Source of the DNA: Nostoc linckia FACHB-104
GTDB lineage: Bacteria; Cyanobacteriota; Cyanobacteriia; Cyanobacteriales; Nostocaceae
Reading direction: 5' to 3'
Assembly: GCF_014696615.1 (NCBI RefSeq)
Contig: NZ_JACJQJ010000041.1
Span: forward strand, 1-64,000
Length of the DNA: 64,000 nt
Made by a program: the position numbers and the translations under genes. This document shows positions 1-64,000 of this stretch, in pieces (position 1 is the stretch's first letter; the number at the start of each line of letters is the position of its first letter). Below the pieces are notes generated by a model. That model was given only the letters and a program-made list of their open reading frames with translations, did not search any database and was not told where the DNA came from.

Positions 1-436
1 AAGGGTCAATAGTCCAGGGTCAAAGGCTAGCTTGGACTTTGGACTCTTGACTTTTGACAACCTGAGTGCGAAATACACAATTTAAATGCGTAACAGCTTA
101 ACTAGTATAAATAAGATTCATAAATTAGTACCGCTTGGTAGTTGTTCAGCATTAAGTTTACCTTGCTGCCACATCATCCAAGCGGTTTTATAGCTTACAA
201 CTATTGATTTGGTATAGTCTCAATACTGCTCGGTTAAGGATTTTTTACTCGGAATTTAGTTTGGGGAAATGGTTAAATGGTAAGGGTTAAAGGTTTTTCT
301 TGCCCCTTTTCCCCTTCCCCTTTTCCCCTTAACCAACAAGTATTGGGTATAGTCTGTGTTTTTAACTCAGTACATAAGTCAAAATTGATTAACACTTGGA
401 TAAACTCTTGTGCAAGTTTATCCAATATGTCATCCT
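1..436. other. Intergenic region downstream of gyrA
   Basis: No credible gene was seen. The first 60 bases are simple repeats of GTCAA/GTCCA type, which recur near 13320 and 45330. The only structured item is the miniature element at 221-345. The two short ORFs crossing into the gyrA 3' end (starting 277 and 396) have no ribosome-binding site and lie over the element or antisense to gyrA. Confidence 0.6.
221..345 (+). mobile_element. Miniature inverted-repeat element, family A, copy 1
   Basis: 125 bp. The ends are CAATACTGCTCGGTTAAGG on the left and, read on the other strand, CAATACTTGTTGGTTAAGG on the right. A perfect 10-bp direct repeat GGTATAGTCT flanks it at 211-220 and 346-355. The interior is purine-rich on the left half and CCCCTTTT-rich on the right, so the whole element is a long imperfect palindrome with no coding capacity. 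The perfect flanking duplication argues for insertion by a transposase acting in trans. Confidence 0.85.
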
Positions 437-3043
437 TCATTCTGTCTCTTCTAATTCGCCTGTATCACCACTGTCGGGAGGAACTATAGCTACTCCGGTG
501 ATCGCATCATCTTCGTCTAAGCGCTGTACTCTTACGCCTGTTGCCGATCGCGATTGTACAGAAATGGCATTTACAGCTTGACGAATAATGATACCGCGAT
601 TGGTGACCATCATGATTTCATCATCGCTGTTGACAATCTGTAAGGTGGCTAATTTGTCTTTGGTTTTGCGGTTTTTGAATTTGGTTGCCATTAAACCCTG
701 ACCAGCGCGATTTTGCAATCGGAATTGGGCTACAGGTACGCGTTTGCCATATCCACCCATTGTAATTACCAACACCCAAGGGCCAGTACTAGCGATCGCT
801 GCTACTTCTGTGGATTCTTCATTTTCGATTTCTTCGGTTTCGATGATTTCTTCAATCTCGGTTTCGGCTTCAGTTTCTGTAACCGTACTCAAGGTATCGA
901 GAATTGCTGCTGGGAGGATATCCATACCCACCAGTTCGTCACCAGGTTTGAGTTTCATCGATTTCACACCACGAGTTGCTCTACCTAAAGGACGCAATTG
1001 TTCGTGGTTACAGCGGAAGTGAATCGCCATCCCATGACGAGAACCGACAATGACACTATCTTCTACCCTCGCGCGACGTACCCAGCGGAGTTGGTCGCCT
1101 TCTTCTAAGGAAATAGCGATTAAGCCGTTAGCCCGGATGTTACTAAATGCTTCCAATACGGTTTTCTTAATATTGCCTCCTTTTGTTAGCATGACTAAGA
1201 ATTCTTCACTGCTAAACTCATCAACTGGGACAATGGAGGTAATTTTTTCTTCCTTGGGAATGGGCAACATTTGCACAATTGGCGTACCACGACTGGTACG
1301 GGAACCCACGGGAATTTGATAAGCTTTCAGACAGTAGACGACACCGCGATCGCTAAAGAATAAAACGCTGTCGTGATCGCAGCAAGTTAAGAAATGTTCG
1401 ATGGTGTCATCATCTTTAACTTTGGCTGCTGCTTTCCCTCTGGTAGCACGGCTTTGGGCTTCAAAGGTATTAACTGGCATCCGTTTGATGTAACCTTGCT
1501 CTGTCAGCAAAATGATCACTTTTTCATTGGCGATCAAGTCAAGGTCATCGATGTCTCCCTCAGCATGGGTAATTACTGTGCGTCGGGGTGTGGAAAAGCT
1601 GGTTTTGATTTGTGAAATTTCGTCTTCAATGATTGACAGCACTCTTTCCCGGCGTGCCAAAATATCTTGCAAGTCGGCAATTTGCGCTTGTAAATCTTCG
1701 TGTTCCTGACGAATTTTATCTGCTTCTAGGGCTGTTAAGCGCCGCAGTTGCATTTGTAAAATGGCATCGGCTTGAACTTCCGAAAGCCCATAGGTGGTAA
1801 TTAGTTCACCTTTGGCTGTGGGTGCATCAGAAGCATGGCGAATTAAGTTAATAATGGCATCTAAATGCGCTAGAGCAATTAATAAGCCTTGTAAGATATG
1901 GTCGCGTTCTTCCGCTTTCCGCAGTTCATACCTGGTGCGGCGATTAATTGATTCAATGCGGAAATCGAGGAATACTTCTAAGAACTGCTTGAGTGTGAGG
2001 GTTTGGGGTTCCCCATTCACTAACGCCAACATATTGGCCCCAAAGTTGGCTTGCAGTGGGGTCTGCTTGTAGAGGTTATTCAGTACTACTCTGGGATAAG
2101 CATCGCGCTTAAGTTCGATGACGATTCGCATCCCATCGCGATCGCTTTCATCGCGGATATCTGCAATTCCCTCTATGCGTTTGTCATTGACCAACTCGGC
2201 AATTTTTTCAATTAATGCGGCTTTGTTGGTTTGATAAGGCAATTCGGTGATGATAATTGCTTCTCTTTCTGGCCTTCCCCGTTGCTCGATGGTTTCGATG
2301 TTAGCTACGCCGCGCATGGTAATTGAACCGCGCCCGGTGGTGTAAGCTTCTTTAATTGCTGCTGTTCCTAAAACCTGTGCCCCTGTGGGAAAGTCGGGAC
2401 CGGGGATATGCTGCATTAACTGGAGATTGGTGATCTCTGGATTGTTAATCAATGCTACTAATCCATCAATCAATTCGCCCAGATTGTGCGGTGGGATATT
2501 GGTCGCCATCCCCACAGCAATCCCAGAGGAACCATTTAATAGTAACTGGGGAATACGTGCTGGTAGAACTGTGGGTTCTTGTTGGGAACCGTCGAAGTTA
2601 TCAATAAAATCTACGGTTTCGGACTCAATGTCGTGGAGTAAAGCTGTGCCAGTTAAAGCTTGCAAGCGACATTCTGTGTATCGCATTGCGGCTGGGGGAT
2701 CGTTGTCTACGGAACCGAAGTTACCATGCCCGTTAATTAGGGGCGATCGCATGGAAAAATCCTGTGCCATCCGCACCAACGCATCATACACCGCCGTATC
2801 ACCGTGGGGGTGATATTTACCTAAAACTTCCCCAACCACACGGGCGCATTTACGAAACGGGCGATCGTGCGTCAAACCTAGCTCGTGCATTGCGTAGAGG
2901 ATGCGACGATGCACAGGTTTCAGACCATCCCTGGCATCTGGTAGCGCCCGACCCACAATCACACTCATGGCGTATTCCAGATAAGACCGGGACATCTCGT
3001 TCCGCAGATCTGTCGGGATAATCCTCTCCTGTGAGGTTGTCAT
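437..3043 (-). CDS. gyrA: DNA gyrase subunit A
   Basis: This is the breakage-reunion subunit of the type IIA topoisomerase that supercoils DNA together with GyrB. At 868 residues it is full length. The N-terminal winged-helix domain carries the catalytic tyrosine at residue 122 (AAMRYTECR), and the numbering matches E. coli GyrA. Residue 83 is Thr where E. coli has Ser, and Asp87 is kept. The C-terminal half is the beta-pinwheel. Its GyrA box is degenerate ([12 protein letters not shown] instead of QRRGGKG). An acidic Glu/Thr-rich insertion lies at about residues 716-751. Cyanobacteria also encode a ParC-like paralogue, so GyrA versus ParC rests on overall resemblance. The gene is transcribed away from the structured (+) region at 3118-3386. 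Confidence 0.9.
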
Positions 3044-3117
3044 AACCTAAAAAACTCCAAAAATCGCAGATTTTAGCCCTTGTTCTTGACAAAATGCAAA
3101 ATTATTCCAAATTGCTC

Positions 3118-3145
3118 TTGAATAATTGCCATATTTTGGTACAAT
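3118..3145 (+). promoter_or_regulatory. Promoter-like sequence, extended -10
   Basis: TTGAAT at 3118-3123, a 16-bp spacer, and TACAAT at 3140-3145 preceded by TGG, which fits a sigma-70 promoter with an extended -10. It would start a plus-strand transcript near 3152 running through two hairpins and the small ORFs at 3336 and 3467. Confidence 0.4.
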
Positions 3146-3165
3146 TCTAGCACATATTGCTTTTT

Positions 3166-3192
3166 CTTGCCGGGAGAGCTAACTCAGGCAAG
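3166..3192 (+). other. Hairpin in a putative leader RNA
   Basis: CTTGCC at 3166-3171 pairs with GGCAAG at 3187-3192, and GAG/CTC can pair inside it. It lies just after the predicted transcription start. A second inverted repeat follows at 3237-3278 (AGGCTTTT with AAAAGCCT). No match to a riboswitch class that I know. Confidence 0.35.
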
Positions 3193-3335
3193 TAAGGAGG
3201 CTACTGATTAGGAGATGGTAAATGACTGTACCACACAGGCTTTTGCTGACGAGTTAAGGGCAGTTAACTAAAAAGCCTCAAACATATAAGCAATTTAAAA
3301 TTCAGCATCAAAAACTCTAATACACAAGGAGTTCT

Positions 3336-3386
3336 ATGATTGCCATAAAATTAGATGCTGATCTAACTATCGACAGAACTGAGTAA
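3336..3386 (+). CDS. Small ORF (16 aa) with strong ribosome-binding site
   Basis: An ATG preceded by AAGGAG at good spacing opens a 16-codon frame, MIAIKLDADLTIDRTE, ending in TAA. It is either a true small or leader peptide or the surviving start of a gene lost by deletion. The neighbouring DNA shows no continuation in another frame. I do not recognise the peptide. Confidence 0.3.
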   Translation: MIAIKLDADLTIDRTE

Positions 3387-3466
3387 ATGTAGGATAAAGG
3401 TATTGACTATTGGCAATCTTTAAGAGTTTTATAATCATTAATTTATTGAGAGACGTTAAATTTGCA

Positions 3467-3679
3467 ATGATTTTTCAACAACTACGCATTGGCGATTACT
3501 TTCGCATACCTGGTATTAGCTTTTCTTGCGTTTATAGAAAGGCTAGCAGCTCATCTTGCACGCTAGATATGATTTTACGGCCTATCCGACGAAGCGCAAT
3601 AGTTGTACCGCTGAATCGACTTGAGTTGAGTAGATATATTGCAAAAAAGCAAGAATGTCTTAAAGACTTAGAGGAGTGA
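3467..3679 (+). CDS. Small conserved-looking protein, unknown function
   Basis: 70 residues from the internal ATG at 3467, which starts MIFQQLRIGDYFRIPG. The frame can be extended upstream to 3410, but the extra 19 residues look like translated spacer. The pattern LRIGDYFR...VYRK.S...LRPIR resembles short soluble proteins common in cyanobacteria, with a compact N-terminal beta part. That resemblance is from memory and weak. It has no signal peptide or membrane segment. It may share a transcript with the small ORF at 3336. Confidence 0.45.
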   Translation: MIFQQLRIGDYFRIPGISFSCVYRKASSSSCTLDMILRPIRRSAIVVPLNRLELSRYIAKKQECLKDLEE

Positions 3680-3953
3680 AAAAATAATTAGGATACAAGT
3701 CTATAAATTGATTTAGTCACCAGAAAAAATCTGAAATAACATTTATTCAAGCCCTCTGATTTATTCTTGGGGTTATTATTTTTAATTTTGCCTTTCCTAG
3801 AAGGGAATTAATCAGTAGGTCGGCGAAATTAAAGGTAACTGGCTGAGGCTGTCATTTGTCGTTGGTAAGGATTTCAAGCCTATTTATGTTTCTTAACATA
3901 GTTTTGTTTATTTCCATCGACTTACTTATATTTTTAAAATTCAAATCGAATTA

Positions 3954-4760
3954 CTATACTTTTTCTGGTAATTGCGGCGGCTTGATATTAAACCATTTTT
4001 GATAAATTTGTTGATAAGTGCCATTGGATAACAAAATACCTATCCCTTGATTAATTGTTGCCAAATAAGGAGAATTTTTAGGTGTAGCAATTCCGTAAAA
4101 TTCTTCTGTGAGTAAATTGGTAACCACTTTAATACCTTTAAGATTACCATTTTTAATGGCATACAAAGTCGCAAAGGCATCGCCGACTACCGCATCAACA
4201 TTACCATTAAGTAAGTCTTGGAAAAAATCAGGGCCAGAGTTATATGTACTAATGTAGGCATTGGGGATTGTTTTAGCGAAATCTGCACCCGTTGAGCCAA
4301 TTTGTACGCCAATCTTTTTACCTTTGAGGCTGTTTAAGTCTTTGATATCTTGGTTGTTTTCTCGAACTGCGATCGCTAGTCCAGCTTTAAAATAAGGTCG
4401 GGAAAAGTCAATGGTTTTCAAGCGTTCCGCAGTAATTGTAATACCGTTAATAGCTGCATCTACTCTTTTGGCTTGCAAAGTAGATATCATACCGTCAAAA
4501 GGTAAGGTTTCCCATTGAACTTGTAAACCGACTACCTGTGCGATCGCATTCATCAAATCAATGTCAAAGCCTTCCAAATTCCCATTTGAATTTTTCATCT
4601 CAAATGGTACAAATGTAGGGTCTGTAGCCACTTTCAGAGTTTTTAATTCTAACTTCGGACTTGTGGTGCTTGTAGGTTGCAATCCATGACAAGCAATTAT
4701 GAGTAACAGGCAACTTAAGCCCAAAATTAGTTTACGCCATTTTCTGTTCAGTAATTTCAC
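3954..4760 (-). CDS. Periplasmic amino-acid-type binding lipoprotein (SBP family 3)
   Basis: 268 residues. An N-terminal lipoprotein signal has the acylated Cys at about residue 24 (LLIIAC). It is followed by the family 3 solute-binding fold: an early KVATDPTFVPFE strand, the signature GFDIDLMNAIAQ, then DAAINGITITAERLKTIDFS and KKIGVQIGSTGADFA. Such proteins bind polar amino acids (often Gln, Arg or Lys) for an ABC importer. No permease or ATPase gene lies beside it, so it is an orphan here that either serves a transporter encoded elsewhere or acts as a sensor. The exact ligand cannot be read from the sequence. Confidence 0.85.
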   Translation of the reverse strand: MKLLNRKWRKLILGLSCLLLIIACHGLQPTSTTSPKLELKTLKVATDPTFVPFEMKNSNGNLEGFDIDLMNAIAQVVGLQVQWETLPFDGMISTLQAKRVDAAINGITITAERLKTIDFSRPYFKAGLAIAVRENNQDIKDLNSLKGKKIGVQIGSTGADFAKTIPNAYISTYNSGPDFFQDLLNGNVDAVVGDAFATLYAIKNGNLKGIKVVTNLLTEEFYGIATPKNSPYLATINQGIGILLSNGTYQQIYQKWFNIKPPQLPEKV

Positions 4761-4900
4761 TTGCGATAAAATGCTGAGGGCGTAGAGTTTATCTGAGATA
4801 ATGAGTTAAATCTGGTTTTTATTCTTTCATATTGAAACCTGCATGGCAAGAAGCAAGATGCATAATTTTACATTTAACTTTACATAATATTTTCTCGCTA

Positions 4901-5326
4901 TTACAAAAATAACTTCCGCATAAAGCGAAGTACATAAACAATATATTCTACCTGCGATTTAGTTTTCGAGTTTGACTTAATTTCTTGTAATATTTTTTGC
5001 ATTTCAGCAATATTTGTCGGATTAATACCGATAATTGTTGCTCTAATAATTGCGGCTCTAACACTATTGAGTGTATCTTTGCATTCTCGGACTGCTTCTC
5101 TTAACTTATTTACTTGTTCCCAATTTTTTTCTGCTTGAGCGTTTAAGAGTGCAAATTGAAGCTGCGGCAGAAGATTTTGTAAATCTTGCTCTATGTTATC
5201 TAGATGTGACACATCTATATGATTGTTGGGAACTGCTTTTAATTGCAAAATTATATCTCGCAATTTTTCTAAAATATCATTACTTTCTGTAATTACAGAA
5301 TCATCAAAATTCTCTAGATTACTCAT
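4901..5326 (-). CDS. Hypothetical helical protein
   Basis: 141 residues, ATG at 5326. It is rich in Leu, Glu, Lys and Asn with heptad-like spacing (LEKLRDIILQLKAVP, EQDLQNLLPQLQFALLNAQAEKNWEQ), which suggests helical bundle or coiled-coil structure. There is no signal peptide. The C-terminus is more hydrophobic (VEYIVYVLRFMRKLFL). It starts 17 bp after the stop of the upstream lipoprotein gene, so the two probably form one transcript. I do not recognise the family. Confidence 0.6.
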   Translation of the reverse strand: MSNLENFDDSVITESNDILEKLRDIILQLKAVPNNHIDVSHLDNIEQDLQNLLPQLQFALLNAQAEKNWEQVNKLREAVRECKDTLNSVRAAIIRATIIGINPTNIAEMQKILQEIKSNSKTKSQVEYIVYVLRFMRKLFL

Positions 5327-5343
5327 ATTTTATTAATTGTTTA

Positions 5344-6303
5344 TTAATTTCGGCATAATTGAGATTTTAAAGGTTGCGAACGTAAATTTATCTGAGATAC
5401 TTCTTGGAAAAACTCTTGCAAAGTTTTATCTTCATTTATTGATTGTTCGATACTATTAATCCTCGATAAAACTGAACTATAGTCTCTACCAGTGACATTG
5501 GTTGCTACCCCAACAATTTTAGTAATTCGAGTTGCGATCGCTTCAAAACTCAAAGAAGGGTATTCATCAATAAGTTTTGAGAGTTTTCTGCCTGTATCAG
5601 CTGCTATTAACAGCCTAGATATCGATTCATTGAGTATTTGCTGTTCAGTAGCATTTACTTTTAACCAAGCATCGATTTGTTCAGCAACTTGACGCTTAAT
5701 TTCGTCTGGCCCTAATTGGGAATATGTATTAGGATTATTGTACTTTCTCTGTAGCTGCTGTAGTTTTAAACCAATTAGTACCCGTTGCGGATTATTGGGT
5801 TTTGGTGGCTTTTGCTGAATTTGTTTAGCTAAGAGTAGCATCTTAACTGTTAAACATCGCGCTGGTTGGGCAGTTTTAGCTACTATTTTGGCACTGCCGT
5901 AGTCGATTGTTTCTAAATTGTTAAAAATCTCTATAGCTGTGTCATATTCTGATTGCAAAGCATCAAGTTCTCGCTCTAAATCTGATGGCTGATTATTTGA
6001 TTGATTTTCTCCCGTAATAATTTTATCTACCTCTCTGGGATCGCCAAAATTAATTCTGCGATCGCTAAGTAATTGCTCAACTACAAAATCACGAGAAATC
6101 TCAGCATCTAGAGGTAATTCGTTCAGTTGGTAGATTTTTTTCACAGATGCGATCGCATCAACCGCCTGATTACGAAAAGTCTCTGCTGTTAATCGCAACA
6201 TTGTTCTTTTTTCTGGCGTACAACTGCTAAGAGTGGTACTGAGAGTAAAAGCTATAATCAGAAATTTAGATAATGATGCCTTGTAAAATATAGTAACTTT
6301 CAT
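5344..6303 (-). CDS. Hypothetical lipoprotein, helical
   Basis: 319 residues from the ATG at 6303. An upstream TTG at 6315 is possible but less likely. It has an N-terminal hydrophobic segment with a lipobox ending TLSSC, then a long mostly helical region (ALQSEYDTAIEIFNNLE, VLIGLKLQQLQRKYN). It ends with a C-terminal part rich in Ile and Ser. No enzyme motif was found. It is the first gene of an apparent two-gene unit with the coiled-coil protein at 4901-5326, which suggests a lipoprotein with a soluble partner. Function unknown. Confidence 0.65.
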   Translation of the reverse strand: MKVTIFYKASLSKFLIIAFTLSTTLSSCTPEKRTMLRLTAETFRNQAVDAIASVKKIYQLNELPLDAEISRDFVVEQLLSDRRINFGDPREVDKIITGENQSNNQPSDLERELDALQSEYDTAIEIFNNLETIDYGSAKIVAKTAQPARCLTVKMLLLAKQIQQKPPKPNNPQRVLIGLKLQQLQRKYNNPNTYSQLGPDEIKRQVAEQIDAWLKVNATEQQILNESISRLLIAADTGRKLSKLIDEYPSLSFEAIATRITKIVGVATNVTGRDYSSVLSRINSIEQSINEDKTLQEFFQEVSQINLRSQPLKSQLCRN

Positions 6304-6880
6304 ATTTATATTCAAAATATGACAAAAGTCATGGGTAAATTCATGACTTTTGTCTGAATCTTTTTCTCCACAGACAGGATTAAATAATAACTTGAATCTA
6401 CCATTTGAGATGAAAGGGGTTACTACGTATTAGCAACAGAAGTGTAGTAACTATAAATTTGCCTCTGAAAGCTTAAGGTTTTCCATCCTCCATTCTATTC
6501 GCAACTATAGGTAACCTCAAGGCAACAGATAAGTCAACAGTAATTAGTGTTCATGTTCCTTATACTCCCAGAAGCTACTGATTAGTGGCTTCTTTTCCTT
6601 TCTATTTATCTGTAATTCTTAATTCCTCAATAGCAAAGTTTACAGTGTACGGCAGAAGCAGGGTGCAACGGAAACCATGCGCCACACTCATCATTGTATT
6701 TGTCTAGATCGCGTTTCCCAAAAAACGATATTGTTAGAAATTGTAGGTTGGCATAAATCACAGAATTTTTAAATAGTAAATTTGGATTCGAGATTTAGGA
6801 AATTTAACATCCCAAATCTAAAATCCCAAACCTAAAATCTAAAATTTATTGACAACCTGTTGTTCCACAATCCCTAGGCT
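6304..6880. other. Intergenic region between divergent genes
   Basis: No gene was recognised. On the plus strand AGAAGC and GCTTCT form a short stem around 6569-6595, followed by TTTTCC. It is terminator-like although no plus-strand gene ends here, so a small RNA is conceivable. Bases 6780-6850 are simple AAATCC/AAATTTAG repeats typical of cyanobacterial spacers. Confidence 0.4.
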
Positions 6881-7948
6881 ATGACGAAATATTTCCGTTC
6901 CAATGTTGATGCAATGGCTAGCTATGTCCCTGGCGAACAGCCGCCACGGGGGACACAAATTATAAAACTCAACAGCAACGAAAACCCTTATCCACCCTCA
7001 CCCGCAGCATTAGAAGTACTGCGGAATATTGATGGTGAATGGTTGCGACGATATCCTGAACCATTTGGGGGAGAGTTTCGCCAAGCTGCTAGTCAAGTTT
7101 TAGGCATTCCTAGCAATTGGATTATCGTTGGTAATGGCAGTGATGAAATTTTAAGCATCATTATTCGCGCCTGTACTGAACCAGGACGTAAGGTAGTTTA
7201 TCCTATGCCAACTTATGTGTTATATCGCACATTAGTTGAGATGCAAGCAGCAGATGTTTTAGAGATTCCTTACCCAGAAAATTACAGTTTGCCTTTAAAA
7301 GAATTAATTGCTGCTGATGGTTCAGTCACATTTATTGCATCTCCTAATAGTCCATCAGGTCATGTAGTTCCAAATGAAGATCTGCGAAAATTAGCCAGTC
7401 AATTATCTGGAATTTTAGTAATTGATGAAGCCTATGTAGATTTTACAGAATCAAGTGCTTTAGATTTAGTGCAGGAATATGAGAATGTCATAATTATTCG
7501 CACCCTTTCTAAAGGGTATTCTTTAGCAGGATTGCGCTTAGGTTTTGGCATAGCAAATCCCAAGTTATTGGATGGATTATTTAAAGTCAAAGATAGTTAT
7601 AACATTGATGCGATCGCCTGTGCAGTGGCGACAGCTGCTATCACCGATCAAGCCTATAAAAACGCTTGTGTAGCCAAGATTAAAGCCTCAAGAACTCAGC
7701 TAGCATCAGACTTGAAAAAATTAGGTTTTCTAGTTTGGGATTCCCAGACAAATTTTTTATTAGTCCAGCCTCCCCAGGGAAATGCAGAATACCTCTATCA
7801 AAAACTTAAGGAACAGAAAATTTTAATTCGCTACTTCAAACAACCGGGATTGGATGATAAATTACGCATCACCATTGGTACTGATGAGCAAAATCAAACC
7901 TTGGTGCAAGCATTGACTGATTTGCTGGCAAATAAACAGCAGGATTAG
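6881..7948 (+). CDS. hisC: Histidinol-phosphate aminotransferase
   Basis: 355 residues, a PLP-dependent class I/II aminotransferase. It converts imidazole-acetol phosphate plus glutamate to histidinol phosphate in histidine synthesis. Motifs in order are KLNSNENPYPPSP near residue 30, GNGSDEIL near 85, SPNSPSG near 155, IDEAYVDF near 182, and the PLP lysine Lys211 in RTLSKGYSLAGLRLGFG. A C-terminal arginine motif LRITIGT follows. The gene stands alone with no other his genes nearby, as is usual in cyanobacteria. A paralogue acting on aromatic or other substrates cannot be excluded. Confidence 0.88.
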   Translation: MTKYFRSNVDAMASYVPGEQPPRGTQIIKLNSNENPYPPSPAALEVLRNIDGEWLRRYPEPFGGEFRQAASQVLGIPSNWIIVGNGSDEILSIIIRACTEPGRKVVYPMPTYVLYRTLVEMQAADVLEIPYPENYSLPLKELIAADGSVTFIASPNSPSGHVVPNEDLRKLASQLSGILVIDEAYVDFTESSALDLVQEYENVIIIRTLSKGYSLAGLRLGFGIANPKLLDGLFKVKDSYNIDAIACAVATAAITDQAYKNACVAKIKASRTQLASDLKKLGFLVWDSQTNFLLVQPPQGNAEYLYQKLKEQKILIRYFKQPGLDDKLRITIGTDEQNQTLVQALTDLLANKQQD

Positions 7949-7973
7949 GCTAAAAATAAGCGATCGCATAATA

Positions 7974-8744
7974 TCACGCAGGTTGATTATCGTCCGTTTG
8001 AGCCTGTAATTGTTCAACTTGCTCAACCGTTAAACCAGTAACACGAGCAATTAATGCGATCGCTATTCCCTCATTGAGCATATTTCTGGCAATCTCTTGG
8101 GCTTTTTGCTCAATACCTTCTTGTAAAATATCTTGGTAAATCACAGATTCGCGCATAATATCACTCCGCAAAATTCTTTTAATTACATCTTTATTTAATG
8201 CTAGCCCAGCTAACACCGCTGTTGACGCAGCAACATTACTTTGGATTCGGGTATCATTGATTCCTTTAATAACTTCAGCAACTTGTTCTAAGGTTCGCGT
8301 TTGATTGTTAGTTTGACTTAAAGTTGCAAATGGTAACAAACCTGGAGAACGCAAAAATAGTTCTGTTGGCTGTTCCCAAAGCCGAATGACCTCAAATCGG
8401 TGAAAAGTGTTTTCTAAGGCAAATTCCGTTTGATAAACTAGCTCAGAATCGCTAGGCTGTAAATAAATGACAACCTGATGCATTTGCTTATGGGGAAATC
8501 TGCGATATACCCGTAAGCGGTAATCACACATCCGAAAAGGAATATCGGCTTTAGGTTTAGTTTGGAATTCAAGATGAAGGACAATTTCTTCTGACTGCAA
8601 CAAAATTAGTGCATCCGCACGGATAGGTTCGAGGGATAATTCTGATGGACTCAGTTTGGTGAGTGTAACTGGTTCATTCAGTAGCCAAGTTGCAAAATCA
8701 CTAGAAAATGATTCTGCTAGAAATTTGCAGACGTTATCAAACAT
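7974..8744 (-). CDS. Rpn-family recombination-promoting nuclease / putative transposase
   Basis: 256 residues from the ATG at 8744 (an earlier TTG at 8753 is less likely). The N-terminal half has the PD-(D/E)XK-like pattern of Rpn/DUF2887-type proteins: RADALILL followed by EIVLHLEFQTKP, then MCDYRLRVYRR. The C-terminal half is helical with a repetitive Gln/Glu-rich tail (EGIEQKAQEIARNMLNEGI, LTVEQVEQLQAQ). E. coli Rpn proteins are DNA endonucleases that promote recombination, and cyanobacteria carry many copies. It is convergent with hisC. Cellular role unknown. Confidence 0.75.
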   Translation of the reverse strand: MFDNVCKFLAESFSSDFATWLLNEPVTLTKLSPSELSLEPIRADALILLQSEEIVLHLEFQTKPKADIPFRMCDYRLRVYRRFPHKQMHQVVIYLQPSDSELVYQTEFALENTFHRFEVIRLWEQPTELFLRSPGLLPFATLSQTNNQTRTLEQVAEVIKGINDTRIQSNVAASTAVLAGLALNKDVIKRILRSDIMRESVIYQDILQEGIEQKAQEIARNMLNEGIAIALIARVTGLTVEQVEQLQAQTDDNQPA

Positions 8745-8847
8745 AGTCTGCAATTGTATCAGTAGTATCGTGCCTTCATAAACTTAGGAACGAATTACTT
8801 AATTTTTTGCTCTTAACTAATAGCTTTCAACTGTTCACCATTAACTC

Positions 8848-10104
8848 ATGACTCCAGTAGATATTCTCATTCTCTCCAATGGCCCAGGGGAAGTAACAAC
8901 TTGGGTACGTCCAGTAGTGAAAGCATTGCGGGAACAACTGGGTAAAGATAATTCTACTGTGAGGATTTCTGTAATTTTATCCCCTTGTCCTAATGCTAGT
9001 GGCAAAGAAACTGCGATCGCTCTTTCTTACCCAGAAGTTGATAGAGTTCAGGGTGCAGAGCATTTTTGGCAGTTTTTACTCTGGGGAAAAACTGTTGATA
9101 ATTGGGATTGGAGAAGCCGCGGAGTCGTAGTTTTTCTCGGTGGCGATCAATTTTTTCCCGTTGTTATCGGTAAAAAACTCGGTTACAAGACAGTAATTTA
9201 CGCTGAATGGGATGCTCGTTGGTACAGCTTCATCGATCGCTTTGGGGTGATGACACCGAAACTTGCTGAACGTGTTCCTCCAAAATATGCTCACAAATTT
9301 ACTGTTGTGGGTGATTTGATGTTAGAAGCGCAGAGTTCACTTCACACTCAAGACTCAGAACTGAACACGGAAATCATTGGTTTATTACCGGGGTCAAAAG
9401 CCGCAAAGTTAGCCCAAGGAGTACCATTAACATTAGCGATCGCAGAATATATCCACGCTAAAAGACCACAAACTAAGTTTGTCATTCCGGTAGCGCCAAC
9501 TTTAGATTTACAAACTTTAGCTAGTTTTGCTGATTCTCAAAAAAATCTCTTTGTAGAAACTTTTGGCTTTTGTGGTGCTGGCTTAATTGTTCCAGAAGAC
9601 AGCCAACAGCATCCCATCCTTAAAACACACAACGGCTTAACTGTAGAACTTTGGCAACAAACACCAGCTTATAAATTATTATCTCAATGCCGTATTTGTT
9701 TAACGACTGTGGGAGCAAATACAGCCGAACTAGGTGCTTTAGCCATACCAATGATTGTTTTACTTCCAACTCAACAACTTGATGCTATGCGTTCTTGGGA
9801 TGGTTTACCAGGTTTGCTAGCTAATTTACCAGGATTGGGTTCCACCTTTGCCAAAGTTATCAACTGGCTGTTTCTCAGACGTAAAGGTTTATTAGCTTGG
9901 CCGAATATTTGGGCCCAGTCAGAAATAGTACCTGAACTCGTGGGACACCTCCAAGCGCCGGAAATTGGAGAAATGGTATTAGATTTATTGACTCATCCCG
10001 AAAAATTAGAGCAAATGCAACTCAAGCTACGCAATGTCCGGGGTGAAGCAGGCGCAGCGCAAAAATTAGCAACTTTGGTAACAGAAACGATAGGTGTTTT
10101 GTAA
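8848..10104 (+). CDS. LpxB-like glycosyltransferase (lipid-A-disaccharide synthase-related)
   Basis: 418 residues with a GT-B type fold related to LpxB. The N-terminus DILILSNGPGEVTTWVRPVV is the cyanobacterial version of the LpxB start (aGE.SGD). Later come YAEWDARWYSFIDRFGVMTP, the nucleotide-side loop GLLPGSKAAKLAQGVP, and a C-terminal TVGANTAELGALAIPMIVLLPTQQLD that matches the donor-binding region of LpxB. Family members of this type are annotated as lipid-A-disaccharide synthase-related, and the real acceptor in cyanobacteria is not established. There is no lpx cluster in the window, so a lipid A role should not be assumed. Confidence 0.75.
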   Translation: MTPVDILILSNGPGEVTTWVRPVVKALREQLGKDNSTVRISVILSPCPNASGKETAIALSYPEVDRVQGAEHFWQFLLWGKTVDNWDWRSRGVVVFLGGDQFFPVVIGKKLGYKTVIYAEWDARWYSFIDRFGVMTPKLAERVPPKYAHKFTVVGDLMLEAQSSLHTQDSELNTEIIGLLPGSKAAKLAQGVPLTLAIAEYIHAKRPQTKFVIPVAPTLDLQTLASFADSQKNLFVETFGFCGAGLIVPEDSQQHPILKTHNGLTVELWQQTPAYKLLSQCRICLTTVGANTAELGALAIPMIVLLPTQQLDAMRSWDGLPGLLANLPGLGSTFAKVINWLFLRRKGLLAWPNIWAQSEIVPELVGHLQAPEIGEMVLDLLTHPEKLEQMQLKLRNVRGEAGAAQKLATLVTETIGVL

Positions 10105-10141
10105 ATAAATATCAACTTTGACAAAAAACTTGTAAAAGGGC

Positions 10142-10173
10142 TAGACTCTCCACCTGACTAGAGAGTTTAGGAT
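10142..10173 (+). promoter_or_regulatory. MerR/CueR-type promoter with 20-bp spacer
   Basis: -35 TAGACT (10142-10147), a 20-bp spacer, -10 TAGGAT (10168-10173). Inside the spacer region lies the dyad ACTCTC (10145-10150) / GAGAGT (10161-10166). Overlong 19-20 bp spacers carrying such a dyad are the hallmark of promoters activated by MerR-family metal regulators (CueR, ZntR, MerR). It lies 116 bp upstream of the DUF305/HMA pair. Confidence 0.6.
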
Positions 10174-10288
10174 AAAACCAAGGTGAATCTTAAGCAAAAA
10201 TCATTCATTTTAGAACAATAGATCATGATTTTCAGGGATTAGCCTCAACAGTAAGTGATCGTTCCTTTGGAAAAAAAGGAGCAAAACT

Positions 10289-10942
10289 ATGATGAGTAAA
10301 TCAGTCATCTATGGACTTGTAGGTTTACTTGCAGGTAGTACTATTACAGCCTTATCAGTAACCTCTAGCAGTAGAGCAGAACAAAATCGTCAGTTACAAC
10401 CTGCTGCATCCTGTGTGACAAAGACTATGCCACATCATATGGTTGGCATACAGGAGATAGATAAACATTTTATCGAAATGATGATTCCTCACCATCAACA
10501 AGCGGTGGAAATGGCAGATTTAGCTTTGCAAAAAGCTAAAAATCCTGAGATTAAAAAATTAGCAGATGCCATTAAAACAGACCAGACTAAAGAAATTGAG
10601 CAGATGAAAGCTTGGTATAAACAATGGTATGGCGTTGAAGTTCCTGCAAATTCAACTAATATGGGAATGCATCACGCTCAAGGTCAAGGGATGTCAAGAA
10701 TGCCTATGCATTCACCCATGATGGGTATGCATATAAGTATAGATTCATTAAAAAATGCTTCCGACTTTGACAAAGAATTTGTCCGTCAAATGATTCCCCA
10801 CCATGAATCAGCGGTAATGATGGCACAGATGGTTGGCGATCGTGCTAACCATACACAAATTCGTGACCTCGCTCAAGCTATCATCAAATCACAAACTGCT
10901 GAAATTCAGCAAATGCAGCAATGGTATCAAACCTGGTCTTGA
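10289..10942 (+). CDS. DUF305 protein, His/Met-rich, exported
   Basis: 217 residues, ATG with AAGGAG upstream (a second ATG follows directly). The N-terminal hydrophobic segment (residues 5-25) looks like a signal peptide. There are two DUF305 four-helix repeats, each starting F(I/V).(M/Q)MIPHH and continuing with a run such as QQAVEMADLAL or ESAVMMAQMV. A linker rich in Met and His (MGMHHAQGQGMSRMPMHS) separates them. DUF305 proteins resemble ferritin-like bundles and often sit beside copper-handling genes. The His/Met content and the CopZ-like gene 28 bp downstream point to periplasmic copper binding (inference). Confidence 0.82.
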   Translation: MMSKSVIYGLVGLLAGSTITALSVTSSSRAEQNRQLQPAASCVTKTMPHHMVGIQEIDKHFIEMMIPHHQQAVEMADLALQKAKNPEIKKLADAIKTDQTKEIEQMKAWYKQWYGVEVPANSTNMGMHHAQGQGMSRMPMHSPMMGMHISIDSLKNASDFDKEFVRQMIPHHESAVMMAQMVGDRANHTQIRDLAQAIIKSQTAEIQQMQQWYQTWS

Positions 10943-10970
10943 TTAATTTTTTCTTCAACATTTTAAACTT

Positions 10971-11165
10971 ATGACACTTCAACTCAATGTTCCCAACATG
11001 GCTTGTTCGGCTTGTGCAAACAATATTACCAATGCACTCAAAGCAGTCGATGCCAATGCTAATATTCAAGCAGATCCTAAAACTAAGCTTGTGAGTATAG
11101 AGACTCAAGCTTCAGAAACAGCAATTAAAGAAGCATTAGCAGCTGCTGGCTATCCAGCAGCATAA
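10971..11165 (+). CDS. Heavy-metal-associated domain protein (CopZ/Atx1-like chaperone)
   Basis: 64 residues, one complete HMA ferredoxin-like domain. The metal site is MACSAC, with Cys12 and Cys15 right after the first strand. A C-terminal helix (ETAIKEALAAAGYPA) follows. Proteins of this size shuttle Cu(I) to P-type ATPases or plastocyanin pathways. It lies 28 bp after the DUF305 gene, almost certainly in the same transcript and under the MerR-type promoter. No copper ATPase follows in the window. Confidence 0.85.
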   Translation: MTLQLNVPNMACSACANNITNALKAVDANANIQADPKTKLVSIETQASETAIKEALAAAGYPAA

Positions 11166-11672
11166 TTAATTGTTTGGAGGACGTTGCGTTAGCAGCGAGA
11201 TTACGGCATCAGTACCAAATGATTTAAGCAAAACTGCCCAGATACCCGACTTTTTAAAAAAATTCGGGTATCTGAATTTCGCGCAAGTAAATAAAGCACC
11301 AAAAGCTTTCGTGTAAAGCATCCTAAGTGTATTTCTATTATCTATAAAAGTGTTAATGCTTGTCAGTAATTAATGCCTAATATATTGATTTGTGCTGAGG
11401 TAAACATTATTTTTTCTCTTCTGTGTCAGTTAATAAATTAAGCTTACTGAAATTTTCAGGAAACAACAGACACAGTCTTTATTTGAAGTCTACGCAACTA
11501 TTTTTCAACTAGTTTAAGGAAGAAGCTTATATAAGCCTAGATATTTTATGCTGGTATCCAAAATACAATATATGTCTTCACGAACCTGATAAAAAATAAA
11601 GTTTATTTTGTGAGGAAATGCTGAGAGTAACTCTGATTACATTTTTATAGCTGCCGAATTAGGAACTATATA
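11166..11672. other. Intergenic region after the copper pair
   Basis: It contains the hairpin at 11239-11274 (listed separately) and otherwise AT-rich sequence with no supported gene. The promoter of the Rieske gene should lie in the last 200 bases, but no confident match was chosen. Confidence 0.5.
11239..11274. terminator. Perfect 11-bp stem hairpin, terminator-like repeat
   Basis: CAGATACCCGA (11239-11249) pairs perfectly with TCGGGTATCTG (11264-11274), and the loop is CTTTTTAAAAAAAT. There is no U-tract after the stem, so it may be a palindromic repeat of the type common in Nostoc-like genomes rather than a canonical terminator. It sits 74 bp after the HMA gene. Confidence 0.55.
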
Positions 11673-12794
11673 ATGCAGACCTTCACTGTCAGTGAAATCT
11701 TAAAAATGAACTTTAACTCGCAGAATGTTAACTCAAAGCGTAAGTCTAAAACTTTCAATAACCCAGAACGTTTTATAGAGGGGTGGTATTGGGCAATTCC
11801 TTCTCATCATCTGCGGGTAGGTGAAGTAAAAGCTATCACTTTATTAGGCAGAGAACTAGTAATTTATCGAGGAAAAGACAAAAAAGCAATTACCTTTGAT
11901 GCCTATTGTCCTCATTTGGGCGCTCATTTAGCTGAAGGTAAAGTTGAAGGTAATGAACTGCGCTGTTTTTTTCACCATTGGAAGTTTGATCGTGAAGGAT
12001 TTTGTGTTGATATACCTTGTTTAGAGGAACCGCTTCCTATAAAGTTAAATGCTTGGCCTACCGCCGAAAAATACGGCATGATTTGGGTTTGGACTGGAGA
12101 AATTCCGCTACAGCCTCTACCTTTTATTCCTGAGTTAGAACACAAAGATTGTGATGTCGAAATGGTGTGTCACTTTGTAGCGAAATGTCATCCCAACGTA
12201 GTGATAATTAATGCCATTGATACCCAACATTTCAACACAGTTCACAAGCTACCATTAGAAATAGTTTTTGAAAAAGAAGAACTCAATCAAAATGCTATTA
12301 CTTTTAGCAATACTACAAGAGGTAAAGAAGATTCCTGGCTAATTAAGCTGATTCGTCCTTTCTACAAAAATGCCATTACCTATAATATTTGCTATTGGTA
12401 CGGTAGCACCAGCATAGTTACAATTGGCCCAGATTTTTTGCACTTATATATCATGTTTACCTTACGCCTGCTTGCAGGGGGAAAGGCTGAAGGGCACACG
12501 TTATTAATGATGCAGAAACGTAAGGGAGTTTTTGGTAAGTTATGCAATCAATTTATGCTATGGCTAGTTAATATTTTGGGCCGGGATTTTTTTATGGATG
12601 ATTCTAAAATTTTTGAGACAATTAAGTTTGATTTAAAAACTCCGCTCAAAATAGATCAGCCAATCATGCAGTTTGTTAACCACCTAGAAAGGCAAACAGC
12701 ACTGTGTTGGGGAACTTGGCAACCAGCGCGATCGCTTCGTGATACAGAAATCAAAGACAATCGAGATAAATGGCGAGATGCGTTGAATGACTAA
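11673..12794 (+). CDS. Rieske [2Fe-2S] non-heme iron oxygenase
   Basis: 373 residues. The Rieske cluster ligands are Cys79-x-His81 and Cys98-x2-His101, with the usual 16-residue spacing. The catalytic domain has the mononuclear iron motif Asn180, Asp183, His186, His191 (NAIDTQHFNTVH). The N-terminal GWYWAIPSHHLRVGEVKAITLLGR matches plant/cyanobacterial Rieske oxygenases of the PaO/CAO type and some aromatic ring hydroxylases. A reductase partner is not nearby. The substrate is unknown. The ATG at 11673 has AGGA eight bases upstream. A C-terminal stretch (LCNQFMLWLVNILGRDFF) could be membrane associated. Confidence 0.8.
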   Translation: MQTFTVSEILKMNFNSQNVNSKRKSKTFNNPERFIEGWYWAIPSHHLRVGEVKAITLLGRELVIYRGKDKKAITFDAYCPHLGAHLAEGKVEGNELRCFFHHWKFDREGFCVDIPCLEEPLPIKLNAWPTAEKYGMIWVWTGEIPLQPLPFIPELEHKDCDVEMVCHFVAKCHPNVVIINAIDTQHFNTVHKLPLEIVFEKEELNQNAITFSNTTRGKEDSWLIKLIRPFYKNAITYNICYWYGSTSIVTIGPDFLHLYIMFTLRLLAGGKAEGHTLLMMQKRKGVFGKLCNQFMLWLVNILGRDFFMDDSKIFETIKFDLKTPLKIDQPIMQFVNHLERQTALCWGTWQPARSLRDTEIKDNRDKWRDALND

Positions 12795-12834
12795 TCATCT
12801 GTAGCCAATACCACATAATCAACTATCCCATTTA

Positions 12835-12892
12835 ATGTAGGGTGCTTGGGGTTGCTGACAGGCGATCGCATTTATCTGAATGCACCCTACAT
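12835..12892. repeat. Palindromic repeat, TGTAGGGTGC type
   Basis: ATGTAGGGTGC at 12835-12845 is the exact inverse of GCACCCTACAT at 12882-12892. The 36-base loop contains a HIP1-like GGCGATCGCA. Repeats with the GTAGGGTGCG / CGCACCCTAC core are widespread in cyanobacterial spacers. It may also act as a terminator after the Rieske gene. Confidence 0.6.
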
Positions 12893-12925
12893 CACATTTA
12901 GAAACAATCTATGCAGATTAGACCC

Positions 12926-13051
12926 CAATACTACTCGGTTAAAAGTTTTGAACTCAAAATTGGTTTTGGGGAAAAGGTTAAAGGTTAAGGGTTAAAGGTT
13001 TTTTCTTTCCCTAGAACCATTCCCCTTTTTCCCCTTAACCGACAAGTCTTG
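12926..13051 (+). mobile_element. Miniature inverted-repeat element, family A, copy 2 (diverged)
   Basis: 126 bp in the same layout as copy 1: left end CAATACTACTCGGTTAA, right end CCTTAACCGACAAGTCTTG. Flanks are GATTAGACCC (12916-12925) and GATAAGACCC (13052-13061), a 10-bp duplication with one mismatch. Internal divergence and the mismatch suggest an older insertion than copies 1, 3 and 4. Confidence 0.75.
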
Positions 13052-13422
13052 GATAAGACCCTATAAGAGCAAGAACAAATGCAATTTGATTTACATTTAT
13101 AGTTTGCATTTTTGTTTTTAATTATTTTTTAGGCTACCATTTACATAAAAAGAAGTGGCAAAGCCACTTCGTAATTCCCAGGTAGAACCTAGAAACGAGT
13201 ATAACCATTCTAAAAACTCGAAATCGTATAAATTAACACTGATTTAAAGTATCTAAATTTTCTAGTAGGCATAATTGCCATACTAGCTTATATTGCAAAT
13301 TGTCTTGTTTAGGCTGTCCAAGGTCAAAAGTCCAAAAAATCTTAATTTTTGACCTTTGACCGTTGACTCTTAAACCAGAAGATGAGTGTACTAGTTGCGT
13401 AAGTCCTGTTTGTAACAGCCGA

Positions 13423-14190
13423 TCAATCTTCTGCTAAAACTTGTTTTTCCTTTGGTAATAAAGAAGTTTCTTCTACAGGTTGAACCTTATTTAAGGGGTT
13501 AGCTGCAATCAAGTGAGGTTTGATAATTAAACTAACTCCGATTGACCAAGCGATCGCCACCATCCAACCTGCCAAAATATCACTGGGGAAGTGAACCCCT
13601 AGGTAAAGCCTTGTCCAAGCGATCGCCAAGACATATAAACCGCCAAAAAGCATAACTAACCAGCGCCAGGGTTTATCCTTGCTCAAAATTACTAAAACTA
13701 CTACCAAAGTCATACTCGTCATAGCATGACCGCTGGGAAATGCATAATCAAATTCCGGCGCACCAGACACCCAAAGTTGCGGACGTACTCGATGCATTAA
13801 TTCTTTCGCGGTGCGGTTGATGATCAAGCTTCCGAATGCTGCAGTAAGTAAATAAGTCAGCGATCGCCACCAGCGTCTTTGCCAGAATACAATGGCGATC
13901 GCAGTAAATATGGGTAATGCAGTCCAAAAAGATCCACACTTTGTCAAGATAACTGCTATGACATCTAATTGTGGTATGGCTTGAGAATGAATTGCCAGCA
14001 ATATCGGCACATCCCAAGGAAAACCGCCTGCATTCTGCCATACCTTAACTGCCAAAAGTTCAAACAGCTGAAAAGGTAAATAAACTCCTATTAACAGGAT
14101 TAATAAAGAACGCCAATGAGCTGTAAGCAGCTTTTTGAGAAAATTCAGCGGCCAAAAACCTTCTGGATTAGCTTTATTTGTCCCTTCCAT
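13423..14190 (-). CDS. PAP2-family membrane phosphatase
   Basis: 255 residues, about six membrane segments. The three phosphatase signature motifs are present: KELMHRVRP near residue 129, PSGHAMTS near 152, and RLYLGVHFPSD near 195. These supply Lys/Arg, Ser-Gly-His and Arg/His/Asp for phosphate ester hydrolysis. Family members dephosphorylate phosphatidic acid, PG-phosphate or undecaprenyl pyrophosphate. The substrate cannot be told from the sequence. Single gene, convergent with the Rieske gene and divergent from glpK. Confidence 0.85.
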   Translation of the reverse strand: MEGTNKANPEGFWPLNFLKKLLTAHWRSLLILLIGVYLPFQLFELLAVKVWQNAGGFPWDVPILLAIHSQAIPQLDVIAVILTKCGSFWTALPIFTAIAIVFWQRRWWRSLTYLLTAAFGSLIINRTAKELMHRVRPQLWVSGAPEFDYAFPSGHAMTSMTLVVVLVILSKDKPWRWLVMLFGGLYVLAIAWTRLYLGVHFPSDILAGWMVAIAWSIGVSLIIKPHLIAANPLNKVQPVEETSLLPKEKQVLAED

Positions 14191-14269
14191 CTTAAGTACA
14201 CTATGGCTGTCGATTTATAGTATTTTTATCGAAAGACTATTGTGAAGTCTACTACCTTAGTACAGAAAA

Positions 14270-14341
14270 AGTTATGGGGAAGGGGAAAGGGTAAGGGGGA
14301 AAGGTTTTTCTCTCTTACCCTTTCCCCTTTACCCGCCAACT
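14270..14341. repeat. Degenerate family A-like palindrome
   Basis: A purine-rich GGGGAAGGGGAAAGGG half is followed by a CCCTTTCCCCTTTACCCG half, with worn ends (AGTTATGGGG and CCCGCCAACTAGTA) that resemble family A ends. It is only about 72 bp long, without a clear flanking duplication, and lies in the spacer between the divergent PAP2 and glpK genes. Confidence 0.4.
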
Positions 14342-14501
14342 AGTAATCAAAAGTTTCAAAATTGGCAACTTGAGGGTGAGTGCGATCGCGCTATATTTTG
14401 TAATGCGTTTTGTGCAGTTCACCTACCTGGAAAGGATACAAGCCCTTAAATTTATTTATGGGTGTTTTGAATTTTGAATTTTGAATTCGGAGCAAAGCGA
14501 C

Positions 14502-15986
14502 GTGACTAAATATATTCTGGCGTTTGATCAAGGTACTACTAGCTCGCGCTCTATTATATTTAACCGTGATGGCAATATGCTGACGGTTGCTCAGAAGGAG
14601 TTTACACAAATTTTTCCGCAACCAGGCTGGGTAGAACATGATGCTGATGAAATTTGGTCTTCGCAAATTGGTGTGGCTAATGAAGCCTTAGCGCGCATCG
14701 GTATTAAAGCTAGTGATATTGCTGCTATTGGCATTACCAATCAACGAGAAACTACCATAGTCTGGGATCGGCAAACAGGTAAGCCGATTTATAATGCGAT
14801 CGTTTGGCAGGATCGCCGCACTGCTGCTGACTGCGATCAACTGAAAGCAGCGGGATATGAAACAACATTCCAGCAAAAAACAGGATTAGTAATCGATGCT
14901 TATTTTAGCGGCACTAAAGTTAAATGGTTGCTTGACAATATACCTTACGCCCGCGAAAAAGCCGAACGCGGAGAACTAGCATTTGGTACTGTCGATAGCT
15001 GGTTAATGTGGAAACTCACTCAGGGAGAACTCCACATCACAGATGTAACTAATGCTTGCAGAACTTTGTTGTTCAATATTCACACTCAGCAATGGGATGA
15101 TGAATTGCTGTCCATTCTCAATATTCCCCGTTCCCTGCTGCCAGAGTTGCGGAGTTCATCAGAGGTGTATGGATATACATCCGAAGGTATTTTCGGTAGC
15201 CGCATTCCTATTGCTGGAATTGCTGGCGACCAGCAAGCAGCAACATTTGGGCAAGCATCATTGCAATCTGGTATGGCGAAAAATACTTATGGCACAGGGT
15301 GTTTTATACTGCTAAATACAGGAAATCAGCCCATGCAATCTAACCACAAATTGCTGACTACGATCGCGTGGCGCATCAATGGACGTACAGACTATGCTTT
15401 AGAAGGCAGCGTATTTATTGCTGGCGCAGTTGTGCAATGGTTGCGTGATGGACTGGAAATTATCAAGCACAGTGAAGATGTTGAAGCCTTAGCAGGTAGC
15501 GTTCCCGATACTGGTGGTGTGTATTTTGTTCCTGCTTTCGTCGGTTTAGGCGCACCTTATTGGGATAGTTATGCTCGTGGTACGATTACTGGTTTAACTC
15601 GCGGTTCAACCAGTGCCCATATTGCCCGCGCAGCCTTAGAAAGCATAGCCTATCAAACTGCTGACGTAATAGAGGCGATGCGCCAAGACTCTCAGCTAGA
15701 TCTGCGGGAACTGCGGGTAGATGGCGGTGCATCTCGCAATAATTTACTAATGCAATTTCAGGCAGATATTTTAGGTGTACCCGTTGTGCGTCCCAAAATT
15801 ACCGAAACTACAGCCTTAGGAGCCGCTTATTTAGCAGGTTTAGCGATTGGTTATTGGGAAAGCGAAGCCGAAATTTTGCAGCAATGGCAAGCTGAACAAT
15901 GGTTTGAGCCGAAAATTAGCGCCGATCATCGCTTAAGCTTACTCGATTCATGGCATCAGGCGATCGCGCAAACAAGATATCGGTAA
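14502..15986 (+). CDS. glpK: Glycerol kinase
   Basis: 494 residues from the GTG at 14502, which has GGAG nine bases upstream. A TTG at 14481 would only add seven unlikely residues. It phosphorylates glycerol to sn-glycerol-3-phosphate with ATP. The FGGY-kinase signatures are the N-terminal [17 protein letters not shown] (phosphate loop 1), [19 protein letters not shown], and [13 protein letters not shown]. They continue with [13 protein letters not shown] and the C-terminal [22 protein letters not shown]. The length is typical. No glpF or glpD is adjacent. Confidence 0.93.
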
Positions 15987-16019
15987 TTGGTAATTAACAA
16001 TTACAACGGTTGCAAGTCT

Positions 16020-17576
16020 CTAAGTCAGACGTTCAATTAAGCGATCGCCTACACGTAAAGCATTGGCGATAATTGTCAGAGTTGGGTTAACAGCAGCACT
16101 AGAACGGAAGAAACTACCATCAACTACATATAAATTATCAACGTCGTGGGTGCGGCAATTAATATCTAATACGGAAGTTTTGGGATCTTCACCAAAGCGA
16201 CAAGTTCCGCATTGGTGCGCCACGCCTTGCAAAGGTAGTTTTTTGCGGAAATAGAAGGAGGCGGGAATAATTCGTTCACCGCAACCAATCATTTTTAGTA
16301 CTTGCGTCCAGCGGTTGAGTAAGCGATTGTAGGCTTCGGTGTTGTTTTCAGTGTAATTTAACTGTATAGAATTATTTCTCAGCGTGACACGATTGTTAGG
16401 ATCGGGTAAATCTTCAGCAGTCAGCCACCAGTCTACCGAATGAGTTGCGATCGCTTCAAATGTATGTCGCTCTCGAAACGAAAGCCCTAAAACCGATGGC
16501 GATTCTTGAGCAATCATATCAGCATTTACTTTGCCTAGTAATTGCACATGACCCATTGGATAATCATAATCTTCATCACCCCAGTAAAAATCATTAATTG
16601 CTAGGGTTTTTTGAAAAGAGGTAGGATTTGATTTTAAACTGACTCCAATAATTGCCCCATTTTGATGCTTCATAAAGTTGCGTCCCACCTGATCGGAACT
16701 GTTCGCCAATCCATTGGGATGCTGATCGTTAGCTGAACGTAATAACAAAGCCGCAGAATTAATTGCGCCACAGCAAACAACGACAATATCACTAGAGAAA
16801 AAGTGAATTTCGCCATTAATTTCTGCTTCTACAGCATTAACTTCTCGCCCAGAAGAATTTGTATGTAATCGGTTTACCTTAGCTTCTGTAATCAGGGTGA
16901 CATTATCATACTTTTCGGAGGGACGCACACAATTAACATCTGCATCAGCTTTCGCATCTACTAAACAAGGAAATCCATCACAAGTATTACAACGAATGCA
17001 ATTACTTAAACGCCGATTCACCTCATTTAGCTTAATAGCAAGTGGCAGATAAAACGGATGATAGCCTTCTATTTTGAGCGAATCATGTATTTCTTGAATC
17101 CGTGGTTCATGTTGAATAGCAGGATAAGGATAATCTTCAGTTGCGCCTGGTTCAGTTGGATCTAAACCTCGCTTACCGTGAACTTCGTAAAGCTTTTCTG
17201 CCTCAGTATAATAAGGTGCAAAATCGCGATATTTTAAAGGCCATTCCGGCGAAATTCCACCCTTATGAATTACTTGCTCAAAGTCTTGTTCGCGCCAACG
17301 AAATAGCGCCCCACCATAAACTTTAGTGTTACCGCCTACAAAATAGCCTGTACCCGGATGAATCGCATTTCCTTTTTGGTCATACCAAACTTCGTTAGTA
17401 TGATATCGGTCTTTTTGCACCACTTCCACCGTATCCCAGTTGGCTTTCTCACGCGGTAAAAAAGCACCACGTTCCAGAATCAGAATTTTTTTACCAGTGG
17501 GAGCTAAACGATAAGCAAGTGTACCACCACCTGCGCCAGTACCAATAATGATGACATCGTAATGTGCAGTAGACAT
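16020..17576 (-). CDS. GMC-family FAD oxidoreductase
   Basis: 518 residues from the ATG at 17576 (MSTAHYDVIIIGTGAGGG), which begins with the FAD-binding GxGxxG. The frame stays open upstream to 17735, but that part is translated heptamer repeat. Features are LILERGAFLPRE, GGNTKVYGGALFRWRE (FAD contact), a Cys pair CIRCNTCDGFPC that could hold a metal or disulfide, and the C-terminal VVDGSFFRSSAAVNPTLTIIANALR with the flavin-site Asn-Pro. GMC enzymes oxidise alcohols, sugars or sterols. It is the last gene of a minus-strand set with DoxX-like and NDH-2-like genes. Substrate unknown. Confidence 0.85.
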   Translation of the reverse strand: MSTAHYDVIIIGTGAGGGTLAYRLAPTGKKILILERGAFLPREKANWDTVEVVQKDRYHTNEVWYDQKGNAIHPGTGYFVGGNTKVYGGALFRWREQDFEQVIHKGGISPEWPLKYRDFAPYYTEAEKLYEVHGKRGLDPTEPGATEDYPYPAIQHEPRIQEIHDSLKIEGYHPFYLPLAIKLNEVNRRLSNCIRCNTCDGFPCLVDAKADADVNCVRPSEKYDNVTLITEAKVNRLHTNSSGREVNAVEAEINGEIHFFSSDIVVVCCGAINSAALLLRSANDQHPNGLANSSDQVGRNFMKHQNGAIIGVSLKSNPTSFQKTLAINDFYWGDEDYDYPMGHVQLLGKVNADMIAQESPSVLGLSFRERHTFEAIATHSVDWWLTAEDLPDPNNRVTLRNNSIQLNYTENNTEAYNRLLNRWTQVLKMIGCGERIIPASFYFRKKLPLQGVAHQCGTCRFGEDPKTSVLDINCRTHDVDNLYVVDGSFFRSSAAVNPTLTIIANALRVGDRLIERLT

Positions 17577-17610
17577 GAATTTATTCCAGTAAAAGAGAGA
17601 AATAATTACT

Positions 17611-17642
17611 AATTCGTAATTCGTAATTCGTAATTCGTAATT
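17611..17642. repeat. Tandem heptamer repeat AATTCGT
   Basis: Four tandem AATTCGT units plus a partial one, a short tandemly repeated repetitive (STRR) sequence of the kind typical of filamentous cyanobacteria. It lies in the leader of the GMC gene between its start and the DoxX gene. Confidence 0.85.
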
Positions 17643-17789
17643 AATTAGTATTACTGTAAAAATTACGATTTTTTTGACAAGTTCCTGGTGATATTTGATA
17701 GCGATCGCCAATTGTTTGGAGTTTAATTTTTGCAATCCTGTAACAAACTCAACTCATCACCAATTAGCAATTACCAATTACCCATTCAC

Positions 17790-18305
17790 TTACATATCAT
17801 CCATTGCATTATTCACAGCATAATTAGCCATTGCTTCAGTGCGGCGGCGGCTCATTTTCTGTTCATAAGCATCGTAGGCAATACATATCCAAATCAACGT
17901 CATGAAGAGGATATTTTTGTTAAAACTTTCTGCGCCGTTAGGAAATAAAGTGCCAGCGGGAATAATGCCAAATGCCAAAATAATGCTAAAAGTCATGAGA
18001 ATTAATAGTAAACCTGTCCACCGCACCCAATAGTTAAGTGCAAATAATGCACCTAATAAAATTTCTGCTAAAGGTAATAACCAAGCATAGGGAATTGCAA
18101 TTAACCAAGGTAGCGGCCCTATACCTTCCCATCCTGGAGGAATTCCTGGGCCAATTATTTGCAGTTTTTGTGTGATTACAGTTTGATAGAAACCGTTAGC
18201 AACATTAAAGTTGAGATAATTAGCAATCCCAGAAACGAAAAAGAAAAGGCCCATGATAATGCGATTGAAGCTAACAGCAGTCCGCAGGTTAAGTAAGTAT
18301 CTCAT
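17790..18305 (-). CDS. DoxX-like membrane protein
   Basis: 171 residues with four hydrophobic segments (about residues 12-30, 65-90, 93-115 and 130-150), the DoxX/DoxD-like four-helix layout. The AWLLPLAEILLGALFAL stretch matches the conserved second helix of DoxX proteins. DoxD is a subunit of thiosulfate:quinone oxidoreductase in Acidianus, and most bacterial DoxX proteins are uncharacterised quinone- or redox-linked membrane proteins. The start at 18305 has CAGGAG nine bases upstream. It lies between the NDH-2-like gene (61 bp upstream) and the GMC gene. Confidence 0.72.
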   Translation of the reverse strand: MRYLLNLRTAVSFNRIIMGLFFFVSGIANYLNFNVANGFYQTVITQKLQIIGPGIPPGWEGIGPLPWLIAIPYAWLLPLAEILLGALFALNYWVRWTGLLLILMTFSIILAFGIIPAGTLFPNGAESFNKNILFMTLIWICIAYDAYEQKMSRRRTEAMANYAVNNAMDDM

Positions 18306-18366
18306 TGATGTACTCCTGAAGATAAAATAAGGGTTATTTCACGCAGAAAAAGACGGAGAGCAAAGC

Positions 18367-19782
18367 TTATTGAGTAGGGGGTGCAAGTTGATTGAGTAGA
18401 GTTGGTACCCCTGTCCAATGCAGATTTTGCTGAAATTGCATAGGTTGAGCAGCGCGCCATACTAAGGGAGTAGCGAAAATCAGCCCCGCTGCTAAGGTTG
18501 CAACCCCAGATAGCCAAGGCGTTTGCCCTAGTTGCATATAAGAAGCAGGACGATGACGCTGGAATAATTCATCGGTAAGCCACTCCGTTGTAATTTTGCG
18601 ATTATGAGCGGCGTTTGGTAATAGTTGTAAGTATGTGGCTTCGCGAATTAGATGTCCGGGTTGTCCTGGAATCTGGACTTTATTGAACAAGTTCGCCACG
18701 CCTTCATTGAGTCCCAGTTTCATCAAAGTCCCGCGCATCTTGATTTCTACAGGAATAGGCAGTTTTCCTTCCCGCTGACGCTGGATATTTTGAGCGATCG
18801 CAATTCCTTGTTGATAAGCTACTTGTGCAGTGGGCGGTTGGGGATTGTCGCTATCTGCAGCACAGTCTCCGGCTGCAAATACTTCGGGAAAATCTGGCAG
18901 TTGCAATGTCGGTGTCACTAGTAACCGCCCACGATTATTTGCAACTGGTAAATTCATCAACAATGGATTAGCTGTTGTTCCCGCCGTCCAAGCGATGGTT
19001 CCCGCCTGCAAAATTTGTGTTTTGTTATTTTGTTGATACTCAACACCATCGTCTTGAATTTTGCTGACAGCAGCATCAAAGAGAAAGTCAACGGGAATTA
19101 TACGCCCTTTCAACGCACGTTGAGCAGTACAACGCAAATGGCTATTGACATCACCTTTGAGAATTTCTCGGCTGCGGTTAATTAACACCACCCGAATTTC
19201 CGCCGCATCGCCGCCTAATTCGTCGTACCAGATGGGCAACAAATCAGCTAAGGTACAAGCTAATTCAATCCCAGCAGGCCCCGCCCCAATGATAGCAACA
19301 GTTAGTAGTAGCCGACGACGCGCTGAATCTGAAGTTTGGATTGCCTGATGTAGACGGTGACGTAAATGCTTTCTCAGTGCGATCGCCTGTTCTCCAGATG
19401 TAAAAGGCATGGTATATTCTGCCGCACCGGGAGTATTAAAGTAGGTTGTTTTGCTACCAAGTGCTAATACTAAGTTTCTATAGTTAAAAATCCTACCTGA
19501 TGCTACAGTCACTTGGCTTTGCTCTAGATGAATTGATTTCACCGTATCTTGCACAAAAGTGACACTACTATTTGCTAGCAGTTCGTTGTAGCGAGGGTAA
19601 ACCTGGGCGCTATGTAGTTCACCGCTGAGTAGTTCATACAACAACGGTTTAAAACTGAAGCGATCGCGCTGTTCAATTAAAATAATCGGATGTTTATGTT
19701 TTCGCTGGCTGAGGTGTAAAGCTGTAAACAATCCAGCGAAGCCACCACCCAAGATGACTGTGGCTTGAGACGCTTGCTGCAT
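18367..19782 (-). CDS. Type II NADH dehydrogenase-like FAD oxidoreductase
   Basis: 471 residues from the ATG at 19782 (MQQASQATVILGGGFAGLF). The frame extends to 19836, but the extra residues precede the FAD-binding strand without a family match. It has two dinucleotide folds: ILGGGFAGLFTALHLS for FAD and IIGAGPAGIELACTLADL for NAD(P)H. The FAD-pyrophosphate motif VFAAGDCAAD follows at about residue 320. A C-terminal hydrophobic stretch (WLSGVATLAAGLIFATPLVW) would anchor it to the membrane. NDH-2 enzymes pass electrons from NADH to quinone without pumping protons. It heads the probable NDH-2/DoxX/GMC operon. Confidence 0.85.
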   Translation of the reverse strand: MQQASQATVILGGGFAGLFTALHLSQRKHKHPIILIEQRDRFSFKPLLYELLSGELHSAQVYPRYNELLANSSVTFVQDTVKSIHLEQSQVTVASGRIFNYRNLVLALGSKTTYFNTPGAAEYTMPFTSGEQAIALRKHLRHRLHQAIQTSDSARRRLLLTVAIIGAGPAGIELACTLADLLPIWYDELGGDAAEIRVVLINRSREILKGDVNSHLRCTAQRALKGRIIPVDFLFDAAVSKIQDDGVEYQQNNKTQILQAGTIAWTAGTTANPLLMNLPVANNRGRLLVTPTLQLPDFPEVFAAGDCAADSDNPQPPTAQVAYQQGIAIAQNIQRQREGKLPIPVEIKMRGTLMKLGLNEGVANLFNKVQIPGQPGHLIREATYLQLLPNAAHNRKITTEWLTDELFQRHRPASYMQLGQTPWLSGVATLAAGLIFATPLVWRAAQPMQFQQNLHWTGVPTLLNQLAPPTQ

Positions 19783-19930
19783 AAGTTTATGAATTGCTGC
19801 CTTGTGAACTGCTTTCAGTATCACGTTACATAGCAACCCTTAAGTTATGAACAGCTAAAGCTTAGCTGAGAAATTCAATGGAATTTCCGATTTAGTTTTC
19901 ACTTTTTTCTCAGCAATTTTTCAGATAATT

Positions 19931-20001
19931 GGCGGTTAAGGGGAAAAAGGGGAAAGGGAAAAGGGTGAATTCAATCCTTTCCCCTTAACCGAACTGTATT
20001 G
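19931..20001. repeat. Degenerate family A element (shortened)
   Basis: About 71 bp with inner ends GGCGGTTAAGGGG and CCCCTTAACCGAACTGTATTG. The right end is nearly a perfect family A terminus, while the left end lost the CAATACT part. No flanking duplication was found. It lies between the NDH-2-like gene and the GH57 gene stop, and may act as a bidirectional hairpin. Confidence 0.5.
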
Positions 20002-20020
20002 CCTAGTCCCTAATCCCTAC

Positions 20021-21610
20021 TTACAACGGACGATAAACGCGATAGTTAATACTCGGGAAGATATTATCCATCAATTCGACTTTTTCTAACCAACCGCTAT
20101 CAACTTTGCCAATTTTGATATCATCGTAGATTTTATTGAAGCGCATCAAGTGCGATCGTGTTCTTCTGACAGCATAAGGAACCATTGTTCCTGTCCGCAT
20201 GATAAATGCCCAGTCGGAAGATTGTGCTAATAATAATTCCCGCGCTGCTTGGTTTAGTGCTTTCCACTGCAATTCATCTTCTGGTTCCAAGTGCGAGATT
20301 TCAATCATCCGTTCAGCCGCTTTGTGCAAATGTGGGTAAATCCATGCATTGGTATCATTTAACCAATATTCATGGAATCCCTTGTAACCCCAACTCGACT
20401 GCGAAGGACGACAAACTTGTTGAGTCGGCTGTTCGCGTAAATAATCTGCTAAGTGGGTCATGGCATAGGTTTTTTGGTCATACCATGATTTACGGAACAG
20501 GTAATCAATGAACCAGGGGCCTTCATACCACCAATGCCCAAATAACTCTGCGTCATAGGGCGAAACGATAATCGGTGGACGCTGCATTATCCCATGTAGA
20601 TGTTCAGCTTGCCGTTCCCGATTATACATAAAGTTAGCAGCGTGTTCTGCTGCTTTTTCCTTTGCCCAGTAAGGGTCATAAAGTGCTTTATCAGAAAGTC
20701 CTAAGCCACGACCAGTAATTTTATGATACTTAATACCCGTATTTTTACGCTGACCGTTGGGCATGATGTAGGGCTTAATATACTCATATTCTGCTTCCCA
20801 ACCCAAATCTTTGTAAAACTCGCGGTATTCTGCTGCACCAGGATAGCCCACCTCAGAAGACCATACCTGTTGAGAAGATTCATGATCGCGTCCAAACGCC
20901 GCCACACCAGTTTCAGTAAAGATGGGGGCATAAGTGCCAAACCGAGGGCGGGGACGAGCATAAAGAATACCATGACCATCGGTGAGGAAGTAGCGCAACC
21001 CTGCATCTGCCAGCATCCGTTCGACACCTTCATAGTAAGCACATTCAGGCAACCAAATGCCTCTAGGTGCTTGACCAAAGGTTTCCTCATAGTGTTCACA
21101 AGCTACCTGAATTTGTGCCCACACAGCTTGTGGATACATTTTCATTAATGGTAAATAGCCGTGGGTAGCACCACAAGTAATAATTTCCAGGTTATTTGTA
21201 TCTTGGTACTCCTTAAAAGCAGTTACCAAATCACCCTTATAGCGTTCCCAGATCTGACGCGCTTCATTAAACTCAGTAGCGTAATGTTCTGCTAAATACT
21301 TCAAATGTCCATTGTGAATATTACGCTCAGCTTCTAGTTCGATTAGTTCTTCTAGTTGGGCTAAGTGTGCATCATAACGTTCTTGTAAAAGAGGATCGCG
21401 GAGCATTGATACCAAAGGAGGTGTCATGCTCATCGTGATTTTAAAGTCGATACCGTCTCGCTTTAGTCCTTCAAATACTTTCAATAAGGGAATATAAGTT
21501 TCAGTAATGGCTTCATATAGCCATTCTTCCTCCAACACATAATCACTTTCTGGGTGACGAACGAAGGGTAGATGTGCGTGGAGAACAAGCGCGACGTAGC
21601 CTATAGCCAT
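20021..21610 (-). CDS. GH57 family 1,4-alpha-glucan branching enzyme / glucanotransferase
   Basis: 529 residues. The N-terminal motif LVLHAHLPFVRHPE is the first conserved GH57 region. The catalytic nucleophile is probably Glu189 in GIWLPECAYYEG and the acid/base Asp353 in SPYDAELFGHWWYEG. The C-terminal helical DUF1957-type domain continues to residue 529. The length and the LPEC motif match the GH57 glycogen branching enzymes of cyanobacteria and Thermus rather than amylopullulanases. It would introduce alpha-1,6 branches in glycogen, in addition to any GH13 GlgB. Single gene. Confidence 0.85.
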   Translation of the reverse strand: MAIGYVALVLHAHLPFVRHPESDYVLEEEWLYEAITETYIPLLKVFEGLKRDGIDFKITMSMTPPLVSMLRDPLLQERYDAHLAQLEELIELEAERNIHNGHLKYLAEHYATEFNEARQIWERYKGDLVTAFKEYQDTNNLEIITCGATHGYLPLMKMYPQAVWAQIQVACEHYEETFGQAPRGIWLPECAYYEGVERMLADAGLRYFLTDGHGILYARPRPRFGTYAPIFTETGVAAFGRDHESSQQVWSSEVGYPGAAEYREFYKDLGWEAEYEYIKPYIMPNGQRKNTGIKYHKITGRGLGLSDKALYDPYWAKEKAAEHAANFMYNRERQAEHLHGIMQRPPIIVSPYDAELFGHWWYEGPWFIDYLFRKSWYDQKTYAMTHLADYLREQPTQQVCRPSQSSWGYKGFHEYWLNDTNAWIYPHLHKAAERMIEISHLEPEDELQWKALNQAARELLLAQSSDWAFIMRTGTMVPYAVRRTRSHLMRFNKIYDDIKIGKVDSGWLEKVELMDNIFPSINYRVYRPL

Positions 21611-21821
21611 AATTATTCTGGGGTGGTACGTGGAAATTGAAGGTCGAAGGGTTTGGCAGAAATTAACAATATTTTAAGACTTTATTGGAGTTGTGACATT
21701 ATTTAATGATTTTTTCTCAATAAATATCTTTGCACACAAAAATAACCGCTATCTCTACCAGAAATATCTTGATCAATTTGGTATTACATTGGTTGACATC
21801 GTTCGATTTATTCCCACCGAC

Positions 21822-22334
21822 TTATTTGTGTAAATAGGTTACCAGCAAATATGCTAATTCACTTGCAACCCAAGAACTCGCTACTGCACTGCAAACTATC
21901 AAAATAGGGAAAACGATGAACTTACTCACTTCATCTGAAATCGAAAAATGAATAGTAGCGATCGCAGCAGGAATTAATCCACTGAGAACAACGCTCAAAC
22001 AAATGGCAATCATTCCAAACACAGGCCAAGATAACTCGCTTCCTTGATGCCTATACAGCATTACCACTAAGCTGGCTCCAGCAACAGCACCAGTATAGGC
22101 ACAAATTGGCAGCGTGATGGGAAGAAAGATAAACCCTGCGGCTTGTGACTCCATCCAGCGACGATGTAAAATCTGTAACCAGCAAATTCCCGATAGACTA
22201 ACGAAGACTGCTCCCGCGATCGCACTCAGCAAAACAACCAATACAGACCAAACGGAATGATTTTGATGGCAAGCGATCGCTCCCACTGCGATAAATGGTG
22301 TGATTAATATTAGCGGCAGTACGCAGTCTGGCAT
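21822..22334 (-). CDS. Hypothetical membrane protein
   Basis: 170 residues, almost entirely hydrophobic, with about five membrane segments (near residues 5-20, 28-52, 68-92, 100-122 and 135-160). No charged motif suggests a transporter or enzyme family. A spacer of 71 bp separates it from the DUF1963 gene upstream, so co-transcription is possible. Not recognised. Confidence 0.55.
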   Translation of the reverse strand: MPDCVLPLILITPFIAVGAIACHQNHSVWSVLVVLLSAIAGAVFVSLSGICWLQILHRRWMESQAAGFIFLPITLPICAYTGAVAGASLVVMLYRHQGSELSWPVFGMIAICLSVVLSGLIPAAIATIHFSISDEVSKFIVFPILIVCSAVASSWVASELAYLLVTYLHK

Positions 22335-22405
22335 TTGTCTTTAGTCATTGGTCATTTGTCGTTTGTTATTGGTAAAGGTTTTAAGGATATTGATGTTTCG
22401 GATTC

Positions 22406-23251
22406 TTATCCACGGAAGAAATAAGATTCAACTTTGCTAAAATCCAAGTTGATTAAATCATCGTCTTCCACAAAAAAGTAGAAGTTATCATCAGGTTGAG
22501 ATGGGTGCTGGAGTTCTAGCAATAATCGTCCCAGCGGTTCTTCTATCGTTTCTTCAACATAAGAATGCATCTCTACATATCCACCTAGCTTATTACCGCG
22601 CTGATTTACAACGTTACCTTCAAGTTCGTAATCCCAAATCCATTGATCAAATTCCCTACTAAGTTTTCTTAGGTCTTCAGGAATATTGAGTGGGTCATAG
22701 GAAGACCTAGCCAGCCAAAACACATCCTGTTGTAGAGAAAATTTTAAAGCATAGACATCGTCATACCATTCAAATTGCTTGCTAGCACTGGCTAAAAAGC
22801 TAAAGTCAGTAACTAAGTGATTTTTGTCTTGAGAAATTTCTGGAAAATACAGGATGTGGTGTTGTTCTGGACTAAGCTCACATATCGGGACATCTAAGCC
22901 AGAATAAAATTGTAAAATTCCCTCTTGAGGCAGAGCAAATCCATCAATTATTGGGAGATCAGCGCAGTTTATCTGCATTAAAAACATCATCATCTCACCA
23001 GTTTCGCCATCAACAGGATAGCTTGTGCCTTTGGGAAGATATGGGTGACCACCAATTTTACTTTGCCAAAGTTCTAATGGATCTCCACCCCAATCAAAAT
23101 TTGGATACCCAGCAGAATTAAGGTGTCCAGCCTGTTCCTCAATAATTTTGATGTAAGGTGATATGTTCGCTTCCAAAAGCGATCGCAATGGTTCAAACTC
23201 AGGCGGTAAATCTTGTAGCAGTTGTAAAGTATCTCTTGTGTTATCAGTCAT
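22406..23251 (-). CDS. DUF1963 (YwqG-like) protein
   Basis: 281 residues, soluble. It carries the DUF1963 pattern: SKIGGHPYLPKGTSYPVDGETGEMM, then FLMQINCADLPI, GILQFYSG, a central YFPEI, and the late KLGGYVEMHS with a C-terminal LLLELQ segment followed by FYFFVEDDDL. DUF1963 proteins such as YwqG have no assigned function. The start at 23251 has AGGAAA upstream. No neighbour hints at a role. Confidence 0.78.
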   Translation of the reverse strand: MTDNTRDTLQLLQDLPPEFEPLRSLLEANISPYIKIIEEQAGHLNSAGYPNFDWGGDPLELWQSKIGGHPYLPKGTSYPVDGETGEMMMFLMQINCADLPIIDGFALPQEGILQFYSGLDVPICELSPEQHHILYFPEISQDKNHLVTDFSFLASASKQFEWYDDVYALKFSLQQDVFWLARSSYDPLNIPEDLRKLSREFDQWIWDYELEGNVVNQRGNKLGGYVEMHSYVEETIEEPLGRLLLELQHPSQPDDNFYFFVEDDDLINLDFSKVESYFFRG

Positions 23252-23577
23252 AAGTATTTCCTAGATAAACCTGTGGCTTGTCAAGACTTGGTCAGCAAGA
23301 GGAAAAGGGACAGGGGGCTCTGAGCGAGGGGGAAGGGTTTGTTCCCCCTGCCTCTTCTGGTCAATCCTGAAGCTGTAAATCTAGCGATACGCGGAATTTA
23401 TTGTCACTATTAATACTTGTATTTGGATGGTTACTGAGCAATTATTTATGCAAAGTTAACTTACTTACAAATAAAACTGCAAGTGTAATATTGTGCTCGG
23501 TGAAAGGGCCGCACAGGGAGCAGAGTAGAGGATTTTCAGCTTAAATTTAGAATTTTCCGGAGGGGCTAACTTCGCTA

Positions 23578-23690
23578 TCACCCCCGAATCATGCGGTTGA
23601 GTAAGTTAATAACTCGCTGTTCAAATTCTTGGGGAGTAATGCGTCCTTTGGTGAGGAAGAGGGTTTGCCCTAACTTTAAGCGATCGCTAA
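23578..23690 (-). pseudogene. 3' remnant of a protein gene, truncated by element B
   Basis: Read on the minus strand, the frame encodes DRLKLGQTLFLTKGRITP, then a helical EFEQRVINLLNRMIRG, then TGA. The sense is good (amphipathic C-terminal helix) but there is no start, because the frame runs upstream straight into element B and a stop within it. Parent family not recognised. Confidence 0.4.
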
Positions 23691-23799
23691 GATATTCTGC
23701 TTTTAAGTTGCACAATTCATCGTGAGGGCTGTTGACAGTCAACCGTCAACTGTCAACAGCCTAATTAGTATTTATGCAATTTAGACGCACATTAGCTTA
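23686..23799 (+). mobile_element. Palindromic element B, copy 1
   Basis: 114 bp, matching the copy at 56786-56900 almost base for base. Ends are TAAGATATTCTGC and GCACATTAGCTTA. The centre is the hairpin GGCTGTTGACAGT / ACTGTCAACAGCC, a perfect 13-bp stem. The outer arms also share TTGCAxAA in inverted orientation. No coding capacity of its own. Confidence 0.65.
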
Positions 23800-23849
23800 G
23801 CGGCTGTCTTGAATGTCAAGTGCGATCGCTTGACTTTTAAGACAGTCGC
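23800..23849. terminator. Long hairpin downstream of nblS
   Basis: An inverted repeat with arms CTGTCTT / AAGACAG and inner arms GTCAAG / CTTGAC closes on a loop that contains GCGATCG. It lies 36 bp past the nblS stop codon. There is no U-tract, so it may be an RNA 3'-end stabiliser rather than a canonical terminator. Confidence 0.5.
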
Positions 23850-23884
23850 TATAGTTTTCTTCTTGGCGTAGTGAATTTTATAAA

Positions 23885-25780
23885 TTACGAATTATTCACC
23901 ACTGTTAAATCAAACCAAAAAGTTGTACCAACTCCAACTTCACTGACCAAATGCACTTGGCTGCGATGTCTTTCCATAATATTGCGAACAATGGAAAGAC
24001 CTAAACCTGTACCTTCGAGGGTATGAACGCGATTTTCTACACGGAAGAAGCGGTCAAAAATCGCTTGTTGGTCTTCTGAATCAATGCCAATACCAGTATC
24101 AGAGACTTCTACTCGCACAGGTAGCGGCTGATTGTAAGAATTATGGATGCAATCTAATTGATAGGTGCGGATGGCTACTTTACCACCAGCAGGGGTAAAT
24201 TTGAGAGCATTACCCACTAAATTAGCTAATACTTGTAGTAATAAATCATAATTACCTAATACTAAGGGTAACTGTGGGGCTACTTCTTGAATTAATTCAA
24301 TGCCTTTATCTTTGGCGTTCAATTGATATGTTCGTAAAGTTTGCTCAATTGCTTGCGATAAATCTACGCCATCAAAATTGTAGGTGCGACCTGATTCGAG
24401 TTTGGATAAATCCAAGACATCGTTGACTAAGCGTGTTAGGCGATCGGTTTCATGATTAACTGTTTGTAAAAACTCTTGGCGCTGTTCTATACTCAAGTCT
24501 TCGCCGTAGTCATGTAATGTTTCGATAAAAGATTTGATGTTAAATAAAGGTGTTCGCAATTCGTGAGAAACGTTGCTGATAAATTGGCTTTTAGCTTCGT
24601 TAAGTTCTACTTCCCGGGTGATATCTTGCACTGTAATGGCAATGCCTTTGATGCTTTCCCGTTGTAAATTTAAAACTGTAGTCAACAGAATTCTGATTGT
24701 GCGTTTGGTGGGTTCGTTCAGCGCAATCCGAAACTCAGCACTTTCACATTCACCCGCAGCCATTTCATATAAAGGGCGGGTAATTTCCATTTGCACAGCC
24801 GAGGGCAAGTGATATAACACATTACTACCGACAACCTCTTCATTTTCCCAGGCAAAAATGCGCTGTGCTGTGGGGTTGATTAAAATTACCTGCATATTAT
24901 TGTCAATCAACACAGCACCGTCAGCAATGGTAGAAACTAGAGTTTCTAACTTGGCTTTTTCTGCCGTTAGTTCCTCAATATTTTGTTCTTCATAGTTTTC
25001 TAAACGCTGTGCCATGTCATTAAAGCTTAAAATTAACTCTCCTAGTTCACCTCCTAGGGGCAAGTCAATTCTTTGCTTGAAGTTTCCGGCGGCGATTTGT
25101 TTCACGCCTACCAGCAGTTCTTTAATGGGTTTGGTAATTGTTAAAGCATTAATTACCCCCGCCAAAATTACCATTACCCAAATGGTGATAAAAACAGCAA
25201 TGGTGACATCACGGGTGAAATTGGTGGAGATAACAGCAGTTTGGTTGGGGTTAATGCCAATCGCCAATACACCCAAGTATTTTTTATTGACGATTAATGG
25301 TACAAACACATCAGTTACAGCACCATCAGGTGTCATGTGTTGCCGTACCATCGGCTTGTCTCCTTCCCCAGGGTAATCTTCTGGCAGTTGGATTCGCCGT
25401 TCAATGGTGAGGGAGTTTTTCACCTCCGCTTCCCAAAAAGGAATACCAAAAAATATGTTCCCCGTTTCATCAGCGTAAAGCATATAGCGCACGCTAGAGG
25501 TGCTGCTGTAGAAGCGTTGGGAAAATTGGGCAACTTCAGTGAGATTGTGGTCAGCCACTAGAGGGGCGACATTGGCAGCTAGCAGCAGTCCCAAGTCACG
25601 ACCGAAGCGCGTGTCATTCATCCGCGCATCCTGTTGAATTGTATTCACCGCCCAAAAGGTCAGACCACTCATAACTAACGAAACCACCAAAGTGGCAACA
25701 GCTAACAGCTTCGTCTGGAGGGTGAAATCTGACCACCAATTCGCGATCGTTTCTCGGATTGTCTTCACAAGAGCCAGCAT
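23885..25780 (-). CDS. nblS: Sensor histidine kinase NblS (Hik33/DspA type)
   Basis: 631 residues. Order: first membrane segment at about 27-48, an extracytoplasmic sensing domain to about 190, second membrane segment at about 192-215, HAMP, a PAS domain at about 275-385, then HisKA with the phosphorylated His406 in SNVSHELRTPLFNIK. A HATPase domain follows with the N box LVGNALKFTPAGGK and the G boxes DTGIGID and GTGLGLSI. The N-terminal WWSDFTLQTKLLAVATLVVSL and the adjacency to purD match cyanobacterial NblS, which controls responses to high light, cold and nutrient stress. It lies 140 bp after purD on the same strand. Confidence 0.88.
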   Translation of the reverse strand: MLALVKTIRETIANWWSDFTLQTKLLAVATLVVSLVMSGLTFWAVNTIQQDARMNDTRFGRDLGLLLAANVAPLVADHNLTEVAQFSQRFYSSTSSVRYMLYADETGNIFFGIPFWEAEVKNSLTIERRIQLPEDYPGEGDKPMVRQHMTPDGAVTDVFVPLIVNKKYLGVLAIGINPNQTAVISTNFTRDVTIAVFITIWVMVILAGVINALTITKPIKELLVGVKQIAAGNFKQRIDLPLGGELGELILSFNDMAQRLENYEEQNIEELTAEKAKLETLVSTIADGAVLIDNNMQVILINPTAQRIFAWENEEVVGSNVLYHLPSAVQMEITRPLYEMAAGECESAEFRIALNEPTKRTIRILLTTVLNLQRESIKGIAITVQDITREVELNEAKSQFISNVSHELRTPLFNIKSFIETLHDYGEDLSIEQRQEFLQTVNHETDRLTRLVNDVLDLSKLESGRTYNFDGVDLSQAIEQTLRTYQLNAKDKGIELIQEVAPQLPLVLGNYDLLLQVLANLVGNALKFTPAGGKVAIRTYQLDCIHNSYNQPLPVRVEVSDTGIGIDSEDQQAIFDRFFRVENRVHTLEGTGLGLSIVRNIMERHRSQVHLVSEVGVGTTFWFDLTVVNNS

Positions 25781-25920
25781 CTTAAATAAAAGTTGTTAGT
25801 AGTTTTATAAACCCCAACAACTAAAAAATTAACAGTTAATTCGATCAAAATGTAGAGTTAGGAATATTTCAGGATAAATTGCACTTCATCCTTAAGCCTT
25901 GAGCTTTGATTCTTTAGCCT

Positions 25921-27210
25921 TCATACTTCAGCCTTTCTCAGCACTCTATGACCAATATCTCTACGGTAATACATTCCTTCAAAGTGAATTGATTGAATGC
26001 CGACGTATGCTTGGGCGATCGCTTCCTCAAAATTCCCCCCGATTCCGGTAACGTTTAATACTCGTCCGCCATCGGTTACTATTTGTTGCTGCTCGTTAAG
26101 CTTAGTCCCTGCTTGGAATACAGTCACACTATCAGCAGTTGCTTCCTCAGTACCAGTAATTACTTGTCCTTTTTCATACGCTCCCGGATAGCCCCCAGCC
26201 GCCGCCACAACGGTAGCCGCTGCTCCTGGTTTCCAAGCAATTGGTGGCATTTCGCCTAAACGCTGTTGGACGCAGGCTAAAATCAATTCTTCTAAGGGCG
26301 TTTCTAAAAGTGGCAGAATTACTTGGGTTTCAGGATCGCCAAAGCGACAGTTAAATTCCAAAACCTTAAAGTCACCATCGGGTGAAATCATTAACCCAGC
26401 GTACAGCACACCTCGGTAATCGATGCCCTTAGCTTTTAAAGTTGCGATCGCTCTTTCTAAAACTTCTTGTTGAACTCGCACCATCAATTCTGGGGTGGCG
26501 ATTGGTGCAGGGGCGTAAGCTCCCATCCCACCAGTATTTTCTCCGGTATCGCCTTCCCCAATCCGCTTATGATCCTGTGCTGGGAGCAAAGGCCGAATGG
26601 TTAAGCCATCAGTTAATGCTAAAACCGAAACCTCTTGCCCAATCAAACATTCTTCAACAACCACAAATTCCCCAGCACTACCAAATTGCCCCTGGAAAAT
26701 CGCATCAATGGCGCTATGGGCTTGTTCTACGGTTTCCGCCACTATGACACCCTTGCCAGCCGCCAAGCCATCAGCTTTCACCACAATTGGCGCACCTTGG
26801 GCTTTTACATAGGATTTCGCGGCGGCGGCTTCTGTAAAGACTGCGGCTTTAGCTGTGGGAATCCCCGCTTCTTGCATCAAAGCTTTCGCCCAAGCCTTAC
26901 TAGCTTCAATTTGCGCCCCAGCTTTAACAGGGCCAAATACCATCAATCCTTTTGACTGGAGATAATCTGTAATTCCCTTGGCTAAAGGCACCTCTGGCCC
27001 CACTACTACCAGAGTTATGCCATTTTCCAGCGCAAATTTGCTAATTCCATCAAAATCATCCACAGCTAAAGGCAAGTTTTGACAACCTGCCATACTTGCC
27101 GTACCTCCATTGCCAGGCACACAAACAACATGCTCAATTTGCTTAGATTGCAGCAGTTTCCACGCCAGAGCGTGTTCGCGTCCCCCATTCCCAACAACTA
27201 AAACTTTCAC
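25921..27210 (-). CDS. purD: Phosphoribosylamine-glycine ligase
   Basis: 429 residues from the GTG at 27210 (MKVLVVGNGGREHALAWKL), which has AGAGGA seven bases upstream. The frame can be extended to 27273, but those residues do not match the family. An ATP-grasp enzyme that joins 5-phosphoribosylamine and glycine in purine synthesis. Motifs: VVGPEVPLAKGI, VVKADGLAAGKGVIVAE, NTGGMGAYAPAP, and VLEFNCRFGDPETQ (metal and ATP ligands). A C-terminal PurD_C domain follows. It precedes nblS, a pairing conserved in cyanobacteria. Confidence 0.93.
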   Translation of the reverse strand: MKVLVVGNGGREHALAWKLLQSKQIEHVVCVPGNGGTASMAGCQNLPLAVDDFDGISKFALENGITLVVVGPEVPLAKGITDYLQSKGLMVFGPVKAGAQIEASKAWAKALMQEAGIPTAKAAVFTEAAAAKSYVKAQGAPIVVKADGLAAGKGVIVAETVEQAHSAIDAIFQGQFGSAGEFVVVEECLIGQEVSVLALTDGLTIRPLLPAQDHKRIGEGDTGENTGGMGAYAPAPIATPELMVRVQQEVLERAIATLKAKGIDYRGVLYAGLMISPDGDFKVLEFNCRFGDPETQVILPLLETPLEELILACVQQRLGEMPPIAWKPGAAATVVAAAGGYPGAYEKGQVITGTEEATADSVTVFQAGTKLNEQQQIVTDGGRVLNVTGIGGNFEEAIAQAYVGIQSIHFEGMYYRRDIGHRVLRKAEV

Positions 27211-27479
27211 AGATTTCCTCTTGCATCCCTTGCGAAACGAGATCGCCCTGTAGCGGATCAATTTTTTCATCAATTCCTGTTCCGATGCAAGCCCTCACGG
27301 TAAAAGCCTACTTCTGCGGGGAATTCAAAATTCAAAATTAATCACCCCACGGACAAATCTAGGAGCTTGTATTTTTGTTTTGTTCGGTCAAGAAATCGTG
27401 TTCTATCACTTTTTTGGTAGGGGAGCAAGGGGAAATAAAGCCCTTTTGAAGAAGTAAAATTGGATAATTTATTTTTGGG

Positions 27480-28739
27480 CTATTTTTGGGCGTTGCCTAT
27501 AACGGCAACCGCTTTTGCAATACCGTCTTCATCTCGAATTTTTGCCCCCAAGTTAGCCACACGTTGACGCATCGTTTTATCCGTCACAGCCTTTTGAATC
27601 GCTTGTGCAAGTCGTTCAGCCGTCAGTTGTTTACGTGGAATCGGTTCCGTACCAACCCCTAATTCTGCTACACGTTGCCCCCAAAAGCCCTGATCTCCAA
27701 AGAACGGAATAATAATCGTAGGAATCCCTGCCCTCAAACCCGCAGATGTAGTACCTGCACCGCCGTGATGCACGACCGCCGCGACATGCTCAAAGAGCCA
27801 TGAATGGGGTATGGAGTCCACAAGATAAACGCTATCCGGCAAATTTTCTGTACGCAGACCACTCCAGCCAGAGAGCATGATGGCTCGTTGTTGAGTTTTT
27901 GCCAAGGCTTGTAAGACAAGATCGGCGGTTTGTTCTGGATTTCGGTTGCCCATACTCCCAAACCCGATATAAACAGGGGGTGGCCCTCCATTCAGAAATT
28001 CCATCAATGCTGACGGTGGAGTCCAATTGGATGCTGCATCTAAAAACCAGTAGCCCGTGACTAGGGTATTCTGCCAATCTGATGGTTGAGGAATTACAGA
28101 TGGGCTGAAACCATAGAGAGTTGGATAATGATGCAGATGGGTGGCATTGTAGGGGCCAAAAAATGAGGCTATGGGTAAATTAAGCACTTGCTTTCTGACT
28201 AATTCATCGCCTGTGCGAAATCCCTGCCACATGATTTGTCTAATCAAATGATGCGACAGCCAATTTACAGCACCACCGAATTTGGCTATGGACTGGGGAA
28301 AAAGCACACCAGGAAATGTTTTTGTCGGGGTAAAAGGAAAGACATAGGCTTGCAGCAATGGAATGCCCAACTTCTGGGCCAGTGAAATACCAAGGTATAG
28401 CCCTCCAACTCCTGTCAGCAATAAATCCATACCTTGGCAAGCTGCTAAACCTGCTTGTGCCCAATTGATAGCTACGTGTTCGGTTTCTTTTGCTGTGTGC
28501 GCGGTAATCGCTAGAAAATTCCCTTTCTCTAAAAGCTCACGCATTTCCTGGGTTTCAATGATTTCTTGCACATTGCCCAGCATCGGACAAAACTCTAGAC
28601 CATGAGAACTTACAAACTCTGCAAAGTTTTCATGGGCCAATAGACGCACAACATGACCTGCTGCTTTTAAGCCCTTTCCTAAAGCAATATAAGGTTGAAC
28701 ATCCCCTTGGCTTCCCAATGCAATAATTGCAATCTGCAT
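27480..28739 (-). CDS. UGT/MGT-type glycosyltransferase (GT1, GT-B fold)
   Basis: 419 residues from the ATG at 28739 (MQIAIIALGSQGDVQPYIAL), with AGGAA nine bases upstream. The N-terminus matches sterol- and macrolide-type glycosyltransferases. The C-terminal half has VYIGFGSMGNRNPEQTADL and the donor-binding HHGGAGTTSAGLRAGIPTIIIPFFGDQGFWG. Enzymes of this class glycosylate sterols, carotenoids, macrolides or flavonoids. The acceptor is unknown here. It is divergent from a TetR regulator across a palindrome-rich spacer, which suggests inducible expression, perhaps for detoxification (inference). Confidence 0.83.
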   Translation of the reverse strand: MQIAIIALGSQGDVQPYIALGKGLKAAGHVVRLLAHENFAEFVSSHGLEFCPMLGNVQEIIETQEMRELLEKGNFLAITAHTAKETEHVAINWAQAGLAACQGMDLLLTGVGGLYLGISLAQKLGIPLLQAYVFPFTPTKTFPGVLFPQSIAKFGGAVNWLSHHLIRQIMWQGFRTGDELVRKQVLNLPIASFFGPYNATHLHHYPTLYGFSPSVIPQPSDWQNTLVTGYWFLDAASNWTPPSALMEFLNGGPPPVYIGFGSMGNRNPEQTADLVLQALAKTQQRAIMLSGWSGLRTENLPDSVYLVDSIPHSWLFEHVAAVVHHGGAGTTSAGLRAGIPTIIIPFFGDQGFWGQRVAELGVGTEPIPRKQLTAERLAQAIQKAVTDKTMRQRVANLGAKIRDEDGIAKAVAVIGNAQK

Positions 28740-28785
28740 AACTGGTGTTCCTGTTTTAGATGATAGGTGTTCGTTGGGCAAATTC

Positions 28786-28836
28786 AAATGACGAAAATGT
28801 CATTTTGACAATAACGTCATTTTGATGACAGCGTCA
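28786..28836. promoter_or_regulatory. TetR-type operator array (TGAC/GTCA)
   Basis: Three inverted pairs lie in a row: TGAC at 28789 with GTCA at 28799, TGAC at 28806 with GTCA at 28816, and TGAC at 28826 with GTCA at 28833. The first is embedded in the longer palindrome AAATGAC-GAAAAT-GTCATTT. The first two sites have identical 6-bp spacers and lie 17 bp apart. It sits between the two divergent start codons, where autoregulation by the TetR protein would be expected. Confidence 0.65.
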
Positions 28837-28879
28837 ACACCAGGTTATGCTAAGTTCATCGCTATTTTTATGCCGCAAT

Positions 28880-29515
28880 ATGAAGCCATCTCGTCGAGCA
28901 TCAATCGGTTTAGAAAAACGAGAACGGACAAGATCAAGTCTGATTGAAGCAGCCTATCGGGTATTTGCTTGCAAAGAAGCAGATGCTGTGACTATTGACG
29001 ACATCATTGCAGAAGCAAGTGTTGCTAGGGGAACGTTCTACAACTATTTCCAAACCAGAGAGGATGTGCTGAAAGCGGTTGCGGCATCATTGAGTGATGA
29101 GATGAATCAAAAGATTTGGGCGCAATCTGTGGCGATTGATGACCCGGCGCAAAGAATGGCGATCGCCATTCGTCAATTTCTGCATCAAGCAATTCAGGAT
29201 TCTACGTGGGGATGGGTAATTGTCCGGATTGGATTAGTCGCAGCCCCACTGAGTGAAACGATAGAAAGGGGTGTGATGACTGATTTGGAGGCAGGTATAC
29301 GACTGAACCGTTTTCAGGTTGACAGTTTACAGGCCGCAATTGATTTGATTTTGGGAACAGGGTTAATGGCAATGCGTAGCATTCTAGAAGGACATACAGA
29401 GCCAGATTATCCTGAGCAGATAGCTAAGATTATTCTCAAAACATTGGGTGTTGCTGATGCTCATGCGATCGCTTTCCAATTTCTAGAGCCATTGCAACAT
29501 GGCAGTAGTTCATAA
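28880..29515 (+). CDS. TetR/AcrR-family transcriptional regulator
   Basis: 211 residues from the ATG at 28880 (MKPSRRASIGLEKRERTRSS); an in-frame ATG at 28847 would add 11 residues. The N-terminal helix-turn-helix shows the classical pattern: LIEAAYRVFACKEADAVTIDD, then IIAEASVARGTFYNYFQTREDVLKAV. The C-terminal ligand domain is variable, so the inducer is unknown. It faces the glycosyltransferase gene across the operator array and probably represses that gene and itself. Confidence 0.87.
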   Translation: MKPSRRASIGLEKRERTRSSLIEAAYRVFACKEADAVTIDDIIAEASVARGTFYNYFQTREDVLKAVAASLSDEMNQKIWAQSVAIDDPAQRMAIAIRQFLHQAIQDSTWGWVIVRIGLVAAPLSETIERGVMTDLEAGIRLNRFQVDSLQAAIDLILGTGLMAMRSILEGHTEPDYPEQIAKIILKTLGVADAHAIAFQFLEPLQHGSSS

Positions 29516-29701
29516 ACATTGAACAAACTAACGATTGATTTGAGCCGATAAATTATTTTGCACGACCCATGTCAATAAAATAGCGATCGCCTAACATTAT
29601 AAATCTGCCGAGCTACACCATATTGGTTAAGTGCTGCTCAAATCGTCCTGGCTGCGATCGCTGTGAAGTTATCAGTGCAAAAATCTACAGATAGATCAAA
29701 A

Positions 29702-32179
29702 CTACCTTACGATTAATTGCATTTGAATTGTGAGAATTACTGTGGTTGTAAGAGTTTGTGGTGCTAACCAAGTTAAAAGCGATCGCCTGATTGTTTCAAT
29801 CAATTCATGCTCTTTAATAGAAGAAAACTGCTCATCAAGTACCACCTGTCTCACTCTACCTTTACTAACTTGCAACTCAAACACTAAATTTCCATTGAAA
29901 ATTGTAAAGGTGTGAATTGATTGTAAATGTTGAGTGAGCAGAGAAATCATCTGTTGATCCAATCCAGATACACTCACTATTTGGGGACAATAGACAGGCG
30001 CAATTCCTGAGAGTTTGCCTTGTAATTCTTCCAACTCTGCATCAATGGGAGCCGGTTGATTAATATTTGAAGATCCAATTGCTACACCTGGTAATTGAGG
30101 AGCAGCCTCTTTTTTAGCCCGTTTTCTTTCTACTTTTAAGGACTCTACTTCATCAAAAGATTGTCTTGCCATTGGTGGCATTTCTGCCCTAGGTGCAGGG
30201 GGAGAAATGGTGCTTAGAGGTGGGGGTGCAGATAGCTGAGGTGAGGAATAGACCATTTCCACCATAGGCGCAGCCATTGCAGTTGGTACAGCACTACCAA
30301 ATATTCCCTCATAGCTAATACCTTCGGGCATTTCTACAGGTACTTGCACAGAAACAGAAGCTTCACGGGGATTTACGCGCACATCATCGCTGACGGCAAC
30401 GAAGGCGGTATATTGCGATAACAGTTGATAGGTAAGGGCTGTATCTGTCACTGCTTCTACACCTAGCTTGGTTTCACCACTCACCATCTGATTCATCAAA
30501 TCTTTGATACGGGAACGTCCCCAAAGTTGAGCGATCGCAGGATTACCTGTAGCTGTAAAATCCAGTTGGAAGGTGTGTTGGTAGCGCGTACCACTCGCAG
30601 CAATGCCAGTAATATGCAATTTCCCTGCACGGCTATCTGGTTTGCAGCCAAATAGCACTAACGGCTGTTCTGCAAATAAATCTGGTGGTGTGGAAGGATA
30701 CATCACTGGCGATGTGCCATCACCTTCCCATTGCAAGTTGATGTTGGCGAGGACAGGATTGTTAATCTGGCGGAAGAATTTTTCCACTACTTGATCAGTT
30801 GGCTCATCATGGCGAATCACGCGCGCCATCCCCCGCCCTAATTCCGCAATGCGATTGAGTAAGAAACGATTCACCGAACTACCTGCACCAAAGCTGTAGA
30901 GGCGGGTTCCGGGTTTGAGATGGCGTTGCACTTCTGCCAAAATTTGGTTTTCGTTGCCGATATAGCCATCGGTTAGTAGTACAATATTCCGCAAGCGTCC
31001 GGGATCTGTAACGGGGAAGTTCAAGACGGCGCGAATCCCGCGTAACATTTCTGTTCCGCCACCTGCATTTAATTGATTGATGTAATTAATTGCTAAGGCG
31101 CGATTTTGCGGAGTATTGGGGAGGGGAACAGGTGAAAGTTGCTGAGTGGTATCAGAAAAATCAATAATGCTGAAAGTATCGTCAGGATTCAGTCCATTAA
31201 TAAAACGCCGCATCAATTCCTGACATTGCATTAATGGCGCGCCGCTTTGAGAACCAGAGGTGTCAATGAGAAACACCATATCCTTAGGAACAAGCTGTTC
31301 TGGGCGATACTGGATAGCCGGAATTAAATAAACGGCAAAGTGTCCACCCCTTTCATCGTTTTGGGAGAGTACGGTTGCTTGCGTGCTGTTGCCTGCTACT
31401 TGGTAGCGTAAAATCAAGTCTTTATTGGGAATTGTATCTCCACCCGCCAGTTTGACTTTTACTCGTTGTCCCTCATAAGCGATTTGGATTTGGTGAGAAG
31501 GAGAGGAAATAGCCTGAATCTCCACCCCTGCATCAATTTCTACCGTGACATTAATATCATGGCGGGAGCGAGTACCCGAAGGTAAAATGGGTGCATTCAA
31601 GCGGGAAGCATCTGGTACTAGGTCAGTATCTTGGTTTTGCAGCATCGGTGCAGCAGCAGAACCACCACCTTGGGTATTGTCTTCAATGGTTGTTCCAGGA
31701 ATGTAACGCGGCCCCACCACCATTGGAAATACAAACTCGTAATTTCCCGCCGTAAAGTTTAGGCTTTCGGTGTAGCGAATAATCACATCAATTTGCTCAC
31801 CGGGTTTGATATTAGCGAGGGATTGAGTAAAAATGTTATCTCTTTCTTGTTCCAGCAGCCCAGCCGTCTGTCCTTGTTTTTTCGCTTGCTCGTAGATTTG
31901 CTGTGCTTCTTGGCGCTTTTTAATACTGCCTTGAATAGTGCGATCGCCAATGCGAATCAGCATATCATCAACAGCAGCCTCATCCGGTAACGGAAATATA
32001 TAAACAGCTTCTAATGTAGTTGTGAAGGGGTTTTCAAAGCTTTGGGTAACTTCCACCCGCGAGATATTGCCCGTTACTTGCGCTTGTACCTCAGTATGCT
32101 TTAAAGGAAAAGCAATTTGCTGTTGATTGGAAGTTTGAATATATAAGCCACCAGCTTGGCGTTCTAAAGTTTGAGTCAT
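29702..32179 (-). CDS. VIT and von Willebrand factor A domain protein
   Basis: 825 residues. The N-terminal VIT domain (about 10-140) contains VEVTQSFENPFTTTLEAVYIFPLP and ending motifs of inter-alpha-trypsin type. The VWA domain (about 295-470) has an intact metal-ion site DTSGSQSG at about residue 304 and later DDTFSIIDFSD. A Pro/Ala-rich linker (about 620-690) leads to a small C-terminal domain with strands (TFTIFNGNLVFELQVSKGRVRQVV). No signal peptide is obvious. Such proteins are thought to mediate protein-protein interaction; their function in cyanobacteria is unknown. Single gene. Confidence 0.85.
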   Translation of the reverse strand: MTQTLERQAGGLYIQTSNQQQIAFPLKHTEVQAQVTGNISRVEVTQSFENPFTTTLEAVYIFPLPDEAAVDDMLIRIGDRTIQGSIKKRQEAQQIYEQAKKQGQTAGLLEQERDNIFTQSLANIKPGEQIDVIIRYTESLNFTAGNYEFVFPMVVGPRYIPGTTIEDNTQGGGSAAAPMLQNQDTDLVPDASRLNAPILPSGTRSRHDINVTVEIDAGVEIQAISSPSHQIQIAYEGQRVKVKLAGGDTIPNKDLILRYQVAGNSTQATVLSQNDERGGHFAVYLIPAIQYRPEQLVPKDMVFLIDTSGSQSGAPLMQCQELMRRFINGLNPDDTFSIIDFSDTTQQLSPVPLPNTPQNRALAINYINQLNAGGGTEMLRGIRAVLNFPVTDPGRLRNIVLLTDGYIGNENQILAEVQRHLKPGTRLYSFGAGSSVNRFLLNRIAELGRGMARVIRHDEPTDQVVEKFFRQINNPVLANINLQWEGDGTSPVMYPSTPPDLFAEQPLVLFGCKPDSRAGKLHITGIAASGTRYQHTFQLDFTATGNPAIAQLWGRSRIKDLMNQMVSGETKLGVEAVTDTALTYQLLSQYTAFVAVSDDVRVNPREASVSVQVPVEMPEGISYEGIFGSAVPTAMAAPMVEMVYSSPQLSAPPPLSTISPPAPRAEMPPMARQSFDEVESLKVERKRAKKEAAPQLPGVAIGSSNINQPAPIDAELEELQGKLSGIAPVYCPQIVSVSGLDQQMISLLTQHLQSIHTFTIFNGNLVFELQVSKGRVRQVVLDEQFSSIKEHELIETIRRSLLTWLAPQTLTTTVILTIQMQLIVR

Positions 32180-32540
32180 AAAAATTACCTACCGCTATTT
32201 CTTTCCTGTCTCTAGCGTAGGTGGGTTAATCAGGCAAAAGTGCTCACCTTTGTGCTCACTATATGCTCAGATAATGTTTTTGGGCATCGGGAATAGGGCA
32301 TGGGGCATAGGGAAGAGTCACCAATGCCCCAATACTGCTCGGTTAAGGATTTTCAACTCGGAATTTAGTTTGGGGAAATGGTGAAAGGGTAAGGGTAAGG
32401 GTTAAAGGTTTTTTCTAGCCCCTTTTCCCCTTCCCCTTTTGCCCTTAACCGACAAGTATTGACCAATGCCCAATCCCATTTAGGTAAGCCAGTAGTTAAT
32501 TTAATTACGAATTACAAACTACGAATTACTAATTATTTGC
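32180..32540. other. Intergenic region with family A element
   Basis: Between the VIT-VWA gene and the 145-residue gene. It consists mainly of family A copy 3, GGCATNGGG-type simple repeats at 32280-32330, and AATTACGAATTAC-type repeats at 32500-32540. No gene. Confidence 0.6.
32330..32461 (+). mobile_element. Miniature inverted-repeat element, family A, copy 3
   Basis: 132 bp, left end CAATACTGCTCGGTTAAGG and right end CCTTAACCGACAAGTATTG (last five bases shared inverted with the left). A perfect 10-bp duplication ACCAATGCCC lies at 32320-32329 and 32462-32471. The interior matches copy 1 closely, with a small extra GGTAA repeat. Confidence 0.85.
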
Positions 32541-32978
32541 TTAGTTTTGAGCGTGCTTACCTATTACCTTGGCAAAATCAGGCACTGCGTCCTCAACATA
32601 TTGCTTGGCAGAACCGCGAAACTTATCATAAGTTCCGCGAACAATGGAGCGATTACTCTTTTGCACCCTCTGATCAGTAACACTCAGTAGCGCATCAGCT
32701 GCGCGAGAGCGACTCTCAACCAAGTAATCTACCGGATCACCCTTCTGTACACCTTCACTCCAGATAGGATCAATTGCCGTAAAGCACTGTGGTAGCAGCT
32801 GCTCAACAACATAAGGGATATATCCTGGCTTCACCCCTTTAAGTGCAGCAAAGGCAGTTTTGAGGGCCATGCCACTTAAACCTGACTTTGAAGCAATCTG
32901 TTCTTCGATCATTGTGCAGCAGTCATCCACAATCAAGTCTTTTTTGGTTGGGTTCAAGAGTTCTTCGCTCAGTCCCAT
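32541..32978 (-). CDS. Conserved hypothetical protein (DUF6918-like)
   Basis: 145 residues with a strong ribosome-binding site AAGGAGG before the ATG. All-helical, soluble: it begins MGLSEELLNPTKKDLIVDDC, then SGMALKTAFAALKGVKPGYIPYVVEQLLP and ADALLSVTDQRVQKSNRSIV. The pattern agrees with small uncharacterised proteins found in actinobacteria and cyanobacteria that I associate with DUF6918, from memory only. No catalytic motif. The strong ribosome-binding site argues that it is well translated. Confidence 0.65.
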   Translation of the reverse strand: MGLSEELLNPTKKDLIVDDCCTMIEEQIASKSGLSGMALKTAFAALKGVKPGYIPYVVEQLLPQCFTAIDPIWSEGVQKGDPVDYLVESRSRAADALLSVTDQRVQKSNRSIVRGTYDKFRGSAKQYVEDAVPDFAKVIGKHAQN

Positions 32979-33301
32979 TTAATTCCTCCTTAATTTCACA
33001 CTACTTAATTTTTATTCAACTAGTTTTCTATGCGACCAGGAAAATACAAGCTCCAATAGGATGTCTAAAATCCTACTAAGCGCACCCAGAAATTCTAAAC
33101 GAATTCCTGGGTGCGTTGCCATACACAAGGTATGAAAAAGAAAATTAACACTTCAAGTTAACTTAAGCAATTCCGGATATTGATATTTAAGGCACTAGGG
33201 AACAAGGAGGCTAGGGAGAAATTACTAATGTCTATTCACCCAATCCCCAATTCCCATTTACTATTGCCCCTTGTTCCGTTCCCCTTAACACGCCTCAAGA
33301 G
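32979..33301. other. Intergenic region
   Basis: AT-rich, with a possible promoter for the 145-residue gene. Bases 33077-33116 form an inverted repeat: CGCACCCAGAAATTC at 33077-33091 pairs with GAATTCCTGGGTGCG at 33101-33115, with a bulge. It could be a terminator or palindromic repeat. No gene seen. Confidence 0.45.
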
Positions 33302-33592
33302 TTAGCTTTCATGCTCTTGAGGATTAGTTATGTTTTTATCAGTTTCCAGTAGTCGTGAAATAAATACGTCTGGTTTTCTGCTAACAACAGACTGAACTTT
33401 ATCAATCGCAATTACTTCACTGATTTTGACAATCATTTCCCACAGAGTATCCTCCTCTGTCTCTTTGTTGTAGGTTCTGTGCTTGAACCACAACAAATCA
33501 TCCCAAACTCCGATAACTGTGGCGAAATACCATTTATCTCTGATTAATACCCAGATTTCTTGTTCTAAATAAGTCTGTAGGATGGATTTCAC
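33302..33592 (-). CDS. Hypothetical small protein, possibly Sm/SH3-like
   Basis: 96 residues starting with GTG at 33592; no convincing ribosome-binding site, so the start is uncertain. The middle has alternating hydrophobic strands (EIWVLIRDKWYFATVIGVWDD, then WEMIVKISEVIAIDKVQ), which could form a small beta barrel. The tail is polar. Not recognised. The neighbours give no clue. Confidence 0.5.
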   Translation of the reverse strand: MKSILQTYLEQEIWVLIRDKWYFATVIGVWDDLLWFKHRTYNKETEEDTLWEMIVKISEVIAIDKVQSVVSRKPDVFISRLLETDKNITNPQEHES

Positions 33593-33934
33593 AATGGTTG
33601 AGATAATGAAAAGACATTGCGCTCCAGATTACACGGATGTTACACTTTGTTGCTACAGTAAAAGTACGTAATTAATGAGTACAAAATCACCTATTCCTTA
33701 AGAGATAAGCCTTTAGAGTATTCAATTTATTCCTTACATAGCAGAGGCTATATCTTTCCCGAATTTCGATTGCTTATGCATTGAGTGTGTAGATAAGAAC
33801 CTCTGTTTGGAGATGAGGGAGATGAGGGAGAGGTAGAGAAATTCCCATTACCCATGCCCCATGCCCAATGCCCCATACCCCTTCAATTGGTATTACTTTA
33901 ATAACAGAATGAACTAACTTCAGCTGAGGTGTTT
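33593..33934. other. Intergenic region
   Basis: Promoter space for the divergent genes. Bases 33845-33890 are repeats of CCCATGCC type (STRR-like). No gene or clear signal otherwise. Confidence 0.5.
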
Positions 33935-34306
33935 ATGGGAGAAGCGAAAAACGTACTAGGAACCAATCTGGAGATTTGCTGCACTTCTCCAATGACAGGT
34001 TATTACCGAGATGGGGTGTGCAATACAGGGGGTCAAGATTTTGGGATGCACGTTGTTTGTGCTCAAATGACAGCAGAATTTTTAGAATTTACTAAATCTC
34101 AAGGAAACGACCTCAGCACACCTGTTCCTGAATTTAATTTTCCCGGATTGAAGCCAGGCGATCGCTGGTGTTTATGTGCGGCTCGTTGGCAAGAAGCGCT
34201 AGAAGCTGGCGTTGCTCCCCCAGTTGTGCTTGCATCAACCCATTCTCGAGCTTTAGAAGTCTGTAATTTAGACGAGATGAAGAAACACTCTCTAGCAGAG
34301 AAATAG
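33935..34306 (+). CDS. DUF2237 family protein
   Basis: 123 residues from the ATG at 33935, which has GAGG five bases upstream; a GTG at 33929 would add two residues. Typical DUF2237 features: NVLGTNLEICCTSPMTGYYRDG, CNTGGQDFGMHVVCAQMTAEFLEF, GLKPGDRWCLCAARWQEA and APPVVLASTHSRALE. Five or more conserved Cys and His residues suggest metal or redox chemistry, but no function is known for the family. Single gene. Confidence 0.85.
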   Translation: MGEAKNVLGTNLEICCTSPMTGYYRDGVCNTGGQDFGMHVVCAQMTAEFLEFTKSQGNDLSTPVPEFNFPGLKPGDRWCLCAARWQEALEAGVAPPVVLASTHSRALEVCNLDEMKKHSLAEK

Positions 34307-34398
34307 GAGATGTGGGAGCAGAAGAGAAATTCCTATTACCCATTACCCATTACCTATTACCCAATGTCCAACACCAAACACCTAAAGCAAAGCAGATT

Positions 34399-35256
34399 TT
34401 AAATGTGGTAATAGTTTGTTAATTCAAAGCCGCTAGCTGTCAAAGCTTGGCGCACCTGCTGACTTAATAAAGCTGCAAGTTCTACTTCACCTGCTCCTAA
34501 TGGGCCGTTTAATGGTTCACCTGGTTGAATGACTGCGGGATGGGAATAAATCTCTACTAAGTCTGCTTGAATTTGTGGTATTAAACCGAGCAAGTATTCC
34601 TCACTCATCTTTCCAGTTTGCAGCAATCCATAAACGCGATCGGCGTATTTAATACCGTGTGAGTTGAGTAAACTTTCACCATAGCTGCGGAGTCTGCCAA
34701 ATACTCCTGACCACACTAATTTATTAAATAGCCCAGTGCGGTCAAGCTTCAGAGTCATTGCTAGTTCTTCCGATGGAAGACGGATGACGCGAATATTAAA
34801 TTCCTGGGCTAATTCCACTAATATCCGCATTACTACGGGATGAGTATGTAAATGTAAATGCCCATCTACATGAGAAAGGGTCAGCCCAGAGTCGCGGAAT
34901 TTTACTAACTGGGCGCGGATTTCTTGCCTCAGTTCGTCACGAGTCAAGGCATTGAATTGATAACGTAACCCAGCTTGAAAAGGACTGTCGGAGAAATTAC
35001 CCTGAAAGTCTACCAAATGGGGAATTTGGGAGGGAGGGAGAGCAGCCCGACCACACACCAGCACTAAATGCAAGCCTACGGCTAAATTAGGGTGATGACG
35101 TGCCCAAGCGATCGCATCTTCGGCAGCATCTCCAGTTACCATCAAACTGGTACTAGTTAGTACACCCTGTTCATAAGCCTGGATAATTGCTTGGTTGACT
35201 CCAGCAGAAAAGCCAAAGTCATCGGCATTAATAATTACACGGCGGGCTTTTGTCAT
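34399..35256 (-). CDS. hpnK: Hopanoid biosynthesis-associated deacetylase HpnK (YdjC/ChbG fold)
   Basis: 285 residues. The N-terminal VIINADDFGFSAGVNQAI carries the metal-binding Asp pair of the YdjC/ChbG deacetylase fold. Later VDGHLHLHTHPVV supplies metal-ligand histidines, and the C-terminal VEIYSHPAV the last one. The ChbG family removes acetyl groups from N-acetylated sugars; HpnK is the member tied to bacteriohopanepolyol head-group modification. It follows hpnJ by 64 bp on the same strand, which supports the assignment. Confidence 0.82.
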   Translation of the reverse strand: MTKARRVIINADDFGFSAGVNQAIIQAYEQGVLTSTSLMVTGDAAEDAIAWARHHPNLAVGLHLVLVCGRAALPPSQIPHLVDFQGNFSDSPFQAGLRYQFNALTRDELRQEIRAQLVKFRDSGLTLSHVDGHLHLHTHPVVMRILVELAQEFNIRVIRLPSEELAMTLKLDRTGLFNKLVWSGVFGRLRSYGESLLNSHGIKYADRVYGLLQTGKMSEEYLLGLIPQIQADLVEIYSHPAVIQPGEPLNGPLGAGEVELAALLSQQVRQALTASGFELTNYYHI

Positions 35257-35320
35257 TTGTCATTAGGTAATCTTTTCTCCCCTGCCCCCTGCTCCCTGCC
35301 CCCCTGCCTCATAAGAGTCC

Positions 35321-36772
35321 CTAATCCCCAACCCCCGCGTGTGCAGCAGTCTGCTGATTACGGCGTTCTTTCAGGTAGGAGAAGAACTCTCCGCCTTCGC
35401 GTAGACGACGTACCATCATCTGGCGGTCTGCGAGCATTTCCTTAACAATTGGGATGATGGCTTTGGGACGGAAGTAGAATTTCCGGTACATTCGCTCAAC
35501 TGCATCCTCGATTTCTTCACTGGAAAGTGTGGGATATTGCAGGGTTGAGGTTTGAATACCGGAATTAGCTACTAAAGATTGGTTAGTAAACCAGCCGTTT
35601 GCTTGGGCTTGTTCATAAAGTTCTGTACCTGGGTAAGGTGCAGCAATTGAGACTTGAATTGTATGGGGACTCAGTTCGCAAGCAAAGCGAATAGTCTCTT
35701 CTACTGTTTCTCTGGTTTCAATTGGTAAACCAATAATGAAAGTGCCATGCACAGTAATCCCCAGCTTATGGCAGTTTTTCATAAATTCCCGTGCCACTTC
35801 TAGCTTGATGCCTTTTTTAATGCGGTTGAGAATATCTTGGTTACCAGATTCAAAACCAACAAGCAGCAAGCGCAGACCATTGTCGCGCAGAGTTTTCAGG
35901 GTATCGTAGTCTAAATTGGCACGAGCGTTACAACTCCAAGTGAGTTTGAGCCGCTTCATGTGTTCGCTAATTGCGATCGCGCGATGTTTGTCGATGGTAA
36001 AGGTATCATCATCAAACATATACTCCCGTACCTTGTCGCCAAAGATGGCTTTGGCTTCTTCCATCTCCCGCCCTACAACTTCTGGGCTTTTATGACGGTA
36101 GAGGTGACCGCCAATTGTTTGCGGCCAAAGGCAGAAGGTGCATTTTGCCGGACAACCGCGCCCAGTGTAGAAAGAAATGTAAGGATGCAGTAGGTAGCCG
36201 ATGAAGTATTTTGTAATATCTAAGTCACGGGCATAGGTAGGAAGGACGCTGGGCATAGCATCCCAGTCATGAATTAATGGCCGCTCCTCGTTGTGGCGGA
36301 TATTAGAATGCTGATCGCGATAACTTAGACCTTTAATATCTTCCCAAGGTAGACCTTCTGCCAGTTCTTTGCAGGTATAGTCAAATTCATTGCGACAAAC
36401 AAAATCGATCACCGGATGATCCCGCAGTGTTTGCTCCGGTAATACTGCCACATGAGCCCCAACAAAACCAATCTGCACATCTGGATTTTGGGCTTTAATG
36501 GCTTCAGCACACTTCACATCATTAGCCAATGAAGGTGTACTGGTGTGCATGATTACCAATTCGTAATCCTTAGCGATTTTCAGCACATCATCCACAGTCT
36601 GTCCATGTGGTGGGGCATCCACAAGCTTACTACCTGGCACGAAAGCCGCCGGTTGCGCTAGCCATGTGGGATACCAAAAGGAAGTAATTTCGCGTTTAGC
36701 TTGGTATCGCGAACCTGCACCACCGTCAAATCCATCAAAGGAAGGAGGACTGAGGAACAAAGTTTTCTTCAT
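35321..36772 (-). CDS. hpnJ: Hopanoid biosynthesis radical SAM protein HpnJ
   Basis: 483 residues with a strong AAGGAG before the ATG. An N-terminal B12-binding-like domain (about 1-150) is followed by a radical SAM domain with the cluster ligands Cys207, Cys211 and Cys214 (GCPAKCTFC), then LRLLLVGFESGNQDIL and HGTFIIGLPIETRETVEETI. In hopanoid pathways HpnJ is the radical SAM enzyme associated with forming the cyclitol ether head group. The pair with hpnK and the synthase upstream fit that pathway. No squalene-hopene cyclase is in the window. Confidence 0.85.
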   Translation of the reverse strand: MKKTLFLSPPSFDGFDGGAGSRYQAKREITSFWYPTWLAQPAAFVPGSKLVDAPPHGQTVDDVLKIAKDYELVIMHTSTPSLANDVKCAEAIKAQNPDVQIGFVGAHVAVLPEQTLRDHPVIDFVCRNEFDYTCKELAEGLPWEDIKGLSYRDQHSNIRHNEERPLIHDWDAMPSVLPTYARDLDITKYFIGYLLHPYISFYTGRGCPAKCTFCLWPQTIGGHLYRHKSPEVVGREMEEAKAIFGDKVREYMFDDDTFTIDKHRAIAISEHMKRLKLTWSCNARANLDYDTLKTLRDNGLRLLLVGFESGNQDILNRIKKGIKLEVAREFMKNCHKLGITVHGTFIIGLPIETRETVEETIRFACELSPHTIQVSIAAPYPGTELYEQAQANGWFTNQSLVANSGIQTSTLQYPTLSSEEIEDAVERMYRKFYFRPKAIIPIVKEMLADRQMMVRRLREGGEFFSYLKERRNQQTAAHAGVGD

Positions 36773-36792
36773 TGATAGCTCTCCTTAGTTAA

Positions 36793-36919
36793 GGGTAATT
36801 AGTAATTGGTAATTGGTAATTGGTAATGATTCATGGGTAATGGGTAATGGGTAATGGGGTAAAAGTTATTTCTTCTTTGTCTCCCTCATCCCCAGTCCCC
36901 AGTCCCCAGTCCCCAATCC
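36793..36919. repeat. Tandem heptamer repeats (STRR)
   Basis: Three runs of degenerate heptamers: GGTAATT units from about 36798, GGGTAAT units from about 36835, and CCCAGTC units at 36891-36919. They fill the spacer between hpnJ and the synthase gene. These are simple tandem repeats, with no spacers or dyads of a CRISPR. Confidence 0.8.
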
Positions 36920-36923
36920 CTCA

Positions 36924-37754
36924 TCAGCTAGCTTTCATATTCACATCTATAAATTTCTTCAGGAGTGCCAAAACATCGTTACGGCTGAGTTTTTCTTTAC
37001 CGTTAGCTAAGGCATCCAGGGTTCCATGTGCCAAAGTGAGGGGAATTTGGCAAAAATCTAAAGCAGGCCCAGGTGGCAGGTGTTTAGTATAAGCATCAGC
37101 CAAGGCTAAATTGCGGCGTGCGTATTCTTGCATATTTGCGGTAGTCCAACCTTCGGGATAAAAGTCTACGCCCCGTTTCAAATCTTCAGTGTGATTACGT
37201 AGGATATTTACTGCTTGTAAGCCACGTCCAAAACCAATAGCTTGAGTACGGTTAGTTTCTGTACTGTCATACCAAGCCCATAAATCTGATAGTAGTAACC
37301 CCACCGCCCCTGCAACCCCGAATGTATAACGATCTAAATCAGATTCTGTTTTAATCTGCCAATTCTGTTCCGCCCAGTATGCCATGCGGTCTGCCATTGC
37401 AGCGGTTGCATCCCAAATTCGAGGTGCGATGGATTCAGGTGCTAATATTGACCATTCTCTAATTCCTAGGGTAACTTCTGCTAAAGTATTCTCGTAACCA
37501 CTAAATCCTGAGGAGAAGGCATCAACTGCAAAGCCATCTACCCCTGCTTGTAATGTCAAGCTAATTGTTCTTAATAGCTGCGCTTTAGTTGGGTTATCCA
37601 GTTCTGGATGATCTTCAATTTCATCAATAGCTCGCATACACAAGTATGCTGACGCTACTGCTTCTTGTAATCCCGACGGTAATATACTAATTGGAATGTA
37701 AAAAGTTCGACTAGTTTCCTTCAGGATTTGCAGTGCGTCTTGACGTAAATCCAT
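36924..37754 (-). CDS. Squalene/phytoene synthase family protein
   Basis: 276 residues from the ATG at 37754 with GAGGAG upstream; the frame could extend 11 residues more. The trans-isoprenyl head-to-head synthase fold is shown by the first Asp-rich motif MRAIDEIEDHPE near residue 45. The second region FGRGLQAVNILRNHTEDLKRG follows near 190, where Asp-rich usually reads NxxRDxxED. The motif here is NILRNHTED, with Asn-His replacing the usual Asp-Ile/Val. It lies upstream of hpnJ-hpnK, so a squalene-forming role for hopanoids is likely. HpnC/HpnD-type or phytoene activity remains possible. Confidence 0.78.
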   Translation of the reverse strand: MDLRQDALQILKETSRTFYIPISILPSGLQEAVASAYLCMRAIDEIEDHPELDNPTKAQLLRTISLTLQAGVDGFAVDAFSSGFSGYENTLAEVTLGIREWSILAPESIAPRIWDATAAMADRMAYWAEQNWQIKTESDLDRYTFGVAGAVGLLLSDLWAWYDSTETNRTQAIGFGRGLQAVNILRNHTEDLKRGVDFYPEGWTTANMQEYARRNLALADAYTKHLPPGPALDFCQIPLTLAHGTLDALANGKEKLSRNDVLALLKKFIDVNMKAS

Positions 37755-39038
37755 GTTTTCACTCCTCTCTTGATTATCACACCACATGAAGTTTTCGGTT
37801 TTTTGATGATACTGGATCTAGTTTTTACTAAACCTTAAAAACTGTATTTTTGCTAGTATTTCCTCTAAAAATTAATGGTTGCTGGTATCACAATTAACAA
37901 AATTCTCAAATTGTTCAAAGTCTAGTCTAGTATATAGGGCTTTAGTGACAAAAATGCATAGTAGATGAGAAGGTCTAGCTATCATTAAATTTTCCTGTAA
38001 ATATGAACTATTATGCGGAAAATTAGGCAATTAACTGCACAGTTTTCCAGTAATGAACAGCCACTATTAGATGGTTAATAGCTCTGATGTCTATATGAAG
38101 TTGACTAGAATAGCATAGTTATTGTATCTATAGAGACAACAAATCAAAGATTTGCTCAAGGATAATTAAGAACCTCAGACTAAACCAAGGTCTAGATTGT
38201 GAGCAAGAGGATCTAGGTGAAGATTCAGGAAAAAGGATTGATAAATAAAAATATTACAACCAGTACTGATAAATTATAGATATTAATCATGAAGCTCGCG
38301 CACAAGTAGTTTCCGGCTATTGAAACTCAGGAAATTTAGGCGATCGCATCCTGAATCCCAAATCAAAATTAGTCATAATCATACCAGTATTTTCTTTATC
38401 AATGCAGTGTGGCACTAAGCACATCATTAGTTTTGCCATAATTACTGATTCAAATCATCAAACTCTACTATCAATACTTGTCGGTTAAGGGCAAAAGGGG
38501 AAAGGGAAAAGGGGCAAGAAAAAACCTTTAACCCTTACCCTTTCACCTTTTCCCCAAACTAAATTCCGAGTTGAAAATCCTTAACCGAGCAGTATTGACT
38601 CTACTATTTATTCAGGGGGGTTAAGCCCCATAATTTATGCTTGCATTCCTCGGATGCTTTTGTGGCTAAGGAAAGAGTAAAATCATCTCAAAATTTCCAG
38701 ATGAGATTGCTTGTACTCAGGATTTAATTTGTGAACACATATTTGGTAATCTACCAAAAGCTCTTATCAATGCTTAAGTGCTTTTAAATTTATCAATCAA
38801 TACGGTTATTACATTTAATTTCATTTCCTGCAAAAATTTAAATCCTTCTCAAAAAGAATGCAACAGATGGGTAGGAGCATGACATTTTTGTACTCTTAAG
38901 CATCATTTATCTGTCGCAACTATTACGTGAATTCCTACTATCACAATTTATATAAGCATAGAAGTTTTTTAAAAGAGAATAAAATCTGTAAATGAAACCC
39001 AATTTTGAACAAATTAAGAGGTTTAAATTAAAGGCTAT
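37755..39038. other. Long intergenic region
   Basis: About 1.28 kb with only family A copy 4 at 38472-38597. The rest is AT-rich with many stops in all frames. A HIP1-like GGCGATCGCA lies at 38340. No tRNA or coding sequence seen. It may contain the promoter for the synthase-hpnJ-hpnK set at its left end. Confidence 0.6.
38472..38597 (-). mobile_element. Miniature inverted-repeat element, family A, copy 4 (reverse)
   Basis: 126 bp in the opposite orientation to copies 1-3, starting CAATACTTGTCGGTTAAGG and ending CCTTAACCGAGCAGTATTG. A perfect 10-bp duplication ACTCTACTAT lies at 38462-38471 and 38598-38607. The body matches copies 1 and 3 closely, so this is probably a recent insertion. Confidence 0.86.
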
Positions 39039-41414
39039 TTAGGATTTAGAATAGGGGATTCTTTTGTGATGAAACTGCTGCCAAACCTGAACAAAAATAT
39101 AAGCAATTTGAGACATTTCTTCTCGTGTTAATCCTGAATCTACCAACTGATTATCCTGCCAACGTGCTTTCAGAATTTTATTCACCATTACTAGTGCTAC
39201 TTCTGGGGTTGCATCTTTGAGCGATCGCAACGCTGCTTCACAAGCGTCAGCTAGCATGGCAATTCCTGTTTCTTTGGATTGGGGAATAGGGCCGTCATAG
39301 CGAAAATCTGACTCGTGCAAAACCATCTCAGGATGATGTTTCTGATGTTGCTGTGCTTCCTGGTAGAAATACGCAATCAAGATAGTTCCTTGGTGTTCGG
39401 GAATAAAAGCCTGAATAGCGCTAGGTAGCTTATAATGACGAGCCATGACTAGCCCTTCACTCACGTGCTTTTTAATGATTTCTGCACTTTTCCAGGGATC
39501 ATTAATCTCATCATGTTTATTTGGGCCTGCCATTTGATTTTCAATAAATCCTAGGGGATCATGCATTTTCCCAATGTCATGATACAGAACTCCAGCTCTG
39601 ACCAGTTCCACATGGCAATGTAATGCTCGTGCTGCGGCTTCTGCTAAAGTTGCAACAAACAGTGTGTGCTGAAAAGTTCCAGGAGTCTCATAGGCTAGGC
39701 GTTTTAATAAAGGCCTGTTGGGATTAGACAATTCAGCCAAACGAATTGGTGTCACTAAATCAAATACCGTTTCTAGGTAAGGGCTAATTCCTAGGGCTAA
39801 GATGCTCCAAAGTAAGCCTGCTAAACCATTGATAACTGCTGTGCCGAGAACAGCATACCAAAGAGGAGCGATCGCAGTATTCACTAATAAATAAACGACT
39901 CCTTGGGTCAACCCAATTAAAATTCCTAAAGTAGCTAATTCCTCTCGCGTTCGCAGCGCTTCTCTACCAGGGAATCGCCATTGTCCCGCCATTAATCCGC
40001 CCAAAATGCCGCTGGCAGCACTAGGTATTAAATCATGCCAGCTCAGCTCTGTTCCAATGGAGAGCAATATCCCTAGTAGCCCCATCACAGTACCCCCTAT
40101 TGCCGTACCGTAAAAGCTACCAATAAGCAACCCAATAGCTGGTAAGCCTGTAAATGATTTCGTCAAGAATATCAGCAATGGCGCACTGAGAGTTAGAAGG
40201 ATAATCAAGGCATAATCGCTACTTCTTAACTTGGCGTAAACCCGCTTTTCTACTAATCTAAAAACAGCTACTGCTAATCCTACTATTGCAGTAAAACGCG
40301 TCAGATGCAGCCAATCGATACTGCGTTGGCTCAAACGAAAATGATCCAATAGTACAAAATCAGCCTGAGAAATTTTGTCTCCTGCCTTAACAATAACCTC
40401 ACCTTTTTGAATGCTGACTATTGTCGGTTCTACTGCTTGTGCAGCTTTTTCTGCAATTAGTTTAGTTTGCTCAATATCTTTAATGAGATTGGGAGTAATT
40501 ACCGCTGATAGCAATCGTTGTGCTAAAGGTTGTGCTGTTTTGGGAACAGAGACACTTACCTGCTTCTCAATTGCAGAGTCCAAGTTAATTTCGGATAACC
40601 CTGGATAGATACCCTGTGCTAACATTCGCTCTAAAGTTTGATGGATTTGGATTTTAGTCCCCCGCCAATCTGCATCAGATAAATTTAAAAAACTAGCATC
40701 ATAAATGGTTTTAGCTTGAGTAATGGCATTATTGTTCAGGGTATTGAGAGTGGTAGCATAGCGCTGACGAGCTTGAGCGATCGCTTTTAATAGTTGAGAT
40801 ACAGCCTGAGAGGAGTTAGACTCTCGATAAATTCGCAAATTCTTGAGCGCTTGCTGTTGAGCAGAATTTAAGCCAACCACTTTGGTATTCTTCTCCAAAG
40901 TTTGCAATACTGTTTGCCATTCGATTTCTGGTGCTTGTCTGAGGTAAGTTTGCGTGGCTGTGGACAAGACTGAAGTTTGAATAAAGGGAAATTTACCCAC
41001 CTGCTCGCGGATTTGCTCTCCTTGTGCCAATAATTGCTGGAGATGTTGTTTAATTTGCTCATTTACTTGTGAATCAACAACCCATACAGCCAACGCACCA
41101 CTACGCGCTTCCCGGCGTTGTTCTGCTGTCGTTTTTACATCTTCAATATGCGCTGAATTAGGTGCAGTCAGCGTTTGAGGAGCTACCTTTCCTACATCAA
41201 GTTGTGGTTGATTATAAAAACGGTAACCTAGCCCACTGGAGAGAGATATTACAACCAACATCAATATCCCAGCAGTGTACAGTCGGTTTTTCAGATGAAA
41301 TCGCCTACCCTTAGATGATGTTTGCCTGTAATACCTAGGACTTAACACAATTTTGAGAAATTTTCGGTGACGTTTACTGAATTTTTTTTGGATTATCAAA
41401 TATGATCGCTCCAA
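39039..41414 (-). CDS. 7TM-HD membrane phosphodiesterase (PgpH-like)
   Basis: 791 residues. The best start in frame is a TTG at 41414; no better ATG exists before the first membrane segment (about 48-62). An extracytoplasmic 7TMR-HDED-type region (about 65-360) includes ALAVWVVDSQVNEQIKQHLQQ. Seven membrane segments (about 365-560) follow, then a C-terminal HD domain with VLYHDIGKMHDP near residue 608 and the later EHQGT and SDFRYDGPIPQSKETGIAMLADA. HD proteins of this architecture, such as Listeria PgpH, degrade c-di-AMP. Activity here is inferred from family. Confidence 0.86.
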   Translation of the reverse strand: MERSYLIIQKKFSKRHRKFLKIVLSPRYYRQTSSKGRRFHLKNRLYTAGILMLVVISLSSGLGYRFYNQPQLDVGKVAPQTLTAPNSAHIEDVKTTAEQRREARSGALAVWVVDSQVNEQIKQHLQQLLAQGEQIREQVGKFPFIQTSVLSTATQTYLRQAPEIEWQTVLQTLEKNTKVVGLNSAQQQALKNLRIYRESNSSQAVSQLLKAIAQARQRYATTLNTLNNNAITQAKTIYDASFLNLSDADWRGTKIQIHQTLERMLAQGIYPGLSEINLDSAIEKQVSVSVPKTAQPLAQRLLSAVITPNLIKDIEQTKLIAEKAAQAVEPTIVSIQKGEVIVKAGDKISQADFVLLDHFRLSQRSIDWLHLTRFTAIVGLAVAVFRLVEKRVYAKLRSSDYALIILLTLSAPLLIFLTKSFTGLPAIGLLIGSFYGTAIGGTVMGLLGILLSIGTELSWHDLIPSAASGILGGLMAGQWRFPGREALRTREELATLGILIGLTQGVVYLLVNTAIAPLWYAVLGTAVINGLAGLLWSILALGISPYLETVFDLVTPIRLAELSNPNRPLLKRLAYETPGTFQHTLFVATLAEAAARALHCHVELVRAGVLYHDIGKMHDPLGFIENQMAGPNKHDEINDPWKSAEIIKKHVSEGLVMARHYKLPSAIQAFIPEHQGTILIAYFYQEAQQHQKHHPEMVLHESDFRYDGPIPQSKETGIAMLADACEAALRSLKDATPEVALVMVNKILKARWQDNQLVDSGLTREEMSQIAYIFVQVWQQFHHKRIPYSKS

Positions 41415-42174
41415 ATCAAGGATAGCTAAATCGATTGATTTGTTCCATCCACAACATGAGGAAAATTAAGTAACTTGATAGTTATAAGAATTTTCAAAAA
41501 GAATGCATGATGTTTCCTAGCAGAGTATTTAATCAAACATTTCTACCAATCGGTAACCAGCAATTTTTAATCCAATCTGCATTTCAACCGCATCTACGTT
41601 AAAACCCTGAGAGTTTCTCTAAATCAGGTTTTATTCCCAATTCTATCCTCTTCTATGTTAGCTTTTGCCAAGCTTTTATTATCTACTTAGATGAGGTGGC
41701 TGATAAATATCCAGCCAATGAAATTAAGCAGTAAATTGAGGTGGATAAGCTGATAAGTGGTGATAGCAAGAATGGTCGTATTTTTATGTAGGAAAAAGGC
41801 TTTTGTGTTCAAGGTTACCAATACAATAGGTTGTAAATAAGTAAGCCATAAACAGCAAGCGATCGCACTGCCTTAAACATACAGCTTTTTCAGATAAATT
41901 AAATCAACAGGTAGGGGCACAAGAATGTTGTGTCCTTAGTTAAACTTGAGCGCTATGGGAACAATCACACGGTCAATACCTATGTTTATACTGATACCTG
42001 CTTGTTAAAGCAACAATTACTGACCAAGAATTTTTAGTAAAAAACAGTTTTAGTAATGGTAGAACCTCGGATAATGAATGATAATTAACCTCTATAGCTA
42101 AAAGCCATCAGCCACAGGCCACAAGCTGAAATGCTGAAGGATAAAGGCTGTCGATTCAACTCTACAAATTGACT
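41415..42174. other. Intergenic region
   Basis: A 760-bp AT-rich gap between divergent genes. Bases 42080-42150 contain AGCCATCAGCCACAGGCCAC repeats. No gene, RNA or clear promoter identified. Confidence 0.5.
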
Positions 42175-43197
42175 ATGAATCCAGAACAAGTCAAAAGTTC
42201 TCTAAATATTTCGCCAGCGATACGCGTAGGAGTACTGGGTTTCGGTGGACTCGGACAAGCAGCCGCCAAGGTACTGGCTGGTAAACAGGAAATGATTTTA
42301 GTCGCAGCAGCAGATCAAAAGGGTTACGCCTATGCTGCTGAGGGTTTAAAAACAGATGCTTGCATTGCAACCTACCAGGCTCAGGGTTCTTTAGGTTATT
42401 TAGAGCCAGTCGGCACTTTAACAAACAATAGTATTCAAGATTTAATCGCCAGCGCTCAACCTGTAGATGGTTATTTTCTAGCTTTACCCAACCTGCCTAA
42501 TGATTTTATTCCCTCAGTAGCCAAAGAATTTATTAAATCTGGCTGGCGGGGTGTACTAGTGGATGCAATTAAGCGTACCACCGCCGTAGAACAACTCCTG
42601 TCTATGAAAGCAGAACTGGAATCTGCGGGAATTACTTACATGACTGGGTGTGGCGCAACACCAGGACTATTAACCGCCGCCGCCGCCTTAGCCGCCCAAA
42701 GCTACGCCGAAATTCACAAAGTGGAAATTACCTTTGGTGTGGGAATTGCCAACTGGGAAGCTTATCGCGCCACCGTTCGCGAAGATATCGGTCATATGCC
42801 TGGTTATACAGTAGAAACAGCCAGAATGATGACCGATGCAGAAGTAGAAGCCTTACTAGATAAAACTAATGGCGTGCTGACCCTAGAGAATATGGAACAC
42901 GCCGATGATGTAATGTTAGAGTTTGCTGGCATAGTAGGGCGCGATCGCGTGACTGTTGGGGGTGTAGTCGATACACGTAATCCCAAAAAGCCCCTCAGTA
43001 CTAACGTTAAAGTCACAGGGCGTACTTTTGAAGGTAAAATTTCCACCCATACCTTTACCCTAGGGGATGAAACCAGCATGGCGGCTAACGTCTGCGGCCC
43101 AGCTTTTGGCTATCTCAAAGCCGGTAAACAATTGCATCAACGTGGCATTTATGGCATCTTTACCGCCGCAGAAATTATGCCTCAATTTGTGAAGTGA
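42175..43197 (+). CDS. Saccharopine dehydrogenase-like oxidoreductase
   Basis: 340 residues from the ATG at 42175; a TTG at 42169 would add two residues. An N-terminal Rossmann fold starts [20 protein letters not shown]. Then come [29 protein letters not shown], and [20 protein letters not shown]. The C-terminal half has [21 protein letters not shown]. This is a saccharopine-dehydrogenase-like or carboxynorspermidine-type family; the substrate is unknown. A perfect palindromic terminator follows. Confidence 0.7.
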
Positions 43198-43260
43198 TGG
43201 GATTTGTCTGCTATTTCTCCGTTTTAATCTAATCACTCCTAGACATCTCTAGAAATCATC

Positions 43261-43286
43261 TAGGGGCGAACAGCTGTTCGCCCCTA
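43261..43286 (+). terminator. Perfect 26-bp palindrome, terminator
   Basis: TAGGGGCGAACAG at 43261-43273 and its exact inverse CTGTTCGCCCCTA, with no spacer, form a perfect palindrome 63 bp past the oxidoreductase stop. There is no U-tract. GGGGCGAACAG-type palindromes recur in cyanobacterial spacers, so it may be a repeat that serves as a terminator. Confidence 0.65.
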
Positions 43287-43421
43287 ACAAAGATTTTGTG
43301 CAAGACACTCCCAATGAAAAAATTTCATTGCCAAGCCTGAAAATTTGTCTTTTCCATGCCTCATGCCCTATGCCCCATGCCCATTTTGAATACAGAATTA
43401 ATTTTCACTCTACTCTAGTTC

Positions 43422-43979
43422 CTAATCCATAATCTCTAAACCCTCTTCATTCCTGCTTTCTTCTTCAAAAATGGGTTGTGGTTTTTGGATGATAAATGGA
43501 AGCTCTGCTCCTAAAAGACCTCGCTGAATACGTTCTGAAGTCTCACTAAAAAGTAAAAATAAGGGATATACACTATTAGCTCCTTCACTCAAAATATGAC
43601 TGTGGCGTTCAGGCATTAGCCACTCATAATCTGTGTCTAAGAGAACTTGAGTTTGTCGCCAACGTCCCAATAATTCGGAAAAATCTTCATGGGGACGATG
43701 AATAAAAATTAAAATTTCGGCTCCCGTTTTCACTTTCCACTCGGGATCGCACATCAGAATTGCCACATCGCAAGGTAAGCAAGTTGTGTGGGTGGCAGTG
43801 GTTTCAATTTGCCGCAGACGCACAATGGGCAAAGGAATCACGATAACACTTTCATCTGGGCGGCGTAGGCTAGGAATCATCTCTAAGTAAGGCCGATGCT
43901 GTTTTAATAAAGCGATCGCAGTAAGATGATGACTATACTCCGCCAAGCTAGCTTCGTAATCAGATTTTTGCACAGGCAT
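43422..43979 (-). CDS. Hypothetical protein next to pil genes
   Basis: 185 residues, soluble, mixed alpha/beta. It starts MPVQKSDYEASLAEYSHHLT, contains CLPCDVAILMCDPEW and GAEILIFIHRPHEDFSELLGRW, and ends in an acidic tail. No known motif except the two close Cys residues. It lies 103 bp after pilC on the same strand, so it could be expressed with the pilus genes. Not recognised. Confidence 0.6.
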   Translation of the reverse strand: MPVQKSDYEASLAEYSHHLTAIALLKQHRPYLEMIPSLRRPDESVIVIPLPIVRLRQIETTATHTTCLPCDVAILMCDPEWKVKTGAEILIFIHRPHEDFSELLGRWRQTQVLLDTDYEWLMPERHSHILSEGANSVYPLFLLFSETSERIQRGLLGAELPFIIQKPQPIFEEESRNEEGLEIMD

Positions 43980-44082
43980 ATTTCTGTGAAAGATGAAGTA
44001 TGAAATAGGAATTAGAAAATGTTAGGTCTAAGGATGAAATATGACTTATGAGATAATTTCATCCTTTATCCTTTAGCCTTTC

Positions 44083-45303
44083 TTAGCCCATCTTTTCAAA
44101 TACCTTGAACATAGGCAGATACATCGCTAACAAAATTGTCCCAACCATACCCCCTAAGACTACAATCATTAGTGGTTCTAAAACACTAGTTAATGCTTTA
44201 ACTGCTTGCTCAACTTCATCTTCATAAAAGTCAGCAACTTTCATTAACATCCCATCTAATTCCCCAGTTTCTTCGCCAATACTAATCATCTGAATTGCCA
44301 TAGCTGGAAACACAGCATCTTTTTGCAAAGCCACACTAATCATGCCCCCTTGTTGAATCTCTATACGGGCTGCATCTATGGCATTAGCAACGATTTGATT
44401 TCCGGAAGTATCTCGGACAATTTCTAAACAAGTAAGGATAGGTACACCAGAACGAGTTAATGATCCAAAAGTCCGGCTAAAACGGGCAACTGATGATTTT
44501 TGAATCAAATCACCAAACAAAGGCACCTTTAGAGAAATACGGTCTATTGTTTGTTTACCAACAGCAGTTTTGTAATACTGCTTATAGGCAATCGATAAAC
44601 CGATAAATCCAGCAATAATTACTACAGACCATAAACTGCGTAATATTGCACTACAATCCATCAGAAACTGTGTTAGAGGAGGTAATTCTATACCGATGTC
44701 TTTAAAGATTTTGGCAAAAATCGGAATTAGAAAAACAGTCATCCCGACAAAAATTGATGTTGCTAAAACACCAACAACCACAGGATAAGACAAAGCTGCT
44801 TTGATTTGGTTTTGTAATCGGGCAACATCTTCTAACAACTTAGCTAAGCGATTTAATACATCGTCTAGCACCCCACCAATTTCCCCAGCTTGCACCATAC
44901 TGACATACAAATTATCAAAGCAATCAGGATGCTTCCGCATGGCATCTGAAAGATTTGTCCCACTTTGCACATCATTACTAATATCATTCAACGCTACTTT
45001 TAATTTAGGATTGCTACACTGCTCAGACAGTACTCCTAAACTTCTAACAATCGCAACACCTGCATTGGTTAAAACGGCAAATTGGCGAGAAAAAACCGCT
45101 TTATCTTTAACAGAAACCTTGACCATTGATGTCTGAAATTTCTGTAAATCAAAGCTAAATCCAGCTTTAGATTCTTTTAATTCCTGGACAACTAAACCTT
45201 GGTCTCTCAAATTAGTACGGGCTTGAGCTAATGATTCAGCCGTAAATTTTTCAGTTCTGGATTTTCCTTGTGAGTCCCGCACACGGGCAACATAGGTAGG
45301 CAT
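44083..45303 (-). CDS. pilC: Type IV pilus inner-membrane platform protein PilC
   Basis: 406 residues. An N-terminal soluble region (ARVRDSQGKSRTEKFTAESLAQARTNL) precedes two T2SSF domains. The first has FSRQFAVLTNAGVAIVRSLGVL, the second FSRTFGSLTRSGVPILTCLEIV. Three membrane segments lie at about 170-195, 220-240 and 370-395. Late motifs are QMISIGEETGELDGML and EPLMIVVLGGMVG. PilC couples PilB and PilT to pilus growth and retraction. Spacing to pilT is 107 bp. Pili in cyanobacteria serve motility, DNA uptake and hormogonium movement. Confidence 0.92.
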   Translation of the reverse strand: MPTYVARVRDSQGKSRTEKFTAESLAQARTNLRDQGLVVQELKESKAGFSFDLQKFQTSMVKVSVKDKAVFSRQFAVLTNAGVAIVRSLGVLSEQCSNPKLKVALNDISNDVQSGTNLSDAMRKHPDCFDNLYVSMVQAGEIGGVLDDVLNRLAKLLEDVARLQNQIKAALSYPVVVGVLATSIFVGMTVFLIPIFAKIFKDIGIELPPLTQFLMDCSAILRSLWSVVIIAGFIGLSIAYKQYYKTAVGKQTIDRISLKVPLFGDLIQKSSVARFSRTFGSLTRSGVPILTCLEIVRDTSGNQIVANAIDAARIEIQQGGMISVALQKDAVFPAMAIQMISIGEETGELDGMLMKVADFYEDEVEQAVKALTSVLEPLMIVVLGGMVGTILLAMYLPMFKVFEKMG

Positions 45304-45410
45304 AGATTAATAAATTTAAAATAGTCAAAGGTTCAAAGGTCAAGGGTGAAGGGTCAAAAGTAATTAGTTATTTATCTTGTTCCACCTTGCACCCTGATTT
45401 TTGCTCTTCA

Positions 45411-46538
45411 TTAATGAGCTTTTGCAACACCATTAGCACCAGGTTTTGCGCCTGCTGCTTGTGGTGCCCCACCAATGAGACGTTGAATCTCATCAGGCTT
45501 AGAAGTTTTAGACATAGCAGCTTCAAAGGAGATAGTTCCCGCTTTATACAAATCAGCTAAAACTTTTTCCAGGGTTTGCATACCTAACTTACCCCCAGTC
45601 TGGATTGCGGAGTAAATTTGAGATGTTTTCCCTTCTCTAATTAAGTTAGAAATAGCAGGAGTAATAACCATAATTTCTTGAGCCATCACCCGACCATATT
45701 CACCTGGTTTGGGATTTTTCTTGGGTACTAAAGTTTGGCTAAATACAGCTACTAGAGAGTTAGACAACTGAACCCTTACTTGGGTTTGTCTTTCGTGGGG
45801 GAAAACGTCAATAATCCGGTCAACCGTCTGTGCAGCAGAACTGGTGTGCAAAGTTCCAAATACTAAGTGCCCTGTTTCCGCAGCAGAAATTGCCAAAGAA
45901 ATTGTTTCCAAATCCCGCATTTCCCCGACCAGAATAATATCTGGATCTTCCCGCAAAGCTGCTTTCAAAGCATTAGCAAAACTCTTGGTATCTTCACCAA
46001 GTTGTCGCTGGTGAACCAAGCTTTTAATTGGTTCATACACAAATTCAATTGGATCTTCTACAGTCAAGATATGCTCTGCCTTGGTGCGGTTAATCAAGTC
46101 AATCATTGCCGCCAAGGTAGTTGTCTTACCAGAACCAGTGGGCCCTGTCACCAAAATCAGACCTCTGGGCTTTTCTGTCATTTCCCGGACTACATCTGGC
46201 AACCCTAATTTGTCAAAGTTAGGAATTTTTGAGCTGAGAGCGCGTAAACAAGCAGCGTAGGAACCACGATCCTTATAAACATTGACGCGGAACCGAGCTA
46301 AACCTTTTACACCATAAGAACAATCTAGTTCCCAGGTCTGTTCTAAAGTTTTACGCTGAGTATTGTTGAGCATACTAAAGATCAGTCTCTGACACTGATC
46401 TGCAGTCAATACATGCTCCCCTATGGGAGTGAGTTTGCCACTAATCCGGAAATAGGGTGGTAAACCTGCGGATAAATGCATATCCGAACCCCCCATTTCA
46501 ATCATCTGCTCCATCAAATCTTCAATCATCATCTCCAT
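45411..46538 (-). CDS. pilT: Type IV pilus retraction ATPase PilT
   Basis: 375 residues. The N-terminal PAS-like part (GGSDMHLSAGLPPYFRISGKL) is followed by the RecA-like ATPase: Walker A GPTGSGKTTTLA near residue 131, the Asp box EDPIEFV near 158, Walker B DIILVGEMRD near 200 and the His box GHLVFGTLHT near 226. A C-terminal Ala/Gly/Lys-rich tail ends at 375. It retracts pili by ATP hydrolysis. It begins 52 bp after pilB, with GGGAG before the ATG. Confidence 0.93.
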   Translation of the reverse strand: MEMMIEDLMEQMIEMGGSDMHLSAGLPPYFRISGKLTPIGEHVLTADQCQRLIFSMLNNTQRKTLEQTWELDCSYGVKGLARFRVNVYKDRGSYAACLRALSSKIPNFDKLGLPDVVREMTEKPRGLILVTGPTGSGKTTTLAAMIDLINRTKAEHILTVEDPIEFVYEPIKSLVHQRQLGEDTKSFANALKAALREDPDIILVGEMRDLETISLAISAAETGHLVFGTLHTSSAAQTVDRIIDVFPHERQTQVRVQLSNSLVAVFSQTLVPKKNPKPGEYGRVMAQEIMVITPAISNLIREGKTSQIYSAIQTGGKLGMQTLEKVLADLYKAGTISFEAAMSKTSKPDEIQRLIGGAPQAAGAKPGANGVAKAH

Positions 46539-46590
46539 AGTTTTGTCTCCCTAGTAGTTTGTTCTTTGTCATCTGTTGTTTGACTTTTGA

Positions 46591-48606
46591 CTAATCAGAA
46601 AAGCGAGGTGTCATACAGTAGGGACAATCTAGCCATTCCGGTTGTAATGTGGCATCACAAGTGCGGCACGTCAGCCCACTCTTGCGTTTAGCTTTTAATT
46701 CCGCTTCCAAACCGGTATCAGTAAACGTGACTCGCTCGACTTCTTCTAGGGTGGTGGAGCCTTGGCGTACTAAATCTAGGCTGTAAGCCAGCAAGGTTTT
46801 CATCCCTTCTTCTACTGCTACTTCCTTAATTCGTTCCGTTGGTGCTTCTTCGTTGATCAGAGTTTGCAAGTTTTCGGTGATTCGCATAACTTCATAAACA
46901 CCACAACGCCCTTTATATCCAACGCCATTACAGGTGGAACATACTTGTTGACCTTTGGCTTTAGCTTCGGCCTGGGCTTCGTTAGGCAAGGAATTAGCTT
47001 TGTAGAAAGTGACATTAACTTCTTGAGAAGCAGACATACCATAACGAGCCAGTTCTTCGGTTGTAGGAGTATAGGGAATACGACAATCAGGACAAACACG
47101 CCTAACCAAACGTTGTGCTAATACACCAATCAAAGAACTAGAAACCATGAAAGGTTCAATACCCATTTCTCCCAAACGAGCGATCGCACCTGGGGCATCA
47201 TTGGTATGTAAAGTGGTTAATACTAAGTGACCTGTTAAGGCTGCCTCAATCGCAGTTTTTGCAGTTTCTTTGTCTCTGGTTTCACCCACGAGTAACACAT
47301 CCGGGTCTTGCCGCAAAAAAGCCCGCAAAGCGGTAGCAAAATCTAGCCCTTTTTCCCGAATTACCTGTACTTGAGTAATCCCTGGCAAACTGTACTCAAT
47401 TGGGTCTTCTACTGTACTAATGTTGATTCCGGGATCGTTCTTTTCTGACAATGCTGAATATAGCGATGTCGTTTTACCAGAACCAGTTGGGCCTGTAACC
47501 AAAATCAAACCAAAGGGACGACTAACCATGTCCTTAACAATATCTAAGGTTTCTTGGTCAGTAATCAGCTTATTCAATCCCAGTTGAGTTGAGGAGTTAT
47601 CCAAAATCCGCAAACAAATCTTTTCCCCGTAGCGACTGGGTAAGGTGTTGACGCGGAAATCGACTTTACGTCCCTCAAACATCCGCCGGATACGTCCGTC
47701 TTGGGGTAAACGTCTCTCAGCAATGTCTAGGCTAGAAATGATTTTAAACCTGGCTGTTACCGCCGCCACGATTTTTTTCGGCAGGGGGTCAAATGCTTGA
47801 CGCAGCACCCCATCCTTACGAAAGCGAATGCGGAGATTTTCTTCCTGCGGTTCAATGTGAATATCCGAAACCTTTTCATGCAAGGCTTTAGCAAGAATTC
47901 TATTGACAAGATTGATGACTGGTGCATCTTCTGCACCTTTCATCGCTGCTCCTAAGTCAGCCTCCATATCATCAGGAGCATCTTCTATATCAAGATTATT
48001 CAGGTTTTCTAAATCTTGATTGATATCTGTAAACTTTTCTTGTTCTAGATGTTTTTGCCTAATAGCTAGTTCATCTAGGTATTGATTAATCAGCTGTTGA
48101 TAGTCTTCCTGGGTAATTACCATGCGCTGCAAAGCTAAGCCTTGTGGGCGCAAGATGCGGTTGAGATCATCGGAAGCTTCTAGATTATCTGGATCGACCA
48201 TTGCCACTAAAACGCAAGGTGGGGTTTGGTCGTCATGTTTTGATAGGGGTATTAAGCGATGGCGACGACAAATGTCTACGGGAATGAGGGTTTCAATTAA
48301 CCTCCCCACCATCGTATTAGCAAGCTGGTTGACTTCCGGATCGAGGAATTCAACCCCGTATAGTATTTTTAATTCAAATAACTGCTGTTTCTTGTATTGT
48401 CTAACTAACTCAGGTGATAATTGTCGGCCAGTGATTGACTCTAGCATCTCCGTTAGCGGGATGCCAGACTTGCGACTTTCAATTAGCGCCTGTCTCATCT
48501 GTTCGCTATTCACATAGCCAGTCTGTACTAGCTTGTTGCCAAAGGGCGAAAACTCTGTTTTTGTTGTTAGAGCGGTACTGCGCCGTTGCGGTGACGAGTA
48601 AGTCAT
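46591..48606 (-). CDS. pilB: Type IV pilus extension ATPase PilB
   Basis: 671 residues from the ATG at 48606 (MTYSSPQRRSTAL). The frame opens upstream to 48672, but those residues do not fit. It carries an N-terminal T2SSE_N-like domain (about 30-170), then the ATPase with Walker A GPTGSGKTTSLY, Asp box EDPIEYSLPGITQVQV, Walker B DPDVLLVGETRD and GHLVLTTLHT. The zinc-binding tetracysteine is CPDC...CSTCNGVGYKGRCG. Unusually, the C-terminus ends in a second Cys motif, CRTC...CPYC. It powers pilus assembly. First gene of pilB-pilT-pilC. Confidence 0.93.
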   Translation of the reverse strand: MTYSSPQRRSTALTTKTEFSPFGNKLVQTGYVNSEQMRQALIESRKSGIPLTEMLESITGRQLSPELVRQYKKQQLFELKILYGVEFLDPEVNQLANTMVGRLIETLIPVDICRRHRLIPLSKHDDQTPPCVLVAMVDPDNLEASDDLNRILRPQGLALQRMVITQEDYQQLINQYLDELAIRQKHLEQEKFTDINQDLENLNNLDIEDAPDDMEADLGAAMKGAEDAPVINLVNRILAKALHEKVSDIHIEPQEENLRIRFRKDGVLRQAFDPLPKKIVAAVTARFKIISSLDIAERRLPQDGRIRRMFEGRKVDFRVNTLPSRYGEKICLRILDNSSTQLGLNKLITDQETLDIVKDMVSRPFGLILVTGPTGSGKTTSLYSALSEKNDPGINISTVEDPIEYSLPGITQVQVIREKGLDFATALRAFLRQDPDVLLVGETRDKETAKTAIEAALTGHLVLTTLHTNDAPGAIARLGEMGIEPFMVSSSLIGVLAQRLVRRVCPDCRIPYTPTTEELARYGMSASQEVNVTFYKANSLPNEAQAEAKAKGQQVCSTCNGVGYKGRCGVYEVMRITENLQTLINEEAPTERIKEVAVEEGMKTLLAYSLDLVRQGSTTLEEVERVTFTDTGLEAELKAKRKSGLTCRTCDATLQPEWLDCPYCMTPRFSD

Positions 48607-49028
48607 AAATGAGCAATGGGTAGGGAAAACCTCTGAATAAAGTATTCCCAGGCTGTGCCCCATAATTCTCATTTACAGTGAGTAAATTATCACTAAATAT
48701 TTTTCATGCTGAGGGATGGGGAGTTGGGAATGGGGAGAAATACCAAATGAAAAATGCTCCATACTCATGCCCAATATGGTAAAAAAAATAACTTATAAGT
48801 AAAATAATTGAGGTAAAAGGCGATCGCGTCTCACTCCAGAGTCAGAGTGACTGCGAAAGCCAGCAATGACGTTCGGGTTACCGCCCTAGGAGCATATACG
48901 CTAATAGGTTCACCATTTGTCACAATAAGATGACGGTGACATCACTTCCAGGAAAAGTATGAGCAAGAAAACCACCTGAATTTGTGTGGTGAAATCATGC
49001 CATAAATAGTATCTGGGATGAGTGGACA
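48607..49028. other. Intergenic region between divergent pilB and grpE
   Basis: Holds the divergent promoters. Inverted repeats seen: TCACTC-cagagtca-GAGTGA near 48835-48855 and GTCAC/GTGAC at 48919-48940, just upstream of grpE. No CIRCE element (TTAGCACTC-N9-GAGTGCTAA) was found. Simple GGGAATGGGGAG repeats at about 48710. Confidence 0.45.
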
Positions 49029-49775
49029 ATGATAGACGAAAATAAACAGGTAAACAATACAAGCCAGCAATTGGGTGAACCAATAGAGGTAAAGCAAGTA
49101 ATGATGAGCGACTCCGCAGCCCAAATAAACTTTAACGAATCTGGCAGCGAGGTAACTGAGCCAGTGGCAGCCACAACAAATGTATCAGGAGATACACCAG
49201 CTACACCTGACAATGGTGTTGCAACTTCTGAGAGAACCGAAGAACAAGCGGCCGCTTTAGCAGGATTGACTCAACAAATTGAGTCTCTCAAAGCGCAACT
49301 AGAAGAGCGTAGCACTCAATATCTGCGAATTGCGGCAGATTTTGAGAATTACCGCAAACGCAACCAAAAAGAAAAAGAAGATTTAGAAGTACAGGTGAAG
49401 CGGAATACGATTACGGAATTGCTGCCAGTAGTCGATAATTTTGAGCGGGCGCGATCGCACCTCAAACCCCAAACTGATAGTGAAATGACAATTCATAAAA
49501 GCTATCAAGGTGTTTACAAGCAATTAGTAGATTGCTTGAAACGCTTAGGTGTATCCCCAATGCGTCCCGAAGGTCAAGAATTCGATCCTAATCTGCATGA
49601 AGCCGTAATGCGAGAACCTACGGATGAACATCCAGAAGGAACAGTGTTAGAAGAGTTAGTACGCGGATATTACTTGGGTGAACGCGTACTGCGCCATGCA
49701 ATGGTGAAGGTGGCTGCTCCCAAGGAAGATACACTACCTGCACAAGATAATCAGTCGAGTTCTGACAACTCTTAA
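49029..49775 (+). CDS. grpE: Nucleotide exchange factor GrpE
   Basis: 248 residues. A long low-complexity N-terminal part (about 1-75, rich in Thr, Ala, Glu) precedes the GrpE core: a coiled coil ([40 protein letters not shown], about 77-115), then [16 protein letters not shown] and the beta-wing with [38 protein letters not shown]. It drives ADP release from DnaK. It lies 332 bp upstream of dnaK on the same strand, the usual cyanobacterial order. Confidence 0.93.
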
Positions 49776-50107
49776 TCTGTAGTTGCTCGCCTCACTGACC
49801 AAAAGTGCCTTGGTTGTTACAAGGGCGAGCATCACAGATCTCAATCAAGGTAGTTCTGTTGACGGTTAGCCGAAGTTTAGCAAGCCGTCATTTGGTAGTA
49901 GCTCTCACACAAGGTGCGGCTCTGTGACAAGAAGCCGCCCCCAAAGTCAAAGCAACCCCTTACCGATCCAATGCTGTACTTCTTGCTTACCCCCAGTAAC
50001 CTGATTTTCTTAGGCGGTTTCGTGAGTGTTAGCCTGTAGCAAAAAAATAACATAAGATAGTCCGCAAAGCCTCACGGCAGCATAAGTACGTAAATATACT
50101 GAACAGT
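49776..50107. other. grpE-dnaK spacer
   Basis: 332 bp. TGCTCGCC (49784-49791) and GGCGAGCA (49824-49831) can pair right after grpE. No gene and no clear heat-shock operator. Long leader for dnaK, so dnaK may have its own promoter here. Confidence 0.4.
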
Positions 50108-52066
50108 ATGGGAAAAGTTATTGGGATCGACTTAGGTACTACGAACAGTTGCGTTGCAGTTTTAGAAGGTGGTCAACCAGTGGTGATCGCTAATTCCGAG
50201 GGTGGACGCACTACTCCTAGTATTGTGGGATTTGGTAAGGGGGGCGATCGCTTGGTTGGTCAACTGGCGAAGCGACAAGCCGTAACAAATGCCGAAAACA
50301 CAGTATTTAGTATTAAAAGATTTATTGGTCGTCGCTGGGAAGAAACTACAATAGAACGCGATCGCTCACCTTATCAATGTGTGAAAGGTCGCGATGATAC
50401 TGTTGATGTCCAAATTCGCGGACGTAACTATACACCCCAAGAAGTTTCTGCCATGATTCTACAGAAACTCAAACAGGATGCAGAAAATTTTCTGGGTGAA
50501 ACTGTTACTCAGGCAGTAATTACCGTACCAGCATATTTCACAGATGCCCAAAGACAAGCTACCAAAGACGCAGGTACCATTGCCGGACTAGAAGTCTTAC
50601 GAATCATTAACGAACCAACTGCGGCTGCATTAGCCTTTGGTTTAGATAAGCACAATGATGAACAGCTAATTTTAGTCTTTGACTTGGGAGGCGGTACCTT
50701 TGACGTATCCATCCTGCAACTGGGAGATGGCGTTTTTGAAGTCAAAGCCACCAATGGTAATAATCAGCTGGGTGGTGACGACTTTGATGACTGTGTGATT
50801 CGCTGGATCGTTGAACGCTTCGTTCAAGAAGAGAAAATTGACCTTTCCCAAGACAAGATGGCTCTGCAACGGCTCAGGGAAGCAGCAGAAAAGGCCAAAA
50901 TTGAACTGTCTCACATGGCAAGCACCTCGATTAACTTGCCTTTTATTACCGCCGATGAAACAGGCCCGAAGCATCTAGAACTTGAACTCAGCCGCTCGCA
51001 ATTTGAAGAACTGACAGCCCATTTGATTGAAGCTACCATCGAACCGATGATTCAAGCGCTTAAGGATTCCGATCACAAAGCACAAGATATAGATCGGATC
51101 ATTTTGGTTGGCGGTTCTACTCGCATTCCTGCTGTTCAAAACGCTCTCATCAAGTTTTTCAATGGTAAAACACCCGATCGCTCTGTTAACCCTGATGAAG
51201 CTGTAGCGCTGGGTGCGGCTGTCCAAGCTGGTGTGATTGGTGGTGAAGTCGATAATCTCTTGCTATTGGATGTAATTCCCCTGTCTTTGGGAATTGAAAC
51301 TTTGGGAGAAGTTTTTACCAAAATTATTGAACGTAACACGACAATTCCTACTAGCAGATCCCAGGTTTTTTCTACCGCTGTTGATGGGCAAACCTCAGTC
51401 GAAATTCATGTTCTCCAAGGTGAACGCGCAATGGCGCGGGATAACAAAAGTTTGGGTAAGTTTTTGTTAGCGGGAATTCCCCCAGCCCCCCGTGGTGTGC
51501 CACAAATTGAAGTATCTTTTGAAATCGATGTCAATGGCATCCTCAAGGTTTCTGCCCAAGACAAAGGTACTGGTAGAGAACAAAGTATTCGCATTACCAA
51601 TACAGGTGGCTTGAGTAACCAGGAAGTAGAAAGGATGAGGCAAGCAGCCGAAGCCTTTGCTGAAGAAGATAAACGGCGTAAAGAACTGGTAGAACTGAAA
51701 AATCAAGCCGAGAATTTATTCTTTAGTTATGATTCGACTGTCAGAGATAATGGTGACTTAATTGGCGAAGATATGAAAGTTTTGGCTAATGAAAAAGTCA
51801 ACCAGCTGAAAGCTGCAATGACTAACCCCAGTATTTCTATACAGGAATTTCAGCAGTATTTAGATGACTTCCAAAAAACCTTATTTGCCATTGGTGCGAA
51901 TGTCTACAACCGCGCTAACAATCAACTAGAGGAGGGACAGGAAGTTTCCGAAGAACTGTTTACCTCACAACCAGAGCAACCAATTAGTGGCACCCTAATA
52001 CCAGAATTTAACTTTGATTTTGATGACGAAAATACTGCACAGGCTGATTACGAGGCGATAGATTAG
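50108..52066 (+). CDS. dnaK: Molecular chaperone DnaK (Hsp70)
   Basis: 652 residues. Nucleotide-binding domain with the phosphate 1 motif [18 protein letters not shown], then [52 protein letters not shown] and [13 protein letters not shown]. Substrate domain with [11 protein letters not shown] followed by a helical lid. The C-terminal tail ends [14 protein letters not shown]. It folds nascent and stress-denatured proteins with DnaJ and GrpE. Cyanobacteria have several DnaK paralogues, and the linkage to grpE and dnaJ fits the DnaK2-type locus. Confidence 0.93.
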
Positions 52067-52831
52067 GTATTTGGTACTGGGTACCGGGGATTGGCGACAG
52101 GGAATTGGCGATAGAAAAAAGGCGACAGACAATTAAGCACGAAATCTGAAAAATTAAGCATTCATGTTTAATGCGAATTAAGCCTTGGAACCTTGGAGTT
52201 TTGTAGATAGAGACAAAAAGGCTAGCTTAGAAACGCTTATGATGCCATAAGGGTTTCTCAATTCACATTAGACGCAATTAAGTATTGAGTATGGGAAATT
52301 GGCTATTAAGTAATGGGTATTGATATCAGCAATTAATTTAAAAAAGTATGTCCTAATTCCTAGCCCCTAGTCCCTAATCCCTAATTTTGCTAGATTGTAG
52401 AAGCGAATTGCCGTGGGCTAGAAGGTGTCTCAGCACTGATACCAAAATGCAGATGGGGGGTTTTCCACACCTATTGGTGCGGCTAGCCCCTCTGGTAGAT
52501 GGCGGGGTTTTCCCTACCTAGGTAGCACAATTGTAAAAGAGACAGCCTCAGGCAATGACAAAAGAGAGCATAAATTTACTTTGCTCATCATTTCCTTGGC
52601 TTTTATCATCTTCCACGATGAAAGCGGCTGTTGCTAAATATATGCTGGTGATTTTTGTAAAGAGGAAAAGGTAAAATCAATTATTAACAAAAATTAACTT
52701 CTACCTTTCATCCTCTTGCTTCTACCATGCCATATGCTAACCTGCGGGAATGCCTCCGGCAAATAAGCCAGGAAACCTGTTGACAGCATTGGCTCTTCTG
52801 CTTTCTTCCTTCTAACTTTTACCTTTGCTAT
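52067..52831. other. Long dnaK-dnaJ spacer
   Basis: 765 bp of spacer in what is usually a compact chaperone block. Contains GGNGACAGGGAATTGGCGAT-type repeats at 52080-52130, TAGCCCCTAGTCCCTAATCC repeats at 52360-52385, and a palindrome-like GGGGGGTTTTCC...GGCGGGGTTTTCCC pair at 52455-52520. No coding or RNA gene supported. dnaJ probably has its own promoter. Confidence 0.5.
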
Positions 52832-53950
52832 ATGGCCCGCGACTATTATGAAATTCTGGGTGTCTCTCGTGACGCCGACAAAGAAGAAATCAAACAAGCC
52901 TACCGCCGCTTAGCCCGGAAGTATCACCCAGACGTGAACAAAGAACCGGGAGCAGAGGAGCGGTTTAAGGAAATTAATCATGCTTATGAAGTACTTTCCG
53001 AACCAGAAATCAGAGAACGTTATAACCGTTTTGGTGAAGCTGGAGTCTCTGGTGCAGGTGCTGGCTACCAAGATGTGAGTGAAGGCTTTGCCGATATCTT
53101 TGAAAGTATTTTCAGCGGCTTTGCTGGTGGAATGGGTGGTCAAACACAAAGAAGACGCAGTGGGCCTGTACGGGGTGATGACCTGCGCTTAGACCTGAAG
53201 TTAGATTTTAGAGAAGCGGTATTTGGCGGTGAAAAAGAAATTCGCATTTCGCATCTAGAAACCTGTGATATCTGTAGCGGTTCTGGTGCAAAACCAGGAA
53301 CTCGTCCGCGCACTTGTTCAACTTGTAGTGGTTCTGGTCAAGTACGTCGTGTGACGAGAACGCCTTTTGGCAGTTTTACCCAAGTTTCCACTTGTCCTAC
53401 CTGTAACGGGACGGGGATGGTGATTGAAGATAAATGTGAAGCCTGTGATGGTAAAGGCACAAATCAAATCACCAAGAAACTGAAAATTACCATTCCCGCT
53501 GGTGTGGATAATGGTACGCGCTTGCGAATCTCTCAAGAAGGAGATGCAGGGCAAAGAGGAGGCCCACCAGGAGATTTATACGTCTATTTATTCGTCAATG
53601 AAGACGAAGAATTTCATCGGGATGGCATTAACATTCTGTCGGAAATTAAAGTTAGTTACCTGCAAGCAATTTTAGGCTGCCGTTTGGAGGTAGATACGGT
53701 TGATGGGCCAGTGGAACTAATTATTCCCCCGGGAACTCAGCCTAATACAGTGATGAAGTTAGAAAATCGTGGTGTCCCGCGCTTAGGTAATCCTGTAAGT
53801 CGGGGTGACCACTTGCTGACGGTACTAATTGATATTCCTACCAAGGTAACCCCAGAGGAGAGAGAATTGTTAGAGAAGCTCGCTAAAATTAAGGGAGACC
53901 GCACTGGTAAAGGTGGTCTAGAAGGATTCTTGGGTAATCTGTTTAAGTAA
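52832..53950 (+). CDS. dnaJ: Chaperone DnaJ (Hsp40, type I)
   Basis: 372 residues. J domain (1-70) with the HPD triad at 32-34, a Gly-rich linker ([14 protein letters not shown]), and a zinc domain with four CxxCxGxG motifs ([32 protein letters not shown]). The C-terminal substrate domain contains [20 protein letters not shown]. It delivers clients to DnaK and stimulates ATP hydrolysis. The TAA stop overlaps the ATG of the TusA-like gene by one base, so the two are translationally coupled. Confidence 0.94.
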
Positions 53951-54207
53951 TGAAGCTATCTTCTCTCTCATCTCCTGATGCTCAACTTGATTTACGCGGG
54001 ACTCCTTGCCCGATTAATTTTGTGCGGACAAAATTACGTCTGGAAAAAATGCCACCTGGAGGTCTGCTAGAAGTCTGGCTAGACCCTGGGGAGCCAATTG
54101 AGCAAGTTCCTGATAGCTTGGTAATGGCCGGCTATCAAGTAGAGCAAATTGCAGATTGCACTGGTTATTTTTCCTTGTTGGTACGCCGCCCAGCGATCGC
54201 CCAATGA
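53950..54207 (+). CDS. TusA/SirA-like sulfur-carrier family protein
   Basis: 85 residues with the signature LDLRGTPCPINFVRTKLRLEKM, where the Cys in CP is the sulfur-accepting residue, followed by GGLLEVWLDPGEPIEQVPDSL. TusA homologues relay sulfur for tRNA thiolation or molybdenum cofactor. It overlaps dnaJ at the start by one base and rsgA at the end by four (ATGA), so dnaJ-tusA-like-rsgA is a compact operon. Confidence 0.85.
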   Translation: MKLSSLSSPDAQLDLRGTPCPINFVRTKLRLEKMPPGGLLEVWLDPGEPIEQVPDSLVMAGYQVEQIADCTGYFSLLVRRPAIAQ

Positions 54208-55328
54208 CAGGAAAAGTTGATTTTGCTACTGGACAGTTACTCGGTACAGTGTTAGCTGTACAGGCAAATTTTTATCAAGTACAGCTGGATTTAGGGGACA
54301 AGGAGACAAGGGGAATAGGGGACAAGGAGAAAAAATCCGATGAAAAATTCAGTGACTCTCCCTATCCCTCAATGCTCCTCTGTACCCGCAGAACGCGCTT
54401 GAAAAAAATTGGTCAACAGGTGATGGTGGGCGATCGCGTTGTCATTGAAGAACCTGATTGGGCTGGCGGACGTGGGGCGATCGCGGATGTTTTACCCCGT
54501 CAAACTGAGTTAGACCGTCCACCAATTGCTAATGCCAACCAAATTCTGCTGGTATTTGCTGTCGCCGATCCACCTTTGGAACCCTATCAGTTAAGTCGCT
54601 TTTTGGTGAAGGCAGAATCTACTAGCTTGGATGTGCTTTTATGCCTGAATAAAAGCGATTTAGTTTCACCACAAATGCAACAAGAAATTAGCGATCGCCT
54701 GATTGCTTGGGGTTATCAGCCAATATTTATTAGCGTCAAGAATGGAATAAATATTGAGCAGTTATCGGAATATTTAAATAATAAAATTACTGTAATTGCT
54801 GGCCCATCTGGTGTTGGCAAATCGAGTTTAATTAATTCACTGGTTCCTAATGTAAATTTGCGCGTCGGTGAAGTGTCAGGTAAATTAGCTCGTGGTCGCC
54901 ACACTACCCGCCACGTAGAGTTATTTGAATTGCCTACTAAAGGGTTACTCGCTGATACTCCCGGCTTTAACCAACCTGACCTTGATTGTACTCCCGACGA
55001 ATTAATATATTATTTCCCCGAAGCCAGAGCGCGGTTAGCAACTGGTAGCTGTCGGTTTAGTGATTGTCTACATCGAGAAGAGCCTGATTGCACCGTGCGG
55101 GGAGAATGGGAACGCTATCAACATTATCTAGAATTTTTGTCAGATGCGATCGCCTATCAAACTCAGCGTTACCAACAAGCAGACCCCGAATCTACGGTGA
55201 AGTTAAAAACTAAAGGTAAAGGTCAGGCTCAATACGAACCAAAATTAGAAAGTAAAAAATATCGTCGTGTTGCTCGTAAGACACAACTGCAAGCTTTACA
55301 AGATCTATATCAAGATAGCGAAGAATAA
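54204..55328 (+). CDS. rsgA: Ribosome small subunit-dependent GTPase A
   Basis: 374 residues from the ATG at 54204 that overlaps the upstream stop. The N-terminal OB-fold starts GKVDFATGQLLGTVLAVQANFYQV. The circularly permuted GTPase has G4 NKSD, then G1 AGPSGVGKSSL, G3 DTPGF. A C-terminal zinc motif follows, with Cys/His in CRFSDCLHREEPDC. The N-terminal OB-fold contains an insertion of about 20 charged residues (about 29-52), encoded by GGGGACAAGGAG-type repeat DNA. RsgA assists late 30S maturation. Confidence 0.92.
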   Translation: MTGKVDFATGQLLGTVLAVQANFYQVQLDLGDKETRGIGDKEKKSDEKFSDSPYPSMLLCTRRTRLKKIGQQVMVGDRVVIEEPDWAGGRGAIADVLPRQTELDRPPIANANQILLVFAVADPPLEPYQLSRFLVKAESTSLDVLLCLNKSDLVSPQMQQEISDRLIAWGYQPIFISVKNGINIEQLSEYLNNKITVIAGPSGVGKSSLINSLVPNVNLRVGEVSGKLARGRHTTRHVELFELPTKGLLADTPGFNQPDLDCTPDELIYYFPEARARLATGSCRFSDCLHREEPDCTVRGEWERYQHYLEFLSDAIAYQTQRYQQADPESTVKLKTKGKGQAQYEPKLESKKYRRVARKTQLQALQDLYQDSEE

Positions 55329-55540
55329 AGTGCGTATACGTGGAGTAGCTTGTCTGTGAACTACCCACAATTGAAACGCAAGAGCGACCAGAAATTAGTG
55401 GTTCATCGCAAAATTTATGAGGTAGGACTTATACCAATTCAAAATTCAAAATTCAGAAAACCATATGTAGCAAGGGTTTTTGAGTTTGGATCTGTTGCTA
55501 AATTTTGGAGAATTGGTATTACGCAAAAGTCACGGAATTC

Positions 55541-55618
55541 CGTCATTATGAGCGTAGCGACGTAATCGCCTAAAATTATGGGATTGCTTCCCTACACTAC
55601 GTTCCGGTTGCAATGACA
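55541..55618. repeat. Palindromic repeat, GTCATT...AATGAC type
   Basis: CGTCATTATGAGCGTAGCGA (55541-55560) leads into TAATCGCC, and the right half has GGATTGCTTCC...GTTGCAATGACA. It is a worn copy of the wide bacterial repeat whose ends read GTCATTGCGAG.CGTAGCGAAGCAATC and its inverse. Confidence 0.55.
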
Positions 55619-56119
55619 AATTTTGCTTGCGTAAGTTCTAGCTTCCTCTGCTTGCCCATATGTATCATTTTTAAAGTGAAATGGTATGAGATGTTGGGCT
55701 TCTATTGGTTTTAGCTAAAATGAGAAAACCCACAAAGTAACACACTTTGCAGGCAAGATTTACATTATAGGATAGCTTGATGTTAACACTTGCTTGATGC
55801 TAATACTTGCTTGATATAACAAATCATACAAACTTTATAAAGTTTTATCCTCTGTACCAGTATTGATTAATACCTTAATAGATAATGATTTACGGTTTTC
55901 TCAAGACTTTTATAAACACCTATTTTTAATTACTTTGCTTGAGTTTAATCTGATTTTTGTTGGAATTGTAAAATTTTATATCTTGATTAAAAATTTTGTT
56001 ATTGGTGATAAAAATCAAGTCTTACGGGTAATAAAAAATTTCAGTATCTGTCCATCAGGCTTTATAGCATCTTCACAAATCAATAGAGTTTGAGGCAACA
56101 GTATCATTATTTACACAAT

Positions 56120-56149
56120 GTCATTGCGAATGTAGCGAAGCGAAATGAC
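56120..56149. repeat. Half copy of GTCATTGCGA palindrome
   Basis: GTCATTGCGAATGTAGCGAAGCG followed by AAATGAC. It resembles the left half of the repeat at 55541-55618 with a short inverted end, probably a collapsed copy. Confidence 0.4.
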
Positions 56150-56236
56150 TGTAAATATTTTTGTTTAGGTACTTATTCAAGGCGATAGAGACAGCTATTC
56201 CCGCAACTTCAATCGAACAGGCGATAAGCCTACGGC

Positions 56237-56464
56237 ATGGCTTCGCTTACCGCGAAAATCAAAGTTGAAGAGGAACGTAGACGCTCGTTACCAGCGCAAC
56301 CGTTTGCAACCACACGAACTTCCCTTTTTTTAAGTTGGTTAACTCTAGAGATTCTTGATCAAGTTTTACCTCAAAGGGTTTATCGAAGTAACCCAAGAGT
56401 TGTAAAAAAACCTGTATCAAAATTTCGCTCAAAAAAAGTAGAACACAGAGTACTGGGACAATAA
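56237..56464 (+). pseudogene. Possible transposase C-terminal remnant
   Basis: 75-codon frame starting ATG. Its second half, ending with VYRSNPRVVKKPVSKFRSKK, recalls the basic C-terminal tail of cyanobacterial transposases of IS4 type (PRVVKRKxSxF pattern), a match from memory. The preceding frame has stops and heptamer-like repeat GCCTACGGCATGGC. No inverted repeats were found at its edges. Confidence 0.4.
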
Positions 56465-56785
56465 CAAAGCATCATGTCTTTCTTATTCTAAGCACTGCAT
56501 AGCCTTAACTGAACCGTATTGGATGATAAGACTACTTCGGTAGCAATTTGCTGTGAACCATTAAGAATAACGACTCCCAGATACTTTGCAATATTTAATA
56601 TTTGATAACCTAATTATTCGTATATCATACACTTGTGTTTGCCAGCACATATTTTTTTGGATGTATTGTGTAAGCTTTATGTTTAGTGTTTGGTAATCAT
56701 CTGAACACAACTAACTCAAAGCTTACAGTCAAAGGATTTTATAAATCTGCCATCCAAATACAAGTATTTTTTGGAAATATGTCAG

Positions 56786-56900
56786 GCTAAGCTATTCTGC
56801 TTTTAAGTTGCACAATCCATCGTGAGGGCTGTTGACGGTTGACTGTCAACAGTTAACAGCCTTGATTAGTATTTATGCAATGTAGACGCGCATTAGCTTA
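56786..56900 (+). mobile_element. Palindromic element B, copy 2
   Basis: 115 bp, nearly identical to 23686-23799. The ends, from 56788, are TAAGCTATTCTGC and GCGCATTAGCTTA, sharing TAAGCTA inverted, with TTGCAxAA also inverted further in. A central GGCTGTTGAC / GTTAACAGCC hairpin. Possible 6-bp flanks TCAGGC and TCAAGC differ by one base. It sits about 100 bp upstream of the monooxygenase gene. Confidence 0.62.
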
Positions 56901-56996
56901 TCAAGCCAATCAATGAGTTTTGAGCAGTTAAGAATGAGCCAAACTTTTGTAGCAGCAGTCAAACCATGACCGATGTTACTGAAAAGGTGATTTGCT

Positions 56997-58406
56997 ATGC
57001 GCTGTATGAGCAATAGCACTATTAAGAATAGAGAAAAGCGGATGAGCAAAAAACGTCAGTTTCGTTTAGGTGCATTTATTCAAGCCACTGGACATCATGT
57101 CTCTGCATGGCGACATCCTGATACACAAATAGATGCTGGGTTGAATTTCGAGCATTACAAGGAAATTACCCAGACAGCCCAACGCGGCTTATTTGATGCA
57201 GTTTTTCTGGCAGATAGTCCAGGAGTTTGGGGTAGCGCTCCTGAGAATCAGAGTCGTAATGGTAAGATAGTGCATTTCGAGCCTGTGACTCTCTTCTCTG
57301 CTTTGTCTTCCGTAACTCAAAATATCGGCTTCATCGCTACCGCCTCAACTACATACGAAGAACCCTACACCCTTGCACGTAAGTTTGCCTCTCTAGATTA
57401 CTTGAGTAAAGGACGCGCTGGTTGGAATGTAGTTACTACAGGTAATGATAACGCCGCAGCTAATTTTGGACTTGAGCATCACCCAAACCACAGCCTGCGT
57501 TATGAACGCGCTGAAGAATTTGTGGAAGTCGTAAAAGGACTTTGGGATAGTTGGGAAGATGATGCCTTTATCCGCGATCGCGAATCAGGTATTTATTTCG
57601 ATACAGACAAGCTGCATATACTCAACCATAAAGGCAAACATTTCTCTGTTAAAGGCCCCTTAAATGTTGGTCGTCCACCCCAAGGCTACCCAGTAATTGT
57701 GCAAGCTGGAGCCTCGGAAGCTGGTCGAGATTTAGCTGCACGTACTGCGGAAGTAATCTTCACCGCCAATCAAACCCTCGCAGATGCACAGGAATTTTAT
57801 GCCGATGTCAAAGGTAGATTGGCTAAATATGGACGCTCTCCAGATGACCTGAAAATTATGCCTGGTGCTTTCCCCATCATTGGGCGCACAGAGGAAGAAG
57901 CTCAAGAGAAATATGAATTTCTGCAATCCTTGATTCATCCCGATGTGGCTTGGGGCATTCTCAAGAACTATTACAAGGGTGTGGATCTATCGAAATATTC
58001 TCTAGATGATATAGCTCCAGAACTACCTAGCGACACCAACACAAATAAGAGTCGTCTGAAACTAGTTAGAGATTTGGCTACTCGTGGAACTCTGACACTG
58101 CGTCAGTTGTACCTCTCTCTAGCTACCGCAAGAGGCCACCGCACTATACTGGGTACTCCCGAAACTATTGCTGATCAACTAGAAGAATGGTTTAACAACG
58201 GTGCGGCAGATGGCTTTAATATCATGCCCCCAATTCTGCCTACAGGATTAGATGAGTTCGTGAATTTAGTTGTCCCCATCCTGCAAAAACGCGGACTGTT
58301 CCGGACTGAATACGAAGGTAATACTTTACGCGAAAACTTAGGATTACGTCGTCCTGGTAATCGTTTTGCTGCTCAAACAGCGAATGAGCGATTGGTGCTG
58401 GCTTAA
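56997..58406 (+). CDS. LLM-class flavin-dependent monooxygenase (NtaA/SnaA/DszA family)
   Basis: 469 residues from the ATG at 56997, which has AAGGTG six bases upstream. An internal ATG at 57042 (MSKKRQFRLGAFIQATGHHV) matches the family start better, so the start is ambiguous. TIM-barrel luciferase-like monooxygenase: FDAVFLADSPGV, then SLDYLSKGRAGWNVVTTGND, and YPVIVQAGASEAGRDLAARTAE. These use FMNH2 from a reductase to attack sulfur, nitrogen or carbon substrates. Related enzymes include nitrilotriacetate and dibenzothiophene monooxygenases. Paired with an amidohydrolase downstream. Substrate unknown. Confidence 0.83.
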   Translation: MRCMSNSTIKNREKRMSKKRQFRLGAFIQATGHHVSAWRHPDTQIDAGLNFEHYKEITQTAQRGLFDAVFLADSPGVWGSAPENQSRNGKIVHFEPVTLFSALSSVTQNIGFIATASTTYEEPYTLARKFASLDYLSKGRAGWNVVTTGNDNAAANFGLEHHPNHSLRYERAEEFVEVVKGLWDSWEDDAFIRDRESGIYFDTDKLHILNHKGKHFSVKGPLNVGRPPQGYPVIVQAGASEAGRDLAARTAEVIFTANQTLADAQEFYADVKGRLAKYGRSPDDLKIMPGAFPIIGRTEEEAQEKYEFLQSLIHPDVAWGILKNYYKGVDLSKYSLDDIAPELPSDTNTNKSRLKLVRDLATRGTLTLRQLYLSLATARGHRTILGTPETIADQLEEWFNNGAADGFNIMPPILPTGLDEFVNLVVPILQKRGLFRTEYEGNTLRENLGLRRPGNRFAAQTANERLVLA

Positions 58407-58544
58407 ATGCACAAGATTTATAGACATTTATTAAATGCTTAACTTCAACCGCTTTAAGCCAGCTGTTTACAGATTGTCACCGATTTGAGGTGTGCCTCAT
58501 CTCTGCATAACCTGAAAATCTTAGCCAAAAATAAGGAAAGAAAG

Positions 58545-60077
58545 ATGACTGAATATAGCCGTTTAAAGACTTCACCCTCCGCAGCAATCAGAGCGACTCT
58601 AGATTATCCAGTAATCGACACTGACATTCACACCAATGATTTCACACCAGCCTTGGAAGATTACATTGCTAATTATGGTGGTGTAAAACTTGTAGACGAA
58701 TTACGCAAGGCTGAATCCTCTCGTCTTAACTCCAAAACAGACGGTAAAGACTGGTATCAACAAACTCCAGAAGAACGTCAGTACAACCGCACAATTCGCT
58801 CTCCTTGGTGGGCGAGAGTTACTAAAAACACATTGGATCTAGCAACATATATCCTCCCCGAACTTCTCTATGAACGTCAGGCAGAACAAGGGTCAGATTA
58901 TTCGGTACTATTTCCCAATAATGTTTTAGCACCAGCTGGAGCCAGCCCAGAGAACCGCCAAGCACTGCAACGAGCAGTTAACCACTACCATGCCGATTTA
59001 TATCGCAAATATAGCGATCGCCTGACGGTGGTAGCTGGTATTCCGATGACTACTCCTCAAGAAGCCATTGAAGAGTTAGAGTTTGCAGTAAAAACCCTTG
59101 GTCTAAAAGTAGCAAATATTCCTGGTGGTGTAAAACGGCCAATTAAGGCGATCGCAGATAAATATCCTGCCGATAAGTTCCCAGAAATCGCCAGATATGC
59201 TTCATATATTGACTTCTTCGGTCTAGATAGTGAATACGACTACGATCCATTCTGGGCGAAAGCCGTTGAATTGGGTGTACCCATTACTACCCATTATGGC
59301 AGCCAAGGTTGGACTGGACGCTCCTCCATTAGTAATTACATGAATAACCATATCGGTCACTTTGCCGATGGTTCCCAAGCATTTGCGAAGGCGTTGTTCT
59401 TTGGTGGTGTCACCAAGCGGTTCCCACAATTGCGCGTTGGTATGTTGGAAGGTGGTGCAGATTGGGGCGCTCACGTCTACATTCATTTAGTAGATCGCTT
59501 CTCCAAGCGCAATATCAAGTCACTGCAAAACTACAACCCAGACTTGACTAATGCTGATGAGTTATTTGAGTTGTTTGAGCGCTTCGGTAGCGAAATCACT
59601 CAAGGGTATTCCTTTACCAAAGAAGAATTAACCAAGATAGTACTAGGTTCTTCCTTCGGCCGTCATAGCCGTCAACCCGTTGGTAAGGAATTAGAAGACT
59701 TTGCAGCAGCAGGAATTGAAACCATTGAAGATATCCGCGATCGCTGGGTAAATAGCTTCTTCTTTGGTTCCGAGTCTGACGATCGCACCATCGGCGTAGC
59801 ATTCAATAATATAGCCAATCCCTTAGGTGTGAAGATTAACGCCATCTATTCCTCTGATGTTGGTCACTGGGATGTACCCGATCTCACAGATCCTCTAGCC
59901 GAAAGCTGGCAGCTAGTTAAAGAAGGCGTGATTTCAGAAGACGACTTCAAAGCTTATGTATTCGCTAATCCCTACAAGTTCTACACCGAAGCTAACCCCA
60001 ACTTCTTCAAGGGCACAGCAATTGAATCTAAAGTACCTCAAATCGAATTACCACAAGTCAGCTATTCTGCATTTTAA
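58545..60077 (+). CDS. Amidohydrolase 2 family metal-dependent hydrolase
   Basis: 510 residues from the ATG at 58545, with AAGGAA seven bases upstream; a TTG at 58485 would be longer but without support. TIM-barrel amidohydrolase: N-terminal PVIDTDIHTND (the metal-binding xDxH), ELEFAVKTLGLKVANIPGG, VPITTHYGSQGWTG (ligand His), RFPQLRVGMLEGGADWG and a late SSDVGHWDVPD. The family includes decarboxylases of the ACMSD type. It follows the monooxygenase by 138 bp and likely acts on its product. The last codons and stop lie in element B copy 3. Confidence 0.78.
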   Translation: MTEYSRLKTSPSAAIRATLDYPVIDTDIHTNDFTPALEDYIANYGGVKLVDELRKAESSRLNSKTDGKDWYQQTPEERQYNRTIRSPWWARVTKNTLDLATYILPELLYERQAEQGSDYSVLFPNNVLAPAGASPENRQALQRAVNHYHADLYRKYSDRLTVVAGIPMTTPQEAIEELEFAVKTLGLKVANIPGGVKRPIKAIADKYPADKFPEIARYASYIDFFGLDSEYDYDPFWAKAVELGVPITTHYGSQGWTGRSSISNYMNNHIGHFADGSQAFAKALFFGGVTKRFPQLRVGMLEGGADWGAHVYIHLVDRFSKRNIKSLQNYNPDLTNADELFELFERFGSEITQGYSFTKEELTKIVLGSSFGRHSRQPVGKELEDFAAAGIETIEDIRDRWVNSFFFGSESDDRTIGVAFNNIANPLGVKINAIYSSDVGHWDVPDLTDPLAESWQLVKEGVISEDDFKAYVFANPYKFYTEANPNFFKGTAIESKVPQIELPQVSYSAF

Positions 60078-60155
60078 GTTGCACAATCAATTGTGAGGGC
60101 TGTTGACGGTTAACTGTCAACTGTTAACTGTCAACGGTTAACCGTCAACAATTTA
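60062..60155 (+). repeat. Element B, copy 3 (left half only)
   Basis: It shares CTATTCTGCnTTTTAAGTTGCACAAT and GTGAGGGCTGTTGAC with copies 1 and 2, then runs into extra GTTAACTGTCAAC and GTCAACGGTTAACC palindromes instead of the right arm. It begins inside the last codons of the amidohydrolase. The right terminus (GCATTAGCTTA) is absent. Confidence 0.55.
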
Positions 60156-60413
60156 GAGATTTAACAATGGACTGAGGATTCGGTATTCAGACGTGCTAAG
60201 TTAATAAGGATAAAATAGTACGTATTTACACTTATGCTTTAAGTTATACTAAGTTCTACAGTCGCATCCGGAAAAAATTGTCTCAGTTTAATTGCTTGCA
60301 AGATGCGATGCAGGGTGTCCATGCCATGTCTCCTAAAATTTACTTAAATTTCACATAAAAAGAGAACTTAAGTAAGTTTCAATGAATTTCATCTGTTAAT
60401 TATATTTTTCAAG
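60078..60413. other. Intergenic region before the exoprotein gene
   Basis: Holds the rest of element B copy 3 and a minus-strand small ORF at 60239-60322. The promoter of the exoprotein gene is expected within the last 150 bases; TTAAGTAAGTTTC lies at 60367 but no promoter was picked. Confidence 0.45.
60239..60322 (-). CDS. Small ORF (27 aa), possible gene remnant
   Basis: ATG at 60322 with AGGAG seven bases upstream opens MDTLHRILQAIKLRQFFP and eight or so more residues to a TAA. The good ribosome-binding site and sensible amphipathic helix suggest a real start of a gene truncated by rearrangement. Not recognised. Confidence 0.3.
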   Translation of the reverse strand: MDTLHRILQAIKLRQFFPDATVELSIT

Positions 60414-63400
60414 ATGAAACAGATTGCTCAGAAAATTTTCATTTCTAGTAGTACGGTTATTTGCTGTATATTAACCAGTATTATCGCTCAGGCACAAATT
60501 TCCTCAGATGGAACACTGCCAACACCAACCAGCGTAAATCAAATTAATAATATTTTTGAAATTACAGGAGGAACACAAGCTGGTAATAACCTATTCCATA
60601 GCTTAAAAGAATTTTCTGTTTTTAATGGCAGTGAAGCTTTTTTTAAACAAAATCCAAATACAAGTAATATTACCAATATTATTACTCGAATTACAGGTGG
60701 CTCAATTTCTAATATTGATGGATTAATCAGAGAAAACTATGGCGCAAATTTGATTTTAATTAATCCGAGTGGGATTAATTTTGGTGTTAATGCTCAACTA
60801 AACATAGGTGGCTCTTTTTTAGGAACTACGGCTAGTAGCCTCACATTTGCCGATGGTGCAGAATTTAGTGCTACCAATACTCAAAATTCTCCTTTACTGA
60901 CAATCAGCGTTCCAGTTGGCTTGCAATTTGGGCAGAATCCCGCAGTAATTCGCGTACAAGGTACAGGTCATAATTTCACGGTGAGCAATCCCATCTTTTC
61001 GCCTGTAACCAGAAGCAATAGCTCAACAGGTTTGCGGGTACAACCAGGGCAGACTCTAGCTTTGATTGGTGGCAATCTCAGCTTAGATGGGGGCACTCTC
61101 ACCGCAGAAGGCGGGCGAATAGAATTAGGTAGCGTAGCTGGAGGTTTAGTCAGCCTTAAACCGATTGTAGGCGGTTGGACTTTCAGTTATCAGGGAGTAC
61201 CTACTTTTAGAGATATTGAGCTATCCCAAAAAGCCTTAGCAGATACTAGTGGTAGTAGTGGTAGTAGTGGTGGCTTTATCCAGGTGCAAGGGCGCAATCT
61301 TGGGGTACGCGATGGTTCACTAATTTTGATTCAAAATCAAGGGTTTCAACCAAATGGCAGCATCCAAGTAAATACTTCCGAGTCTGTCAAAGTGAGTGGT
61401 GTTAGTACAGACGGAAATATTCGCAGCAGTCTAACAAATGAAACAGTGGGAATTGGCGGTGGTGGAGATGTTACTGTTTCCACTAGAAATTTAGTTGTGG
61501 AAGGTGGAGCCAGCATCGTTGCGAAAACCTTCACTCCAGCCACAGGTGGCAACATCAATATCAATGCCTTTGATTTGTTACAAGTCAATGGCGCAAGTAT
61601 TGTTAATCCTAGCGTTACTAGTTCTATTGTTGCTGCCACTTTTGGCCCAGGAAATTCCGGCAATAACACCATATCAACTAGAAGTGTCAGCGCCACAGGA
61701 GGAGGAACAATTACTTCTGCTTCTTTTGGTAGCGGTAAAGGTGGAAATTTGAATGTTAATGCTGCTGATACTGTGGAAATTATGGGTGTGGAACCGAACT
61801 TTTTTGCACCCAGCGCTTTATTTGTGACTGCATTCAATGCTGGAGATAGCGGCAACTTGACACTCAATGCCCCCAGATTAACAGTTAAAGATGGGGGGAG
61901 AGTTGGTACTTTAACCTCTGCTAGTGGTGCATCTGGAAATGTTACCATTAATGCCCCTGAGTTCGTGGAAGTGAAAGGTACGGTACCAGGATCAGTCAAT
62001 CCCAGTCTAATTGGCTCCGCTGCCAATTTAGTCGATCCCACCTTGCAACAGCTTTTGGGCTTGCCTCCCGTACCCAGTGGAGCTTCTGGTAATGTGACAA
62101 TTAATACTGGTCAGTTGCGTGTTACAGATGGCGCTACAGTCACAGCCAGAAATGATGGCTCGGGAAATTCCGGCTTTGTGAAAGTGAATGCTGACTCTAT
62201 TTTTCTCGATAGCGGAGGTAGTATTACATCAGAATTGGGAGGAGGTATCAGACTAGGGCAGTTTTTCTTCTTTTCTCCTGTAAGTTTGTTGGGTGATAAA
62301 GGAGGAGACATAGCAATTTCTACCCAAAATTTAGTTGTCCGGGGAGGAGCCAGCATTTCCACTGCTACCTTTACAGATAGAGCAGGTGGCAATGTCAATG
62401 TCAATGCCTCTGATTCAGTTGAAGTGAGTGGATTTATACCATTTAATCCCAATGCAATCAGTTTTATCAGTGCTTCAACCTTCGGTTTGGGTAAATCGGG
62501 AAATATCAACCTGTCCACAGGAAAGCTGACCATTGCTGATGGTGGAACCGTAGGTGCTGCAACCTTTGGCATTGGTTCCGGCGGAGATATTAGCATCAAT
62601 GCAACTAATTCTGTAGAAGTCATCGGTGTAGAACCCAGCTTTTTGAAGCCTAGCATTTTGGGAGTTTCAACTTTCAATGGTGGCAATGCTGGTAACTTGA
62701 CTATCAATACACCCAAGCTATTTGTGCGGGATGGTGGCAGGGTTGATGCTTCCACTGTTGCCGCTGGCTCAGCTGGAAGTATTACAATTAACGCTCCCCA
62801 ATCCGTAGAGGTCACTGGCACAATTGTGGGAACTTCTATTCCCTCTCAGATCAGCTCTGGAGCCAATATAGAAAGTGAAATCACCCGACAGTTGTTTAGA
62901 CTACCTCCAGCACCCAGTGGTGCTTCTGGTGGTGTGACGATTAACACTAGTCGATTAGTGGTCAAGGATGGAGCGCAAGTAACCGCCCGCAACGAAGGCT
63001 CAGGTAATGCTGGAGATTTGAAGATTAATGCTCAATCTACTTTTATCGATACTAGAGGAGGCATTTCAGCTGCAACCACATCCGGCGAAGGAGGCAACAT
63101 TTTCTTGCGAACAAATTCTCTATTGATGCGTGGTGCCAGTCAAATATCTACAGAAACAGGCGGAACTGGCAATGGAGGTAACATTACAATTACTGGCAAC
63201 AGCCCTGCTGATTTTGTGGCTTTGCTAGAAGGTAGTAAAATTATCGCCAATGCCTTTCAGGGTAATGGCGGTAATATCAGTATTAATACTCAAGGTCTGT
63301 TTGTTTGCCCAGAATGCCAGATTAGTGCCAGTTCTCAGTTCGGTCTTGATGGTCAAGTAAAAATATTGACATTTGATACTAGTAGAAATCCAGAAGTGTT

Positions 63401-63752
63401 GGACTTATCGCCAGAAATTGCTAAACCCGAAGAAGTAGTAGCGCAAGCCTGTCCAGCAAAAAAGAACCAGAGTCGGAGTCAGTTTATCATCTCTGGACGA
63501 GGAGGATTACCACCCCGCCCCAGCGAACCCCTCAGCAGTAACACCTTGATTAGTTTTGAGTCTACTTCTACTCAAGCAGAATCCTCAACAGATGCGATCG
63601 CTACAGCCAAAACCCACGTCTCCCAACTACCACCCCCAGCCCAAGGTTGGTATGTGAACCCCAAAGGTGTACTTATCCTTACTGCAGATTCTCCTACAGC
63701 TATCCCTTACGCTTCTCACTTAACTTCAGCATCCTGTCATGCTACTAATTAA
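60414..63752 (+). CDS. Two-partner-secretion exoprotein (filamentous hemagglutinin N-terminal domain)
   Basis: 1112 residues. An N-terminal signal peptide ends about IIAQAQ (residue 28). The haemagglutination activity (TPS) domain (about 30-165) has FHSLKEFSVFNGSEAFF and GANLILINPSGINFGVNAQLNIGGSFL. The rest is a beta-helix-type repeat of Gly/Asn/Ser-rich turns. A long internal duplication has a period of about 840 bp (280 residues), so residues about 353-580 match 633-860. A late CPECQ and CPAKK add Cys. Secretion would need a TpsB/Omp85 partner, absent here. Possible adhesin or structural surface protein. Confidence 0.86.
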   Translation: MKQIAQKIFISSSTVICCILTSIIAQAQISSDGTLPTPTSVNQINNIFEITGGTQAGNNLFHSLKEFSVFNGSEAFFKQNPNTSNITNIITRITGGSISNIDGLIRENYGANLILINPSGINFGVNAQLNIGGSFLGTTASSLTFADGAEFSATNTQNSPLLTISVPVGLQFGQNPAVIRVQGTGHNFTVSNPIFSPVTRSNSSTGLRVQPGQTLALIGGNLSLDGGTLTAEGGRIELGSVAGGLVSLKPIVGGWTFSYQGVPTFRDIELSQKALADTSGSSGSSGGFIQVQGRNLGVRDGSLILIQNQGFQPNGSIQVNTSESVKVSGVSTDGNIRSSLTNETVGIGGGGDVTVSTRNLVVEGGASIVAKTFTPATGGNININAFDLLQVNGASIVNPSVTSSIVAATFGPGNSGNNTISTRSVSATGGGTITSASFGSGKGGNLNVNAADTVEIMGVEPNFFAPSALFVTAFNAGDSGNLTLNAPRLTVKDGGRVGTLTSASGASGNVTINAPEFVEVKGTVPGSVNPSLIGSAANLVDPTLQQLLGLPPVPSGASGNVTINTGQLRVTDGATVTARNDGSGNSGFVKVNADSIFLDSGGSITSELGGGIRLGQFFFFSPVSLLGDKGGDIAISTQNLVVRGGASISTATFTDRAGGNVNVNASDSVEVSGFIPFNPNAISFISASTFGLGKSGNINLSTGKLTIADGGTVGAATFGIGSGGDISINATNSVEVIGVEPSFLKPSILGVSTFNGGNAGNLTINTPKLFVRDGGRVDASTVAAGSAGSITINAPQSVEVTGTIVGTSIPSQISSGANIESEITRQLFRLPPAPSGASGGVTINTSRLVVKDGAQVTARNEGSGNAGDLKINAQSTFIDTRGGISAATTSGEGGNIFLRTNSLLMRGASQISTETGGTGNGGNITITGNSPADFVALLEGSKIIANAFQGNGGNISINTQGLFVCPECQISASSQFGLDGQVKILTFDTSRNPEVLDLSPEIAKPEEVVAQACPAKKNQSRSQFIISGRGGLPPRPSEPLSSNTLISFESTSTQAESSTDAIATAKTHVSQLPPPAQGWYVNPKGVLILTADSPTAIPYASHLTSASCHATN

Positions 63753-63824
63753 CGCCTTGCAGAACCAGGGAATTCTAATTAATAAGGTACAATTTGACTC
63801 ATTTTGAGCCAGGAGAAAGTCACG

Positions 63825-63884
63825 ATGAAAAAATTTTCATCAGCGGAAATAGTGTTTCGGCGTACTGTGGAGTTCTACCTTTAA
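63825..63884 (+). CDS. Small ORF (19 aa), possible gene remnant
   Basis: ATG with AGGAGA nine bases upstream opens MKKFSSAEIVFRRTVEFYL and then TAA. Good ribosome-binding site but only 19 codons, so probably the surviving start of a lost gene. The rest of the window (63885-64000) shows no gene. Confidence 0.28.
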   Translation: MKKFSSAEIVFRRTVEFYL

Positions 63885-64000
63885 ATAAAGAAGGCAGAAT
63901 AAATTTATTTTGTTTTATACCAATTTGAAAAAAGAAATAGAAATAATCCTATAAGCATTAATTTCTAGGTTCTAACTAGGAAATTCTCTTATTAAATTTG

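Follow-up and report, generated by a model that had tools for sequence, protein, structure and literature searches.

Movement of a MITE by a helper IS is a known kind of system, and the family analysed here is a well-documented new example of it. Among cyanobacteria, Nezha has Anabaena variabilis and Nostoc PCC 7120 as hosts. In the sections of the literature considered here it is described as a cyanobacterial MITE (PMC3733652, PMC3049150), for which mobilisation by ISNpu3-like elements was proposed (PMC3049150). For Anabaena sp. 90, the relevant part of the published account counts 147 complete or partial MITEs, 15 of them within disrupted ORFs, reports no evident similarity to the ends of the ISs of that genome and suggests an autonomous mechanism (PMC3542288). 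The IS4 family is described as cut-and-paste in the part of its classification used here (PMC2266710).

We analysed four repeats in a 64,000-nucleotide stretch of DNA of Nostoc linckia FACHB-104, the whole of which is called the window in the following. Like Nezha, as far as the cited sections describe it, they represent a cyanobacterial MITE with an IS as its presumed helper in trans, whereas the helper proposed for Nezha is ISNpu3-like; this is a comparison by description only. The MITEs of Anabaena sp. 90 are likewise numerous in a nostocalean genome, a resemblance that refers to the description in the cited part of the report and not to end sequences. The four repeats are very probably MITE copies moved by an IS4-subgroup transposase of full-length ISs with the same ends. 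An abundant cyanobacterial MITE family is thereby connected with its likely helper IS, and both empty sites and a constant length of the duplications are documented for it.

Copies, subfamilies and insertion sites

Three of the copies belong to subfamily A, namely those at 221-345 (125 bp) and 32330-32461 (132 bp) on the plus strand and the inverted copy at 38472-38597 (126 bp) on the minus strand. The copy at 12926-13051 (126 bp, plus strand) belongs to subfamily B. The terminal inverted repeats comprise about 19 bp, two positions of which are freely variable. Target duplications of 10 bp flank each copy: GGTATAGTCT at 211-220 and 346-355, ACCAATGCCC at 32320-32329 and 32462-32471, ACTCTACTAT at 38462-38471 and 38598-38607, and, with nine of ten bases identical, GATTAGACCC at 12916-12925 and GATAAGACCC at 13052-13061. 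A first-pass annotation of this DNA had listed the same coordinates, lengths, inverted ends and direct repeats (three perfect, one 9/10) with one copy in opposite orientation, all of which we reproduced. Its statement that the copies encode no transposase agrees with the absence of any ORF of at least 100 aa overlapping one of the four. Searching the window with the end pattern CAATACTNNTCGGTTAA at up to three mismatches gave 11 matches, compared to a mean of 1.9 and a maximum of 5 in 100 shuffles. By this end-pattern search a decayed relative was detected on the minus strand at 19925-20001, with a single recognisable end (19985-20001, one mismatch).

In the window's own genome (G000), a draft assembly, the same pattern with at most one mismatch occurs 146 times in forward and 131 times in reverse orientation (277 matches), compared to 2 and 0 for the reversed pattern. 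For the exact 19-base end we counted 151 occurrences, and none for its reversed control. The genome search with the MITE ends proposed in the first-pass annotation thus revealed many copies. A DNA search with copy 221 delivered at least 41 matches, which is a lower bound because 40 of 216 first-look candidates were scored. A copy set was compiled from all end pairs with a spacing of 80-200 bp in 60 loci of this genome and in the window, resulting in 49 unique elements, a few of which may be mispaired or nested ends. Subfamily A comprises 37 of them with a mean identity of 96.9% to the consensus, including copies 221, 32330 and 38472; subfamily B comprises seven (95.8%), including copy 12926, and the remaining five each stand alone.

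The 10-mers flanking these 49 copies are perfect duplications in 26 cases and differ by one mismatch in 13, while ten copies with three or more mismatches have no clear target duplication. In all 26 perfect cases the longest perfect flank word is exactly 10 (lengths 4-19 tested). When left and right flanks were mixed between copies as a control, none of 2352 pairs was perfect and one had a single mismatch. The 39 good targets display a weak symmetric preference, summed by hand and without a significance test: purines at position 1 (33/39) and position 2 (26/39), A or T at position 3 (30/39) and position 8 (32/39), and pyrimidines at position 9 (28/39) and position 10 (29/39).

Empty sites were sought in the same-genus genomes G001-G007 with the DNA around each copy, and the loci retrieved were then compared with the two flanks of the copy in joined form. 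Only loci spanning a site were counted, the remaining genomes being uninformative at that site. All four loci have empty counterparts in relatives, each with a single target copy, and this comparison, also put forward in the first-pass annotation, supports transposition. Site 221 is empty in G003, G002 and G007 (in the latter, 4 bp of the target are missing), site 38472 in G005 and also in G003 (98.97% identity over 290 bp), site 12926 in G003 and G005, and site 32330 in G005 and G007. The repeats are real mini-transposons of about 126 bp that are mobile within the genus. At least three copies had been considered recent, which the comparison confirms only in part. For 221 and 38472 no filled site appeared among the relatives' loci compared, but 32330 is filled in G003, and 12926 is shared as well. 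The latter is common to G002, where the copy is left-truncated (it lacks the left target and the left end together with the beginning of the element), and to G007, where the right part of a copy is visible.

RNA folding of the four window copies predicted long hairpins; the five folds, which cover both strands for copy 221 and a single strand for the other three, have z values of -3.2 to -5.3. Such folding of single strands would also suit non-mobile repeats that are spread by recombination or that are structural or regulatory. This explanation is extremely improbable in view of the 10-bp duplications and of the empty sites with one target copy at each of the four loci, although an RNA or DNA structure may have a secondary effect beside the mobile origin.

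Full-length ISs that share the MITE ends

Among plasmids, a query with 30 bases of the end retrieved 38 records, eight of which were examined. In one of these eight, CP150887 from Aphanizomenonaceae cyanobacterium TIOX110 (locus L108), an annotated IS4 family transposase adjoins an end. The L108 element has a length of 2150 bp, begins with CAATACTGCTCGGTTAAGG at both ends and is flanked by the perfect 10-bp duplication GGGCTGCTGT; its first 19 bases are identical to the MITE left end. The same query bears on the question whether the family is Nezha or an isoform of it, which concerns the name and not the mechanism. The published description of Nezha as a cyanobacterial MITE with proposed ISNpu3-like helpers, in the section cited above, would be in line with this identity. 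None of the 38 records is named Anabaena variabilis or PCC 7120, a weak counterargument, and overall we consider the identity unlikely.

A tblastn search with the L108 transposase gave a match of 73% in L110; in L109 it detected a 53-aa piece. The L109 element (1049 bp) has kept the IS ends and an extra ORF, with the 53-aa match as its transposase part. IS231-related mobile cassettes (MICs) are known cassette-type elements. L109 resembles them in being cassette-like, but it has IS4-subgroup instead of IS231 ends, and its flanking 10-mers are unmatched. When the 462-aa L108 transposase was compared with 145 family genomes, 51 genomes matched at E <=1e-30. Among thirty transposase loci examined, 16 combine both ends with a perfect 10-bp duplication (one of these, L113, seemingly being from the same organism as L108), one has a 9/10 and one an 8/10 duplication. 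For the other 12, which include fragments and loci close to a contig end, none was found. Full-length ISs sharing the MITE ends, which the first-pass annotation had suggested looking for, thus exist in related genomes.

Two subtypes can be distinguished. The first carries the transposase and mostly measures 1474-1568 bp (one element 1802 bp); the second reaches about 2150-2210 bp because of an extra, divergent ORF of 126 aa beside the transposase. For the IS4 subgroup, the cited portion of PMC2266710 gives a typical size of 1400-1650 bp, from which the longer subtype here differs with its about 2.15-2.2 kb and its second ORF. It also states that passenger genes have not yet been observed in IS4 subgroups besides IS231 (PMC2266710). 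The second gene in the IS4-subgroup elements described here is conserved. No match was found for the 126-aa ORF in Pfam or NCBIfam, and phrog_3362 was reached at E 0.024 only. Its AlphaFold2 model has a mean pLDDT of 91.9 and matched no solved fold at E <=0.001.

The suggestion of an IS4-group transposase, made originally from the duplication length, is now well supported by domains, ends, DDE/YREK residues and 10-bp duplications. The L108 transposase matches Pfam PF13006 (Nterm_IS4, 2e-19) and PF01609 (DDE_Tnp_1, 6.6e-12) as well as NCBIfam NF033592 (IS4, 1e-52). Across 11 chosen aligned transposases D140, D217 and E321 are invariant, as is the series Y314-R317-E321-K328; D140 and D217 are presumably the catalytic aspartates. 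The invariant residues are spaced in accordance with the IS4 family patterns D(60-110)D(100-150)E for the DDE residues and Y(2)R(3)E(6)K for the second series. Table 1 of De Palmenaer et al. 2008 (PMC2266710) gives ends of the form -AATR--------WTW---- and direct repeats of 10-13 bp for the IS4 subgroup; CAATACTGCTCGGTTAAGG agrees with every listed position of this consensus. As far as the cited part of that paper goes, the subgroup and the ISs described here have ends, 10-bp repeats, the Y(2)R(3)E(6)K series and the spacing of the DDE residues in common.

Taken together, these features lead us to the following model. An IS4-subgroup DDE transposase made by full-length ISs would bind the common ends of about 19 bp and excise the MITE, which would be pasted into a target whose two strands are cut 10 bases apart; repair of the staggered cut would then create the 10-bp direct repeats. 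We infer that the IS4 transposase acts on the MITE in trans, and a cut-and-paste mode is probable by analogy to the IS4 family. Most likely, full-size IS4-type elements of related genomes move the MITE copies. The compared interiors of MITE and ISs show no match beyond about 19-20 bp of the end, and a simple internal deletion of an IS was rejected as origin on this ground. Because only the ends are common to MITE and ISs, the MITE may have originated from two end sequences that became placed on either side of unrelated DNA.

The window nonetheless holds related transposase DNA itself. By sequence comparison, a relic of an IS4-subgroup element of about 1.5 kb lies at 56174-56521 (plus strand) and consists of short pieces of both ends of the transposase gene and the right end, whose minus-strand sequence from 56521 is CAATACGGTTCAGTTAAGG. 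When positions 56301-56521 are aligned with the full element in L134, the identity is 94.6% in 222 columns.

Occurrence of the candidate helper

The exact 19-base end is present in 92 of the 145 family genomes (control zero in the genomes listed), with 232 occurrences in G002, 151 in G000 and 125 in G007. Twelve genomes contain at least 19 ends. Six of them (G000, G003, G007, G012, G028, G071) are without a transposase match at 1e-30, and the other six have one, in G005 only a fragment; further weak transposase fragments in G003 and G005 were detected by profile search. G002, a genome of the same genus, carries three intact transposase genes of the L108 type, all on contig C4, which is identical over the 5501 of 5501 bases compared to NZ_CP063788.1, a plasmid of Tolypothrix sp. 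PCC 7712. Two of the elements on this plasmid measure 2168 bp and are uninterrupted but without matching flanks; the third (3723 bp) has an IS66 family transposase gene inside and a perfect 10-bp duplication. In the portion of PMC9679502 considered here, which deals with Tolypothrix PCC 7712 and 7601, the term 'IS4' does not occur and these elements are not mentioned.

No intact matching transposase was found in G000, where nine scored candidates gave no match at 1e-30, or in the four contigs of G007, despite the many copies in both. The profile search of G000 returned one match, to a more distant type. Elements of this type in G005, whose transposase is 86% identical to the one in G000, start with GAATGGCACTAAG, and one such end is also present in G000; here a different transposase accompanies different ends. 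The more distant G000 transposase was rejected as helper, since its type has other ends. The single-ended end loci of G000 contain no parent IS. MITE DNA is present in each of the seven pieces of G000 that carry end motifs close to a contig end, without an IS match of more than 20 bp, and three of the seven contigs (C13, C22 and C102) end inside a MITE; a parent IS hidden at these contig ends was rejected accordingly.

The lack of an intact matching IS4 transposase in two genomes rich in copies would be expected if another transposase, undetected or unrelated, moved the MITEs and the IS4 elements were mere look-alikes. However, MITE ends, duplication length and hosts coincide with those of the IS4 elements, and 25 PF01609 loci of G000 have no matching end pair at up to four mismatches, which makes another transposase quite improbable. 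For the IS4-subgroup helper, the distribution permits a tentative scenario, possible but not favoured, in which chromosomal MITEs persist without helper and burst when a plasmid brings in the IS4 transposase, which is lost later. Its basis is that the helper genes of G002, the genome with 232 exact ends, are all on one plasmid and that G000 and G007 are without detectable helper, yet two insertions of G000 have only empty sites in relatives. Alternatively, the helper may be absent from the draft assemblies only. The helper of such a MITE may therefore need to be sought in relatives or plasmids and not in the host genome. Non-coding MITE and IS4 transposase together are predicted to form a natural two-part transposition system for filamentous cyanobacteria.

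Distribution beyond the genus

A full-text literature search with the end sequences, with most subscription journals outside its scope, returned only unrelated topics (human or mouse by title), and the family may have been described earlier. An end scan of genome contigs from 84,980 species delivered at least 107 stretches. Among the matches listed, at least 106 carry a cyanobacterial label, Nostocales for the most part, with Chroococcus, Trichocoleus, Phormidium, Moorena, Hormoscilla and others also represented, and one (L295) is labelled as a Bdellovibrionales MAG. Of the 107 matches listed, 43 have a partner end and a 10-bp duplication with no more than two mismatches, which is perfect in 31 cases; the scan took the pair with the best duplication and so favours finding one. 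The 31 perfect duplications among the matches listed are all exactly 10 in length (6-14 tested). For the other 64 of the 107, including lone ends and those at contig ends, no partner end with such a duplication was found. Two of the 43 pairs, L307 with 2184 bp and L312 with 1482 bp, are as long as an IS. The MITE interiors differ between genera, as seen for L070 and L073 compared to the window copies, and we therefore distinguish several MITE types with one common set of ends.

Additional ORF of the longer IS4 elements

The IS4-type elements of about 2.2 kb contain a conserved ORF of 126 aa, divergent to the IS4 transposase gene, as seen at L108:4690-5067 (element locus on CP150887), L347:328-705 and other loci. 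A homologue (45%) was detected in the genome of FACHB-104 at L100:2207-2686, where it comes after another transposase ORF of 475 aa, which by eye is IS50/Tn5-like. The AlphaFold2 model of the 126-aa product (pLDDT 91.9) predicts an architecture of a helix, three strands and a long helix; comparison of this model with the PDB revealed no fold match at E up to 0.001.

On plasmid p1 of Nostoc sphaeroides, a stretch of 1049 bp (L109:3001-4049) is bounded by IS ends. Here, the additional ORF is retained and the transposase match comprises just 53 aa. Comparison of its left and right flanks gave no match.

MITE copies at contig ends

Three contigs of the FACHB-104 draft (C102, C22 and C13) start or terminate inside MITE copies (contig-end loci L354, L355 and L357), and the assembly was therefore probably broken by this family. 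Among the 107 loci listed from the wide scan for the MITE/IS end, the sole non-cyanobacterial label is that of L295, a MAG labelled Bdellovibrionales.

Other repeats in the window

Positions 1-100 represent a further repeat, with stretches of 95-99% identity at several sites of the same-genus genomes G003 and G007 and one match in G001 among the matches listed. The stretches at 34332-34382 and 36808-36858 are both low-complexity, with repeats of ATTACCC / GGGTAAT type, and run in opposite orientation to each other. A direct repeat of 77 bp is present in three copies, at 23686-23762, 56786-56862 (90% identical to the first) and 60057-60133 (71% identical to the first).
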